This document shows, one piece after another, positions 1-64,000 of a stretch of 64,000 nt of DNA. Origin of the DNA: Rhizophagus irregularis (Eukaryota > Glomeromycota > Glomeromycetes > Glomerales > Glomeraceae); contig NC_089445.1 of NCBI RefSeq assembly GCF_026210795.1, positions 1,674,001 through 1,738,000 on the forward strand, in the 5' to 3' direction. The notes under the pieces were generated by a model that saw only the letters and a list, made by a program, of their open reading frames with translations, searched no databases and was not told the DNA's origin. The number at the start of each line of letters is the position of its first letter. Within the stretch, counting starts at the first letter, position 1. Position numbers and translations under genes: made by a program.

Positions 1-324
1 GCTAATAATGACGGCGATAAAATTAATGCTCCTATTTCCATTGCTCAAGCTGAAGATTTACTTAGAAGGGATTTATCTATGTACGAAAATTACGTTAATA
101 GTCAAGTTCCAGGACTTAATTCAAATCAATTTTCCGCTTTGGTTTCCTTCACATTCAACGTTGGCTGTGGCAATCTTGGGTCATCTACGTTGCTCAAAAA
201 GCTAAAAGCAGGTGATACTCAAGGTGCTGCAAATGAGTTTGGCAGGTGGGTATATGCTAATAAAAAAAAATTGCCTGGCTTGATAAGACGTCGCGAAGCA
301 GAGAAACGGCTATTTTTGAAATGA
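1..324 (+). CDS. GH24 (phage/T4-type) lysozyme, C-terminal part
   Basis: Frame 1 is open from the first base to a TGA at 322-324, giving 107 residues of a gene that starts outside the window. The segment SFTFNVGCGNLGSSTLLKKL followed by a region with FGRWVYA and LPGLIRRREAEKRLF is typical of the second half of GH24 endolysins, which cleave the beta-1,4 bond between MurNAc and GlcNAc in peptidoglycan. The catalytic glutamate lies in the N-terminal part of the family and is not visible here. No intron is seen in this part. The family is mainly bacterial and phage-borne, so in a fungal genome it is usually read as a horizontally acquired antibacterial or self-defence enzyme; that is family knowledge, not shown here. 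The end is clean, with no frameshift. Confidence 0.88.
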   Translation, partial: ANNDGDKINAPISIAQAEDLLRRDLSMYENYVNSQVPGLNSNQFSALVSFTFNVGCGNLGSSTLLKKLKAGDTQGAANEFGRWVYANKKKLPGLIRRREAEKRLFLK

Positions 325-2229
325 TGGCTTTTAACTATTGAATATTTTAATATTTTAAATTATATCTTGACTCGCTGTTTAAATTTGTTATTATTATTAG
401 TTATAAATCGATATTAGTGTTTCATTAAAAGTTTTTATTTCACTTATCTGTAGTTAACGTATGTACATATAAACATACAAAACAAATTAAGAATAAATAC
501 TGAATACTCGTTTTTTATATTATTTATGTTTATGAATTCGCAACTAGCAACTAGCATAATTTAACATTATATAAAAAAAAGTAATTTTAAAAAAGCACCC
601 TCAGTTTGTATTCTCGCCGTGACTCGAAGAAATTACAGTTTGTTTTTACTGCGACAATAATGAAATGAATGTTGAAATTATTACGAAAGAAATTTATCTT
701 ATTTCTAAGCGTTTAATTGTAAAACTATTACTAAATGCTTCTAGGATCGACTGGTTCTAACTTCTAACCCTTTAAAGTGAAAGTGAAACATTCAAAACCC
801 CGACACTCACTATCCCGACACATTTATTTTTTTTTTTAATTTTATAATAATTTTATAAAAGCTAATTTATATTTATTATTAATATGTAATAATTTCTGTA
901 GTATTATGCAAAAATGGTCACAACAATTAATATTCTTTATCCATATGTAATGATTTTTATAATACTTCGCAAAAGACCAATCTTTTATGATTATTATAAT
1001 ATTTTACAGATAATTTGTCGGAATAATGAGTATCAAGATAATGAATATTGGAATTGGAATTATCGGGATTATGATTTTGAATGACGAGTTTGTGTTATAA
1101 CGGGATTCGGATCGCTCAATTGTACGAGAATTTCATATGATCGGTATGAACATTCTTATTGAACTAACATGATTGAGATGAATGTCGTTAATTTGATGGT
1201 TTTTATAATTAGTAAGATCAATCCTACTTTAGCTAAATTTTTAATTTCGCCTGGAAAGTCATAAGAGTACCCATAACCATAAAATTTATTCTAATTGGAT
1301 CGGATCTTCAAATTTAATGATCACCGCGGAGAATATTCCGATACTATTCTAATTATAAAATCTGGAAGATTCTTAAAATTCTTCCATGATTATGGGAATA
1401 AACAACAACACATTTGATTTGTGTATGATAGTACATATTAAGAAATTCTCCGGAATTATAGATTTTTTTTTTTAAATGTATATACTGTAAAATTATTTGA
1501 TACCTATTGATGGAAATAATTAACATTCCGTTATGACAATTGAGCTTATTCCGCAAAAATTTTTTTAATTAGAACCTATTAATAGAATGAAAGATCATGC
1601 GCGCGTGACTTTGTATCCTGGAAATTTTTTTTTTTAATTATTTTTAGATCAATACAAATTCGTTATGAAGTTTCTTGCAAATATAAACAAAGGAATATGG
1701 CCTGGGTAACGACGAAAAAGGGATATTTACAAAGTTATTTTAGCTCTTCTTGAACTTTAAATATATAATAAAATATGTAAATTTTAATGATATCGTTTAG
1801 AGTTTTCTGCGCCAAATATAATGTAAAATTCAGCCAATTTAAGGTGATACAAAGTCGATCTAAGTATTTTTTGCTTTGTTAAAATCTTCTCATTGAATAA
1901 TTACCTATATTGGATTAAAATAAAGAATTATAATATATAAACCGCTATTCTCGGAATTTTGATTTCGGATAAAAAATTTTTTTAAATAATATCGATATAC
2001 TTCATACTTCGGAGATTAATATTACCAAATTCAGAATTTTCAATTTGAACGATAACGATATTTGACGTTTAACCCGTGATTTTTTATAGAGGCGAAAAAG
2101 GTTATTTAATTAAATCATAACACTCCCCTCCTTAAGTACAGTATAAAATAAGTTAAATAATAGATTCGTTGAATTTATTTTACTTATAAATGATTGGTTT
2201 TTTTTAACTTGTAAAACTTCTGCTTGTAG
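325..2229. other. AT-rich intergenic stretch, no gene recognised
   Basis: No ORF with convincing coding texture is seen. A sequence starting GGTGATACAAAG at 1842, preceded by TAA, resembles one end of the Harbinger-like MITE at 33088-33311, but no matching second end was found. Confidence 0.4.
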
Positions 2230-2440
2230 TGCACGACACTGATGCCAATTCTCGTTTTTAAGCATTTTTATATTAATAAGCCATATTTTTTTTTTGATTA
2301 TATCTGATAAAACCTTCTTTTTGGCAGGTCAGAATTATCGGTTTAAAACAGGTATGGTGCAAAATGCCGATCACCCAATTGAATTAAAAATTCCCCTATC
2401 CTATGATGATCCTAAGCCATTTTTCCCCGAGTCAAAATAA
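2230..2440 (+). CDS. Two 3'-terminal exons of an unrecognised gene
   Basis: A terminal exon 2328-2440 starts after TTTTTGGCAG and ends with TAA at 2438-2440. A small upstream exon 2230-2253 lies between CTTGTAG and GTTTTT. Joined, the phase agrees (C plus GT gives Arg) and reads HDTDANSRQNYRFKTG, then a stretch ending KIPLSYDDPKPFFPESK. The composition (Pro, Asp, Lys, Phe) is protein-like and unlike the AT noise around it. Upstream exons could not be traced in 1000-2200. The family is not recognised. It could instead be a remnant of a dead gene. Confidence 0.4.
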
Positions 2441-2858
2441 ATAAAGAAAAAATAAAAAAAAAAAACTTCAGGAATTATAAATGTCCTTTTTTAAAAAAAA
2501 GAATTATTCTTAATTTATTCAACCCATTTTTATAGTATCCCGCGCCAACCCTGAGTTAAAGATATTTGATTTATAAATAGAGTGGAAATACGTTTTTATT
2601 TCTCTAAATTTTCTCAAATTCTTATAATCTCAAAGTGCGCAGTCTTTGGAAATTATTAAAGTAACCTTTAACTCCAAAAAAAATCCAATAAATTTTTTAA
2701 TCTATTTATCCACTGTAATACTGTAGATAAATTTAGATTATTTTTTCTCGTTACCCATAAGGCTGTAAAACCTGTAACAATATTCTACTTTCGTTAACCT
2801 CATTAACTCAAACCGATAAATTTTTTATCTTGTATCTCACTTCAGAGAAACATCAAAT

Positions 2859-3227
2859 ATGAATAATTTTACCCCTGGAAATCAAGTTCCGGCCCAAGTT
2901 TTACGTTTCTTTTCTCAATTTGACAATAATATAATTCACGTGACTTGTAAAATGATTATTTTACAAGGCAGTTTTATAAATCCTGCTTCCTGGAACGATG
3001 ATGATTACGATCATGATTTCTTTTTTTATAATACAAATGGTTTAGTTACGGTATATCACGTTATGTGCAAATTCTTATCAAATCCTTTGATCATGAATAT
3101 GTTAAATAAAGAAATTTATGGTATGAATTTTGATATCAACAATTTAACCCATAGATATTTATTAACCTCCTATCAAAAATATAATTTAGAACTAAATTTA
3201 AGCCAACTTCTTTCTTCATGTCTTTAA
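2859..3227 (+). CDS. Hypothetical protein, 122 aa
   Basis: A single-exon ORF runs from ATG 2859 to TAA 3225-3227. The start follows the A-rich context acatcaaat, and a CTTGTATCTCACTTCAG tract lies just upstream, so this could also be the last exon of a longer gene. The protein is rich in Asn, Phe, Leu and Tyr, with an acidic patch NDDDYDHD near residues 46-53. There is no signal peptide, clear membrane span or recognised motif. Third positions are AT-rich but the residue mix is less biased than the noise ORFs nearby. No family is assigned. Confidence 0.4.
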   Translation: MNNFTPGNQVPAQVLRFFSQFDNNIIHVTCKMIILQGSFINPASWNDDDYDHDFFFYNTNGLVTVYHVMCKFLSNPLIMNMLNKEIYGMNFDINNLTHRYLLTSYQKYNLELNLSQLLSSCL

Positions 3228-3985
3228 TAAAATTTGTTATTATTAATGATTTCAATCATCTAGCATTTAGGTTCTTTATTCATAAATACTTTTTTATTAA
3301 AAAACTTTATGCCATATTATAAAAGAAATAGAAGTTCATATTTTTTCCAAAGCTATACTATAGAATTTATTAGTATAAATAATATATAATATTTGAACTT
3401 CTAATGTTTCATAATAGTTATACAAAATTTTTTTTTTTAACAATAAACTCATTGTAAAATATGCAAAAAACCAAAATGATTTCTAATACTAATAGTATTT
3501 GAAATTAATTGTTAAATAAAAACAAAGATTTGAAATTTTAAAATTACAAAATTACAAAATTAATTTCTATAGATTCATATTATATAAATATAACTCACAA
3601 ATTTTTTGTATTCTAATAACTGAATATTTCTCTTTTATATTTATAAGTTGAATAATATATCAATCATCAAGTTTTTTAGCTAACTTAATAAAATTTAATT
3701 ACTATAATTATAATTCTAATATAATATAATTTTTTTATTAAAATATTATGAATCTTAATAAACTTTTATCTTTTAAGCCTTAATCAATATTTTTTTAATA
3801 ATATAATAATATAATATTTATTCATTAATCTAACTTTTCCTATTTTTTTAATTATAACCTTTAGATACAACTTATTAATGAAAAATAAATATTATTTTAA
3901 TTTAGGATTCTAAACAATATATAAGTATGCTAATTTAAAAATTAATCTAGTAATTGAATTATAATAAAAATTTATATTATTAAAT
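3228..3985. other. AT-rich spacer
   Basis: Only A/T runs and short ATATAAT motifs are visible. Nothing gene-like was seen before the fold-back element. Confidence 0.5.
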
Positions 3986-3988
3986 TTA

Positions 3989-4516
3989 CACAGGTTAAAA
4001 AGTGAAAAATCAGGCATCAATCAGTTACCAATCAGTCACCAATCAGATAACTGATTGGTGACTGATTGGCATTTTTGCCAAATACCATCACCAATCAGGC
4101 AGTTTGCTAACTTTTGATCCAGTGATCAGAAAAGGATGAAATATAGCTCATTGGAATCATCTCAATAAAACGAATCTAATGGTAGTAAAATCGCATTTTT
4201 AGGATTAATAGTTTTAATAAAAAATTAAATAAAATATAAATGATACATTTTTATTTTTATATTTTACTTAATTTCTTATCAAGTATTAATCCTAGAAATG
4301 CGATTTTACTACCATTAGATTCGTCTTGTTGAGACAATTCCAATGAGCTATATTTTATCCTTTTCTGATCACTGGATCAAAAGTTAGCAAATTGTCTAAT
4401 TGGTAATGGTATTTGGCAAAAATGCTAATCAGTCACCAATTAGTTACCAATCAGCTACCTGATTGGTGACCGATTGGTGACTGATTGATGCCTGATTTTT
4501 TACTTTTCGACCTGTG
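3989..4516. mobile_element. Fold-back (long inverted repeat) element, CACAGGT family, copy 1
   Basis: Nearly the whole 528 bp is one imperfect palindrome. The left arm starts CACAGGTTAAAAAGTG and the right arm ends CTTTTCGACCTGTG. The arms carry short internal iterations of CAATCAGTCAC / GTGACTGATTG. Direct TTA flanks (3986-3988 and 4517-4519) look like a 3-bp target duplication. No ORF is present, so it must be non-autonomous. CACWR ends with a 3-bp duplication would suit a CACTA-type element; this is inference. Confidence 0.85.
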
Positions 4517-4519
4517 TTA

Positions 4520-6058
4520 TTTTATTAAAATAAATTAAATAGTAATAAAATTATTTTTGCATAATTAAATTACAATTTAAAAAATATTTAATAATTGGGT
4601 AATTTTAATGCTGTTATTGGCATCTGTCATATACTGATAGATGAAATCCTAACATTTACAAATATATATATCCTTACTTAGTTTAGATTTTATCATTTAT
4701 AATTTATTCAAAATTTCAAACTGCGATAATTCTCCTTAATGTATCTTTTATTCATTGATATTTTATAACATTATTTTATTTTATGAATTTTATTTTAAAT
4801 ATTAATTTTATTAATTATCAATCATTTTCTAATATGAAACCATATTAGTAACTCTTTATTAACAACTAATATAATCATTAATTATCATTATATTTTCCTA
4901 AATCTCCAATATTATTTCCAATTCCAAGTTGAAACTTGGTAAAGTTCAATCAACTCCAAAATCCCAATCTTAAGTATCTTTTTAGATTACATTAATGAAT
5001 TGATTATCTCTTGATTATCCATCTAAAACTGAAATTTAGTATTGCCCATCGCAATTTAACATTGTTCAAAGCTTGTCCAAACTGTTCAAAACTGTTCAAA
5101 ATTATTATTTGTCTAAAAGTTAAATTGCTAAAAGTTAAATTGCCAAAAGTTAAATTGCCAAAGTTCTAAATTGCCAGAGTTCTTCTAACATTGTGTCATT
5201 TTATTAACATGATAATAATCTATTTATACTAAACTAATAATAATTAATCTAATAATATAAATAATTATAAATAACTAAACTATAAATAAATATTACTATA
5301 AATAACTATTGTACAATTATAATAATATATTTTCTTATTATTTCAGATAAATATTTTTTCTTCAGTTAAATGTTTATCTATGTTCCATTCGGTATATTAT
5401 TCATCCTTTGGGTAATTATTCTTCTGATCACGTAATTATCTCAATATCTAGGATTACAACACTTATCTTGGATGAAAATCACCTGGTCATATGATTTTTA
5501 AAATTTATAAACTGATTTTTTAATAAATTATATTAACTAAAATTGCCAATAAATTGCAAATTTTCCTCTTTACTTTATTAAAGCATTATAATATTTAATA
5601 GCTAATATGTTAACCAAAATGGTGAAATTATATTAAATTAGTACCATTATAAAAAATACGGATATCTTTGCAAATATTATACCTACACTTATGAAAATTA
5701 AAATGTAAGTATTTTCCATCTTGCTAAACAATTTTTACTTAATAAAGAAAGTCAATTTCATTTGAGCAAAATAGTAAAATTACGCTTTAAATTTAATAAA
5801 CAAAAAATGAAAAATTTGAAAATTATTGCCATTATATAAACATAAATATTTCTACAAGTATTATACTTATGCTTATTTTCGATATTAATGAATAACTTTC
5901 ATTTAATAAAAAAAGTCAGACTAAAGTAATAAAATTACGCTCTAAAGTTAATAAACAGAAAAATAAAAATTTTTAAAATTATTATTATTATAAAAAATAC
6001 AAATATTTCTACAAGTATTATATCTACGCTAATGATATTCAAGATATACCATATAACA
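4520..6058. repeat. Intergenic region with local tandem repeats
   Basis: A short iteration of about 15 bp, AAAGTTAAATTGCCA and variants, lies at about 5115-5175. A diverged tandem repeat of about 150 bp spans 5640-6010; its units contain ATTTCTACAAGTATTATA, then AAAGTCA and AAATTACGCTCTAAA. The same family reappears at 43870-44690 and, inverted, around 6990-7080. No gene is seen. Confidence 0.55.
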
Positions 6059-6637
6059 TATACATGAAGTCGAAATTAAAGCCCAAAAGTAGAAATATTT
6101 CGACTTGAAAAGGTCAAAAGTCGAAATTAAAGTCGAAATGGTCAAAATTACATCATAGTCATGTGATTTTTATAATTATAATTTAATATAAAATTTTAAA
6201 CATGAATAACTCCGTCAATATTGATGCTACAGATATGAAATACATATCATTGGAATCCTCTCGATGAGCTGAATCCAACCGCATAAAAATCATAAAAATC
6301 GAATTACTGGATGCGGAGATCGTTAACTTTGAATTTTAAAATTATTGTTTACTATAAAAATTATAAGACTATTTAATACCAAATTTTAAACGTGAATAAC
6401 TCCGTCAATATTGATGCTACAAATATGAAATACATATCATTGGAATCCTCTCGATGAGCTGAACCCAACCATGTAAAGATCATAAAAATCGAATCACTGG
6501 ATGCGAAGTTCGTTAACTTTGAATTTTAATATTATTGTTTACTATAAAATCATATGACTATGACGTAATTTTGACAGTATTTTGACCATTTCGACCATTT
6601 CGGAGGTCAAAATTAACCAATTTCGATTTCATGTATA
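6059..6637. mobile_element. Non-autonomous TIR element TATACATGAAATCGAA, copy 1
   Basis: The ends TATACATGAAGTCGAAATT and AATTTCGATTTCATGTATA are inverted. Direct ATAACA flanks the element at 6053-6058 and 6638-6643. A second copy lies at 31285-31704. This copy holds an internal tandem duplication of roughly 165 bp: the segment containing AATAACTCCGTCAATATTG and ATCCTCTCGATGAGCTG occurs twice. There is no coding sequence. Confidence 0.8.
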
Positions 6638-6692
6638 ATATAACAGGAGCTACAGTACCCTGGGTATGATGCAGATTTTAGTGAGTTGAAGG

Positions 6693-8053
6693 AGGACCCT
6701 GAACAATATATATATAGGTCAGATGAAAAATTCAAAATTTACTAAGGTCAATAAGCAAATATTTTTCATGTCTGCTAAGCAAACTTTTATCTAACCTATA
6801 AATTTTTTACACTGCTAAGCAACTTATTTTATGATATATATATATATTTATATATAATTTTTTTTATAAAATATGTATATAAAAAAAAACTAAAAAAACA
6901 AAAATTTTTGAAATAATATATGAATAAAGCTATTATTATTTTTTTGTAATATTACAACTTATAAATGTTACTTATTAATATTTCGTATATCTGTTCTGTA
7001 ACTTTAGAGCGTAATTTAAGCACTTTAGTCAAAGGAAACATCCAAAACCTTCTTAAGTAAAGTTGTTCAGCAGGTTCGAATCTACTTATATATAAATTTT
7101 TATCATGATTGAATAGATATTTATGGATTTATTCATGTTTTTTGTAACGCCACCAATACGCGGAATTTTTATTTTTAAAATTTACTGTAAAATTTGTCAA
7201 AAAAAAAATTTAAAAAAAATTTTCTAAGTAAAAATGAAATAACTTTTATTGATTATTATTACAAAAATTATAGTGTAAAATTATAAAAAAACAGAAAACC
7301 ACTTATTTTTCTTGCTCTCATTTTTAATATATATTTTTTAAATGTTACACGGACGCGTATATAATTTATAATTTTAATGTTACACGGATGCGTATTTGTT
7401 TTATCAAAACATGTTACACAATCACGTCTAAAATGATTCCTGTACTACGTATACAATTAACTTAATCTTTGTATTAAAAATAGTAAATTTTTTTTACACA
7501 AACATGTTTATAACTTTGTTTACATATTTTATTAGATTTTTTTAATGTGAAAAATGTAAAATATATATTATATTAGAAAATTTCTAAGTTTACACGGGGT
7601 GTTTGTACATGGGTCATATAAATATAATTTTTAATAGACTAATTTTTTGTTTTTTAATTTGAAATTGAATGCTACCGACATTATACTCTTTTACTTTTTA
7701 TTCATATTATATTACAGATAAATATATGTATTTTCATCTGCTCTGCAAGTTTACTTAAGGCATTAAAGGAGGTTTTGAATGCTGTTTTTAATCTACTAAT
7801 ATGACCCGTGTTTAAACACCCCATGTACAAATAGAAATTGCCATTATATTATATATATATTAAAAAAATCTATCCTGCTACGCAAATATATATCTGACTA
7901 TTAATAATTTAATACTCTGCTACGCATAATTATATCTGACTATTTTAAAATTATGTTATCAAATAAGCAATAATAAATTTCATATAGGAAAAATTTTTAA
8001 ATGTTGGTTAAGTAAACTCAAACCCTATCTTTATATATATTGTTCGGGGTCCT
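6693..8053. mobile_element. 1.36-kb AT-rich insertion inside the hAT pseudogene
   Basis: The ends are inverted: AGGACCCTGAACAATATATA on the left, and TATATATTGTTCGGGGTCCT on the right. Transposase coding runs up to the left end and continues in the same frame after the right end, so this is an insertion. GG(A/G)(C/T)CCTGA on both sides may be an 8-9 bp target duplication rather than part of the inverted repeat. Inside are AT-rich DNA, repeated TTACACGGANGCGT at about 7343-7395, an inverted copy of the 44-kb repeat near 6990-7080, and a nested palindromic element. No transposase is visible. Confidence 0.75.
7589..7831. mobile_element. Nested short TIR element
   Basis: Inverted ends of about 31 bp: TTTACACGGGGTGTTTG... 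on the left, ...TAAACACCCCATGTACAAA on the right. Both include the ATATGACCC / GGGTCATAT block. It lies wholly inside the 1.36-kb insertion. No ORF. Confidence 0.6.
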
Positions 8054-9487
8054 GATGAAACTACTGATGACTGTGTTGTTAACACCATTTTTTGTTATCA
8101 TAATAAAACAAAACTAATTTCAGTTGACTTTCTTGAATATGTGAATAATACCATAATGGGGCAAGTTCTCACTACTATTCTTGCTTATTTTAATATATCC
8201 TTCAACTTGCCTTGCCTATTTCTTACGGACTCAGCAGCATACATGAAAAAATGCCATCGTAAAGTCCTATTTCCACTAATGCCTCAATTAACGCATGTAC
8301 CATATTGCGCACATATTATAAATCTTATCGGGTATGTATAATTTATTTCTATTTATAAAGAGGTGGCAAATTTTATGGCATAGCATTTAACATTTTTGTA
8401 TTTTAATTTTCATGTTCCAAGTATTTATATAATCTAATATGAAAAAGTTTTAATTAATAAAAACAAATTAGTTTTCCTTTACTATATATTAAAAATTAAA
8501 GGGATATGTGGAGAACATTACCTCAGTTTAATATTTTAAAGTCTTTTTTGGATAAAATTAAATAGGTTTTCGTTAATTCTCCTACCTGAAGAAGTAGATA
8601 TTTGGCTTATTTGAAAATGCATGGAATTTTCTCACCATGCAAAATTCCTTTGTATAACAAAACACGATAAAACTTTTAGTTTCAGATGGTTTTATATGCA
8701 AAGGATCATATTATCTATTGGCCCTTTTTTTTTAAAGAAGAATTCAATAATGATAAAAAACACAACACTTTGGCTGCTATTAATTCTTGCTTGGAAAATA
8801 AACAAGAATTAGGAATAATCACAATCTACCTTAATTTTATTTCTTCCTATGCTAAAGAATTTGTTCAGAATCTTGATTTTTTCCAACAATTAAAAAAACC
8901 AGTTTTTTCTTTTGTAAAATTACGCTTTCAACAGCTTACTGCATATATTGAAACATATAGGAATTCAGATGATTTTGGTCTTTTTTTAGAAAACTTGATT
9001 AATAGTCTCTGATTTAATACACATAAATTCTATTCTATTTTTCGAGCAGCATTTGAGGCAGCTTATGCCAAGTTTGCTGCACATATTCCTAATCATCCAG
9101 CTCAGCCACTTTTCCATGCATGCCAAGTATTTGACCTCAAATTTATTCATTCTGGAAATGTTTTATGAAAAATATTTGGCAATATAACAAAATTAAAGAA
9201 TTTGATAATCCATCAGATAAATTAATATGAGAATAGGAAATTTATTGTGAATTAGAAAATGAACTTTTGGGCAAAATGGAATTGGATTAATATTGGGTAA
9301 ATAAGGCAACACAACTGCCAATTCTTTCTAATATCACAATGGATTACATCTGGTTGCCGATTTCAAGTTGTACTGTTAAATGAAGCTTTTCTATGTATAA
9401 TTCTCTATTAGACAGTAATTGTCAAAACTTGTCTCAAGATTCTCTTAAAAGATTAAATATGATATATTTTAATGGTGTTAAAATTTA

Positions 9488-11044
9488 GGAATTAAGACTT
9501 AGGGAACAGGAATTTAGATTTATGCAATATCATTTTTAAATAAAATAAATGAAATTTTAATTTAATTAACTAATATTTTTATTTATAATAACTTAATTTA
9601 CATGATTTATTTTCAGTTTTTACTATAATAAAACTGCGCATAATTTTATATAATTACAAATTTTGGCGCATAATTTATGTATAATTGTAAAAAATACGCA
9701 TTCTTTAAAATGCATATTTGGCTTTTGTTGCATACATAATTTATAATTTATTGCCGCATAAAATCATCGTTCCTGGTTTAGGGTTCTGATAGCAAAATAT
9801 TATTAAATTACTATAATTATTCAAATTTTATCATAATGTTTATCAAAGCATTTACTAAATATATATAAATAGCACTTATTGAATACAAGATGCATTGAAA
9901 AAGTATCTATAAATGTTAATTTAAAAGTATTGAAAAAATGCTTAAACAATTAAATAATTAATAAATAATAAAATATTGCAAATTTAAGTATTTTATTTTT
10001 TTATTACTTAATAAATGCAAATTTTTAATACTTATCAAATATTGTTATTTGATAAATATAAAACTTCCATTTGATTAAACTTCGTGATGTTAAAGAGCGT
10101 AAATTTTTTGTAATATTACATTTTTAGTGTAATATTTCAAAATTTTACATCACCTCCGAAATATTACATTAAATTATGCTTAAACAAATTTCCTGATGTT
10201 ATTTTTATTAAAATGTAAAAGTTAACTAATTAAAAAATATCATAAAATGCTTACTAAATAAAATAAAAATATATAAAAATTACTTATAAATTTAAAATAT
10301 TAAAGTTTTTTTATTTATTATAAAAAAAAAAATGATATTTTGTGACAGATAAGGTATAAATTATAGTATCTAATTATTATTATATAAATTTAAAATTGAA
10401 AAAAAAAAATGATATGGATATCTTTTAAAATTTTATTACTAGTATTTAAAGATAATATTTTGACGACTTTTCTTTGATTATTAAATAAGAACCTCAGACT
10501 AAGGTTGCTAGAGAAACTAGGGGGTTTTGGCAAGTTGGCGAAATGCTGAAATGGCAAAAGTTTGCTGAAATTATATGAAAGTCTTATTAAAAAGTTAGCG
10601 AAACTCTGGAGAAAAGTGAAACCTAACGAAACTTATTATAAATGCCAAAACTGCCAAAACTTTGCCAAAACTCACTGGTTAAAATAGTCCAAATCGGCCA
10701 AAATTCAGCCAGCCGATTTTAGGCTAATTTATGGTCTAATGCTGGTCGAACTTTAGCAGATTTTTTGGCTGCAATTCGCTGCCACTCGCCTAAAGTTCGG
10801 CTTGAAATTTTGGCCAAAATTCAGTTAACATTCGGAATAATTTCAGATAGCAAATTTTGGTAAATAGTTTTCCGAATGTTACTTAATTTATATTGCAAAT
10901 TTGTACTAAATTTATTTACTAATATTCAGCCACAACTCATTTTATTTGATATTCGCAATAAAATCACAACTTTATTTATAAATGCATATTACAAATAAGT
11001 ATTGCTAATCTACAATTCCACAATCACATTATTCATGTATTCGT
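9488..11044. other. Intergenic, with degenerate inverted repeats
   Basis: AT-rich with no gene. Inverted repeats built on GTTTTGGCAAGTTGGC / GCCAAAACTTTGCC (about 10515-10676) and CGGCCAAAATTCAG / TTTTGGCCAAAATTCAG (about 10695-10830) look like eroded MITEs. Confidence 0.4.
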
Positions 11045-13330
11045 ATATACTTACGAATCTTGATCTTTTGGAAACTCACCAAAACTATAAAAAAAAGAAA
11101 AGAACGGTTAGTAACCGTTCCATAATATTAAAAAAAAGCAAAAAAACCAAAATTCTACTTACGAATCTTTGGTTTTTTCTGTTTATCAGAATCCACTTGA
11201 GACATCAAACCTATAAAAAGAAAAAAAAGAGCGGTTATTAATAACCGTTCATAATAATATTAAAAAAATAAAAAATAAACTAAGATTCGTACTCATACTT
11301 ACGAATTTTGGTTCCACTTTTTCTAAAGATCCCGAAACCTACAAAAAGAAAAGAACGGTTATTAGTAAACCGTTCGTAGTAATAAAAAATAAAAATAAAA
11401 AATAAAAAAAAAACTAAGATTCGTACTTACTTACGAATCTTGGTTTTCCGTTATTCTTCGAAAGCCCACTGAACTAAAAAAATAAAATAAGAACGGTTAT
11501 CAGTAACCGTTCGTTAATATTATAAAAAAAAAATAAAAATAAAACTGAGATTCGTATTTACGAATCTTGGTTTTTTCCATTCTTCGGAAGACACTGACCT
11601 AAAAAAAAAGAAAATGAACGGTTAGAAACCGTTTGTAATAATAAACAAAAATAAAAAAATAAAGATTCATACTGAATCTTTAGTTTTTTCCGTTCCTTGG
11701 AAAGATGGAAATCCACCCGAACCTATAAAAAAAAATCAAAGGAACGGTTAGCAACCGTTCCATAACATTAAAAAAAAGATTCGTAAGTATATTACTTACG
11801 AATCTTAAAGGTTCTCCTTTTTCCGTTCTTCGGAAGTCCACCTGAACCTATAAAAAAAAGAAAAGAACGGTTATTAGTAACTGTTCATTAATAAAATTAA
11901 AAAAAAATTATAAAGTAAAGATTTGTACTTACGAATCTTTACCTTTGGGTTTTCATTCTTCAGAAGCCCACCCGAATCTAAAAAAATAAAGAAAAAACGG
12001 TTATTAGTAACCGTTCGTAATAAAGAAAAAACAAAAAAAAAATTATAAAGTAATAAAGATTCGTATTTACGAATCTTTACTTTTGGGTTTTCGTTCTTCA
12101 GAAGCCCACCCGAACCTAAAAAATAAAGAAAAGAACGGTTATTACACTGGTAAAAAAATGGTCTATCCTACACATATCCTACACATATCTTATATATATC
12201 GGGTACTCAAAATGTAGAAAATCATACACAAATAATACACATATCATACACATATCGGGTACTTATATATATAGTATACCTATCAGGTACCTGATATATG
12301 TATGATATATATATTAGTACCCGATATGTGTATGATATGTGTATTATTTGTGTATGATTTTCTACATTTTGAGTACTCAATATGTGTAAGATATGTATAG
12401 GATAAATCATTTTTTTACCAGTGTATTAGTAATACATTCGTAATAAGAAAAAAACAAAAAAAAAATTATAAAGAAAAGATTGATAACTTACGAATCTTTA
12501 TCTTGGGTTTTCGTTCCCCAACGGAAGTTCCCCCCCCGAACAACAAAAAATAAAGAAAGGAATGGTTATTAGTAACCGTTCATTAATAAAATTAAAAAAA
12601 CAAAAAAAATTAAAACCAAGAAGATTACTTACGAATGCTTGGTTTTTTTCCGTTCTTCGAAACTCGAAAGCCCTCGAGACGCTGAAGCATATAAAAAATA
12701 AAAAGAAAAAGAACGGTTAATAATATTATGCCAATATTAAAAAAATAAACCAAGTTTCGTGTTTATAAAACTTGGTTTTTTCCATTCTTCGGAAGTTACC
12801 CAAACGGCCAAACCTAAAAAAAGAAAGAAAAAAGAACGGTTAATAACCATTCATAATATTAAAAAAAAATAAACCAAGTTTCGTACTTACGAAACTTGGT
12901 TTTTTCCATTCTTCCGGAAGTCACCCGAACGGCTGAACCTAAAAAAAAAGAAAAAAAAAGAACGGTTAGTAACCGTTCATATTAAAAAAAAATAAAATAA
13001 ACTCTAAAGTATTCGTACTTACGAATCTTTAGAGTTTCTGTACTCAAAGACGCGAACGGCCGAACCTAAAAAAAAAGAAAAAAAATGGTTAGTAACCGTT
13101 CGTATTAAAAAAAATAAAATAAACTCCAAAGTATTCGTACTTACGAATCTTTGGAATTCTCATAAGCCCACCCAGAAAACAGTGACATCAAAAAAAAAGA
13201 AAGAAAAAAGAACGATTAGTAACGTTCGTATTAAAAAAAAATAAAATAAGCTCCAAAGTATTCGTACTTACGAATCTTTGGAGTTTACGGAGCTTCGGAA
13301 GCCCACCTGAAAGCTGAACCTATAAAAAAA
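11045..13330 (-). repeat. Tandem array A: about 16 micro-exon/intron-like units
   Basis: Units of roughly 125-140 bp repeat about 16 times, apart from one insertion. Read on the minus strand, each unit has a T-rich tract ending in AG, a core of about 28-49 nt (often starting GTTCGGGTGG... and ending AAGATTC), then GTAAGT or GTAAAT. Two palindromes follow: one spans the 5' splice-like site (AAGATTCGTA / TACGAATCTT); the other is AACGGTTACTAACCGTT and contains TACTAAC. Most cores have GTAAG; two have GTAAA and two have lost the site. Core lengths divisible by three include 36, 39, 45, 45, 48, 48, 48 and 48; others (28, 37, 43, 49) are not. Several cores are open in a compatible phase, for example SGGLLKNENPKVKI twice and SGGLPKNGKRRTFKI. 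Transcription is not shown. Confidence 0.8.
12145..12423. mobile_element. Palindromic element inserted in array A
   Basis: 279 bp with inverted ends CACTGGTAAAAAAATG and CATTTTTTTACCAGTG. It is almost fully palindromic around about 12285, with internal ACACATATC / GATATGTGT iterations. It interrupts the AACGGTTATTAGTAAC palindrome of one array unit. TATTA occurs on both sides (or ATT if the ends include A/T), so the undisturbed site can be inferred from sister units. Confidence 0.85.
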
Positions 13331-13343
13331 AAGTAAAAAAAGT

Positions 13344-13453
13344 GAAAGGGAGGGGAAGGGAAGAAGGGAAAAAGGAAGGGAAGGGAAGGAAGAAGGGAAG
13401 AAGGGGAAGGGGAAGGGGAACGAAGGAAAGGAAAGGGGAAGGGAAGAAAAAAA
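13344..13453. repeat. Polypurine tract
   Basis: An uninterrupted purine run spans 13344-13420 (77 nt). After one C at 13421 another run spans 13422-13453. It is built of GGGAAGG and GGGGAAGGGG iterations. On the minus strand it is a long pyrimidine tract immediately 5' of array A. A homopurine-homopyrimidine mirror repeat can form triplex DNA; that is general knowledge. Confidence 0.85.
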
Positions 13454-13714
13454 TTAAAAAAAGTTTAACTTTTAATACGCATAATGCGTAATGCGTAACG
13501 TTTGATTAAATAATTCAATAAATCGACCATAAATCATATATGTCGAAATTTGGCCGATTTTTAATAATTTCTGAAATTTGGCCAAAATGTGTGACAGATC
13601 AGCTGATTTGTCACATGACTGAAAGTTTTTATTTCGACCAGTGACTATAATAAAATTATAGTAAAATTTTGGAGAAACTAATCATAGAATTTTGGAGAGG
13701 TTTAGGCAGAAAAC

Positions 13715-14007
13715 CTTATTCCGGACATTACATATACAACTCAGTGACAACTTTTTTGTAGATTGACCTAAATTTCACAAAAAAAAAATCAGTTTTTTGC
13801 AATTATCTCAGCATCCAGTGGTCCAATTTGTACAAACTTTTTTTTGTTTTATAGCTCTCATCGCGCTCTACAAAATAAAAAAAATCCGCATGAATTGGAT
13901 CACTGGATACCGAGATAATTGCAAAAAACAGAAAAATAAAAAAGAGCAAATTGGGCCTTTTTTGGCAAAAAGTCAGTTGAGTTCTATAAGAAATGTCTGG
14001 GGTCCTA
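13715..14007. mobile_element. AGGACCCC-ended MITE, eroded copy
   Basis: The right end reads GTCTGGGGTCCTA. The left part CCGGACATTACATATACAAC is its degenerate inverse. The middle is a second palindrome, CTCAGCATCCAGTGGTCCAA / TTGGATCACTGGATACCGAG. The arrangement matches the better preserved element at 44227-44523. The ORF at 13797-14060 is only this repeat read through. Confidence 0.65.
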
Positions 14008-14173
14008 TTAAATATAAATTATTAAATATAATTTTGATAACTAAGTATAAACTTTTTTAAACTATAAAATTTTTAGGACTATTGTAAATGTATTTGTAAA
14101 TATTTACTGTGATGTTAATATTAAATAAAATTAATATTAGAAAATTTTGATTTATTTTATTAAATATTAAATT

Positions 14174-14480
14174 ACCAGGGTATAGTAATTCTATTCATTT
14201 TTATTCTGTTCTATTCTAATCCAATTTTAGTATAATTAATTTTAGTCAATTAAAAATAGTATAAATTGAATAGAAAAATCATGTTCATTCTGTTTCATTT
14301 ATTTTTAACCAATATTAAAACTTATATTGCATTTTTAAATTTTGGAATGCTCAGATCATCAATTTTTTTAATCTGTTATTTTAATTATTATTCCAATTTT
14401 TAAATGAATTTGACTGGCTAAAAAATTTGTCAAAAATTCAAAATAGAACAGAATAGAATAGAAATAAATAGGGCTAGTAT
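14174..14480. repeat. Short TIR element rich in TTCTATTCTATT
   Basis: Left end CCAGGGTATAGTAATTCTAT and right end ATAGGGCTAGTATA are imperfect inverse copies over about 45 bp, including TTCTGTTCTATT / AATAGAACAGAA. No ORF. Confidence 0.5.
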
Positions 14481-14839
14481 ATAGATGTGTACTTATGAAT
14501 TTTATGTAACAAAAAAATTATTGCATATCTGATATAATAATTTATTTATTATTATTATTTTAATGAAATAATAATTCATTAAAATTCTGTTTTATAATAG
14601 CTTTCTGCCAATTCAGTTAAATACAAGTATATAAAGTAAATTCCATTACATTACTTATAGTTAATTAAAGATTGATTATTGAAACTATATTTGGATTTTA
14701 AAAGACTTAATATATATATATTAATCAATTAAAATCTATTTACATGTTAGAAAATGTTTTAAACATTTAATAAAAAACCAGCCATAATGTAATTAAGAAA
14801 TAAATACTAAAATTTCTTTTCAAAGTTTTTTCCTTTGAT

Positions 14840-14980
14840 CAGTGGACAATTTTGGACAGTTCTGGGCAGTTTTGGACAAGTTTTGGACAAGTTTTAGACA
14901 GGATTTTGGACAATTCTCTTATGTCTAAAACCTTGTCCAAAACCTTTAAAGTTAAAAATTGTGTCCAAAACTCATCACTG
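14840..14980. mobile_element. 141-bp hAT-like MITE
   Basis: Ends CAGTGGACAATTTTGGACAG and GTGTCCAAAACTCATCACTG, flanked by direct CTTTGAT (14833-14839, 14981-14987). The interior has several TTTTGGACA / TGTCCAAAA iterations. CAGTGATG at the right end fits the hAT end consensus YARNGNTG. The 7-bp duplication equals that of the 3.15-kb hAT element at 53234-56382. Confidence 0.75.
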
Positions 14981-15383
14981 CTTTGATAATGAATTAATTC
15001 TTTGTGGAAACTTTGCTATATAATAAAAGCAAGCATTAAATAGATCAAGAAATTGTGATTTTAACAGTTTTAATATTACACTTATTTATTATTTGAGAGG
15101 AATTTCACATAATATTTCAATCATTTTGGAATCACATTATCACAATACTTTTTATTTTTACAATAACATTGCTAATTTTCAATATGTAAAATTATATTTA
15201 AGGTATATTATAATAAAGTGTTTGTTAGTAATTTCCTATGTATATTACGAAATTAACAAATGTAGTAATAGCTAACAATAGATGTTATGGCACTTTTAAA
15301 ATTGTTAATAATATCATTGTCATCTGATAGATATATTGAATATGATGCAATATTTTACTACAAACCAACACGCAACGCTTCAA

Positions 15384-15501
15384 ATCACCGGGGGTGATCA
15401 TCACCGTTGGCCGGAATTATCAATTTTTACCGGCACTATATTTTTTTAATGCTGGTCGATCATCATAATTTCAGTCACCGGTGAACATAACCCCCGGTGA
15501 T
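15384..15501. repeat. GC-richer palindromic element
   Basis: Inverted ends ATCACCGGGGGT and ACCCCCGGTGAT, with inner CACCG/CGGTG iterations, stand out from the AT-rich surroundings. Degenerate TTCAGGAAAT iterations follow at 15530-15675. Confidence 0.65.
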
Positions 15502-15820
15502 ATTTAGAAAAATTCTTATTATTATATGTTTCGGAAATTGTAGGATTTCAGGAAATTAGATTCAGGAAATAAGGATTCGGGGAATTGTATATTTCAGGAA
15601 AATGTTCAGTTCAGTATTCAGGTAATTGACTTCGGGAATAGGTATATTCAGGAAAATAGCATTCGGGAAATCGTAGTGTAACCACAATGTATAATTTGGA
15701 AAAAATAAAATACTTGGAAACTCGGTAAGTGATCGTCAAAATCAATTATAACCAGTAAAATGGCGTTTTATTCCCATATAAAAAAAAAGGAAAAATGATC
15801 GGCAAGTGGAGATTCAAAAT

Positions 15821-17395
15821 TTAATATTTGTACGCATTGTAATCGTAAAATATCAAGTTATTTAGGTCAACGTCGATTATGTAGAAAAAAATGAGTTCAA
15901 TGTAACTGATTGTAGCATACCAACTAACGAAGTTAATAATGAATTTGAAGATAAATTAATTGATACAAGTGAAAATTTTAAATTGATGAATTTATTAAAG
16001 AAACTCAAAATAATTCAAAATATTGTGATGATTTTATCGAATGGATACCCCCAATAATTACTTAGGGAATATAGAACACTTAACAAAAGGAGGAAATTCA
16101 GAAATTTTTTGTGGAAATTTGAATTTAATTAATTTAACTATACCTTTGGCTATAAAAGCTATTAAAGATTCTGATGAACAGATTCTAAAACGAGGTAAAA
16201 AGAAAAATTTTAATCTAAATAAAATAACAATGATTTTCTAACCTTTTTTTTCGTCGTTTCAACCATTAGTTTAAAATGCATCTTGAATGTTGTGGTCAAA
16301 GCGTTATACCATTTTATGGAATAACAAAAGTACCCGAAAAAAATAAATACGCTATGGTGATGAGACGTGCAAAATATGGAGATTTGAGGAAATATATTAA
16401 AAATTCCCCAGAATTAACTTGGGCCGACAGAATAGAAATTCTTATAAATATTTCAAAAGAATTTGGTTCATAGGGATTTTCATTGCAAAAATATTTTGGT
16501 AGACGAAAATAGGGGAATTTTAATGTGATTTTGGACTTTGTAAACCCATTGACTTAAAAATAGGTAAATAATTTTTTTTAAAAAAAAAACTAGTTTATCC
16601 TACAATACTTTAAATATGAATAATAAAACTTTTTTATAATAAAATGTTTCAGATATAATTCAAAGAGTTTTACCTTATATCGCTCCTGAAGTACTAAAGA
16701 CAGAACCATACACTAAGCAATCTGAAGTTTTAGCTTAAGTATGATAATGTAGGAATTAACTACAAATAAACCTCCATTTAAAGATCGGGATCATGACAAA
16801 TCTTGCAATAGCAGTTTGTCGTGGATTGAGACCAACTATTACTGGAGAAACACCAAAATTTTATGCTGAATTTATGAAACAATGTTGGGATCCTGATCCA
16901 TCAAAAAGACCTAATGCTTCACGCTTACCAGAATTATTTGAAGAAATGATAATTTCACCGATAACTAGAAATATAGGTATATAAGAATTAAGTACTTGAA
17001 TTTATAGTAATGTTAGAAAGTAAATTTATTTTATATTTCCTTCTTTTTCTTTTTTAGAACACAATACTAATACCAAAACCGAAACAAGAATATTTAATTA
17101 TACTGCTAGTATTGATCCAATTGATTTTTATGAAAAAGAAAAAGCATCTGTAATAAATGATGATTTTATTGATGTAAAACCATTGCCTCAGTCTAATATC
17201 CCAATAGATTCCACCGAACCAGTATATAAAATGCAAAGATGTGAAACTATAACATATTTGTTATACTAATATTATTCATAGAATATGAATCTGAAACCAA
17301 AACACTTGAATATGCTACTAATATAGCTTCAATTGATTTTTCTAATATTGATGAAACAATTGATTTAGACTCTAAAGAATTTTCAGGTTCGTGAA
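15821..17395 (+). pseudogene. Protein kinase (TKL-like) pseudogene
   Basis: A Cys pair CTHCNRKISSYLGQRRLC near 15828 is followed, after frame changes, by YCDDFIEWIPPNNYLGNIEHL and the glycine-loop region TKGGNSEIFCGNL with the VAIK-like LAIKAIKD (from 16041). Next come VIPFYGITKVPEKNKYAMVM and GDLRKYIKNSPELTWADR (16276-16473). The catalytic-loop region around 16475-16560 is frameshifted, with KNILVDENRG-type residues in another frame. LPYIAPEVL with EPYTKQSEV follows at about 16670-16735, then the C-lobe ending CWDPDPSKRPNASRLPELFEE (16793-16984). Acidic tail exons lie at about 17060-17395. Stops (for example EFGS*, SEVLA*) and frame slips make it non-functional. The order is that of Ser/Thr or dual-specificity kinases, which are greatly expanded in arbuscular mycorrhizal fungi. 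Confidence 0.82.
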
Positions 17396-17463
17396 ATGTT
17401 TGATTTAAAATATTTATTTTACTTACTTAAAAATTAATTTGTATTATTGTTATGCGAAATAAG

Positions 17464-20400
17464 CTGTTCCTACTGTTCCTGAAGGACATCTGGAAGAAAA
17501 AGCTAAATCCACAACCGAAAATGTATCTCAAACAACACAATATACAGCCGAGACTGTATCTTCTACACTTGTCAATCTTAAATCAAAAATCACTCCTGAA
17601 ACAACCAAAAAGATCGTAGAAAACCAAAAACCCGATGGTTCTATTAAATTAGACAAAACCGTATCCGATCAAATTAATATCTCTTCTGATAACATACAAT
17701 CCTCAGTTCAAACTTATGGTGTTGGTGACAAAATCAGTCCCAAAGAACGTATGGGAAACAGCCTTGTCACTCCGTTACTTAACCATTACCTCTCAATCTC
17801 AAGATCAACATAAAAACAATCTGAAAAGCCAAGAAGTGCCTTATTGATGAACTCAAAGATGAAAAATTAGTAGAAAAGTTATTAACAACGTCGTAAAAGA
17901 TTATTGTTGATCAAAGTGTCAAAAAAGGAAAGGAAGATGCCGTTTCCACTATCAAAAGCTCTTTTACAACCAAAAAAGCAAAAGAAATGGTATCATCCCA
18001 AAAAGAAGATGGATCCTTAGAACTCCCTGACGGGCGCTGAATCTAATGAATCATTAGTTTCATCCATTAAAACTTATTTCATCAATAAAGGAACGAAAGC
18101 ACCATAGAACAAAAAATTACTTGATACAGCTATAACCTTATCCTTCCTCAGAAAAACATCATCTACTGATACTTCACCAGAATTAAAAGAAAAAGTTGCA
18201 AAAGCAGAAAAATATTTAAAGACTGAATTAGGAAGTGAAGAAAAATTAAAGAATTATTCGATACAGTTGTTGTCGATCATGCAGCAAGAAAGTAATCAAA
18301 GAAAAAGCTGAACAAACGATTGTCCAAGAAATTCAAAAAACTGTAACTAAAGAAGAGATCACAAAAGTCATTGAAATTCAAAATAAAGAAGGTTCATATG
18401 AAAAAATATCCGACAAGATTACCGAAAAACTTGGAGAAATCACAACCGAAAATATATCATCCTCCGTCCATATTACTGATGAACATGTCAAAAAATTTGA
18501 TACCAAAGTATGGAATACATTTATAACAATTGCTTACTGCAATAAAGTGTTAAGAAAACAACAATCAAAAGTGACAACTCCGAATGAAAAAGCTCTCACT
18601 TGGTTGCATACTCAAATTAAGGATGAAAAATTAGTAAAAGAAGTTTTAGAATCTTGTGAGAAATTAGTAGTTGAGAAAGCTTCTAATAAAAAGAAAGAAT
18701 CTTCTTGGCCTTCTTTGTCTACTTCTTTGACTGGTTGGGGATCTAGTTGGGTAAATATATTACCGATACAGCTAAACAAACAACCGAGGGTGTGTCTGAT
18801 TTGATACAATATACAACTGATGCTGTATCTTCTACACTAATTAATCTTACCACTCCTGAAACAACCAAAAAGATCGTAGAAAATCAAAAACCCGATGGTT
18901 CTATTAAATTAGACAAAACCGTTTCCGATCAAATCAACATCTCTTCTGATAAAATACAATCCTCAATTCAAACTTATGGTGTTAGTGATAAATTAAAATC
19001 AGTCCCGAAGAACGTATGGGAAACAGCCTTGTCACTCCGCTACTTAACTATTACCTCTCAATCTCAAGATCAACATAAAGATCAATCTGAAAAAGCCAAA
19101 AAGTACCTTATTGAGGAACTCAAAGATGAAAAATTAGTAGAAGAGTTATTAATAACGTCGGAAAAGATTATTGTTGATCAAAGTGTCAAAAAAGGAAAGG
19201 AAAATGCCGTTTCCACTATCAAAAGCTCTACCACAACCGAAAAAGCAAAAGAAATAGTATCATCCCAAAAAGAAGATAGATCCTTAGAACTCCCTGACAG
19301 GCGCTTGATGTTGAATCTAATGAATCATTAGTTTCATCTATTAAAACTTATTTCATCAATAAAGGAACGAAAGCACCAGAGGACAAAAAATTACTCGATA
19401 CCGCTATAACCTTATCCTTCCTCAGAAAAACATTATCTACTGACACTTCACAGAATTGAAAGAAAAAGTTGCAAAAGCAGAAAAATATTTGAAGACTGAG
19501 TTAGGAAGTGAAGAAAAAATCAAAGAATTATTAGAAAAAACCGATACTGTTGTTGTCGATCATGCAGCCAAGAAAGTAATCAAAGAAAAAGCGGATCAAT
19601 CGGTTATCCAAGAAATTCAAGAAACTGTAACTGAAGAAGAGATCACAAAAGTCATTGAAATTCAAAATAAAGAAGGTTCATATGAAAAATACCTGACAAA
19701 GTTACTGAAAAACTTGGAGTAATTACAACCGAAAATATTTCATCATCCGTCCGTATCACTGATGAACGCGTCAAAAAATTTGATACCAAAGTATGGAATA
19801 CATTTATAACAATTGCTTACTGCTAGGAAAACACAAATCAAAACGGACAGATCAAAATGAAAAAGCCCGCGCTTGATTGCATGAGCAAATCAAGGATGAA
19901 AAATTAGAAAAAGAAATTTTAGAATCTTGTGAAAAAATAGTAGTCGAGAAAGTTTCCAATAAGAAAGAAAAAGAAAAAAGAATCATCACCTTGGTTCAAT
20001 TTGTTACCCAACTGGGGTAGTAGTGATACCACAAAACAAACAACAATAAAGAAAATCGAATCCATTCCTGTAGCTCCTACCACCAGTACAACAAAATCCC
20101 CAGAAAAACCTAAAGAAAGCGTAGTTAGTAAATTGGCTGAAAAGTTTTCCGATACTTCTAATACTGGTTCTCTTAGTACTGTAAGTCTGCAGCACATCCC
20201 AAGAAAGATACTAGAGAAGTTCAAAAAGATCAACCTACTCCTGCCAAACCTGAAACTGAATCTAAAACGAAACCTGGATAGTTTGATAATATTGCTACAA
20301 GTGTTGTAAAATTAAGCAAAGATATTGAAGACGCAATCACCTGGGACGAGAAAGATGATGATGATCATGATCATGAAAAAGTCGATGCTCTTGATACAGT

Positions 20401-23400
20401 TAAAACGTCATCTACGACCAAAGAAGTTATCCAGTATGTAGTATCAAAACAAAATGACGATGGTTCTATTGAGGCTGGCGAAACCGTTTGTAAACAATTA
20501 GATGCACCTCCTAAAGAAACAATAGTGACTATTGTTCAACAATATATCACCAATGAAAAACTCAAAAACACAAAACCTATCTGGATTACTACGGCCGTAA
20601 ACATTGCATACCTCAAAAATTTAGCGGACCAGCATGAAGGTGAATGGAAAGAAAAATATGCTCGTCAATATTTAACTAAAGAAATTGGAAATCCTAAAGA
20701 AGTGGATGAATTAATAGACGCTTCTAGCAAATACGTTGTAAAACAATCGACTCAAGAAGTTATTAAAGATAAAAAGAAAGCAGCTGTTCTTGCTATACGA
20801 TCATCAACCCCAAAGAAACCGTCAATAATGCGATATCATCTCAGAATAATGATGGATCTTTTGGAATAAGCAAAACGATCACCAAAGAACTTAATGATAC
20901 TTCCCCTGAGGATTTAGTCAAAAAAGCGATAAAATTAAACCTAAAAATTCCGATTTTATCTTTAAAACAGCACTCATGCTCGGATATCTACGTACAGCCA
21001 CGACAGATACGGATAATCCTTCAAGTACCGAGGGAATACCTTAGCTCTCAAATTAGAGATAAACAACTAGAGGAAGACATCATAAAAGCATCAAGCAAAG
21101 TAGTAATTGACAAAAGTTCAGAAAAGGTAGCAGAGGCATCTAAGAAAGAAGCTTTAAAAGAAATACAAATTACCCCTGAGATCACTAAAATTATTGTTTC
21201 AACACAAAAAACTGATGGTTCCTTTGAAGTTAGCAAGGAAATTACCGATAAGCTCAATTCTACCTCTCCTGAATCTCTAGTGACCTCTGTAATAACTTAT
21301 ACCAAGAATGATAAACTCAAAAATATTCAACCTTCGGTTTGGCAAACCGTTATATCAATGTAAGTACACTACCCAACCTTATATAAACTCATTTTTTTTC
21401 TTCTATTCTAACTTATTTTTTCACATTTTATTTTAGGCAATATTTGAAAAATACAGCTAGCCAATACGAAAATGATTGGAAAGACAAGTACAATAAAGCT
21501 GAAGAACATGTTCGATCTCAGCTTGGCGGAGATGATAATTTAGTGAAAGAACTTTTTTTTGACTTCAAACAAATATTTTATTGATCGTGTAGCAGTTAAG
21601 GAAAAAGAAGAAAGAACTCTTCAAGTATATTTGATGAAGATACAAAGAACACAACAATTTCCGTTTTGAAAGGAGAATACATCGTTGATGATGTTCGTTC
21701 AATATGTTCATCTCAGAAAAATGATGGTTCAATTACTCTCCATAAATCAATCAAAAACCAATTTAATGTCTCCAGCACTAATCGGTTAATTACGAATGTG
21801 AAAAGTTACATTAGTAACCAGCATTTAAGATCATATGATGATTCGGTCTTTGAAACTGCGCTCACAATTTATATTTTAAGATATGTTCTTGTTGAACACA
21901 AAGGTGAAACTCAAGCTGCCTATGAACGCGCTAACTCTTGGTTGAGTAAACAACTTAATAACAATAAAGAATTAGAAAAAGAATTATTTAGCGCATGTGA
22001 ACAATATGTGATCGAAGAAGGCTCCAGAAAAATTGAACATGTAATTGTAAAAGAAATAGAAAAGGTCAAACTTGAAGTTTTCAAAGACACTCCAAACTGT
22101 GCTTAAATATCTTCAAGAACGTTCCATCCTTGATGACGCTCACGCAATTCGCATATCTCAAAATAACGATGGCTCTTTCACCTTACATTCATCAATTCTT
22201 GAACAATTTAAAATTTTATCAATTGACGAATTTATTAAAGGAATTACTCGTTATGTTGGCATCAAAAATCTAAAGAATTGTGACAAATCAATCTGGCAAA
22301 CTTTATTTACTATTACATATTTCAAATAATTTTTAGTTGATTACGAAAGTGAATGGCGTAACATTTGTGAAAAAGCAAATAAATAGGTAGTCAGTAAACA
22401 ACTTAAAGGGGAGTTGGAAGAATTAGACTCTGCCTGCGACCAATATCTGATTGAAAAAGCTGTGGAGGCTTATAATAATCAAACCATAAATGTTCAAATT
22501 ACTAAGCTTGATGTAGATGAAACAACAAAAACTACCATATATAACATATATAATGGACTTAGATCTGATGCTAAAGTTGACCATGCTCTTTCTTTATGCA
22601 AATCCCAACATAACAATGGATCTTTCACTCTTCACAAAATAATTTCCGAACAACTCAAGATTTCTTCATCCGAAGAAGCTGTCGAAACTCTTAAATCTTA
22701 TGTTGGTAGTCTACGTTTGAGACGTCTTGATAAGAGTCTTTGGATATCTGCATTTATTGTCACCTATTTCAAAATTGTTTTGTTTGAATACGAATCTGAG
22801 TGGCGTAAAGCCTGCGATCGTGCAAGTACCTGGATCAGCGAACAAGTCCATAATTCTGATTTGGAAAAGAATTATATTCAGCTTGTGAACAATATTTGAT
22901 TCAACAAAGTTGCGAATTTCTTAATAGCAAAAATACTACCATCGTCACAGAAGTTTTACATAAACCTTCTCAATCTGTTATTTATGGATCTGATGATCGT
23001 GCTGTAACACAAAAAGAATATTATCTTAACTCCGAATTGATTGTAACAGGAGCAGCTGCCAGGGCAAAATGTAAAGTTGAACTTGAAAGAGCCCAAATAA
23101 TACCTTAGAAGATGTATCTAAAGCTACTGATTTGGCACTCAAGTATACCGAAGACGAAATTAATAGATTATTTGATAATAATGTGACTCATGGTAATAAA
23201 GATAATGTCTTAAATCGAGCTAAAAGAGCCACTAAATTTTTGATGGACGAATATTACAAATCAGGTGGATATTGTTGGTAATATTATATTAGTTTTTTTT
23301 AAAAAAATTGAACATTTTCAATCATCGACTACTGAATTACTGAGTTACTAAACATCAAAATTTTAACGTTAATGTTTGTAACATTTTTTATAAAGATAAT

Positions 23401-23559
23401 AATTACAGCAATGATACATTTAATGAAGAAGGTAGGTGGTTTAATGTAACAATTTGCTTTAAAAAAAATAATTAAATAATTAATATCATTTTTATTGATC
23501 TTTTCTTTATTATAGATTTGAAAGAGGCTTATCGTTCAAGATCATTGGATATCTCATAA
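17464..23559 (+). pseudogene. Long helical-repeat protein (about 12 DGS repeats), frameshifted
   Basis: Twelve repeats can be followed by a motif (D)GS(I/F)xL at about 17634, 18010, 18394, 18897, 19272, 19677, 20460, 20850, 21212, 21722, 22170 and 22618. Each goes on to a W/F-x-T-A-L-x-I-x-YL helix and W-x5-A-x-x-YL, then ELL..S.KIVVD. The D-G-S-W/F...AL..YL...A..WL pattern resembles the C-terminal repeats of VWA5A/PARP4-type vault-associated proteins; that link is tentative. Introns are visible at about 21361-21436. The 3' end has exons with NDTFNEE and LKEAYRSRSLDIS, stop 23557-23559. Frameshifts occur in almost every repeat. The first exon joins the kinase tail just upstream by splice-like sites, so a kinase-repeat fusion is possible. 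The role is unknown. Confidence 0.7.
17505..20025 (+). repeat. 1,260-bp tandem duplication of three repeat modules
   Basis: Sequence from 17581 (CACTCCTGAAACAACCAAAA) recurs exactly 1,260 bp later at 18841 with few changes, and homology continues over the whole unit. Small indels separate the copies (by about 18500 the offset is near 1,276). Both carry independent frameshifts, so decay followed or accompanied duplication. Confidence 0.85.
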
Positions 23560-23569
23560 TTGTTTTAAC

Positions 23570-24480
23570 TGTTAACGAATTTATATCATTAGATTTACAA
23601 AAAGGATTGATAAATCATAATATTTAAACAATTTGCATACACTTCTATCACGTGACTAATGGTATGTGCTGGCTAGGGGTTAAATAAATAAACTCAACTG
23701 TCACTCTCATAAATTGGTTACACAAACGAAAATTTTACTTTTTTTTTTATTTTTCAACATGTACACATAGAAAAAGTTGCTGATCTCAGAAGTTAAGGTT
23801 GTATATACTAGCTCTATATAGGTGAAGTTTTTTCATTAAAATTAGATTACTGGTTTGCTTTGTTCTTAATTTTATATGTTTTTTGCTCCTTTATAAAATT
23901 ATATCCTTTTTTTTTGAGATAAGTATATACTATGTAAAACATTTTAAAATAGCTTTTTCTTCTTCTTTTATTATGTATTATTTTTAAGTGTATAATAAAA
24001 GTTTTATATTTTTGAGGTATTTCAAACAGCCAATCCAAAATTTTAAAAAATATAGATAGAATATTTTTTTTAAAAAAAAAAAAATTTCATGTAGTTTCAC
24101 ATTTTTTTTCATAGATTATATTGATTATTGGCAAATCTATGAGGTAATATTTAATTTTAATAGTAATATATAGTAATTTGCATAACATTTTAATGGCACA
24201 TCCTTTAGGTAGTACAGGTAATGATTTTGTTATATAGTCATATGATGGTAGTTATATTATTTATATTTATCTTAGCAATTTGAATTTTTTTGTAATCTGA
24301 TCTCTATTTGTTACTTGCATAATAAAATATCACATCCTTTATGTAGTATAACTAACACTATTAATATTTATGCTATGTGAGGTGATATGGTAAGATAATT
24401 CTATTTAAGTTGGCTCCTTATTTATTTATTTAATCTTTAAATATTGGTTAATTATCACTGATCACATAATTGTTAAGCTA
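23570..24480. other. Intergenic, AT-rich
   Basis: No ORF with coding texture is seen. A clustered T-run region lies around 23850-24120. Confidence 0.4.
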
Positions 24481-24534
24481 GAATTCCAATCCAAAAATTG
24501 ATGAATGGACACATTTTGACGATTATACATAGAT

Positions 24535-24855
24535 TTAATTAATTAAAATCAAGTTTTTTTTTGAGATATCTTTGGATTCTACTTCAATGTGCAATATAGT
24601 AAAATTAAAATCTGATTCAATTATAAAATGGAAAAGAAATTCAACTCAGATCAAAAATCCACCCAATCAGATGAAAAATTCAATCTGAATCAAATTTCTC
24701 TTTTTTTTTATTATTAATAACATTCTTAAATTTACTATATTATGTATTGAGATATGGTCTTTATATATCTGAAAAAAAATCCTTACCTTTATTAATTAAA
24801 TCCATATGCAAATTGCCAAAATATTCCCATCTGTCAATCTTCAGATTGAAACTCT
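24535..24855. repeat. Diverged dispersed repeat, copy 1 (relative at 35610)
   Basis: The order GAGATATCTT, a central imperfect inverted repeat (AATTCAACTCAGATC ... AGATGAAAAATTCAATC), TTTCTCTTTTTTTT, then TTTATTAATTAAAT and ATTGCCAAAATAT is shared with 35610-35890. No ORF. Confidence 0.5.
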
Positions 24856-24984
24856 ATGCTGAGCAACTTTCTATTTATCACACATTATAAATATATTATC
24901 ATAAGTTAATTAAATGTTAGACTTGTATTTATCAAATACAAATCTTATATAATAATTATTTTTATATGTAACTGTAATATTTGG

Positions 24985-25725
24985 ATAATAGAGATGAAAT
25001 AAAATCTAAATTGTTAAGAATTATTAAAGAAAAAGGAAGATTAGAAGATTAGGAAGAATGCAGAGAGCTCAAATAAAAAGATATAATAAGTCAATTAGAA
25101 GAGGTATAAAGTAATGAAAGAGTAATAATTGAAAGATATGTAAGAGAATCAGTATTATTGCCAGAAAGAATAATTAATGAAATGAGAATAAATCAATAAA
25201 ATAAAAGATTAAAAATCTAGAAAGTATAGAAAAGAGATTTAAGAATACTACAGTTATAACAAAAAGAGATTAATAATCAAAATGAATTAAGATGATTAAA
25301 AAATAAAAGTCAGCAAAAGATATATAAAATAAAATGTAAAGAATGGAAAATAAATGCAAAAAGTAAAATAGCAAGAATAAATGAAGTTATAGAACAGTTG
25401 AATGAAGAAAAAGGGGTATTATTAGAAGCACAAGGAATATATAAAAAATTGAAAATAATAAATTAAAAGAAGAAATAAGGATAAAAGAAAAGCAATAGAA
25501 AAGAAAAAGAAGAGGTTTAATAAAAAGGTAAAGAAAAGAATAAATTAAAGACATAATTAAGAAATTACTACCAACATATAATGATATTGTAGGAAATAAT
25601 GAAGGAGAAATTAGAGAAAGGATAGAAGAAATAGAATTTAATATGAATAAAACAATAAATAGTATAAAAAGAGATTTTATTAGAAGAAATTATAGATATC
25701 TATAAAGAAGACTTGAAAGAGAATT
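24985..25725 (+). pseudogene. Purine-loaded decayed coding sequence (coiled-coil-like)
   Basis: Over about 740 bp the plus strand has very little C but abundant A and G. One frame reads as charged helix broken by TAA/TAG: EIKSKLLRIIKEKGRLED, stop, EECRELK, stop, KDIISQLEEV, stop, SNERVIIERYVRESVLLPER, and later KSKIARINEVIEQLNEEKG. Most stops would revert to Gln by T-to-C. No family is recognised; a retroelement gag-like protein is possible. The 1.49-kb element 25726-27213 seems to interrupt it. Confidence 0.5.
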
Positions 25726-26239
25726 CTGGCTTACTTTTAATAAAGGTCTTCTCATAAAATTTCAGATTTACTAATAATTTTACCAATCCTTTTTGTCTTA
25801 TAATTTTACTTTATATATAGTGTGATCTTTTAAAATTATATTGAATTTTACCTTAAATTTTTAAAGACCTAAATTTTCTTTAAAAAATATTTAATTATTA
25901 AATAAAGTATTTTACAATAGTTTAAAATTTTTTTAAACATTCATTAAATTTTTATAAAAATCCAGTAATTAGATTTTGATAAATTTATCCCATTAGAATC
26001 TTCTTATTAAGACAATTCTAATAGTAGTAAAATCATCCTTTTAGATTTAATATTAACTGAGATAAATTTTAATAAATTTTATTAATTAATTAAAAAATTA
26101 TTAAAAAATTTTTTATGCTAAAATAAAGTAAAATTAATTATTTAATATAAAAATAATATTGAATTTTATAGACTTATAATTTTTTCCTTCCTTACCCCAC
26201 CACCATTCTTTTGTTTTAAAATTCTTTATATAAATTTTT

Positions 26240-26600
26240 GTCATTATATTATCACGTCTAAAATAATTTCTACCTCGTTTAAATTTGTTTATATTTTAAT
26301 ATTTAAACTTATTATATTGTCATGTCTAAAATTTGTTATACTGTCTACACAGTCATGTCTAAATTTTATTATAATTTCATTACACCGTCACGTCTAAATC
26401 TTATTATAATTTCATTACACTGTCACGTCTAAATCTTATTATAATTTCATTATACCGTCATGTCTAAATCTTATTATAATTATTTTGTTATACTATTATA
26501 TCTAAATCTTATTATAATTTTATTACACCATCACATCTAAAGTTTTTATAAACTTGTTATCTGTCATGTCTAATACTATCACATCTAAATTATTAGTTAT
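26240..26600. repeat. Imperfect tandem repeat, GTCACGTCTAAA units
   Basis: Units of about 44-46 bp of the type TCTTATTATAATTTCATTACAC plus YGTCACGTCTAAA repeat about eight times with growing divergence. The same TCACGTCTAAAATGATT motif appears at 7424-7440 in another element. Confidence 0.75.
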
Positions 26601-26693
26601 TACATGTTATTTATTACAATTAAGAGATAAATTTTCATGTTGTATTTATTTATAAAATTAAGGATCTAATTTATAATATGAAAAAATGTATTT

Positions 26694-26988
26694 GTAACAG
26701 CCTGTTACATATCTTATTTGTAACATCCTTTTTTAATAATAAATTTAATGTGTTTCACAAATAAAATTTTTATATGCAAAATTTAATTTGGAAAACTTTT
26801 ACTTAATGTACTTAAGACAGTTTCATAGACAAAATTTAAGTTATAAGCAGTTTCTTGAAATTTTTTAAAAAATTCTTTTGTCTTAGTTACACGACTGATC
26901 TTTTGTTTTTGTTTACATTACGCCCGATCTTAAATTTTAATTGAATAAAATTGGATTATTACAAATAAGATGCGTAACAGGCTGTTAC
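26694..26988. mobile_element. GTAACAGGCTGTTAC-ended MITE, copy 1
   Basis: Both ends carry the near-palindrome GTAACAGSCTGTTAC followed inward by RCATCTTATTTGTAA. A second copy in the opposite orientation lies at 52466-52770. The copies share the interior, including GTAAACAAAAACAAAAGATC on one strand. No ORF. Confidence 0.85.
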
Positions 26989-27213
26989 AATTAGATTTAT
27001 TCTTATAATATAATATATAATCAATTTTAATCAATTTTAACTTATTATATACTGAAACTTATACAAATTATTAATTAATTTTACCTTATAAAACTAGAGA
27101 CCTTTATTTGTTATATATATAATTTTACCCTTAACTATTAAAAGACTTAAAATTAAATTTTACTATAAATTTTACCACAGATTTTTGAACACCTATATTA
27201 GAAGTAAGCGGAG

Positions 27214-27490
27214 TCCTCTTAAAAGAAAAATATAAGAAGGATATTTGATTGATTTTGAAAGTAAATTATAAAATAATGCAATGGTAATAAATATAAATGA
27301 AAGAGTATTTAATTTAACAAGAAATGAAATAGATTATATTGTTGATTATGGATTAAGATTAAGTTACTAAGAATAGTGGATCAAATGATAGCAATAGTTC
27401 AAGAACAACTAGAAATTCTAGAAAAAGTAGTAGGAAGAGTTAAATAACAGAAAAGTAATGAAATAAATAATAATAGAAACTAATTAGTTA
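27214..27490 (+). pseudogene. Purine-loaded decayed coding sequence, continuation
   Basis: The same C-poor, A/G-rich texture as 24985-25725 resumes directly after the right end of the 1.49-kb element. Readable pieces include RVFNLTRNEIDYIVDYGLRL and MIAIVQEQLEILEKVVGRVK with stops between. Probably the same decayed gene. Confidence 0.4.
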
Positions 27491-27907
27491 AAAAAAGTAA
27501 AGCATATCCGCCAATCTGCGGAATTAACAAAATTCGTCTAAATTAAGGAATTTGACAATAATTTAATAAAAATTAGGTAAATTAAGTTTTGCAAAAATGA
27601 TTACACTTGTGCTACATGATCATATAACAGATATTAAAAAATTACTTCAACAAAAAGTAGTGTTAAAAAAATTTTTTTCTTTCGTAAACTTCCTATTAAA
27701 CTCCCCATCAACTTTTCCATCAACTTTTCAAACAGTTTTTACATCAAGTAAATTGAGAATTTTTGCAAGTATATTTGTAATTATTTTATATTAGATACAA
27801 CTTGGAGCTGTTTTTTATTTTTTTTTTATAGTTTATAGAAAAATTTATTTAGAAAGCAAAATTATTCAAAAAAAATCTTTTCAATAAATAAATACCTCTA
27901 AATATTA

Positions 27908-28016
27908 CACAGGTCAAAAAGTGAAAAATCAGGCATCAATCAGTCACCAATCAGTCACCAATCAGGTACTTGATTGGTGACCGATTGGTGCCTGATTTTT
28001 CACTTTTTGACCTGTG
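27908..28016. mobile_element. 109-bp fold-back element, CACAGGT family, copy 2
   Basis: An almost perfect palindrome with arms CACAGGTCAAAAAGTG and CACTTTTTGACCTGTG, flanked by TTA (27905-27907, 28017-28019). It is the minimal form of the 3989-4516 element: the arms with the CAATCAGTCAC iterations remain and the centre is missing. Confidence 0.9.
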
Positions 28017-28339
28017 TTAATAATGATGTTTTAGCAAATTTAGATTATGTATTGATTGGTTGTTTAATTAAAATCTATTTGATATTTATTATTAATTATT
28101 TTTCAGTTAATTTTTTTTTGTTAAATCATTTTTTTTTTAATAAACTAACTTTATAATATTTTTTTCCTTTTTTTCTAGAAACTTCTTCTACTGGCTTCGG
28201 GTTAAAGAGGTAAATATTTTGGGAGAGGTCTTAAAAGTTTTTTTATATATTTTTTGATATTTTTTCTTACGTAGAAATGGGGTTTGATCGATTTTAATCG
28301 GTACTGCGCCACATAACTGATGATCGGCAAATTCTGCAA

Positions 28340-28720
28340 ATTGGTGGATATGGAAAAAGAAGGAATATATAAAGAAATTGAAAAGATTTCAGAAATAGTA
28401 ATAGATGATAATGATAATAGAAGAAGAATTAATATAGTATTTTTAAGGTGGAATAAAATAAGTTAGATAAATGCAAGTATACATAATGCTTTAAATAGAA
28501 TAGATATTTAGAAGAATTAAGAAAAATAAGACCAAAAATTAAGGATTGGAAGATATATTAATAAGAGTTTGAAGAGAATAAGAATAATGAGATGATAGTA
28601 AATAATAAAGGATATCAGAAACCTTAAAGAAAAGAGAAAAATTGGAATACTAGAAAGATGTGAATATACAAAAGAATATAAAAGTAATAGAACTAATAAA
28701 TTAATGAAAGAAATTTGAGA
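28340..28720 (+). pseudogene. Purine-loaded decayed coding sequence, third block
   Basis: C-poor, A/G-rich texture with readable charged pieces such as MEKEGIYKEIEKISEIVIDD and RRRINIVFLRWNKIS, broken by TAG/TAA. It resembles the blocks at 25.0 and 27.2 kb in texture. No family recognised. Confidence 0.35.
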
Positions 28721-28729
28721 TTACTGATA

Positions 28730-31284
28730 TTATCATAGTCTACTGATAGGTAGCAGATGTTAATGTAGCTTGCTAAAACTATTTTTTCAAAATTTTAGTT
28801 TAATCAAAATTCAATTTAAACCTATTTTTTGTAATAAACTTAATTGCTTAAACTGTTTTTATGCTTTTTTGAAACTAATTATAATTTAAAAAAGTTTCAA
28901 ATTTACAAATTTTTTTATTAAAAATAAAGTTTTTAAGTTTCAAATTTTTAAATTTTATCATTAAATAAGTTTCAAGCAGTAACATTATGTTGATGACATT
29001 GCTTATTAAAGTTTTGCCTAAAACAAAAGGATTTTCTGCATTTGTTAATTATTATTATTAAAACAAAAGAGTCTAAAAGGTAGTAAAAAAAACTATACAC
29101 ATTCAAAAATATTTACTATATATTTTTTTGGTGATATGATGTGTTTCTATTTTAGAAAAAGATAAAAAAATAGTATCTTAAATAGAAGGTAAAGAGAAAG
29201 TTGCTGATAAAATTCTAAAGTGTCATTTAAGATCTTGTAAAAATATTGCCTATATAATTTTTGAAGATAGATAAGAATTTGTTTGTATTTATCTTAAATT
29301 TTTTTTAAAATTTGAAGTAAGTTGATTTATTGTTATAAAGATAATTGAATTTTATATAAAACCTTTTATCAAAAAAAAAGTTTATTAGGAATCTATTTTT
29401 TCATATCACTTATGTTTATATTAAAAGTCTACTTAATAAAAGTTTTTGCTTGGTTATTTTCATATATTAAGAAAATCTTTATTTTATCTTATTTAATGAT
29501 ACACTAATATTAGATCTTAAGTCTAAAAATTATAATTCAAAAATACGCTAAAAGTAAAAACTAAAGATATAACTACAGTCAACCCTTATTATAACAAACC
29601 CTAGATTTTAGACCTCAACTTTGCTATAGGGCTATAGTAAAGATTTTAAGAGATTTGATTGGTTAATTTGTTATAGCAAGGGGAAATTTATTATAGTTAT
29701 TTGAAAAATTCACTATATCAAGGGTTCGCTAGATCAAAATTTAACTGTATACTAAAAAACTGCATCAGGTTATTTTGTTAAATAAAACTTGAAATATAAG
29801 TATTTAATAAAATAAAATAAAGGTTTATGGTAAGTAAAAGTAAAAAAAAAAATTTTTTCAAAAAATTATAAGTTATATATAACCATGAATATTAAATATC
29901 TATTTGTATTTAAAATAAGCATTTAGTTATTATTATAATAGATTATTTTATACATGCTGCTCAAATTATTTTAGGATGCTATAATTATAATTTAGAATGT
30001 CATAATTCATCCAATTTATATGTAATTTACTATATAAAGTGCCAAAATAATTTAAAATGCCATAATTGAATTTAGGATTTTATTTATAATTACAGCAGCT
30101 CAAAATAATTTGGAGAACATATATATAAATTATAAATTAAATTTTAATTATTAAATACTTTATAATTGCTACTTTAAAACACTTAAAAAATATTTTAAAT
30201 TAATACTTATTAATTACTATAAAAAAAAAAAATACTACACCTTACGTTACAAATTTATATATATTTTTATGTTTATCATTTGCCATTTTAAGGGAGGTGT
30301 AACGTATAAATTAAAGATCAATATAAATAATTTACAAAAAAGAAAGGATACTTTGTAATGCAGGGTGTGGTAAATAAATTCACTCAAAAAAAAATACCAA
30401 TTAAGCATTTAAATTTATTATTAAAAAGGTATAAAAATATGAGCATTTAAATTTTATTATTTTTAGATATATTAATTTCAAATATAATATTACGTTTTTA
30501 TAGATAGATTAGTCTAAATAAAAATATATATTATATTTAAAGAAAAATAATTTTATTTCTAAAAAGTAATAAAGGTTTTAATGTCATTTACCAGTATCAT
30601 TTTTTACTGGAATATTTATAATAAGATGGAATGGTCAAATATTAAAGTAAAGGTGATACAGTTTCTTAAAAAAATTTTTCTTTATCTAATAAATATAGTA
30701 ACAATTCAATATCACATAATCTGGAAGACCCCAATAATACCCAGAAAATTCTTTAATCACATAACAAATTTTGCTGATCATTTTCTAAATAATTGATTAA
30801 TTTTAATAATAAAAAAAATATTTTTTTATATTACTTAATTATCTTAATATATGCTTTATACAGCTCTAAAATTTGCAAAATATATATGTTTTTGCCTTTT
30901 GAGCAAGTTTACTTAGAATACCAAAAAAGATTTTAAATATCATTTTTGCAAAAATTCATTATTTTGAAAAAATATATATAACAAACTTTAAGTAACATGT
31001 AAAATTACAAATAATTTAAAATATATATAAATTTACTTAGTTTTATTTAAAAAAAGATTTTTCATTGATATTTTAGGAAATGATTAGCAAAATTATTATG
31101 TAATTGAAGAATTCTTTCTGGATACTGTTGGAAAAGATAATTAAATTGGTGAAAACCAAAAAAAAAATACTTAAATTAGAAATAAATATAATAAATAAAA
31201 CACGTTTTAATAAATTACAAAAAGAAAAAAATTATTAATTTACAAGAAAAGATAAACGTAAACATAAATTTTTTAGGGCACGAA
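28730..31284. other. Intergenic AT-rich stretch
   Basis: No convincing gene. At 29195-29260 a short fragment reading KVADKILKCHLRSCKN resembles the tail of a BED-type zinc finger. A short TIR element lies at 29576-29747. The 71-residue ORF at 30581-30796 has the composition of AT noise. Confidence 0.35.
29576..29747. mobile_element. Small mariner-like MITE
   Basis: Ends CAGTCAACCCTTATTATAAC and GGTTCGCTAGATCAAAATTT...AACTG, flanked by TA. The inverted repeat is imperfect but carries the same CAGT...(A/T)TATA(A)C theme as 43157-43654. No ORF. Confidence 0.5.
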
Positions 31285-31704
31285 TATATATGAAATTGAA
31301 ATTAAAGCCTAAAAGTATAAATATTTCGACTTGGGGAGGTCAAAAGTCAAAATTAAAGTCAAAATGGTCGAAATTACATCATAGTCATGTGATTTTTATA
31401 ATTATAATTTAATATAAAATTTTAAACGTAAATAACTCCGTCAATATTGATGTTACAAATATGAAATACATATCATTGGAATCCTCTCGATGAGCTGAAT
31501 CCAACCGTGTAAAGATCATAAAAGTCGAATCACTGGATGCAGAGTTCGTTAACTTTGAATTTTAATATTATTGTTTACTATAAAATCATATGATTATGAC
31601 GTAATTTTGACCATTTTGACTTTTGGAGGGGCTCAAGTTGAAATCATTTCGACCATTTCGACCATTTCGGAGGTTAAAATTAACCAATTTCAGTTTCATG
31701 TATA
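31285..31704. mobile_element. Non-autonomous TIR element TATACATGAAATCGAA, copy 2
   Basis: Same element as 6059-6637 but without the internal duplication, so it has one AATAACTCCGTCAATATTG module. The ends are TATATATGAAATTGAAATT and TTCAGTTTCATGTATA. Flanks GCACGAA / GCACAAA may be a slightly mutated target duplication. Confidence 0.8.
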
Positions 31705-32379
31705 GCACAAAACTGCAGTTTTTGCAGATTGCTGCATTTTTTTTACAATTTTTAGTAAAAATCTGCGTAATACTGCAGAATTCATCTTTTTATTTTTTTC
31801 AAAGATTTTTTATAAACAAATCTGTGATAATCTCCAAAATTGCATATTTTTAAAACACTTTGCACAAAAATATTTGGAGATCTTTACATTTTTTTTTTAT
31901 TTGATAAATTTTGCATTGACTCGAGTTATTTAATTTAAGTTTATTTTAACTAAATTTAAATTTTTTTTTAAGAACATAAGACTTTAAAGAAATAATTTGT
32001 AACACTTTAAAGACAATTATTTCTATTAATTTGTAACACTTTAAAAACAATTATTTCTACTATAATACAGTTTTTTTAAAAAAAATACTTAAAGTTTACT
32101 CAAGTTTTGAAATTTTGCAGACGAAATATTTAAGTTTGTCAGACTTTTTTAATGAAATATTTATTAACATTTTGTTTATTTTTTTTTATATTCTGAAATT
32201 TCAAAGTAGAAGATGAACAAAAATAGTAAGTTTGCCTAACTTCAAAATTTTTTTGAGATTTTTTTGTTTAAAAATTTAGTTTTTTTTGACTTTCAAAGTC
32301 TTATGAAGTTTTATAGATAAAAATGGCAAGATTTGTATGAAAAACATTAAAAACGTTTATTTATTAATGTTCTTTACTT

Positions 32380-34920
32380 CTTTTTATTTTAAAGGATAGC
32401 TAGCTCTCTTAGGTTAGTTTCAGGAGTTTCAGATTCCCATTTAGAAGAACTTCAAAGGTAATACTTCAAAGTTCTTTTTTTTAACAAACATTTCACTAAT
32501 GTTCATTTTTCTTTTATTTTTTTGTAGGTCCAGAATGCTGAACTGGACTTATTTCAAAAGTAAAACTTTGAAAAATATTTTTTTTTAATTAATTATTAAC
32601 AAATGTTAACTAACGTTCGTATTTCTTTTTTTTTTAATTAAAGAAAGTGAAACTGAGTTCTGGACTCTTATATCAAAGGTAAAACCTTTGAAAAAAAATT
32701 ATAATTTATATTGATGAATGTTAACTAATATTTTGTCTCATTTTTTTTAGATAAAGAAAGCTGAAACTAAGTTTTGGGCTCCCATATCGAAAGTAAAACC
32801 TTCAAAAATAAAATAATTTTTTTAAAAAAAAATAATTTATATTGATGAATGTTAACTAACGTTTTGTCTTATTTTTTTAGTTAAAGGAAGCTAAAAGACA
32901 AGTTTGAACTTCCATATCGAAGATAAAACCTTTAAAAATAAAATATTTTTTTTTTAAAATAATTTATATTGACATTAACTAATGTTTTGTCTTATTTTTT
33001 TTAGTTAAAGAAAGCCAAAAGACAAGTTCAAATTTCTATATCGAAGGTAAAACCTTCAAAAATAAAATATTTTTTTTTTTAAAATAAGGCCATACAAACT
33101 TGATTTTATGGTTTTCATAATATAAAAATTTCATCAATAACCCAGCAACCCGGCTTTTAATTTTTTTTTTCAGAAATTTTATATGCGAAATTTTTTTCAA
33201 TTTTAAAAAATTCTCACCCAGCATAGTAATAATATAAAAAATTTTTTTTTAAGATTTAACAAAACTGACCCGGCCGAACTATGAAAACCATTTTTACCAC
33301 TTTGTATCACCTAATTTATATTGACGAACATTAACTAATGTTTCATCTCATTTTTTTTAATTAAAGGAAGCTGAAAGAACAAGCCAGACTTTCAAATCAA
33401 AGGTAAAACCTTTGAGAAATTGTTTTTTTTTAAATTAATTTATATTAATAAACGTTAACTAACATTTGTATTTCTCTTTCTTTAGGTAAAGGAAGCTGAA
33501 AACAAGTTTCAGACTTCTATATCAAAGGTAAAACCTTCAAAAATTAATGAAACGTTTTCTAACATTTCATTTTTATATTTTGTAAGAACACAGCACTCTG
33601 GACGCTTTCTGGACAGAATTTTGAAGGTAAACTTCAAAATTCTGTTTTTTTGTTTTTATTTAAACAAAACGTTTACTAATGTTTCAGGTATTTTTTTTTA
33701 TAGATTTTAATACTTTAAAGTTTTCAAAACGGATAAAGAGTAAGTAGTAAGTTTTGTAACGTTTCGTTGCAAAACTTTTATAATTTTTTTTATAAAAGAA
33801 CATTTTTAACGTTCTTTATTATTTTTATTTTGTAGGTTCTGATACTTCAAAGTTTCCAAAATGAAAAAATAGTAAGTTTCACAACATTTCATTATGAAAC
33901 TTTATAATTTTTTTTTATTTTTTATAAAAGAACGTTTCTAATGTTTTTTTTTTTTTTAAGTTTTCAGCTTCTGAACAGAATTTTAAAGGTAATACTTCAA
34001 AATTCTATTCTTATTTTATTTAAACGAAATGTTAACTAACGTTTCAGTTTTATTTTTGTAAATTTTCAGCTTTCTGAATGCCTTTAGGATGAAATTTCAA
34101 AAGTAAAACTTTTGAATTTTTAGTTTTCTCTTTTTATTTAATGTTCACTAACGTTCATATTTCTTTTTTTTTAGGTAAAGAAAGCTGAAAGACAAGTTCC
34201 GAACTCTCATATTGAAAGTAGTAAAACTTTGATTTTTTTTTCTTTTTTATTTAAACAAACGTTTACTAACGTTTGTTTTTATCTTTTTTTTTGTAAATCT
34301 AGAATATCGGCTCTCTTGGATGGGAATTTCAAAGGTAATTCTTTGAATTAATTAATTTATTTTTTTTTTTATTTAAATAAAATATTAATTAATACTTCAA
34401 TTTTCTATTTTTGTAGATTTATAGCTTTTTGGGTGGCATTTTGAAGGTAAACCTTCAAAAAAATATTTTTTTTTATTTAACGAAACATTACTAATATTTC
34501 ATTTTATTTTTTATAAGTTTTGGTTTTACTGCTTTTGACGGAATTTTGAAGGTAAAATTTCTTCAAAATTCTTTCATATTTTTTTATTTAAGCAAACATT
34601 TTCTAATATTTCTTTTTTTTTGTAGGTCTTCATTATTCTGGATACCTTCTGAAAAGAATTTTGAAGGTAAAACTTCAAAATTCTTTATATTTTTTTTTAA
34701 TTTGCAAAACGTTTACTAATGTTTCAGGTGTTTTTTTTGTAGAGTTTTTGTTTTTTGGCTCCTAGACGAAAGAATTTTGAAGGTAAACTTCAAAAAAAAA
34801 TAATTTTTTTTTTTATTTTTATTTAACGAACGTTAACTAATGTTAGTTTTTATTTTTGTAGGTCCAAGACGCTAAAGGTACAGTCTCAGACTCAATAATT
34901 TTAAAGGTATTGCTTAGACG
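32380..34920 (+). repeat. Tandem array B: about 20 micro-exon/intron-like units
   Basis: About 20 units of roughly 115-135 bp on the plus strand. Each has a T-rich tract ending in AG, a core of about 21-45 nt, then GTAAAAC or similar. Core ends and GTAAA sit in a hairpin, TTTTGAAG-GTAAAA-CTTCAAAA. The spacer has AACGTTTACTAACGTTT-like palindromes whose ACTAAC lies about 20 nt before the next AG (for example 32852-32860 before AG 32879-32880). Clear cores are 32751-32792, 32881-32922 and 33005-33046, all 42 nt; the first spacer is 88 nt. Five or more 42-nt cores read in one phase as 14-residue, two-heptad-like peptides such as VKEAENKFQTSISK and LKKAKRQVQISISK, though one has a stop. Other cores are 21, 30, 33, 36 and 45 nt or not divisible by three. 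Confidence 0.8.
33088..33311. mobile_element. 224-bp Harbinger-like MITE inside array B
   Basis: Ends GGCCATACAAACTTG and CACTTTGTATCACC are inverse copies over about 35 bp, with TATGGTTTTCATA / TATGAAAACCA inside. Direct TAA flanks (33085-33087, 33312-33314) restore the array unit when one is removed. A TAA/TTA 3-bp duplication is the PIF/Harbinger pattern. Confidence 0.8.
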
Positions 34921-35302
34921 CTGGATTTTGAAGATATTTATTTACTTTTAATCTTTTACTAGGACTTTAACTACATTTATTTTGTTAATTGTTTGTTGGA
35001 ATCAAATCAACTGGAACAATGTCCAAACCATTAATAACTTATGAATTTGAAGTAAAGATGACGGAACTTTGATTTTAGTGTAAATAATTAATAAACATTT
35101 TTTTTTCTTTTATTACTTTCAATATGTAATAGATTTCATGTATTTTTTTTTAATTTTGTAAATATTATTAATTATTACATGCTCATTAGGATTATTGTGA
35201 ATTTATTGTACGTATTTTGTTATCGTACCTAATATTTTTAATGATTAATGTAATATAATTATATTAGCATACATCTAATCCTAATATCACATATAATAAT
35301 AT
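34921..35302. other. Region after array B
   Basis: After the last core-like segment (GTCCAAGACGCTAAAGG..., open for 15 codons) no long exon is evident. A short frame from ATG near 35020 reads SKPLITYEFEVKMTEL then stop. Confidence 0.3.
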
Positions 35303-35361
35303 TGTTATTGAACAGGCTATATTAGCCTTCGGCTGATATTTTGATGTCCTGTTCAATAACA
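35303..35361. other. Perfect-stem hairpin
   Basis: TGTTATTGAACAGG (35303-35316) and its exact inverse CCTGTTCAATAACA (35348-35361) enclose AGCCTTCGGCT, a small inner stem. It is too short for a normal MITE; it may be a solo fold-back remnant or an RNA structure. Confidence 0.7.
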
Positions 35362-35609
35362 TACAAATATAGTTTAATAAAAGGATTTCAGTTTATAATG
35401 AATTAATTAATGCGTTCAATAATAAATTTTTTTAATATTCCAAAGATTTCCAAAGATTTATTTTTAAAATTTTGCGCAGATTTTTTAACACTTACAGATT
35501 TGCACAAATTTTATTAAAAATTTTTCTCTGATATAGAGTTGCGATCTGTTAATCCATAAATAAACACATTTCTGCCATTCTATGAATATTAAGTCAATAA
35601 AAAGGATTT

Positions 35610-35890
35610 TTTTTTGAGATATCTTATGAATATCTATCAATACATAATACGATAAAAAAAAATTGTCTTTAAAAATAAAAGTGGAGAGAAAATTAAAACT
35701 GATTGAAATTCATCCGGATTGGATGAAAAATCAATCCATTTTATTTTCTCTTTTTTTTTGTATTAAATAGTAATTTTTTAAATTACTAGATTGTGCATTG
35801 AAATACAGTCTTATAATATATAAAAAACAATTTAATCTTTATTAATTAAAATCTGTATGTAATTACCAAAATATGCTTTTTTAGATTCAT
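35610..35890. repeat. Diverged dispersed repeat, copy 2
   Basis: Shares block order with 24535-24855, including GAGATATCTT, an inner inverted repeat (GAAATTCATCCGGAT / ATCCATTTTATTTTC region), TTCTCTTTTTTTTT and TTTATTAATTAAAA. Confidence 0.5.
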
Positions 35891-37440
35891 CCAGATCGTA
35901 ACTCTACTCTGATGTACATTGACAGGTTAGCAGATCTACGCAGAAATTTAGGCTGAAGATTTTTGCAGATTTTTACTCTAAAAAATTTATTGATGAAGAA
36001 TTTAGAATTTGATGTAACTGCAAAGAAATAAATAACAATAAAGAACATCAATATACTGAATTATATGAGAAAAATCAGCTTATAAGAAATATAATACTAA
36101 TCGACAAAAATTGATATTATATAATAGAAAAATCAGATTAAAAAGATTGTTAAAATTCCAGTTAAAATAACTTCTAATAGCAATTATTTGAATAAACATG
36201 TTGCTAAAGTATCACATAATTTTTAGTATATTAAAAAAAGTGATAAAATAAGCAGACTATATAAAAAGATTAATAGTTAAACAAAAGTACAAATATAAAA
36301 CTGTTTAAATTAAATTTGCTTAACAAAATAATGTAAATCAAATTTTTCTAAAAAATTGATCTAATATAATAATAACGAAAAATAAACATTTATATTTTTT
36401 GAGAATACTTGATGTAAGATTTCATTTAGTGATATTAGAAAAAATATAATTATCAAGTAGTTAAAAAATTAAGTGATCAAAAAATCAAGAAAAATGAACA
36501 TAATATTATTAAGAATTATATAAAGATATATAAGGATCATTTTGCTAAAATCATTAAAATTAACTAAGTAAAGTATATTTTAATGTATTTTAATAATGAA
36601 TCAGATTTATTCAAAGTTATATACTGTATGATTCAGCTAAGAATGAAAATTTAGGCAATAGATTTCAGATAAAAGAATAAAATAAATAATAAAAAAAGAC
36701 AAACTGAGATATCAACAAATATTCATAATAAATAACACACTTACTCTTTTAAAGGATAAATAATTTATAGATATGTTAACAAGTTCTATAATATTTACAG
36801 TATTAAGTAAAGAAATAGTCAAAAAATTTAATAAATTAAATTTAGATTTCAGACTTTAGTAATTGTATTTAGAGAATTAATAGAAATAAAGTTTCAACTA
36901 AAAAAGAGAAATCATAAAAAAAAGATATAGATTCAGCAACTGTATTATTGAATAAAGACAAGAAACATATAGTAACAGTTCAGAAACAAAGATAAGACTG
37001 ATGGTAAATAGATATTCAATAAAGTTTCAACAAATTGTAAATTAATTCTAAAATAATAAAGTAGGGATTGAGTTTAGTTTTATAGCTAAATATATTATTT
37101 ATATCCAATTTAAGTACCTTTAATAATTAATACTATACAGAGATTAATTTCTTTAAGGATTCACCGAGTTAATTAATTTTATACATATTTGGAAGAATAA
37201 GTTATTTGTTTTTGTTTTACTAGATAGATACTTTATTTAACGGATATTCTAAAAACGTTTACATTGTAATAAATTATATAGCATAAATATTACAATATTA
37301 ATAAAGTTTAAAATTAAAAAAAAAATTGCACAGATATTGCATCATATGATAACTGTCAAGAGATTTTGCTAAAAAAATAAAGTCTAATTATTTTAAAATA
37401 AAATTAATGTACTAAAAGTATATATATTTAACTATATAAA
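35891..37440. other. AT-rich stretch, possibly decayed coding sequence
   Basis: Texture is A-rich with scattered readable pieces between many stops (for example around 36000-36070 and 36960-37050). No frame, motif or repeat is firm enough to name. Confidence 0.3.
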
Positions 37441-37449
37441 AATGGAATA

Positions 37450-37743
37450 TTGTGTTTTGAAAATACTTAGAAATCAACTTATATGGAGCCATTCCTTTTC
37501 CATTTCCAAAATTATATTTACTAATTGGTTTATCAATAAATGTATCTTCTCTGGTATCATCGATTTTGCAATCTTTTCAAATAAGAATGGCTATTTTTCT
37601 CTAATCTTAATCCTTTAACTAATCAACTGTTTTGTAGTACTTGGTAGAAATTCAAGTATAATAATGCTTTCTTACATTAAACCTGTTCTTTCAGGCAAGG
37701 TGTGAGGTAAAAGAAGACAGTTGAGAGTAATAATAGTATTGGC
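37450..37743 (-). pseudogene. Decayed N-terminal fragment, Crinkler-like start
   Basis: On the minus strand an ATG near 37743 opens MANTIITLNCLLLPHTLPE, then continues with in-frame stops as ESIIILEFLPSTTKQLI, PFLFEKIAKSMIPEKIHLLI and NIILEMEKEWLHIS. The TITLNCLLL start resembles the ubiquitin-like N-terminus of Crinkler-type proteins common in arbuscular mycorrhizal fungi, but this is a weak match. At least three stops break it. Confidence 0.3.
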
Positions 37744-38375
37744 CATTTTCACTTCTTCCTAAATACAAAAGGAAAAACTTGCTTCCATATATACATAACT
37801 TATAGCATATATACATACCTTAATTTTTTGTGAGAAGGAAAAGCTGGATAAAGTTTCACACTTTATACCTTCCATTCCATAAACATTGAATCAGTTTACC
37901 AATTTATTTACATTAATAGATTATTTATATTTAAATTTCATTTTAATTTACTTCAATATATATAATTAATGATCTTTAAGGTGATATATTTCTTTAATAA
38001 GCTACTCCCAAACATTTCTTATTCAACTCATGAATAACATATAGTAAATACCTTGCTTAAAAAGGATTAACATTACCATATGATGTCAAGAGTTCTATGA
38101 AAGCACATGAATGTGGAATCATTATACTTTCGTACATGACTTTTCGAAAATTAAATATGTCACACAGACTTGTCTGGTAATCCACTTATTTTCGTATACA
38201 TGTGGCTCAGCAAAATCCCGGATTGATGATCATTATTCCGGACTCACATTAAATATATATTAGTCAAAGCAATCATGACAAATAATACTAATAATAAATC
38301 TGATCAAAGTGAAACATTTGCTTATTTATATGAAGTGCTTTTAACTCGGTATTAATGTAATGATCTATTAGGGTT

Positions 38376-38930
38376 TCCAGGGGCCAAAATTACGTTCTTA
38401 ACCTTCCTAATATTACTTTCTTGACCCGGTCAAAATATGCATAATTATGTGTGACAAAAATGTTCTTTTTTTGACCTGCAAGCGTTGTTATTTTTATTTT
38501 TTCAAGAGTTATAGACACAAAAATTGATTAATTGAAATAAATAATATAGTACTCATTAATGATTATTGAAAAAATAATTTATTATTTTTTTTTTTATTTT
38601 AATATTTGGTTTTATGCGGTTGTATTTTAGTATTTATTGCCTAATTAATTTACTTCTCTTAAATGTAATCTATTTATTGGCTATCTTTTGTAAATAAAAT
38701 AAAGTTATTTAAATTTTATCAATATTGTAAAAATAAAAAAGTATTATTTTTGTTAAATAAAAATATGATAAAATATATATATATATATTTCTCTTTTGTT
38801 TATCACATATCCGCGTTTCAAGTCAAAGAAAGGAACATTTTTGTCATACATAATCATGCATATTTTGACCTAGTCAAGAAAGTAATACGAGGAGGGGTCA
38901 AGAAACGTAATTTTTGTCATTGAGGGAGTT
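38376..38930. mobile_element. 555-bp MITE with TIRs of about 105 bp
   Basis: The left arm (AAAATTACGTTCTTAACC ... GTCAAAATATGCATAATTAT ... GACAAAAATGTTC) and the right arm (GGAACATTTTTGTCATACAT ... GGTCAAGAAACGTAATTTTT) are inverted copies over about 105 bp. The centre is AT-rich without an ORF. It lies about 0.8 kb upstream of the P450 gene. Confidence 0.8.
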
Positions 38931-39731
38931 GCGTGAGAATTTTCAGTCCACCAATTTACTATATATGTCAGTTACTGCACATGTTACCCCAATTTTTTTT
39001 TATTATGATGGCCATATTAATAATTATGGCGCATTTGCTTGGGAATTTTTTTCTTTAAATTAATGATTTTCGAATATATAATTCTGGCCAAAATTTTCTT
39101 AATTCTGGCAAAAATCGTAATTCCGGCTTAAATTTGGGTCAAATGTAACATTGCAATTTATACAATATAATATTTTAACTGTTATCATTCAAAATATTTT
39201 TAAGAACCAAATGAACATTTTGATAAATTTAAAAGTCAAAATATTCAGTAAATTCAACTTGGATCTTTCCATTTTTTACTAATAATAAAACATTAAAAGT
39301 CGCCATCTAGTGATAATAAAAAGATGAATTATAGCTCGTTCGAATCGTCGGTCCCAATGTAGTGAAATCGTATTTCTATCTATAATGGATGTTGAGTTGA
39401 AGAATGCATGTCTAGTGATAATTAAAAGATGAATTATAACTGATTTGGTTTGACGGGACCGTTCATGCAATTTTTATAATAAACTCCCGTTACTATCCAA
39501 TAATTTTATTATTATGCTAATACATAGTAATATGACATTATAAAATCTGCATGAACTTATGATAATTTTAATATGGCTATCGTAATAAAAAGATTTATTA
39601 CATTTAAAACCTGTTTGGCGTAACTTTTTATATCCGTCATTGCAAGTAAACAATGACTACCATATTTCGCAAAAAATTCATTATAAAAATAATAAACCAA
39701 ACAACATCAAATTCACACAAAAAAAATAAAA
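38931..39731. promoter_or_regulatory. Upstream region of the P450 gene
   Basis: AT-rich, no gene. A direct repeat TCTAGTGATAATNAAAAGATG occurs at 39306 and 39411 (105-bp spacing). The leader before the ATG is A/C-rich (CAAACAACATC...CACACAAAAA), a common fungal 5' UTR style. No TATA box can be assigned in such AT-rich DNA. Confidence 0.35.
39306..39443. repeat. Direct repeat upstream of P450
   Basis: Two copies of about 33 bp (TCTAGTGATAAT, AAAAGATGAATTATA) are spaced 105 bp apart, with AGCTCGTTCGAATC-type sequence after the first. The GATGAATTATAGCTC motif recalls GATGAAATATAGCTC at 4136 in the fold-back element. Confidence 0.6.
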
Positions 39732-41419
39732 ATGCCTATTCAAAATATTATCGAATCCATTAAATCTGCTAATACTATAGATTTATTCATTTTAATCTTT
39801 GCTACTTGTATCTCTACCTATATCTTTAACTTTTATTACAAATACTATACTCGTCCCAATCCACTTCCTGGACCATTTCCTTTACCATATATTGGAAACG
39901 GCCATAACTATGGCGATGTAAAGAAATTTTATGGACAATGTCAACAAAAATATGGAGATATTTGTGAATTGATGCTCGATCGCAGATATATCATTCTTTC
40001 ACGGCCAGATTATATTATAAAACTCTTTGCTCCGCAGCAATTTTTCATGAGACTTCCAAATTCTCCAGGTACAGTTGAATTGGGAATGTGCAACCATGGA
40101 CTTTTCTTCAATGAAAATTATAAAAGTTGGAATTATAATAAACAGTTCTTTACTGAGGCATTGTCAACTAAATTTATTGATGCATCTATAATACCAATAA
40201 ATCAAATATATGAAGAATTGTGCGGTTATTGGGAATCCCTTGGAAAGCAAAATGCTTCAAAGAAGAAGAATAACGATAATAATAATTGGACATTAGAAAC
40301 AGATTTTTCAGCATGGTTTCACGGATTTACTAATGATGTTACTTCAATACTTTCCACTGGAAAACGCACGTATTCAATTACTTCTTACTATAACACACTA
40401 AGCATCAACAAATCCGAAGTTCCTGATGCGCTAGTTGAAGATGGAAACAACTTTGTCAATGCACTCTTAAAATTTCTTGAAAGCCTCTTGTTTTTCTCGT
40501 TCTATAGCCCTTTTACTAGACATTACATTCCAATGTTCAGAAGCAAATCAAACTCTTATTTAAATAACCGTGATTACTTGTATAATAAATTTGATAATAT
40601 TATTAAAATGAGAAGAACTGAAATCGAAGAAATGCCAGAAACAAGAATGAAAACAGATATGCTTACTTCTTTAATGACAGCAGAAACTATTGTTGAAGGC
40701 GAGAATTTTAAACCTATGACTGATAAAGAGATAAGAATGAATTTGCTAGATATCTTTTTGGGTGGATCAGATACTGTGAGTATTACTTTTCTCTCTAATA
40801 TATAATATTTTGATTATTGATTTCATATTTAATTCTGTTTACTATAATTTAGACTGCTGACACATTTTGTTTCATGACCTACTACCTTTGTAAACATCCC
40901 AATGTAAAAGAAAAAATGCTTTCAGAAATTGATTCTATTATACCTAAATCTTCTGGTAAATTTTGCTTATCATGCAACGATCTCAGAAAACTTAAATATT
41001 GTGAAGCTATCATTAAGGAAACTACTCGTTTAATGCCACCGTTACCTTTTACATTCCGTCACACTACTAGTGAATGTGAAATTGCAGGATATAAATGGCC
41101 AGCTGGTACAGATTTTCATATAAATTTTGAAGGAGCACAAAAACATCCTAAGTGTTGGGATAATCCTAAAATTTTTGATCCAGATAGGTTTTATAACAGT
41201 GATAATAATGACGATAGATCTGCTTGGATGCCGTTTGGTGGAGGTAAACGTATATGCCCCGGAAAAAATCTTGCAACTACCGTGTTACTTTTATTATTAT
41301 CTTCAGTTTATAAAAATTATAATGTTGAGTTAGCGAATGAGCATGAGCCATTGAAAGTTCATACTCAATTGATTTCTAACTGTACAGAGTTGAAAGTTAG
41401 AATTAGTCCTCGAACTTAA
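39732..41419 (+). CDS. Cytochrome P450 monooxygenase, complete, two exons
   Basis: Exon 1 is 39732-40775 (348 codons) and exon 2 is 40853-41419. The 77-nt intron is GTGAGT...TTTAG in phase 0 and falls inside the I-helix oxygen-binding motif GGSDT|TAD. The joined protein has 536 residues, a normal P450 length. An N-terminal membrane anchor (about residues 17-37) is followed by the proline hinge PNPLPGPFPLPYIGNG. The K-helix ExxR is KETTR near residue 404, followed by FDPDRF. The haem loop FGGGKRICPG has the Cys thiolate ligand near residue 483. All catalytic signatures are intact, so an active, ER-bound, NADPH-P450-reductase-dependent oxygenase is expected. The substrate is unknown and the CYP family cannot be set from sequence alone. 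No cluster partners are seen. Confidence 0.95.
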
Positions 41420-42892
41420 TTTGTTAATTAAGTTAAGTTTTTTTTTTGCCATTTATAAACAATGAGTTATGTATACATTTATACCGGGTTAGCACGTATG
41501 TTGCGGCTTATTTAATTCTTCGATAGCAAATTTATTAACACAGTTATTAATGTATGAAAGAACTAATAAACTGTAATACTGTGCTGTTGCATAAATATTT
41601 AATTTGATAAACATTAATTAATCAGTGGATGCTTTTATTTTAGTAAATTTTATATTATTGAAATTTTTTTCTTTGCACCATGCTCTCACTTTGGTTATAT
41701 CACCTTTAGTCTATCATTTCATTGTCCGGAGCGAAGCGAAGGACAATATATGTCTAAAAAAAAAAATCGATCACGTGAATTTCTGTCCGTCACGTGATCG
41801 TCACCCAATGAAATCGCAAACTTTAGTTTTTTCGCTCCGGTTCCCGTTTCCTAATAAATATCACTTTTGTCATGTTATTATGCCAATCGAATACACGAAG
41901 CCTTTTTTTTTTTGTGGTAAAATGCTGCAAACTAAGAAAACACCTTTATATTATCCGATTGAGTTAGTACTATGATACTAAAAATTTTATACATTGATTG
42001 AATAATAAAAAGAACTATTTAAATTATGCTACCCTTTTTACTAGTAAATATGCATTATTTTTTATTACACGTATCAATTTTGCAATAAAAGTTTATTATA
42101 TTCTTATTATGGTAAAATATAATAGTTTGATAAATATTAATAATAAGTTTTGCTAACTTGCCTCCTGAGTTAAATAACCTGAGTTTTTATATTTATTTAC
42201 ATATAAATAACTAGAATTTCAAATATAAAACATTCTTTAATTATATTTTTAAAAACTACAATTGATTAGCTTTTAAATAAAAAAAAATTGGTACAAAATA
42301 ATAAGAATTAACAGTTTTGTATATATCTTAAAAAATGCTAATTTTATTGCAAATTACTAATAAATTTGAAAATAAAATTGGCATTTTTTCAGATATATAA
42401 AAGTCTGTTAATTTTCATCAATTTTTTTTTTATTTGAAAGCTAATCAATTGTATTTTTAAAAATATAATTTAAGAATATTCTACATTTGAAATTCTAAAA
42501 GTTATTTATATATAAATAAATACACAAAATAACCTCAAAAAATTGTCATTATTTATGATCAAATAATTTTTTTCAAATTTTAAAATATTTTTTTTTTTAC
42601 CCAAAATATAAAATCAACAATGGATTAGCTTTTAAATAAAAAAAATTGGGATGATTTTATTGGAAATTTAAAAACTTTTATGTATTATAAAAAATTACTA
42701 GCACTTTTAAGAAATCTGGTAATTTATTATAGGCCAGTATATATATAAATAAATTTTTACTTTTATATAATAATATATTGAAAAGTAATTATGATTTTAT
42801 TAATAATAAGTCAATAAAATTAATAATTTAAAAAATTATAATTTAATATGAATATATTTTAATTTTTTTTTTTTTAATACTTTTTAGGAGTA
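41420..42892. other. Intergenic after P450
   Basis: AT-rich, no gene apparent. The 116-residue ORF at 41625-41975 runs through a small palindromic element and poly-A and is not supported. Diverged repeats containing TTATTTATATATAAATAAAT occur at 42190-42540. Confidence 0.4.
41726..41840. repeat. Short palindromic element CCGGAGCGAA
   Basis: CCGGAGCGAAGCGAAGGACA on the left and TTCGCTCCGG on the right are inverted ends about 115 bp apart. Inside are two CACGTGA palindromes (ATCACGTGA, TCACGTGAT). Confidence 0.5.
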
Positions 42893-43092
42893 CTCTCTAA
42901 ATGCATTAAGTACCAAGTAACGAATCACTCAAACCACCTAAGGGTAGTCAATTAAAGGACCCGTAAAGGCAGGTGTGTAGCATTAAACCTCACTCTTTTG
43001 AGCAAAGGCAGAGTAACCATCCCCTATACTTCCATAATAACTATACTAGGTTGGATGCACTCTAGTCATTTTAACTAGGCATTTCAGCATGA
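42893..43092. other. GC-richer block, possible retroelement fragment
   Basis: About 200 bp have clearly more G and C than the flanks (for example GGACCCGTAAAGGCAGGTGTG). The style is like the 45.0-45.86 kb block. No ORF and no rRNA or tRNA recognised. It is followed at 43093 by TAGGACCCCAAACATTATAT, an isolated end of the AGGACCCC element family. Confidence 0.4.
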
Positions 43093-43156
43093 TAGGACCC
43101 CAAACATTATATACATAACTCAGATCTAAGGTCAAAAATTTTAATATAACTTTATA

Positions 43157-43654
43157 CAGTCAGAACTCGATATAACGAACCTTCCGGTTAGGCAATTTTG
43201 GATCGTTATATTGGATATTCGATAAATCAAATATTCTTAATATACTGATTATATAGTAAAAAATATAAAAATTTGGTATACCAAATTTTTATTAATAAAA
43301 AAAATGATTTTAATTGTATTACATGCTGTGCTAATTTGTTTATTATTAATATCATATTCTTACAGAAATTATTAAATTTCAAAATTAAGGCATAAATGTC
43401 AGGTGATCTGCTGCGCTGCATAGTGCCAGCCAGGAATAAGTTAATTCTGACCAGAGTTAGGTGGTAATCGGCTTATCGCGAATAAATATATATGACTGGT
43501 TTATGATCAGACTTCATTATATATAATATCGCGAAATTTATAATAAAATCGGTATATAGTGATAAAATTTAATATAGACAGTTTTGGTTTGAGAAAAAAG
43601 TTCGTTATAGGCTAAAATCGGTTTATCACGAATCGTTATATCGAGTTCTGACTG
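43157..43654. mobile_element. 498-bp mariner/pogo-like MITE
   Basis: Ends CAGTCAGAACTCGATATAAC and GTTATATCGAGTTCTGACTG are perfect inverse copies, flanked by TA on both sides. Inner parts include GGTTCGTTATA-type and TTATCGCGAATAAATA motifs. There is no transposase. TA target and CAGT ends fit Tc1/mariner-pogo elements. Confidence 0.9.
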
Positions 43655-43869
43655 TACACTTAATTTTATTAAAAGCTTTATACAAAATCATCATATAAGT
43701 TTAAATTTTACTTTAAATTATACAATTTCAAATCTGAGTTTATATAAAACAAAAATTATTTTATTTATTAATTTTATGTAATTATTTCAATAATGATTTA
43801 TCAATTCAAAAATTCATAATTTAAAAAAAAATTTAAAAAAACTTACTTGTCATAATTCAAAAATTAGTA

Positions 43870-44690
43870 CTGTTGTGAAAATACAAATGTTTTCACAAGT
43901 ATTATACTAATGATTACGAAAATTTAAATCTAAATAGTTTCGAACCTGCTGAACAACTTTCAATTAATAAAGATAGTCAATTTCATAAAGGTGCCAAAAT
44001 TACGTTCTGAAGTTACTGATCAGGTGATTAAAAAAAAATTGAGAGTGCGAAAATTGCTCGTATTCCATAAGTATTACTCCGATTACTATAAAAATTTAGG
44101 TGTAGGTAGTTCTGACCTCTGTGAACAATTTTCTCTTAATAAAAAAAGTCAATTTCATTTGACTAAAATGCCGTAATTACGCTCCAAAATTAATAAACAA
44201 AAAAAGCAAATTTAAAATTAATATAATAGGACCCCGGATATCTCCAAAACAGGTCATAAGTCACACTTTTGGCAGATTGGCCCATTTTTCAGGGCTTAAA
44301 AAATCATTTTTTATAAATATCTCAGCATCTAGTGGTCCAATTTTGATGAACTTTTTTTTAAATTGTAGAGCTAAATAAGGGTTACAAAATAAAAAAAATT
44401 CATTAAAATTGAATCACTGGATGCTGAGATATTTACAAAAAACAATTTTTTGAGTTTCAGCAAAAAGGGGTGTTTTTGGCCAAAAGTCCATTATAACCTT
44501 TATATTAGATATCTGGGGTCCTAATATAATTATAAAAATATGCGCGTACTCTATAAGTATTACTCCAATTGCTATGAAAATTTAAATTTGAGTAGTTTTG
44601 GCATCGTTAAACAACTTTCTCTTAATAAAGAAAGTCTTTCATTTGGCTAAAATAGTAAAATTACACTCCAAAGTTTGACGAAAGTAAAAA
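43870..44690. repeat. Diverged tandem repeat of 5.7-kb type
   Basis: Three or more units of about 160-180 bp contain AAGTATTACTCC, TTTAATAAAGAAAGTC, ATTTGACTAAAATG and AATTACGCTCCAAA. They match units at 5640-6010. The element 44227-44523 is inserted between units. Confidence 0.7.
44227..44523. mobile_element. 297-bp AGGACCCC-ended MITE
   Basis: Inverted ends TAGGACCCCGGATATCT and AGATATCTGGGGTCCTA are flanked by direct ATATAA (44221-44226, 44524-44529). An inner palindrome CTCAGCATCTAGTGGTCCAA / GAATCACTGGATGCTGAG is shared with 13715-14007. A bare copy of the inner palindrome lies at about 45913-46025. Confidence 0.85.
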
Positions 44691-45004
44691 GAAAAAATTT
44701 AGGAATAAAATGTATTATGAATTATATAAAATATCCATATCTTCATGTAATAAAAACTGTGATAAAAGTATTTAATATGTGCTAATTTGTAAATTTATAA
44801 AGTTTTTAAAGAAAAATTATATATATATATATATATAATTTATTTACACAAGTATTGTTATACAAAATAAAGATTTCACTTGATTTAAGAATTATCACTG
44901 TTATACAAATACATATCTGACTTACCAAAAAATTACTAACAGGCTATACAAAATCAAAAAAATGCCTTATTGGAAAATTATATAATAAGTTTATACAAAA
45001 CTGG

Positions 45005-45862
45005 ATCCCAGTGTTATATGTATTGTTCAGGGTTTTAGCACGGTACATCAAGTATGATAAAGATCTAAACTACGAAGCAAACTCCATTTTTATAGTTCAG
45101 GGATAATTGGCCTGTACAGGCAGATATAATGGTGCTAACGTCTAAAAGGCCTTTCATAGTAGTTTTAACTGAAATGGTCTCATTCAAAGCCCATTACAGG
45201 CTGCGATTACCATTCCAGCCCACCATAGTTGTCAATCCCCAATAGTGTAGTAGTAACTATCAGGATAGTAAGCTCTAAGGGTATAGGATCTCCTATATTA
45301 TAAGTGACTTACCTCAGCTACCCAGGGTTTACTAGCCAATATACCAAATACGCTGAGGAATCGAATCTCACCTCAAAACCTTATATATCTGTGAGCCGAT
45401 GAACATCAAAGTTGGTCTAAATCTATTAGAAGGTAAACTACTACAAAGATATTGCACCTAAGATTTTACCATCTATGAACCCCATCTAGTAGTGTGTGAA
45501 CCCCCACAGTAAAGTTCAATACACCCTTAGTGGTATCGTAGAGTGACCACCAAGACAAGAGTCCATCCAGGTAGTATGTAAGCAGTGACTACTGAGACAG
45601 GACAATTGACTTACTATTGCTTCAGTCTCAGAATGAAGGACACCATGACTCTCTATTAAAATGTGCAGTCTAACTGTACACACTGATACACTATAATGCA
45701 ATCCATACTAATCTTATAACTCCACTTCAACGATATAGTATTTTCGCATGCAGTAAAATTCAGTACAGATTCTGTGATCAACCAGAATTGAACCTGCGTT
45801 CTCACCATAATCAGGCTTCATGAGGGACTCACGGACTAACCAATGAGCTAAGGGTGATCAAC
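45005..45862 (-). mobile_element. GC-richer block with tRNA-like end (candidate SINE)
   Basis: About 850 bp with far more G and C than the flanks and no ORF. On the minus strand the 5' part (45862 to about 45775) contains TTAGCTCATTGGTTAG, an A-box-like motif, and about 45 nt later GGTTCAATTCT, a B-box-like motif. The order and spacing are those of an RNA polymerase III internal promoter. The acceptor stem does not pair, so it is not a functional tRNA gene. A tRNA-derived head plus a long unrelated body is SINE architecture. The far end was not defined and no A-tail is clear. Confidence 0.5.
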
Positions 45863-46423
45863 CCTAAAATACAAATATATTATATTAATATATATATTAT
45901 AATACAATTAGTTTGCTATCTAATAATCCAATTTGTATAAACTTTTTTTTGTTTTGTAGCCCTATTTATGCTTTATAAAATAAAAAAAAATTGTTGAAAT
46001 TGGACTGTTAGACGGTAAAATAATTGCAAAAAAGCTTATTAATAAATAAATTACTATATATTAATGATGCAGGCGAAACTAAAATATTTCATCACATGAT
46101 GTAATCGAAATATATTTTGTTTTAAATTCTGAAAATCTGAAATATTTCATCATGTGACATGTGTTTCATCATTGATAATCAAATGATAATCAAATTAATT
46201 AATTAAATTATAAAAAAGATTTGATTATATACCAATAACTTATAATTACATATTTACATTAAAAAAAATAGAACAAAACCTCTGAATTTATTGTGAAATA
46301 CTGAAATGTGAATAGTATACTTGACTGTTCATTTCACCTAACACAATTTTTCCCCTTTACCCCTTAAATTTATTGACTATATATTATAATATCGCGTTAT
46401 ATTTTCATATTATTTTATAAAAA
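45863..46423. other. AT-rich spacer with a bare MITE centre
   Basis: 45913-46025 matches the inner palindrome of the AGGACCCC MITE (AATCCAATTTGTATAAACTT / TTGAAATTGGACTGTTAG). At 46070-46165 an inverted TTTCATCACATGATG / TTTCATCATGTGAC pair occurs. No gene. Confidence 0.45.
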
Positions 46424-47098
46424 ATGGACTCTTTATCCCAACAAAAAAAAAGAAAACTTAGTGGTTATTCTCAAAGTAAAGTATGGAAACATTATGAAAA
46501 AACACCTATTAAATCATCTCCCAGTTATTTTTCAGCAAAGTGCAATTACTGCAAAAATGTTTAGGCTCGTGTAAAGATGTTAACCTTAATTATTTTTAAA
46601 AAATTTTGAATTACGGCTATAAGATTTTTATAGCCTTAATTAATTACGGTATATAAAAATTTTGTATTACGACATTTTTTTAAATTACGGCTAACATCTT
46701 TAGGCTCGTGGTCATGTGCATGAATTAGAAGACCACTTAGTTAACTAATGTAAAGAGAGTCCAGAAATTGTTTTTTCATTTTATTTAGGCATAATTTCTT
46801 CACGAGACTTTGGAGACCAAGATACAACTATTCTCTTATCAGATTATAAAAAAAGAAAAACTCAGTCAAATCAGCAAGAGTTAACTGATTGGTTTAATTC
46901 AATAGATTTATCTTCACAAAAAGCACCTTCTAGTATTCGTATACTTGTACGTGCATTTACATGTTGTGGTATTCCATTTTCAATTATTGAGAATCTATTT
47001 TTTATTGAATTTCTTAATAAAATAAGACCAGGATATGTGATACCTTCGCGTAATGTACTTAGTGGTAGACTTTTAAATCAAGAAACATCAAGGCACTA
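46424..47098 (+). pseudogene. hAT-type transposase, BED-finger N-terminal fragment
   Basis: From ATG 46424 the frame reads SKVWKHYEKTP, then YFSAKCNYCKNV, TAG, ARGHVHELEDHL. With the TAG read as Trp and the 131-bp insertion removed this is a BED zinc finger (C-x2-C followed by H-x-H). It continues to WFNSIDLSSQKAPSSIRIL and ENLFFIEFLNKIRPGYVIPS, the region before the catalytic core of hAT transposases, then ends after LLNQETSRH. The catalytic core is missing. A further stop lies near 46746. It complements in content, but is not joined to, the C-terminal hAT remnant at 6.6-9.5 kb. Confidence 0.75.
46572..46702. mobile_element. 131-bp hAT-like MITE in the BED finger
   Basis: Ends TAAAGATGTTAACC and GGCTAACATCTTTA are flanked by an exact 8-bp duplication GGCTCGTG (46564-46571, 46703-46710). 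TAAAGATG fits the hAT end consensus YARNGNTG. Removing the element and one flank restores the transposase frame. Confidence 0.92.
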
Positions 47099-47459
47099 GT
47101 CAGAATAGTCCATTTCAGCAAAATTTTAAATTGCCAAATGTTAGACGAAATTTGGTCTGACCTTAACCGATCAGTACCAAAAATCGGCAACTAATTTTAT
47201 AAACGATTTGCACTGTAACACCTGCCATTTGTCAACAAATCGATCAGTAAAATTGGCAACAAATCGGTAAAATCAAATTGACAATTGTTAATAAACCTAA
47301 TAATTATTATTGATTTTTGTACATTTAGCTGATTTTAATTTTTATAATAACAATTTATTGATTAAATTTTATTAATTCATTTTATTAAAAATTGCATATT
47401 AAATTATTATCTATCTATCATTTATATACACCATTTACCATCCACCATTTATTATCCAC

Positions 47460-49880
47460 CCATAATCCTCACCTAACCTGATAAAAGTCTGAAGAAAACT
47501 ACCAAAAAAAGGAGAAAACAGTCAATAACTCATTTTTTAAATAAAAAAATTGGGTTTGAAAGAAATTTACCTGATCTGATAAAATCTGAAGGGGAAACCT
47601 ACAAAAAAAGTAAAAAAATGGTTGGTCAACCATTTCTTTTAATAAAAAAAATGAAGTTTCAAAAATTTTTTAAAACTTTACCTGGAATATCAGTATTCAC
47701 ACCAGAACTGATTTTCTATAAAAAAAATATAAAAAAATCGTTTTTTAGCTAAAAACGTTTTTTTTAAGTAGGTTTTGAAAATCTATCAAAACATTACCTG
47801 GGGAAACGGTAGAACTGATTCCTTATAAAAGAAAATAATAAAAAAACATTAATATAACATTTTTTTTAATAGTTTCAAATTTTTTTTCGAAACTAACCAA
47901 TGGGATCGGTATTCAAGTCAAAACCGTTTCCTTACAATAAAATAATAAAAAAAAAATGTTAATAAACATTTTTTTTTAAATAGTTTCGAATTCTTTTTCG
48001 AAACTAACCAATGAGATTCAGTATTCACGCCAAAATTGATATCCCTACAAAAAAAATAAAAAAAACGTTAAAATTAATATTTTTTATTAAAGTTTTGAAA
48101 TTGTTCAAAATTTGCCTTTGGGATTCGGTATTCACGCTGGAACTAAATTCCTATATAAAAATAATAAAAAAAAAACGTTTTAATATAAAAACGTTTTATT
48201 AAAAAAAGTTTCGAAATTTTTTTTCAAAACTTATCTTTGGGATTCAGTATCCACGATGGAACCGATCACAGGTCAAAATTAGTTAAATAGGGTATCAATA
48301 GGTTATCAATAGGTTATCAATCGGCTATCAATAGGCTACCCTATTGGTAGCCTATTGAACTTGCGCCATAATCCGTCACCAATCGGGCAGGCTGATTGAT
48401 AACCTATTGATAACCTATTAATACCTTATTGATAACCAATTTGATAAAAATACCAATAGGATACTAATAGGTTATCAATAAGTTATTAATTGGCTAACAA
48501 TCAGCCTGCCCGATTGGTGACGGATTATGGCGCAAGTTCAATAGGCTACCAATAGGGTAGCCTATTGATAGCCGATTGATAACCTATTGATAACCTATTG
48601 ATACCCTATTTAACTAATTTCGACCTGTGGATATCCCTATAATTAAATATAAAAAAAAATGTTAAAATAAACGTTTTTTTTTAAATAAGTTTTGAAACTT
48701 TAGTTTTGAAACTTACCTGAAATATCGGCATCCATGTTGGAGCTGATTTTCTATATTAAAGTATAAAAAAATGTAAGAAACGTTTTTTTTAAAGAAGTTT
48801 CGAAACTTTAGTTTCAAAACTTACCTAGAATATCGGCATCCACGTTGGAGCCGATTTCCTATATTAAAGTATAAAAAAAAACATTAAAAACATTTTTTTA
48901 AAGAAATTTCAAAACTTTAATTTCAAAACTTACCTGGAATATCGACGTCCATGTTGGAGACGATTTCCTATATTAAAGTATAAAAAAAACGTTAGAAATG
49001 TTTTTTTAAAAAAGTTTTGAAACTTTTAGTTTTGAAACTTACCTGAAATATCGGCATCCGATTTCCTATATTAAAATATAAAAAAAAAATGTTTTTTTTA
49101 TTAAAAAACGTTTTTAAAAAAGTTTTGAAACATTTATTTCGAAACTTACCTGGAATATTGGTATCCATGCTGGAACCGATTTCCTATTATAAAAAATAAA
49201 AAAAAAACATTTTTTTTATTAAAAAACGTTTTTAAAAAAGTTTTAAAACATTTGTTTTGAAACTTACCTAGAATATCAGCGTCCACGTTAGAGCCGAATT
49301 CTTATATAAAAAAACAAAAAAAATGTTATAAATATTTTTTTTATAAAGTTTCAAATTTTTTTTTGGGAACTGATATCCCTATATAAAAAATAATAAAAAA
49401 AACGTTTTTAGTATAAAAATGTTTTTTATATATTAAAGTTTCAAAATTTTTCAAAACTTAACTTTGGGATTCAGTATTCACGCTGGAACTGATATCCCTA
49501 TATTAAAAATAATAAAAAAAAACATTTTTAGTATAAAAACGTTTTTATTAAAGAAAGTTTCAAAATTCTTTTTTCGAAACTTATCTTTGAGATTCGGTAT
49601 TCACGCCGAAACTGATATCCCTATAATTAAATATAAAAAAAACATTTCATTAAAAACATTTTATTAAAAAAGTTTTGAAACTTTAGTTTTGAAACTTACC
49701 TGGAATATCAGCGTCCACGTTGAAGTCGATTTTCTATACAAAAATGAAAAAAAAAAACGTTTTTAATATTAAAAAATGTTTTTTTTATAAAGTTTCGAAT
49801 TTTTATTTCAAAACTTATCTGAAACATCGGTATTCATACCGAAACTAATTTTCTGCAAAAAAAAACAAAAAAAAAATGTT
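47460..49880 (-). repeat. Tandem array C: about 20 micro-exon/intron-like units
   Basis: Minus-strand units of about 110-125 bp. Each has T-rich sequence ending TATAG or TGTAG, a core of about 24-36 nt, then GTAAGT (also ATAAGT or GTTAGT). The palindrome AAGTTTCGAAA...TTTCGAAACTT begins inside the 5' splice-like site. A second AAACGTT...AACGTTT palindrome carries (C/T)TAAC. Two core types alternate in blocks: 34 nt (AAATCGGCTC...GATATTCCAG) and 36 nt (GGATATCAGT...). In one frame both read as related 11-residue peptides, KIDFNVDADIP and DISFGVNTESQ, but the 34-nt type would shift the frame. At the minus-strand 3' end (47460-47690) cores are shorter and diverged. Array C is interrupted by a fold-back element. 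Confidence 0.78.
48267..48629. mobile_element. 363-bp fold-back element, CACAGGT family, copy 3
   Basis: Arms CACAGGTCAAAATTAGTTAA and AACTAATTTCGACCTGTG form a long palindrome with repeated TATCAATAGG / CCTATTGATA and GGCAGGCTGATTG blocks. It sits inside an array C core (ACCGAT | ATCCCTATAATT), with GAT on both sides (48264-48266, 48630-48632). Sister units show the empty site, so the duplication is 3 bp. Confidence 0.92.
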
Positions 49881-50094
49881 TTTTATGTTAAAAATGTTTT
49901 TTTTATCACCGTTTTCAATAAAATGTGATTAGCTGATTAATATAGTTTCACCAAAAAAAATTTTGATCTTTGTGTAATATTATTTTTTAACCAATCATGT
50001 TTTTTCAATTTTTCTTTGATTTTGTAGTTTATACTGTATATAGAAATTCACGCTCATTACTGCGTCTAATACTACACATTTTTTATATTGCTAA
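49881..50094. other. Spacer after array C
   Basis: AT-rich, no feature seen. Confidence 0.4.
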
Positions 50095-51600
50095 CGCGTT
50101 AAAATATTACTTAATGAAAATGAAGTATATGAAATACAAGTATATACAAGAAAATATCAAATAGGGACGTGTTTTACCTATCAAAAGTGTTTATACTGTG
50201 GAAAAGACCTTACATTTGAAAATTGTCATTGTAATAAGTATGAAAAATCAACTAAAAATAACTGAACAGCCAAAGTACGTGGCTATAGAGGTTTGTGCTA
50301 TAATGCAAGTAACGCTCAACCATTTTTAAAAGAATTTATGAAGAAAAGTAATCTTTAGTTTGGTTATGAAGTCAACCTGGCAACTTCCTTTTATTGTTCA
50401 CTTTGTACAGCTTGTAATAGTAAAATAAGCCGAGAAAATAACAAATTTGGAAAGGAAATAAAAAAAGAAAAAGATATCATAAAATCTGAAGTAAATCAAG
50501 TAACAGAATTACAGCTTCGTATATCAATTAAAAATGGAAAAGAGATTTTACCATCTATTTTAGTCAACTGATTTTTTGATGATATAAAATATAATGATCT
50601 TTCAACAAAAATTGAACAACTTGTCTCTGAATATATAGGATTAACCTTTAGTAATGAATATTTTTTGGCATATAAAGTTAGTTCAGAAGTTGGGGCAGGA
50701 ACACTTTTAGATAATGAAATTACTTTTGAAGAATTTCTAAAAGATTATAAACGTTACATCTCTAATAATAAAAAAGTGATGATAATTGTAACTATGAAGG
50801 ATAAGAAAAAAGATAAGAAAAAATGAGAATATAAAGTAAATTTTGGGTTCAATCTGAATTCTTAATTGATTATGTGTTGTATTAATTTATAATACTTATT
50901 ATATTATAATAAATAGGATGATAATTTGGAATTAGAAGTGACAAGCGAAAAAACAGAAGAAGAAGCACCAAAATCTAAATCAGTTAAAACTAAAAAAAAA
51001 GGTACAGCAGTGAATAGAGTCCCGAAAGAAAGTAAACTTGATGAAAAGGAGAAAATGATCAGTGAAATTATGATGCAATTAAAAGATAAATATGTTTGTA
51101 ACCATTATAATCACAAACATTGTTTTGTAAAAGATGATCATCATTTATTTTTATCAAATGTATCATTTTCGATGTGGGTTCAAGATATTGTAAGTATTTA
51201 TCAAAATAATTACCATATTATATTATTTATTATAACTAATAGAATTTTTTTATAGTTTAAAAATAATACAGATTTCGAAACACCTCCTAATCATGCAATT
51301 TTTAGCATGTTACATTCTGTTAAATCCACTTCTTATAATTCTAATAACAAAAATTCTTTAACAATTCCTAATGTAATTCAAAACTTTACAATAGAAGTTC
51401 CTTCTATGAAGAAATTTTTGGAAGAGTTGGATAGGAAATATGGTGCAAATAAATTTACATGTTATTTGCAAAAATTTGAGGAGGAGGAAATTCAGGTTAA
51501 CCAATTATTTAGATTATCTGATGCAGAGTATAATTTGATAGGTATATCAAAAATTGGTATTAGACAAACATTACGTGATGAGTCAAAGAAATTTGAATAG
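50095..51600 (+). pseudogene. Zinc-ribbon plus SAM-domain gene with nonsense mutations
   Basis: One long frame from about 50095 has CLYCGKDLTFENCHCNKY and FYCSLCTACNSKISR, a likely zinc ribbon, then a region ending DYKRYISNNKKVMIIVTMK. It is broken by TGA after TKNN, TAG after KKSNL, TGA after PSILVN and TGA after DKKK. An intron from about 50834 (GTAAAT) to TAG|GATGAT near 50918 leads to an exon rich in Lys/Glu that ends FSMWVQDI at about 51188. A GTAAGT...TATAG intron (to 51255) leads to the last exon, stop 51598-51600. That exon ends in a SAM-type module: MKKFLEELDRKYGANKFTCY, EEEEIQVNQLFRLSDAEY, IGISKIGIRQTL. The 3' exons are intact, the 5' part is not. The parent family is probably a SAM-domain protein of unknown role. 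Confidence 0.72.
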
Positions 51601-51726
51601 ATTTACACTGTATTGCTTTGTAATTGTTATAAATTTAGTAAATAATCATTTGAAATTTTGATAAAATAAATTTTCTGTATGTGATTATCAATTTCTTTGT
51701 TTAATATGCATTGTATAAAAAAACTA

Positions 51727-53228
51727 TTACATATAAATTGATTGTTGAAAATATTGTTTTGCCATATTGGGAGTAGTTTGAGATAATGCCACGAAAAGTA
51801 TATAAATAGGATCATCACAATTATTAACAATATCTCTATATCATTTTAGCCAACTTTTTAATGCTAAAAATGCAGTTTCTATTGGATTTAAATCGGGTGA
51901 ATACGGTGGTAAATAAAGTATCCTACACCCAAATTCTTCAACTGATTTTACCAAATCTTCATCATGATGAATACAAGCATTATCCATAATAAGTACACTA
52001 TTTTTACCGGGATATGGATTTATCTGTGGTAACTTAAAAATAAATAAATAATTAATTTTTTTTTTATGTTAACAAAGATACAATAAATATTTTTATAAAT
52101 AAATAATTACCACTTGTATTATTATGAAGGTTCAAAATCTATCTTTATCACAACTACCTTCCATTATATCAGCCGCAAAAAATCCATCAACTGTCAATGC
52201 AGGTAATATTGTGTAGCACTTGCCCCTTATAAATACTACCTTTTTTTTTGCTCTACAATTTTTATAAGAATAACCATATAAACGTGAAACGCTTCTTTCA
52301 TCATTAGACGTCTCATCAATAAAAATGAGTTATTCTGCATTATATTCTATCTCTATTTGATACATAAAAAAACCACGTAATGTTTTATTCTGTTTATGTG
52401 CTACTTTTTGCAACTTAATATAAATAAATTATAAATTAATAAATAATAATAGATAAATCTAATTATAACAGCCTGTTACGCATCTTATTTGTAATAACCC
52501 CAATTTTATCCAATTAAAATTTAAGATTAGGCGTAATGTAAACAAAAACAAAAGATCAGTCGTGTAACTAAGACAAAAGAATTTTTTAAAAAATTTCAAG
52601 AAACTGCTTATAACTTAAAATTTTGTCTATGAAACTGTCTTAAATACATTAAGTAAAAGTTTTCCAAATTAAATTTTGCATATAAAAATTTTATTTGTAA
52701 AACACATATGAAATTTATTATTAAAAAAAAATAAAAAATGGATGTTACAAATAAGATTGTTACAAATACATTTTTTCAATAATAATATAAAACTTAATTT
52801 CGTAATACATACTTTCTTTCTAGTAATACCACAATGTTGAAGAGAGCGGCATAATGTTGGTATTGAAACTAACTTTCCAGTTTTTATTTCCATTTCATAA
52901 ATTAATTCATCTAAATAATAATCAACTTTTTCCTGAACAATATCTTGCAGTATCTATAAAATAATTTTAAATTAAAATTTTTAATACGAAGTACAGTATT
53001 TGTATTTGTTAATAGTAGTTAATTTACCTGCATATCCTCTGATGTAAATATCTTCCTTTTTCCTGACTTTCCAGTGAATGGATTATTAACACATCCCCAT
53101 TTATCAAAAATTTTACAAATATTAGTAACTGTTGTTTTACTGACGTATAACCTCTTAGCAATTTCTTTTGATTTATAACATTCTTCATAACAATAGATAA
53201 TACGCCATTTTAAATTTTCACTCAACAT
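51727..53228 (-). pseudogene. Tc1/mariner (IS630-type) DDE transposase pseudogene
   Basis: Minus strand. ATG 53226-53228 starts MLSENLKWRIIYCYEE, then a helix-turn-helix (SKEIAKRLYVSKTTVTNICK) and PFTGKSGKRKIFTSEDMQ. Introns are 52954-53027, 52414-52812 and 52033-52110, all GT-AG and phase 0. The catalytic core shows the first Asp in LIFIDETSND, the second in VLIMDNACIHH, and the Glu in LYLPPYSPDLNPIE, the DDE_3 signature. The stop is 51727-51729. Three in-frame stops (TAA before LIFIDET, TGA after DKDRF, TGA after SWLK) kill it. Intron 2 is enlarged by a MITE (52466-52770). A complete hAT element sits right at the start codon. Element ends of the host transposon were not found. Confidence 0.88.
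52466..52770. mobile_element. GTAACAGGCTGTTAC-ended MITE, copy 2, inside an intron
   Basis: Reverse-orientation copy of 26694-26988. It lies entirely within intron 2 of the Tc1/mariner pseudogene, so splice sites remain intact. Confidence 0.85.
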
Positions 53229-53233
53229 TTTAC

Positions 53234-56200
53234 CAGTGTTGGCCATTGGCCGTTTGGCCATTTGGCCATGGCCAAATGGCCAAGTTTTAAATTTTGGCCA
53301 GCCAAAAAATGGCCAAAAATTTATATATATAAATATTAAAAAAAAGTAACTACTTAAAATTTGTAACATTTAAATTCAATTATTTAATTCATTTTTATTA
53401 TAAATTTAGTTAATTTGAAGTATTTTCATTAACAAAAAATGGGGCATCTAAATTATCAATAAAAATGTCTCTTATATTCCATTTAGCTTCATTATCTAAT
53501 GCAGGATGTGTTCTATTTAATAAAAATTCATCAATATCTATATTATCATCACAATGTAAATCAGTTACAGCACTCAACTCTGCTTCTTTTTCCTGTAATA
53601 ATAATTGCCCCCATGTATTAATTAGATTATTCCAATTTAATGAAACCTGGAATTCATTATTTTCACCTTCTTCATCTGAATCATCATCTTGAGTGTTAGA
53701 ATTTTCTTTTTGAATTTCTAAGTTAATAGGATTTTTTTCTTGATTCTCTAAATTTGTATTATCATTACTATTAATAATTATAAGAACTATTGGTTCAGCA
53801 ATATTTTCTTTCATTTTTTGTTGTTGAATAGTTTTCACTTCATTAACCCTATGTTTATATGAAATTGCAGCACGTAATTTGCTCATTTTAAGTGTTTTTT
53901 CATACTATTTAAAAAATAAATTATTTATTATTACATTAAATTATAATTTTTTTATAGATTTAAAATAATATTATTTTACTTACATTTAATCTATTGCGCC
54001 TTTTGGTATGTAGAAATCCCATTTTTGACCAAAGCCTTTCTACTGATGCTGCATTAATACAAATTCCAAAAATTCGTTGTGCGACATATCCAAGTTCTTT
54101 TGCTAATGGAACAACAAATCCCCAATATTTTAAAATATCATCTTCAAATTGATTACTTATTTGTTCATCAAAAGGATATATACCTCTTCTAAAATTTTCA
54201 TATTCACGTAAAATTGATTTTGAAATTGTTTTCGTCCAAGCTTCGTAATAATAAATTAGCCACTTACTAAGATATACATGATTTAAATTTGGGATATTAT
54301 CTTTAAATTTTGACATCTTGTATTTAGGATGTAAGAGCCATGATAAAAGTAAAAGTGGCTGTTCCCAACTTTGCCATCTTGTTTGAAGTCGATCAAGTAT
54401 TTTCTCACTAAGTTCTATATCATCATAATCTTTCCAAAATTTTATAAAATATCCAAATCCATGTAGTACTTCATGCAGTCGTGCTTTATCATATTGTAGA
54501 ATATCCAAAATTATACAGTATGGTTTAAGTATTTTTACAAGTTCTGAAAGTGATTGCCACCAGGTTTCGTCAAGTAGAATAGAAGAAATATTATTAGGTA
54601 GATATAATATATTATCAGAACTTTGATGAGATGTTGATTGCTCGGGAGATTCAAATTTTGAACCTAAAGTCTTTAGAAAAATAGAAATAAATTATTTTCA
54701 AATGTTATATAAAAATAAATAAAAATATATTATAATACCCGTAATGCTCCTTTTGATTTAATTAAAGTGCGAAAACATTCATAATGGCTATTCCATCTTG
54801 TATCATTTCCAATAGCGATTTGAACATATTTTCCATATGATTCTTTTTGTAAAGTTTGAAGCTGTCCAATAAAATATTTATGAAGTGATGATTTAAAGTA
54901 AAGTGCAATTTTTATTGCCTTTATTGATGCTTGCTTAAATTTTTCAGATTCTTTAAAGATTTCGCCTACAAAAAGATTCATCTGATATGTAAAACATGGA
55001 AAAAACATAATATGCACATATTTAAGTCGAAGCCTACGTCTGTTAAAATATAAAATATAATTAATATTTACATAAAATATTAAATAAATATTTTAATAAC
55101 TTAATTTTTAAAAAAATATACAAATATACCATGCAGCAGCATAACTTGGAGCACTATCAGTTACAACAGAAATAAGATTAACTCCCATTTTATTAATTTC
55201 CTTAAACATTGTTTCAGTTTTTTCAATAACTTCTTTCCATCTTTCTAATTCACTGCTTACATCTACTGCTTTCCAAATTATTACTTCCCCTTCTGATGTA
55301 ATAAAAACAGAGCCAAGAATATTCTGATTTAACACATTAGTCCAACCATCAAAGACTAAAGTAACACCAACAGAATCATTCATTAATTTCTTAGTCATTT
55401 CATTTTCAAGAATTTTTGATTCATCATTTAATATACGTCCTCCTAAAGTTTTACGTCTTGGTAAAATTAATGCTGGATTTAAAAAATGAAAAAGTTCTTG
55501 AACTTCCTTATTTTCCACCCATCTTAAAGGAAAACCTGCAGAAACTGTTGCTTGAATCATTAATTTTTCAAATATAGCTTGTTCACCCTTTGTAAATGAT
55601 CGAGTTGCAAGTGGTCTAGTAATGAAAGAATCAAGTGTACCAACTGATGAATTATTGCTGGCTGCCTATATAAAAAAATATTAATAATAGTTTTAATATA
55701 AAATTATCAAGTATTATTATTAATAAATAAAATAAAAGATAAATACTTCTCAATGATGATATAGAAGTTATAGTACTATGAACTGAACCAGTTGATTCTC
55801 TACGCAATCTTTTTGAACTTACAATATTTTCGTCAAATTCATTAATTTCCATTCTTTCTGTTTCCGATGCAAATAATTCAAAAAATATTTCAGGATATTT
55901 ATTTTTAAAATGTTGACATTTTTTCAAGTTATTTCTAACTCGTTCAGTTTTAAATGGAAATTTTGAAGCAATGCATTCGGACGGCCATTAACATCTCTAC
56001 ACGCAATACAAATACAATAATTTTGCCAATTATCAGCTTTTTCTGGTAATATTTCCACAAAGGTTTTAAAATTAGCAGCCATTTTATTTACATTTTATTT
56101 GTTTTTAGTTAGTGAGTTAGTCAGTTTTGAACACAAAAATCAAATTATAAATACCGGAAAAAAAAGATGATAAAAAAAAAAGATTGCCAATCTTGGCCGA

Positions 56201-56382
56201 TTTGGCCGATTTGGCCGTTGGCCAATTGGCCAAATTGGCCAAATCGGCCAAAATTTGCTATTGGCCGCGGCCAATTTCCAATGAGGTTTTAGCCACCAAT
56301 TTTGGCCGCTGCCCTTGGCCGATCAGGCAAATCGGCCAAATCAGGCAAGCTAATCCTTGGCCGTGGCCAAATGCCAACACTG
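53234..56382 (-). mobile_element. 3,149-bp hAT transposon with TIRs and target duplication
   Basis: Inverted ends CAGTGTTGGCCATTGGCCG and GGCCGTGGCCAAATGCCAACACTG match at CAGTGTTGGC, fitting the hAT consensus YARNGNTG. ATTTTAC flanks both sides (53227-53233, 56383-56389). The subterminal regions 53240-53315 and 56185-56380 are dense arrays of TTGGCC / GGCCAA and GGCCATGGCC, probable transposase-binding sites. One minus-strand transposase gene fills the interior. The insertion lies at the ATG of the Tc1/mariner gene, so it is younger than that element. Confidence 0.93.
53410..56082 (-). pseudogene. hAT transposase, nearly intact
   Basis: Starts at ATG 56080-56082 (MAANFKTFVEILPEKADNW) with a BED finger: CICIACRDVNGRP, then after a one-base frame change near 55970, RNNLKKCQHFKNKY. 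Introns leave about 55663-55742, 55031-55128, 54660-54735 and 53905-53982. The core has LVFDGWTN, SVVTDSAPSYAAA and IMFFPCFTYQMNLFVGEIF. Further on are DTRWNSHYECF and the dimerisation region INAASVERLWSKMGFLHTKR. It ends with an acidic tail and stop at 53410-53412. Total length is about 700 residues, normal for hAT. Lesions are the BED frameshift and, at one splice junction, ATG|GTATAT where A-G would be expected, giving TGA after joining. It may have been active recently. Confidence 0.85.
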
Positions 56383-56389
56383 ATTTTAC

Positions 56390-57560
56390 TGTAATATATT
56401 GTAAAATATATAATTAGATATAAATTTTATAATATAAATTTTATAAAAGACTATTTTGAAACCTTTATTATGTAAAAATCTGAGAAAAAAGTAAAGATCA
56501 TGAAAAATCACTTTTTTTAGATTGTAAAATCGCTAAAATTTCTGACAAATATGCTTACAATACCTTTGAAACTTCTATGCAAGTAAATTTCAAGTATATT
56601 TATTTGAAATAGAAAATAAAATCGCAGTGTTGAATAGTAAATTACAATAGTTGTTTTTGACGTGAAAATAAAATATCGCAAAAATCAGCTTTTTTGCCCT
56701 ATAAAAAATATGCATACGGTTTTTACACTGTATACATGTATCTTTGATACGGTTTGTATTTTTATATACTGTATAACAGTATAATGTATACTGTTCGCAA
56801 AATGTGTTTAGCAAAAAATACAATAAAGTATACGGTAAACATATTGTGTGATACGGTATCTAAATTCATACGTTTGAAACGTATACTATTTCTACTGTAT
56901 ATCAGTATTTTGTATACTGTTCGCAAAAAATATTATAAATGAAGGATACGGTATATTTAATCCATACGTATATAATGTATTATTCTATAGACTGTGTATA
57001 CTATATTAAATTCATACGTTATAACGTATTTTCTATAGTTGTACTGGATATTGTATTTGTTTTTATTGTTTTTATTAACTTTACAACTTTATACTAGATA
57101 CGGCGTTGTCAACCCTACATACGGTAGACCCCACGCCCAACTTAAAAGAATACACTCCAGTAGGTTAGATGTCAGTTATAAGTCACACTACGAAAATACC
57201 ATACAGGAAAAATGAAGATTATGGAAAATCCTGCTAATATTGCTTACGATCACTCAGTGACACTCACCAAAATGGGTATATTATAAAGAATATTCCAAAT
57301 TGCGGTTTGATATCGAACGAACGCCAAATCAAGTGAAATGATAGAATAGACTATCGCATAGTATTTTAAATCAGGAAGATTTTTCGAATCAACCTAAACC
57401 CTTCTTGTTACATGGACGCAATATAAAAATGGTAAAAAATTCAATTCCATAGTATTTAAACAGATACAATACATCACCGAAAAATATTTTAAAGAAAAAA
57501 CACGCTCGGAAGGCATGAATGCGATCTTTCGTCATATACCACATCCATCGCATTCATTAA
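56390..57560. repeat. Region with GTATACTGTTCGCAAAA repeats
   Basis: GTATACTGTTCGCAAAA occurs at about 56785 and 56911 within a tandem unit of about 126 bp. ATACGGT and CATACGT motifs recur through 56700-57110. No gene is seen from 57110 to 57560. Confidence 0.55.
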
Positions 57561-57639
57561 TAAGAATTCGGGACAATTTCCTTAATAAATTTTTTTTAAA
57601 GTACAAACCCTGATCAGTAAAATTTTCTTATTACTAACG

Positions 57640-58015
57640 TCCAATTTAAATTACGATCATCAATAAAAATTCGCGCGAAATTTTTTTAATAGTATTTAAT
57701 TTTTAAAGCGCAAAATACTGCTTAATTTTAATGTTTAAAGTCCGATCTACTGCTTAATTTAAGAAAAATTCGCGAGAATTTTCCTTAATATCGCTTAATT
57801 TTAATGTTCAAAGTCCGATTTACTGCTTAATTTAAGAAAAATTCGTGAGAATTTTCCTTAATACTGCTTAATTTTAATGTTCAAAGTCTGATCTACTGCT
57901 TAATTTAAGAAAAATTCGCGAGAATTTTTCTTAATACTGCTCATTTTTTAATGTTTAAAGTCCGATCTACTGTTTAATTTAAGAAAATTCACAAGAATTT
58001 GATTATTCGGACTTT
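57640..58015. repeat. Minisatellite, 73-74 bp unit, about 4-5 copies
   Basis: AAGTCCGATCTACTG occurs at 57738, 57811, 57884 and 57958 (spacing 73, 73, 74), each followed by CTTAATTTAAGAAAAATTCG and GAGAATTTTCCTTAAT. Copies differ by single bases only. Confidence 0.92.
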
Positions 58016-58957
58016 GAACTTTAAATTTAAGCTGTAATTGTGACATTCAAAATGAATGATGTTCAAGAAGATGACTGACAGTCTGACTGACAGTCAGACG
58101 GAATTCTGTAATCAAAAATCATCACAATACGACAGAAAGGGAGTTTCATAATACATAATAATAATGGCAAATAGTAACTAATAATTATAGAAGAACTTCA
58201 CACTACTACTATAAACAGAATTTTGTACAAAAATGACAAAAACAGAAAGAACTTACAGAAAAACTTAGTATTTAATAACTAGATTAGGTTTATACGCGGC
58301 AACTTTGTCGCGCTAGACTGTTTAAAGCTATATTTTTTACAATTATTTATTTATATAATTTATTAAATTATATGATTTATTATTATTTATTTATATGATT
58401 TATTAAATATGGATACTTAATACTATTTATAGTCTAAAATTGTAATAAATAAATTTAAAAAAAATAATTAGTCAGCAATAAATATATGGATCAGCCAATT
58501 TTTTGCTACAGCGGGAGATCGGCTATTTTATTACATTAGTTTTTTTTTAATATTTAAACAACATTGATTCGTAAAAAAAATTACTGACCTCCTCAGAATC
58601 AGAATCTGAGTCTGAATATAGATATATATAAATAGAAAATGTGAACAAAATGGTAGATTTTGAACAATAATAAAGAAACTCAAATGATTTTTAATAATAA
58701 CAGAATAAACAATACGTTGTAATATAATTTTTAATAATAACGGAAGAATAAAATTTTAACAATACGTTGTAATAAAATTTTTAATATTAACGGAAGAACA
58801 AAATTTTAAACAATGATGCTAATATCTACTTCCTTTGTTTTATTTTCTAAATCTCCTTTGTTTTTATTTCCTAAATGTTGATTCGAGTCATCTCAAATTG
58901 AATATAAATAGCTTATCTTCCCCTATCTCATCATCCAGCATCTTTCATACTAATTTC
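58016..58957. other. Intergenic
   Basis: GACTGACAGTCTGACTGACAG at 58072-58095 is a small repeat. On the minus strand YSDSDSDSEEVS at about 58575-58620 could be an acidic exon, too little to call. Tandem AATAATAACGGAAGAAYAAAA occurs at 58690-58810. Confidence 0.35.
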
Positions 58958-59105
58958 AAAAAATTATTTTATATTATCACTATCGCTTATTATTTTCTTA
59001 TATACTGCCTTTTTTATTTCATCATATTAATTCCAAAAAATTATTTTATATTATCGCTATCGCTTATTATTTTCTTATATACTGCTTTTTTCATTCCATC
59101 AAAAA
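58958..59105. repeat. 77-bp tandem duplication before a putative start
   Basis: AAAAAATTATTTTATATTAT begins at 58958 and again at 59035, with CTATCGCTTATTATTTTCTT following in both. It ends just before the ATG at 59105. Confidence 0.85.
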
Positions 59106-60755
59106 TGTCTGATTCTTCACTTGCAGGAACAAGTGCAGCAGCGACGTCTGATATTTCTACATTCGTAGCAGAAAAAGGCGATAATAATAAAGCAGGTATA
59201 AAAGTATTTTTATTGCATTTATTAATTTATTTATTATATACTTTGCTGAAATCTCTGATTTTTTAAAATATTTTTACAATATTTTTATAATATTATAATT
59301 ATATATATTTAATAAATAAATAATATGAAATTGAGACTCATAAGAATATATTTTAAATATATAAATATATATTAACAATATTAATACAATATATTTGTTA
59401 TATTTGAAATAATATATTTAATATATAAATACTTAATATTAAATATATAAATACTTATATAATTAATATATTATATATATATATTTAGGATATAGTATTT
59501 GTATATTCAATATATATATATAATATATTTATAATATATATATAATATATTTATAATATATTTAACATATATTAAATATATAGTATATATATATTTAATG
59601 TTTAGTATATATATGTTTAAAATATATTTATTAATATATTATATATATATTTGTTATATAATAATTATATATGAATAATAAATAAATAATATAAAATTGA
59701 GACTCTTAAGAATATATTTTAAATATTATAAATATATATTAACAATATTGATACAATATATTTGTTATATTTAAAATAATATAATATATATATAATTAAT
59801 ACATAATTAATATATATTTTTAATGTGATATATATAGTAATTATATATAAACAATATATATATTATATAAATTGAAACTCGTATGAATATATTTTAAATA
59901 TTATAAATGTATTTAAATAATATACTAATTATATTATAATTTTATATTTACTTATATGTATACAATACTATATACTATATATATGATATAAAAATCAACT
60001 AATTTATTGAAATAATGTACTTGTTATTTTTATTTGTTCATAATTATATTATTATACATAATTAAAATAATTAAACAAAATCCTATTTCATCTAAAAAAA
60101 ACTAAGAAGTAAAAAATATCAATTCTATCAACAATAACATTATTGCACCTAAGAATGAAAACCTAAAGAAAATTGCTCTCCATAAAAAAAGCCCAAATAT
60201 ATAAATAAAATTTACCATTATTACAGATTCTTCGTTTGAAAGGAATCTTATGATATCGCCTAAAAGAACTTGCTTAAAGAAATTGGAAAGTCCTCTAAGA
60301 AAGCAAAGAAAAGAATGGAAAGTTAGAAGAAAGTGCAAAACTGAATGAAATAAGAGTAACAACTCATGTTAAAAAAATAATAAAACGCGTTAATTGACTT
60401 ACAAGGAGGAAATGTAAGTTAGAACCCGTCTACTAAAAAGTGAAAAATATCAACAATAACGTTATTACATCTAAGAATGAAAACCTAAAGAAAATTGCTC
60501 TTCATAAAAAAAAACCCAAATATATAAATAAAATTTACCATTATTACAGATTCTTCGTTTGAAAGGAATCTTATGATATCGCCTAAAAGAACTTGCTTAA
60601 AGAAATTCGTTCTAATTGAAAAAAAAAAAAATTTCGCAAGGAAACCTTGCAAATCTACCCGTTTCGTTTCTAACGTCTTTAACTTCCCTCCGAAACATAA
60701 AGTAAGGAAGGTGAAAGTAAGAAGAATGGGTATTAAGAGAAAGGGAAAGGCATGA
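59105..60755 (+). CDS. Putative two-exon gene, small basic protein (weak model)
   Basis: A first exon 59105-59195 encodes MSDSSLAGTSAAATSDISTF and then VAEKGDNNKA, ending at GTATAAAAG. The residue mix is clearly protein-like. An acceptor TTACCATTATTACAG precedes 60550, giving a phase-matching exon to the TGA at 60753-60755 (SSFERNLMISPKRTCLKK, then a very basic tail with KVRKVKVRRMGIKRKGKA). An alternative exon from a duplicated copy starts at 60227 and ends about 40 codons on. The implied intron exceeds 1 kb and is almost pure AT, unusual beside the 67-88 nt introns elsewhere, so the join is uncertain. Function unknown. Confidence 0.35.
59270..60000. repeat. Almost pure A/T low-complexity region with diverged internal repeats
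   Basis: TATATA-type sequence predominates. A block ATTGAGACTCNTAAGAATAT followed by AATATATATTAACAATATT occurs at about 59330 and 59697. A third, weaker copy (AATTGAAACTCGTATGAATA) is near 59868. Confidence 0.7.
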
Positions 60756-61110
60756 AGAAAAGTCGCCTAAAAAAGCAAAAAAAAGAATGGAAAGTTAGAA
60801 AGCGCAAAATTGAATGTGGTTTAGTGAAATAAGAGTAACAAAATTCATGTTAAAAAAATAATAAAACGCGTTAATTGACTTACAAAGAGGAAATGTAAAG
60901 TTAGGACCCGTCTACAAGAAAGTGAAAAATAACAACAATAACGTTATTACACCTAAGAATGAAATAAGAAAGCAAAGAAAGGGAAGAGAAAATGGGAAGT
61001 TAGAACCCGCCTGCAATAAATCAACGTGGTTTAGTTAGGAAATAAGAGTAATAAAACATGTTTAAAAAATAAAAAAATAAGAATAATAAACACGTTAATT
61101 GACTTACAAG
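60110..61110. repeat. 323-bp tandem repeat, two full and one partial copy
   Basis: Copies begin with AACAATAACRTTATTRCAYC and contain GATTCTTCGTTTGAAAGGAA at 60226 and 60549 (323-bp spacing). Copy 2 has about 110 bp extra around 60610-60760. A partial third copy starts near 60930. Confidence 0.85.
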
Positions 61111-61871
61111 AAAGTGAAAAACTATCTAAGAAAGAGAAAAAATTAAACTCGATCTAAACTTTGTAGAATTAAGAAACGAGATAAGTTTTAAACTTACAAG
61201 TTTTCGCCTAAAAGTTCTTAATAAAGAGAGAACACGCCTATAAAGAATGTGAGGAAAAAAACAAACTAAAAAGATCTTATGGGTTACACGCTGGTTACAC
61301 AGATTACACAATCATGGATCAACCAATGATAATTGTATATCATTTTGATATATCTTATTACATATCGTTCACTATCAAATGCACAAAGCTTCGAAATAAG
61401 CTTTGCACAGAAATTTTGAATCAATGGTCCTGATATAGAAGATTTTGACTTTGAAAAGCATACGATAATTGGAATAATTTAAATTTTTATTTATGAATTG
61501 TAAATAAACACTTTTAGCGGGTAGACTTTAAACAAAATTTTTATGCACATAATTTTATGTTGTTTGAATTTATATCGGTCGATTTCAACAAATGGATATT
61601 ATTTCATTAAAGAAAACGAAAAAATAATTTTTTTGAAGTAATACTTTTTGAAATCAAAATATTTCAAAATAAGCCCGGATCCTAACAAAATACAATACAA
61701 CAATGAACAATGAAGCAAAATAAAAAAGAAAACAGGTTGGATGAATTACCAATTTCATCCGTCCCAAAAAATCTAAAAAAACTTTTGTACTACCAAAGTT
61801 TTAGCCTGTGAATAAAAATTCGTATCACACATCTTTGTTATACATTGTATGATCGTACTTTTTATATAAAG
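61111..61871. other. Intergenic upstream of the 61.9-kb gene
   Basis: A hairpin GCACAAAGCTT / AAGCTTTGCAC lies at 61381-61409. No gene is seen. The minus ORF at 61126-61311 overlaps repeat-derived sequence and is not supported. Confidence 0.4.
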
Positions 61872-62548
61872 ATGGATGAGGTAAAGAAAGAAATTTGCAA
61901 ATTTTAATATTTTTAAACTTTTTGTAATTGACTTTTTAATAATTTTCTAATAAAGGGAGAATTTAGCAAGATTCTGATAGATGAGCTAAAATTACTTTTT
62001 CTTAGAGTCAGGAACCCTTCGGATAATTTATTAGAAGTATTACTAAAAACAATAGATCCTACAATTAATCCTGATCAACTTAAAGATTATATCAATATTT
62101 GCAGAGGAAAATTTTCAGATTTTAGATATAATTACAAGAGTATTATAGTAAAGAAAGCTCAGGACCTTGAAATTCATTTTAGGTATGCGGTTTTGAAGTT
62201 TTTATATTAGTTTATTTTATTTTAGTAAATTATTATTTAACAATCTTTTTTAGAAGTATCAGATTGGAAGAATTTGAAAACCTATTAGATAAAATTATTA
62301 CTGAAGATTATTGTAGACAAATTCTTGCAACACATATTTCTTGTGTTCATAAAGAATCCTTTGAAAATGACAAAGTTTCTTTAAATAAACTTTTTGATTT
62401 TGTTAAAAAAAGTTTATTGATTGGTATAAAATCTTTTTTTATTTCAATTGATGTAAAAGGTGAACTTAAAAAAATGGATAATTGTACTAGTTCTATTAAA
62501 TTACAATCAAGATATCATACTAATATTGTATATAATATGGATTTATAA
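61872..62548 (+). CDS. Hypothetical protein, three exons, 176 aa
   Basis: Exon 1 is 61872-61880 (MDE), exon 2 61956-62182, exon 3 62254-62548. Introns GTAAAG...AAAG and GTATGC...TTTAG are 75 and 71 nt, and all phases agree (AG plus A gives Arg). The protein reads GEFSKILIDELKLLFLRVRN, DNLLEVLLKTIDPTINPD, YCRQILATHISCVHKESF and ends HTNIVYNMDL. It is soluble, mostly helical in feel, without signal peptide, membrane span or known motif. The 9-nt first exon is the least certain part; the start could lie in another upstream exon. It converges with the telomerase gene: 99 bp separate the two stops. Confidence 0.65.
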
Positions 62549-62647
62549 TTTTTTATAATTTCACTATTGTATTACTAATTAATTAATATCATAAGATTAT
62601 TTCATTTAAATAAATAAAAAAGAAATAATATTAAACAATACCAAAAC

Positions 62648-64000
62648 TTAAAATGTTATTTTATTAAAAATTAATGATAACTTACAATCTACTATATGAT
62701 TTAAATTATCTAACCGGGAGTTTTCAAGAAATTTTTTAAAATGTGAAAGTACTCCCTTATGATAGCTTTGTTTTTTGTTTAAAATGTAATAAAAAGCATT
62801 AGCACCGAGCCTTATTGTTAAATAATAAAAAATATGAAGTTAATATTTATGATAAAAATAAATTTAAATTATAACAACACTAACCACATAAATTCTTTTT
62901 TATTTATATTAAAGGAATATCTACTTGATGCATCAGTTTTACATAATACTAAATATAAATGATCAATAGCATTATGTAATACTTCTGTAATAATAACAAA
63001 AAAATTGCGTTAGTAAAAAATAATAATTAAATTTATTAAAATTTAATCAAAATTTACCAAATTCGAAATCTTCATTTCTTTGGGATTTTTGTCTAGGCAT
63101 TCCTTTTATACAGTGGTGGAATTTCATTCCAGCCATTAAAAAATTTTGGTATATATTTAATAGGGTAGTTTCTCTTGTATTTAGCGAAGTATCATAAAAA
63201 ATTTTATGGCTTTTTGCTAACAAAATTCTGAATAAATAATTATTTATATTAATTCAAAATTAATAATTTGCATAATATTAATCATAGTGTTTACTCGATC
63301 ATTTTTTTCTTTAAACATGTACCAGGGGTCTTTGTCGATTTTATAGTTAAAATGTTAGCAATATCTAATTTAATATAAATAATAATAAGTAAATTAATAA
63401 ATAGTTTTTGAATTAATTATAGAATACTAACGGGATAAATCGCTGTATCTTGAATAATCCACTTTGACATTCAAATTACGAGTATCAATTAATATTCCAC
63501 ACCACGGGAACTCTTATTAAAATTCAGTTAATATTTTACAATACAATTAATAAAACAAATAATCAATAAAATAAAATAAAATAGCAAATACGTACCATAA
63601 CCATCAACTTTATTTATTTTATTATTATTAACAGTTAAATCAAAGTTTACCATACTTTTTTTATCATTTATGACGATTTTATACTTTAAATCATCTTGGT
63701 GCATTGTTGTGATAAATTTTATAACATTATTTTTGTTTGTACTTATATACAAAAAATCATCAAGAAAATGCAATAGTAACTAATAATATTTAAATAATAT
63801 TATAATATTAATTAAATATTAAATATATCAGTAAGTACATTGAAGTATAATATTTAAAAATACTTACCCCATTCGTGTCATTAATGATATATTTAAATTC
63901 TTCTCGCTCCATAACTCCATAATATATACTACATAATAAGGATGATAGTACCGATCCTTGTGGAATGCCGACTTTTTGTTTATAATATTCTTCATTAACC
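62648..64000 (-). CDS. TERT: Telomerase reverse transcriptase, C-terminal part
   Basis: Seven exons on the minus strand: beyond 64000 to 63868, 63779-63596, 63512-63432, 63364-63295, 63227-63058, 62984-62885 and 62810-62648 (stop 62648-62650). All six introns are GT-AG, 67-88 nt, with agreeing phases. Motif B' reads YYKQKVGIPQGSVLSSLLCS. Motif C is LLLHFLDDFLYIST, with the second and third catalytic aspartates adjacent. Motif D has INDKKSMVNF. Motif E reads EFPWCGILIDTRNLNVKVDY. IPQGS with SSLLC, DDFL and WCG together separate TERT from retrotransposon RTs. The C-terminal extension (LNTRETTLLNIYQNFLMAG; FMWLGANAFYYIL) also fits. The protein adds telomere repeats using its RNA template. The TEN, RBD and motifs 1-A lie outside the window. 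No lesion is seen. One intron (62985-63057) contains TACTAAC. Confidence 0.94.

Follow-up and report, generated by a model that had tools for sequence, protein, structure and literature searches.

Tandem mini-exon arrays with putative hairpin-bearing introns in Rhizophagus irregularis and their partial association with CACTG-ended elements

Introduction

A 64-kb stretch of the Rhizophagus irregularis genome (64,000 nucleotides of contig NC_089445.1, hereafter the window) contains three tandem arrays, A, B and C, whose repeated units look like very short exons each followed by a short intron, and this raises the question of what such arrays are and whether their hairpins govern splicing. An earlier note on this DNA proposed that the three arrays share an intron-like architecture but no obvious sequence, that they reflect either competing RNA structures of the Dscam type or introner-like transposons with terminal inverted repeats (TIRs), and that many more arrays and variable isoforms should exist. 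The reading we favor, with a probability of about two in three, is that the window arrays are decayed members of a mini-exon gene-like family that is partly carried by CACTA-like elements and spliced where intact.

Results

Array architecture

All three arrays are composed of ordered units of a mini-exon and a GT-AG intron on a single strand (Table 1), with introns mostly about 75-100 nt long and each containing hairpins. Judged against antisense and mirror controls, the sequence signals follow the order expected of a U2-type intron, with a GT donor, then the branch motif, the pyrimidine tract and finally AG. In array C the donor lies at the foot of the hairpin rather than in its loop, and some donors have been lost (GATAAG, GGCAAA). 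The branch-point hairpins of all three arrays resemble AACGNTT..CTAAC..GTT by eye, a likeness that is partly forced by pairing around CTAAC; the arrays do share an architecture, but the absence of any obvious common sequence was put too strongly. Each array is broken by an insertion with inverted arms, those in array B being only 74% complementary. Among 107 exons the lengths lean weakly towards multiples of three (49, 31 and 27 leave remainders of 0, 1 and 2 respectively), and 58 are not multiples of three. A scan of the window against Rfam gave no match at the gathering threshold.

Table 1. Features of the three arrays and of the associated elements in the window.
Feature	Position	Strand	Description
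Array A	about 10990-13330	minus	mini-exons mostly about 35-50 nt, with introns; GTAAGT donor in hairpin loop; GAACGGTTACTAACCGTTC-type branch-point hairpin, then T-tract and AG
Array B	about 32380-34940	plus	several 42-nt mini-exons, others 30-44 nt; TCAAAGGTAAAACCTTTGA-type donor hairpin; AACGTTAACTAACGTT-type branch-point hairpin
Array C	about 47480-49900	minus	mini-exons mostly 34 nt; hairpin begins at donor (GTAAGTTTCGAAAC..GTTTCGAAAC); several donors decayed
Terminal exon-like segment	34963-35070	plus	by eye like the terminal exon conserved among B-type gene models (..VGIEPTGT..)
Insertion in array A	12140-12428	none	MITE-like, inverted-repeat; ends CACTGGTAAAAAAATG
Insertion in array B	33082-33317	none	probable; weakly inverted ends (38 nt, 74%)
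Insertion in array C	48267-48629	none	foldback; 175-nt arms, 93% complementary
CACTG-TIR element	10673-13643	none	2,971 bp, with array A inside; TIRs at 10673 and 13629-13643
Target duplication, left	10670-10672	none	ACT, 3 bp
Target duplication, right	13644-13646	none	ACT, 3 bp
CACTG-type TIR	47094-47108	plus	outside array C on its 3' side; 3 mismatches

Signal order and donor folding

Units were called as a donor in or at a hairpin, a branch-point motif in a hairpin, a pyrimidine tract and AG, in that order. Counts on the sense, antisense, mirror and mirror-antisense sequences are 9/0/0/0 for array A, 12/1/2/0 for array B and 3/0/2/0 for array C, and across the whole window the two strands give 14+19 units compared to 6+12 in the mirror. 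In 18 further loci, which were picked for their likeness to the arrays and are not a random sample, the strand with more units has 154, the opposite strand 23, and the two mirror strands have 25 in total. Across 20 systematic samples of 10 kb, such units are in no general excess (21+25, mirror 25+27).

Folding of the donor regions gives z-scores of -4.3 for array A (11 of 14 below -2), -2.5 for array B (8 of 15) and -2.2 for array C (6 of 10). The control donors score -0.34 (n=109), -0.14 (n=150) and, for GTAAGTTT, -1.33 (n=17); array C thus lies only slightly beyond its closest control. Arrays A and B clearly surpass their antisense and mirror controls, and array C of the window is weak by itself. 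A donor-stem measure that demands a hairpin spanning the donor misses array C (9.0, shuffled 9.4), and the C-type introns of one deposited gene model (locus L036, below) have strong donor hairpins. The sole control from a genuine gene, a P450 intron, has a donor hairpin score of 11.5.

These data bear on the possibility that the arrays are non-coding transposon repeats, whose palindromes act at the DNA level (as binding sites, or through template-switch correction of quasi-palindromes) and whose intron-like signals gene predictors would adopt and the spliceosome would seldom use. Against this, the four signals (donor, branch motif, T-tract, AG) have a fixed order and strand across unit types with different arms, relative to both antisense and mirror sequences, and the hairpin sites are used in gene models built with RNA-seq hints. 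We regard such repeats as an unlikely explanation, though one with a real share of the probability, and tests described below also speak for them.

Genome-wide distribution

All three arrays are part of a large and dispersed, genome-wide set of gene-like loci in R. irregularis, as the earlier note had anticipated. A-type branch-point hairpins occur 971 times in the genome compared to 49 for the reversed pattern, and there are 189 C-type and 72 B-type matches; by extrapolation from the A-type count and from the lists of clusters, the loci probably number in the hundreds. The sequence CCCCAAAAAATTTCCC, found at B-type ends, is present at two loci (L038 and L049) among the eight sources scanned.

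A CACTG-ended element around array A

CACTA/CMC transposons are defined by inverted ends starting with CACTA or CACTG and by a 3-bp target-site duplication. Both features surround array A: CACTGG stands at 10673, an inverted copy ends at 13643, and the flanks carry ACT/ACT. A second element, obtained by treating loci L026 and L027 as two ends of one element, is flanked by CCA/CCA. The 2,971-bp element contains no stop-to-stop open reading frame of at least 130 aa, and no partner of the TIR beyond array C was found within 3 mismatches. Among the ends and clusters listed, a TIR lies within 4 kb of 8 of 60 A clusters and 12 of 40 C clusters, far above the shifted controls (0.44 and 0.32 respectively); B arrays show no tie to a TIR in the same lists (2 of 36 clusters, control 0.16). 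The Plavaka domain PF18759 has 123 matches in the genome.

A TIR transposon is thus involved, as had been suggested, but it encloses the whole of array A, not its single introns. For introner-like elements, each intron would be a transposed element inserted into a gene. Known introners can have TIRs and target-site duplications (PMC9860276), and palindromic proliferating introns occur in other fungi (PMC8469720). Here, however, the adjoining exons are repeated too, which indicates duplication of whole units; the TIRs and target duplication bound the element in its entirety, and no inverted repeats are apparent by eye at the ends of the introns. Introners would suit the element as a whole, and as an account of the single introns they are very improbable.

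Deposited proteins and gene models

Translated units match 22 and 33 deposited proteins in two sets, every one of which carries the name R. irregularis. Three models map without mismatch: OCT59_026262 (aa 167-309) to locus L049, OCT59_002092 (aa 1-187) to L036 and RIR_jg17074.t2 (aa 17-266) to L050; aa 1-16 of RIR_jg17074 have no mapping. Of 55 proteins, P0130 and P0135 alone mapped to the loci compared, in runs of at least 45 aa and with introns of up to 250 nt. In the three mapped models 30 of the 40 introns have a donor hairpin score of at least 16, as do 119 of 1484 random GTA[AG][GA] sites. Within these models lie 29 called units, of which 20 have the exact donor, 3 a donor 4 nt further on and 26 the exact acceptor, an agreement that is partly circular because gene predictors pick sites that keep the frame open. 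The aligner reports one path of perhaps several, and the 3-nt exons at L036 and the 4- and 5-nt exons at L050 may be artefacts. RNA-seq was used in the annotation projects of Maeda 2018 (PMC6123716) and Manley 2023 (PMC10234402), to the latter of which the OCT59 models appear to belong.

The model of OCT59_002092 combines units of three types (C, A and D), and together the models predict a series of short exons spliced together in the style of micro-exon genes. RIR_jg17074.t1 and.t2 differ in donor choice and in skipped units, so the anticipated variable isoforms are present as gene models only. Two annotations (P0086 and P0087) disagree over what looks like one locus. In 21 of the 33 deposited proteins that match the combined B+C query, the C exon is found in all three frames, using loose motifs.

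Coding and RNA-selection tests

Exons open in all three frames number 29 of 98 in sense and 35 of 98 in antisense, near the second-order composition model (26.7 and 29.8). Scarcity of stops was rejected as a sign of coding selection: there are 123 in sense and 161.5 expected under a Markov-1 model, yet the antisense shows 109 and 139.2. Of 12 joined exon chains, 4 are fully open, and a single one (locus L022, 118 of 118 codons) has p<0.05 (p=0.015). The stems give no sign of sense-strand RNA selection, with 342 G.U and 360 A.C pairs; they decay symmetrically, with no strand bias. This symmetry, the near-compositional openness and the dispersed copies in TIR elements are what non-coding repeats would predict.

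The Dscam proposal, in which arms of different units pair and thereby select the exons to be joined, has in its favor that arms are complementary within an array, that 22-34% of pairs in whole-array folds span more than 150 nt, and that two models of one gene use different units. In the same folds, however, a local donor hairpin forms in 42 of 57 units and a local branch-point hairpin in 32 of the 57. For most arms the complementary partner lies within a few nucleotides, and no distinct docking sequence was noted on inspection of the arrays. The gene models do not take one exon per mRNA but many units at once, joining up to 18 exons. Given also the symmetrical decay of the stems, we find this proposal unsupported and very improbable.

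Discussion

In the mini-exon gene-like family that we favor, each locus strings together mini-exons that mostly measure about 20-55 nt, and behind every one of them comes a short U2-type intron with the donor in or at the foot of a first hairpin and the branch-point motif in a second. Arrays would expand by tandem duplication of exon plus intron units, with unit types becoming mixed, and those of the A and C types would, at least often, be carried and dispersed inside CACTG-ended, CACTA/CMC-like and apparently non-autonomous transposons. From the anatomy and the deposited models we infer transcription of intact copies, splicing in the cell by the ordinary spliceosome, and translation; units with broken sites would be skipped, and a donor 4 nt further on would sometimes be used. 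The hairpins may slow or vary splicing: the branch A would be paired in the A-type hairpin, so a formed hairpin should hinder its recognition.

We view as doubtful a further proposal of frame rotation, whereby mini-exons that are often not multiples of three are placed in series, one exon is read in three frames within one protein, and the +4-nt donor in the hairpin loop switches frame between isoforms. The donor choices in which RIR_jg17074.t1 and.t2 differ are of this kind. A second GT at +4 is carried by 36 of 50 A-like donors, but all 36 doublets are the consensus GTAAGT, so the doublet by itself is not special.

Exon choice varies the protein in the micro-exon genes (MEGs) of Schistosoma mansoni, where exon lengths are mostly multiples of three. 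MEGs are likewise taxon-restricted with many short exons in series, but their introns are long, up to 5 kb, and separate exons of 3-81 bp (PMC10526429), whereas the arrays here are tandem and partly transposon-borne, with short, hairpin-bearing introns. The internally symmetrical stwintrons of the Hypoxylaceae are also proliferating fungal spliceosomal introns with inverted-repeat structure; in them the inverted repeat is single, measures 45-55 nt and extends across the intron ends, with no flanking duplication seen in the part of the account available (PMC8469720), whereas each intron here has a pair of local hairpins and lies in a tandemly repeated exon plus intron unit. Introners similarly tie DNA-transposon features to introns (PMC9860276), but the element here encloses many exons and introns. 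The CACTA/CMC elements (EnSpm, Plavaka) of R. irregularis belong to a superfamily that shares the CACTG ends and 3-bp duplication, the window element differing in its lack of an open reading frame of at least 130 aa. The accessible portion of a published account of these transposons makes no mention of cargo arrays (PMC11075540). SP7-like effectors of arbuscular mycorrhizal fungi are repeat-bearing genes of the same fungus, with one conserved intron ahead of the first repeat and not one per repeat (PMC11333574); the SP7 and AGL families were rejected as a match, the available parts of published accounts describing no such structure. Among the literature matches listed, whose coverage excludes preprints and most subscription journals, the text available gives no description of such arrays.

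If they are not translated, these loci are a source of unstable gene models in the R. irregularis proteome, with consequences for tallies of lineage-restricted genes. Frame rotation on transposons, if true, would mean that variable proteins are generated by a mobile system. If the arrays are spliced and translated, the family would allow the effect of donor and branch-point hairpins on splicing to be tested, and would give a root symbiont of many plants a source of variable proteins that is spread across the genome and in part carried by transposons.

Organization of the arrays

Arrays A, B and C are built of tandem units in which a short exon-like core is paired with an intron-like spacer, and each array is interrupted by an inverted-arm insertion, the arms of which are weak in B. 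Several donors (5' splice sites) are lost in array C. Many differences between units, noted by eye in these arrays and in L029-L036 (among the loci L022-L050, picked elsewhere in the genome for resemblance to the arrays), seem to be of the CpG to TpG/CpA kind, as though methylated copies were decaying.

Features of the window
Feature	Position	Strand	Description
Element around array A	10673-13643		2,971 bp; CACTGG.. inverted ends, flanked by ACT on both sides
Array A	~10990-13330	minus	Exons mostly ~35-50 nt; donor GTAAGT within ATTCGTAAGTACGAAT-type hairpins; branch-point hairpin (around CTAAC) GAACGGTTACTAACCGTTC, then T-tract, AG
Long ORFs	18250-22899	plus	Several; recurring DGSIE-like pattern; no Pfam match in the two tested
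Minisatellite	26311-26616		35-nt units
Array B	~32380-34940	plus	Several exons of 42 nt; donor hairpins TCAAAGGTAAAACCTTTGA-type, branch-point hairpins AACGTTAACTAACGTT-type
Cytochrome P450 gene	39696-41419		Two exons; P450 stretch at 39729-40805; 99% identity to an R. irregularis protein across exon 1
Array C	~47480-49900	minus	Exons mostly 34 nt; hairpin starts at donor
hAT-type transposase remains	53410-55665	minus	Dimer_Tnp_hAT at cut-off; DUF659

A caller demanding every splice signal in order (donor hairpin, branch-point hairpin, pyrimidine tract and AG) finds 9/0/0/0 units in array A, 12/1/2/0 in B and 3/0/2/0 in C on the sense, antisense, mirror (reversed-sequence) and mirror-antisense strands respectively. 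Systematic background samples totalling 200 kb yield 21+25 units versus 25+27 in their mirror. At 18 array-like loci the better strand holds 154 units, the other strand 23 and both mirror strands together 25; seven of the 23 fall in L028, whose overlap partner L027 has a second, oppositely directed array. Mean donor folding z is -4.3, -2.5 and -2.2 for A, B and C (controls -0.34, -0.14 and -1.33). Given its caller counts and a folding z near that of the closest control, array C of the window is marginal when taken alone.

Copies in the genome and a probable carrier transposon

The observation of the earlier note is real and reaches further than first described, and its expectation of many more arrays is borne out across the genome searched (146.7 Mb, 32 contigs, with the window at 1674001-1738000 of contig C17; Manley 2023, PMC10234402, gives 146,773,001 bp for the R. 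irregularis DAOM197198 assembly). The A branch-point hairpin occurs, at ≤2 mismatches, at 971 sites (499+472) versus 49 (25+24) in the reversed control, and a 332-nt C query and a 446-nt B query have 189 and 72 matches. Loci L036 and L034 each chain C-, A- and D-type units (D and E being labels of this analysis), showing that unit types are mixed between loci. E-type units precede B in L038, L040 and L042, and a further type (L027, 2250-3017), with donor hairpin GTAAGTTTCGTTTTAACGAAACTTA and branch hairpin AAACGTTCTTTAACGTTTC, lies next to an A-type element.

CACTGGTCGAAATAGTCC is found genome-wide at 108+128 sites with ≤2 mismatches (control 1). Two ends from L026 and L027, at 4308923 and 4311847 of contig C1, are flanked by CCA and are taken as one element. 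Out of 60 A, 40 C and 36 B clusters, at least 8, 12 and 2 respectively have one of the 100 ends in the matches listed within 4 kb (means at shifted positions 0.44, 0.32 and 0.16). Plavaka transposase domains, counted independently of CACTGG-type ends, have 123 genome matches. The B-type loci L038 and L049 both terminate in CCCCAAAAAATTTCCC, which may mark where another element ends.

Deposited gene models

The joined translated exons of L022 match 22 deposited proteins and the B+C query 33, all R. irregularis-named. We take the OCT59 models as the annotation of the assembly analysed here. In Maeda 2018 (PMC6123716), model building drew on RNA-seq intron hints, and models were deposited if backed by expression, homology or a motif. 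Mismatch-free spliced alignment, which gives one path where others are possible, assigns 8 introns to OCT59_026262 on L049 (aa 167-309 aligned), 17 to OCT59_002092 on L036 (aa 1-187 of 203) and 15 to RIR_jg17074.t2 on L050 (aa 17-266); exons of 3-5 nt in these models may be aligner artefacts. Donor hairpin scores reach ≥16 in 30/40 model introns versus 119/1484 random GTA[AG][GA] sites. The caller places 29 units inside the three models: its donor coincides with that of the model in 20 and is exactly 4 nt upstream of it in three more, and its acceptor coincides in 26. RIR_jg17074.t1 and.t2 differ in the hairpin-loop donors used and the units skipped.

Reading frames and hairpin pairing

With loose regular expressions from frame translations (that for A the loosest), the A exon is present in all three frames in 12 of 22 A-query proteins and in at least two in 21. 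Among the 33 B+C-query proteins the C exon is found in three frames in 21, two in 1, one in 7 and none in 4, although one C-exon expression also matches B-type proteins. Exon openness in three frames is close to the second-order composition expectation and the antisense strand is open still more often, so that it is no evidence of selection. The boldest of the readings considered, in which exons are frame-rotating (one exon read in all three frames) and donor choice in the loop is the frame switch, is unlikely, and slightly more so because the usual GTAAGT consensus already includes the +4 donor.

Competition between RNA structures, as proposed earlier, is unsupported. In 852 stems from 21 array sources, non-Watson-Crick positions on the sense strand comprise 342 G.U versus 360 A.C (p=0.52); the stems of these copies erode in the way expected of DNA, and nothing points to RNA pairing being maintained in them. 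Whole-array folds of six sources predict a local donor hairpin in 42/57 units and a local branch-point hairpin in 32/57, with predicted pairs >150 nt apart numbering 194/758, 272/813, 269/868, 226/1010, 292/1034 and 360/1138. The branch A of CTAAC sits within the stem of GAACGGTT-ACT-AACCGTTC, and this hairpin, if formed, would therefore be expected to hinder splicing.

We consider it probable, at roughly two chances in three, that the arrays are a gene-like mini-exon family, partly carried by CACTA-like elements and spliced where intact; intact copies would be spliced by the usual machinery.
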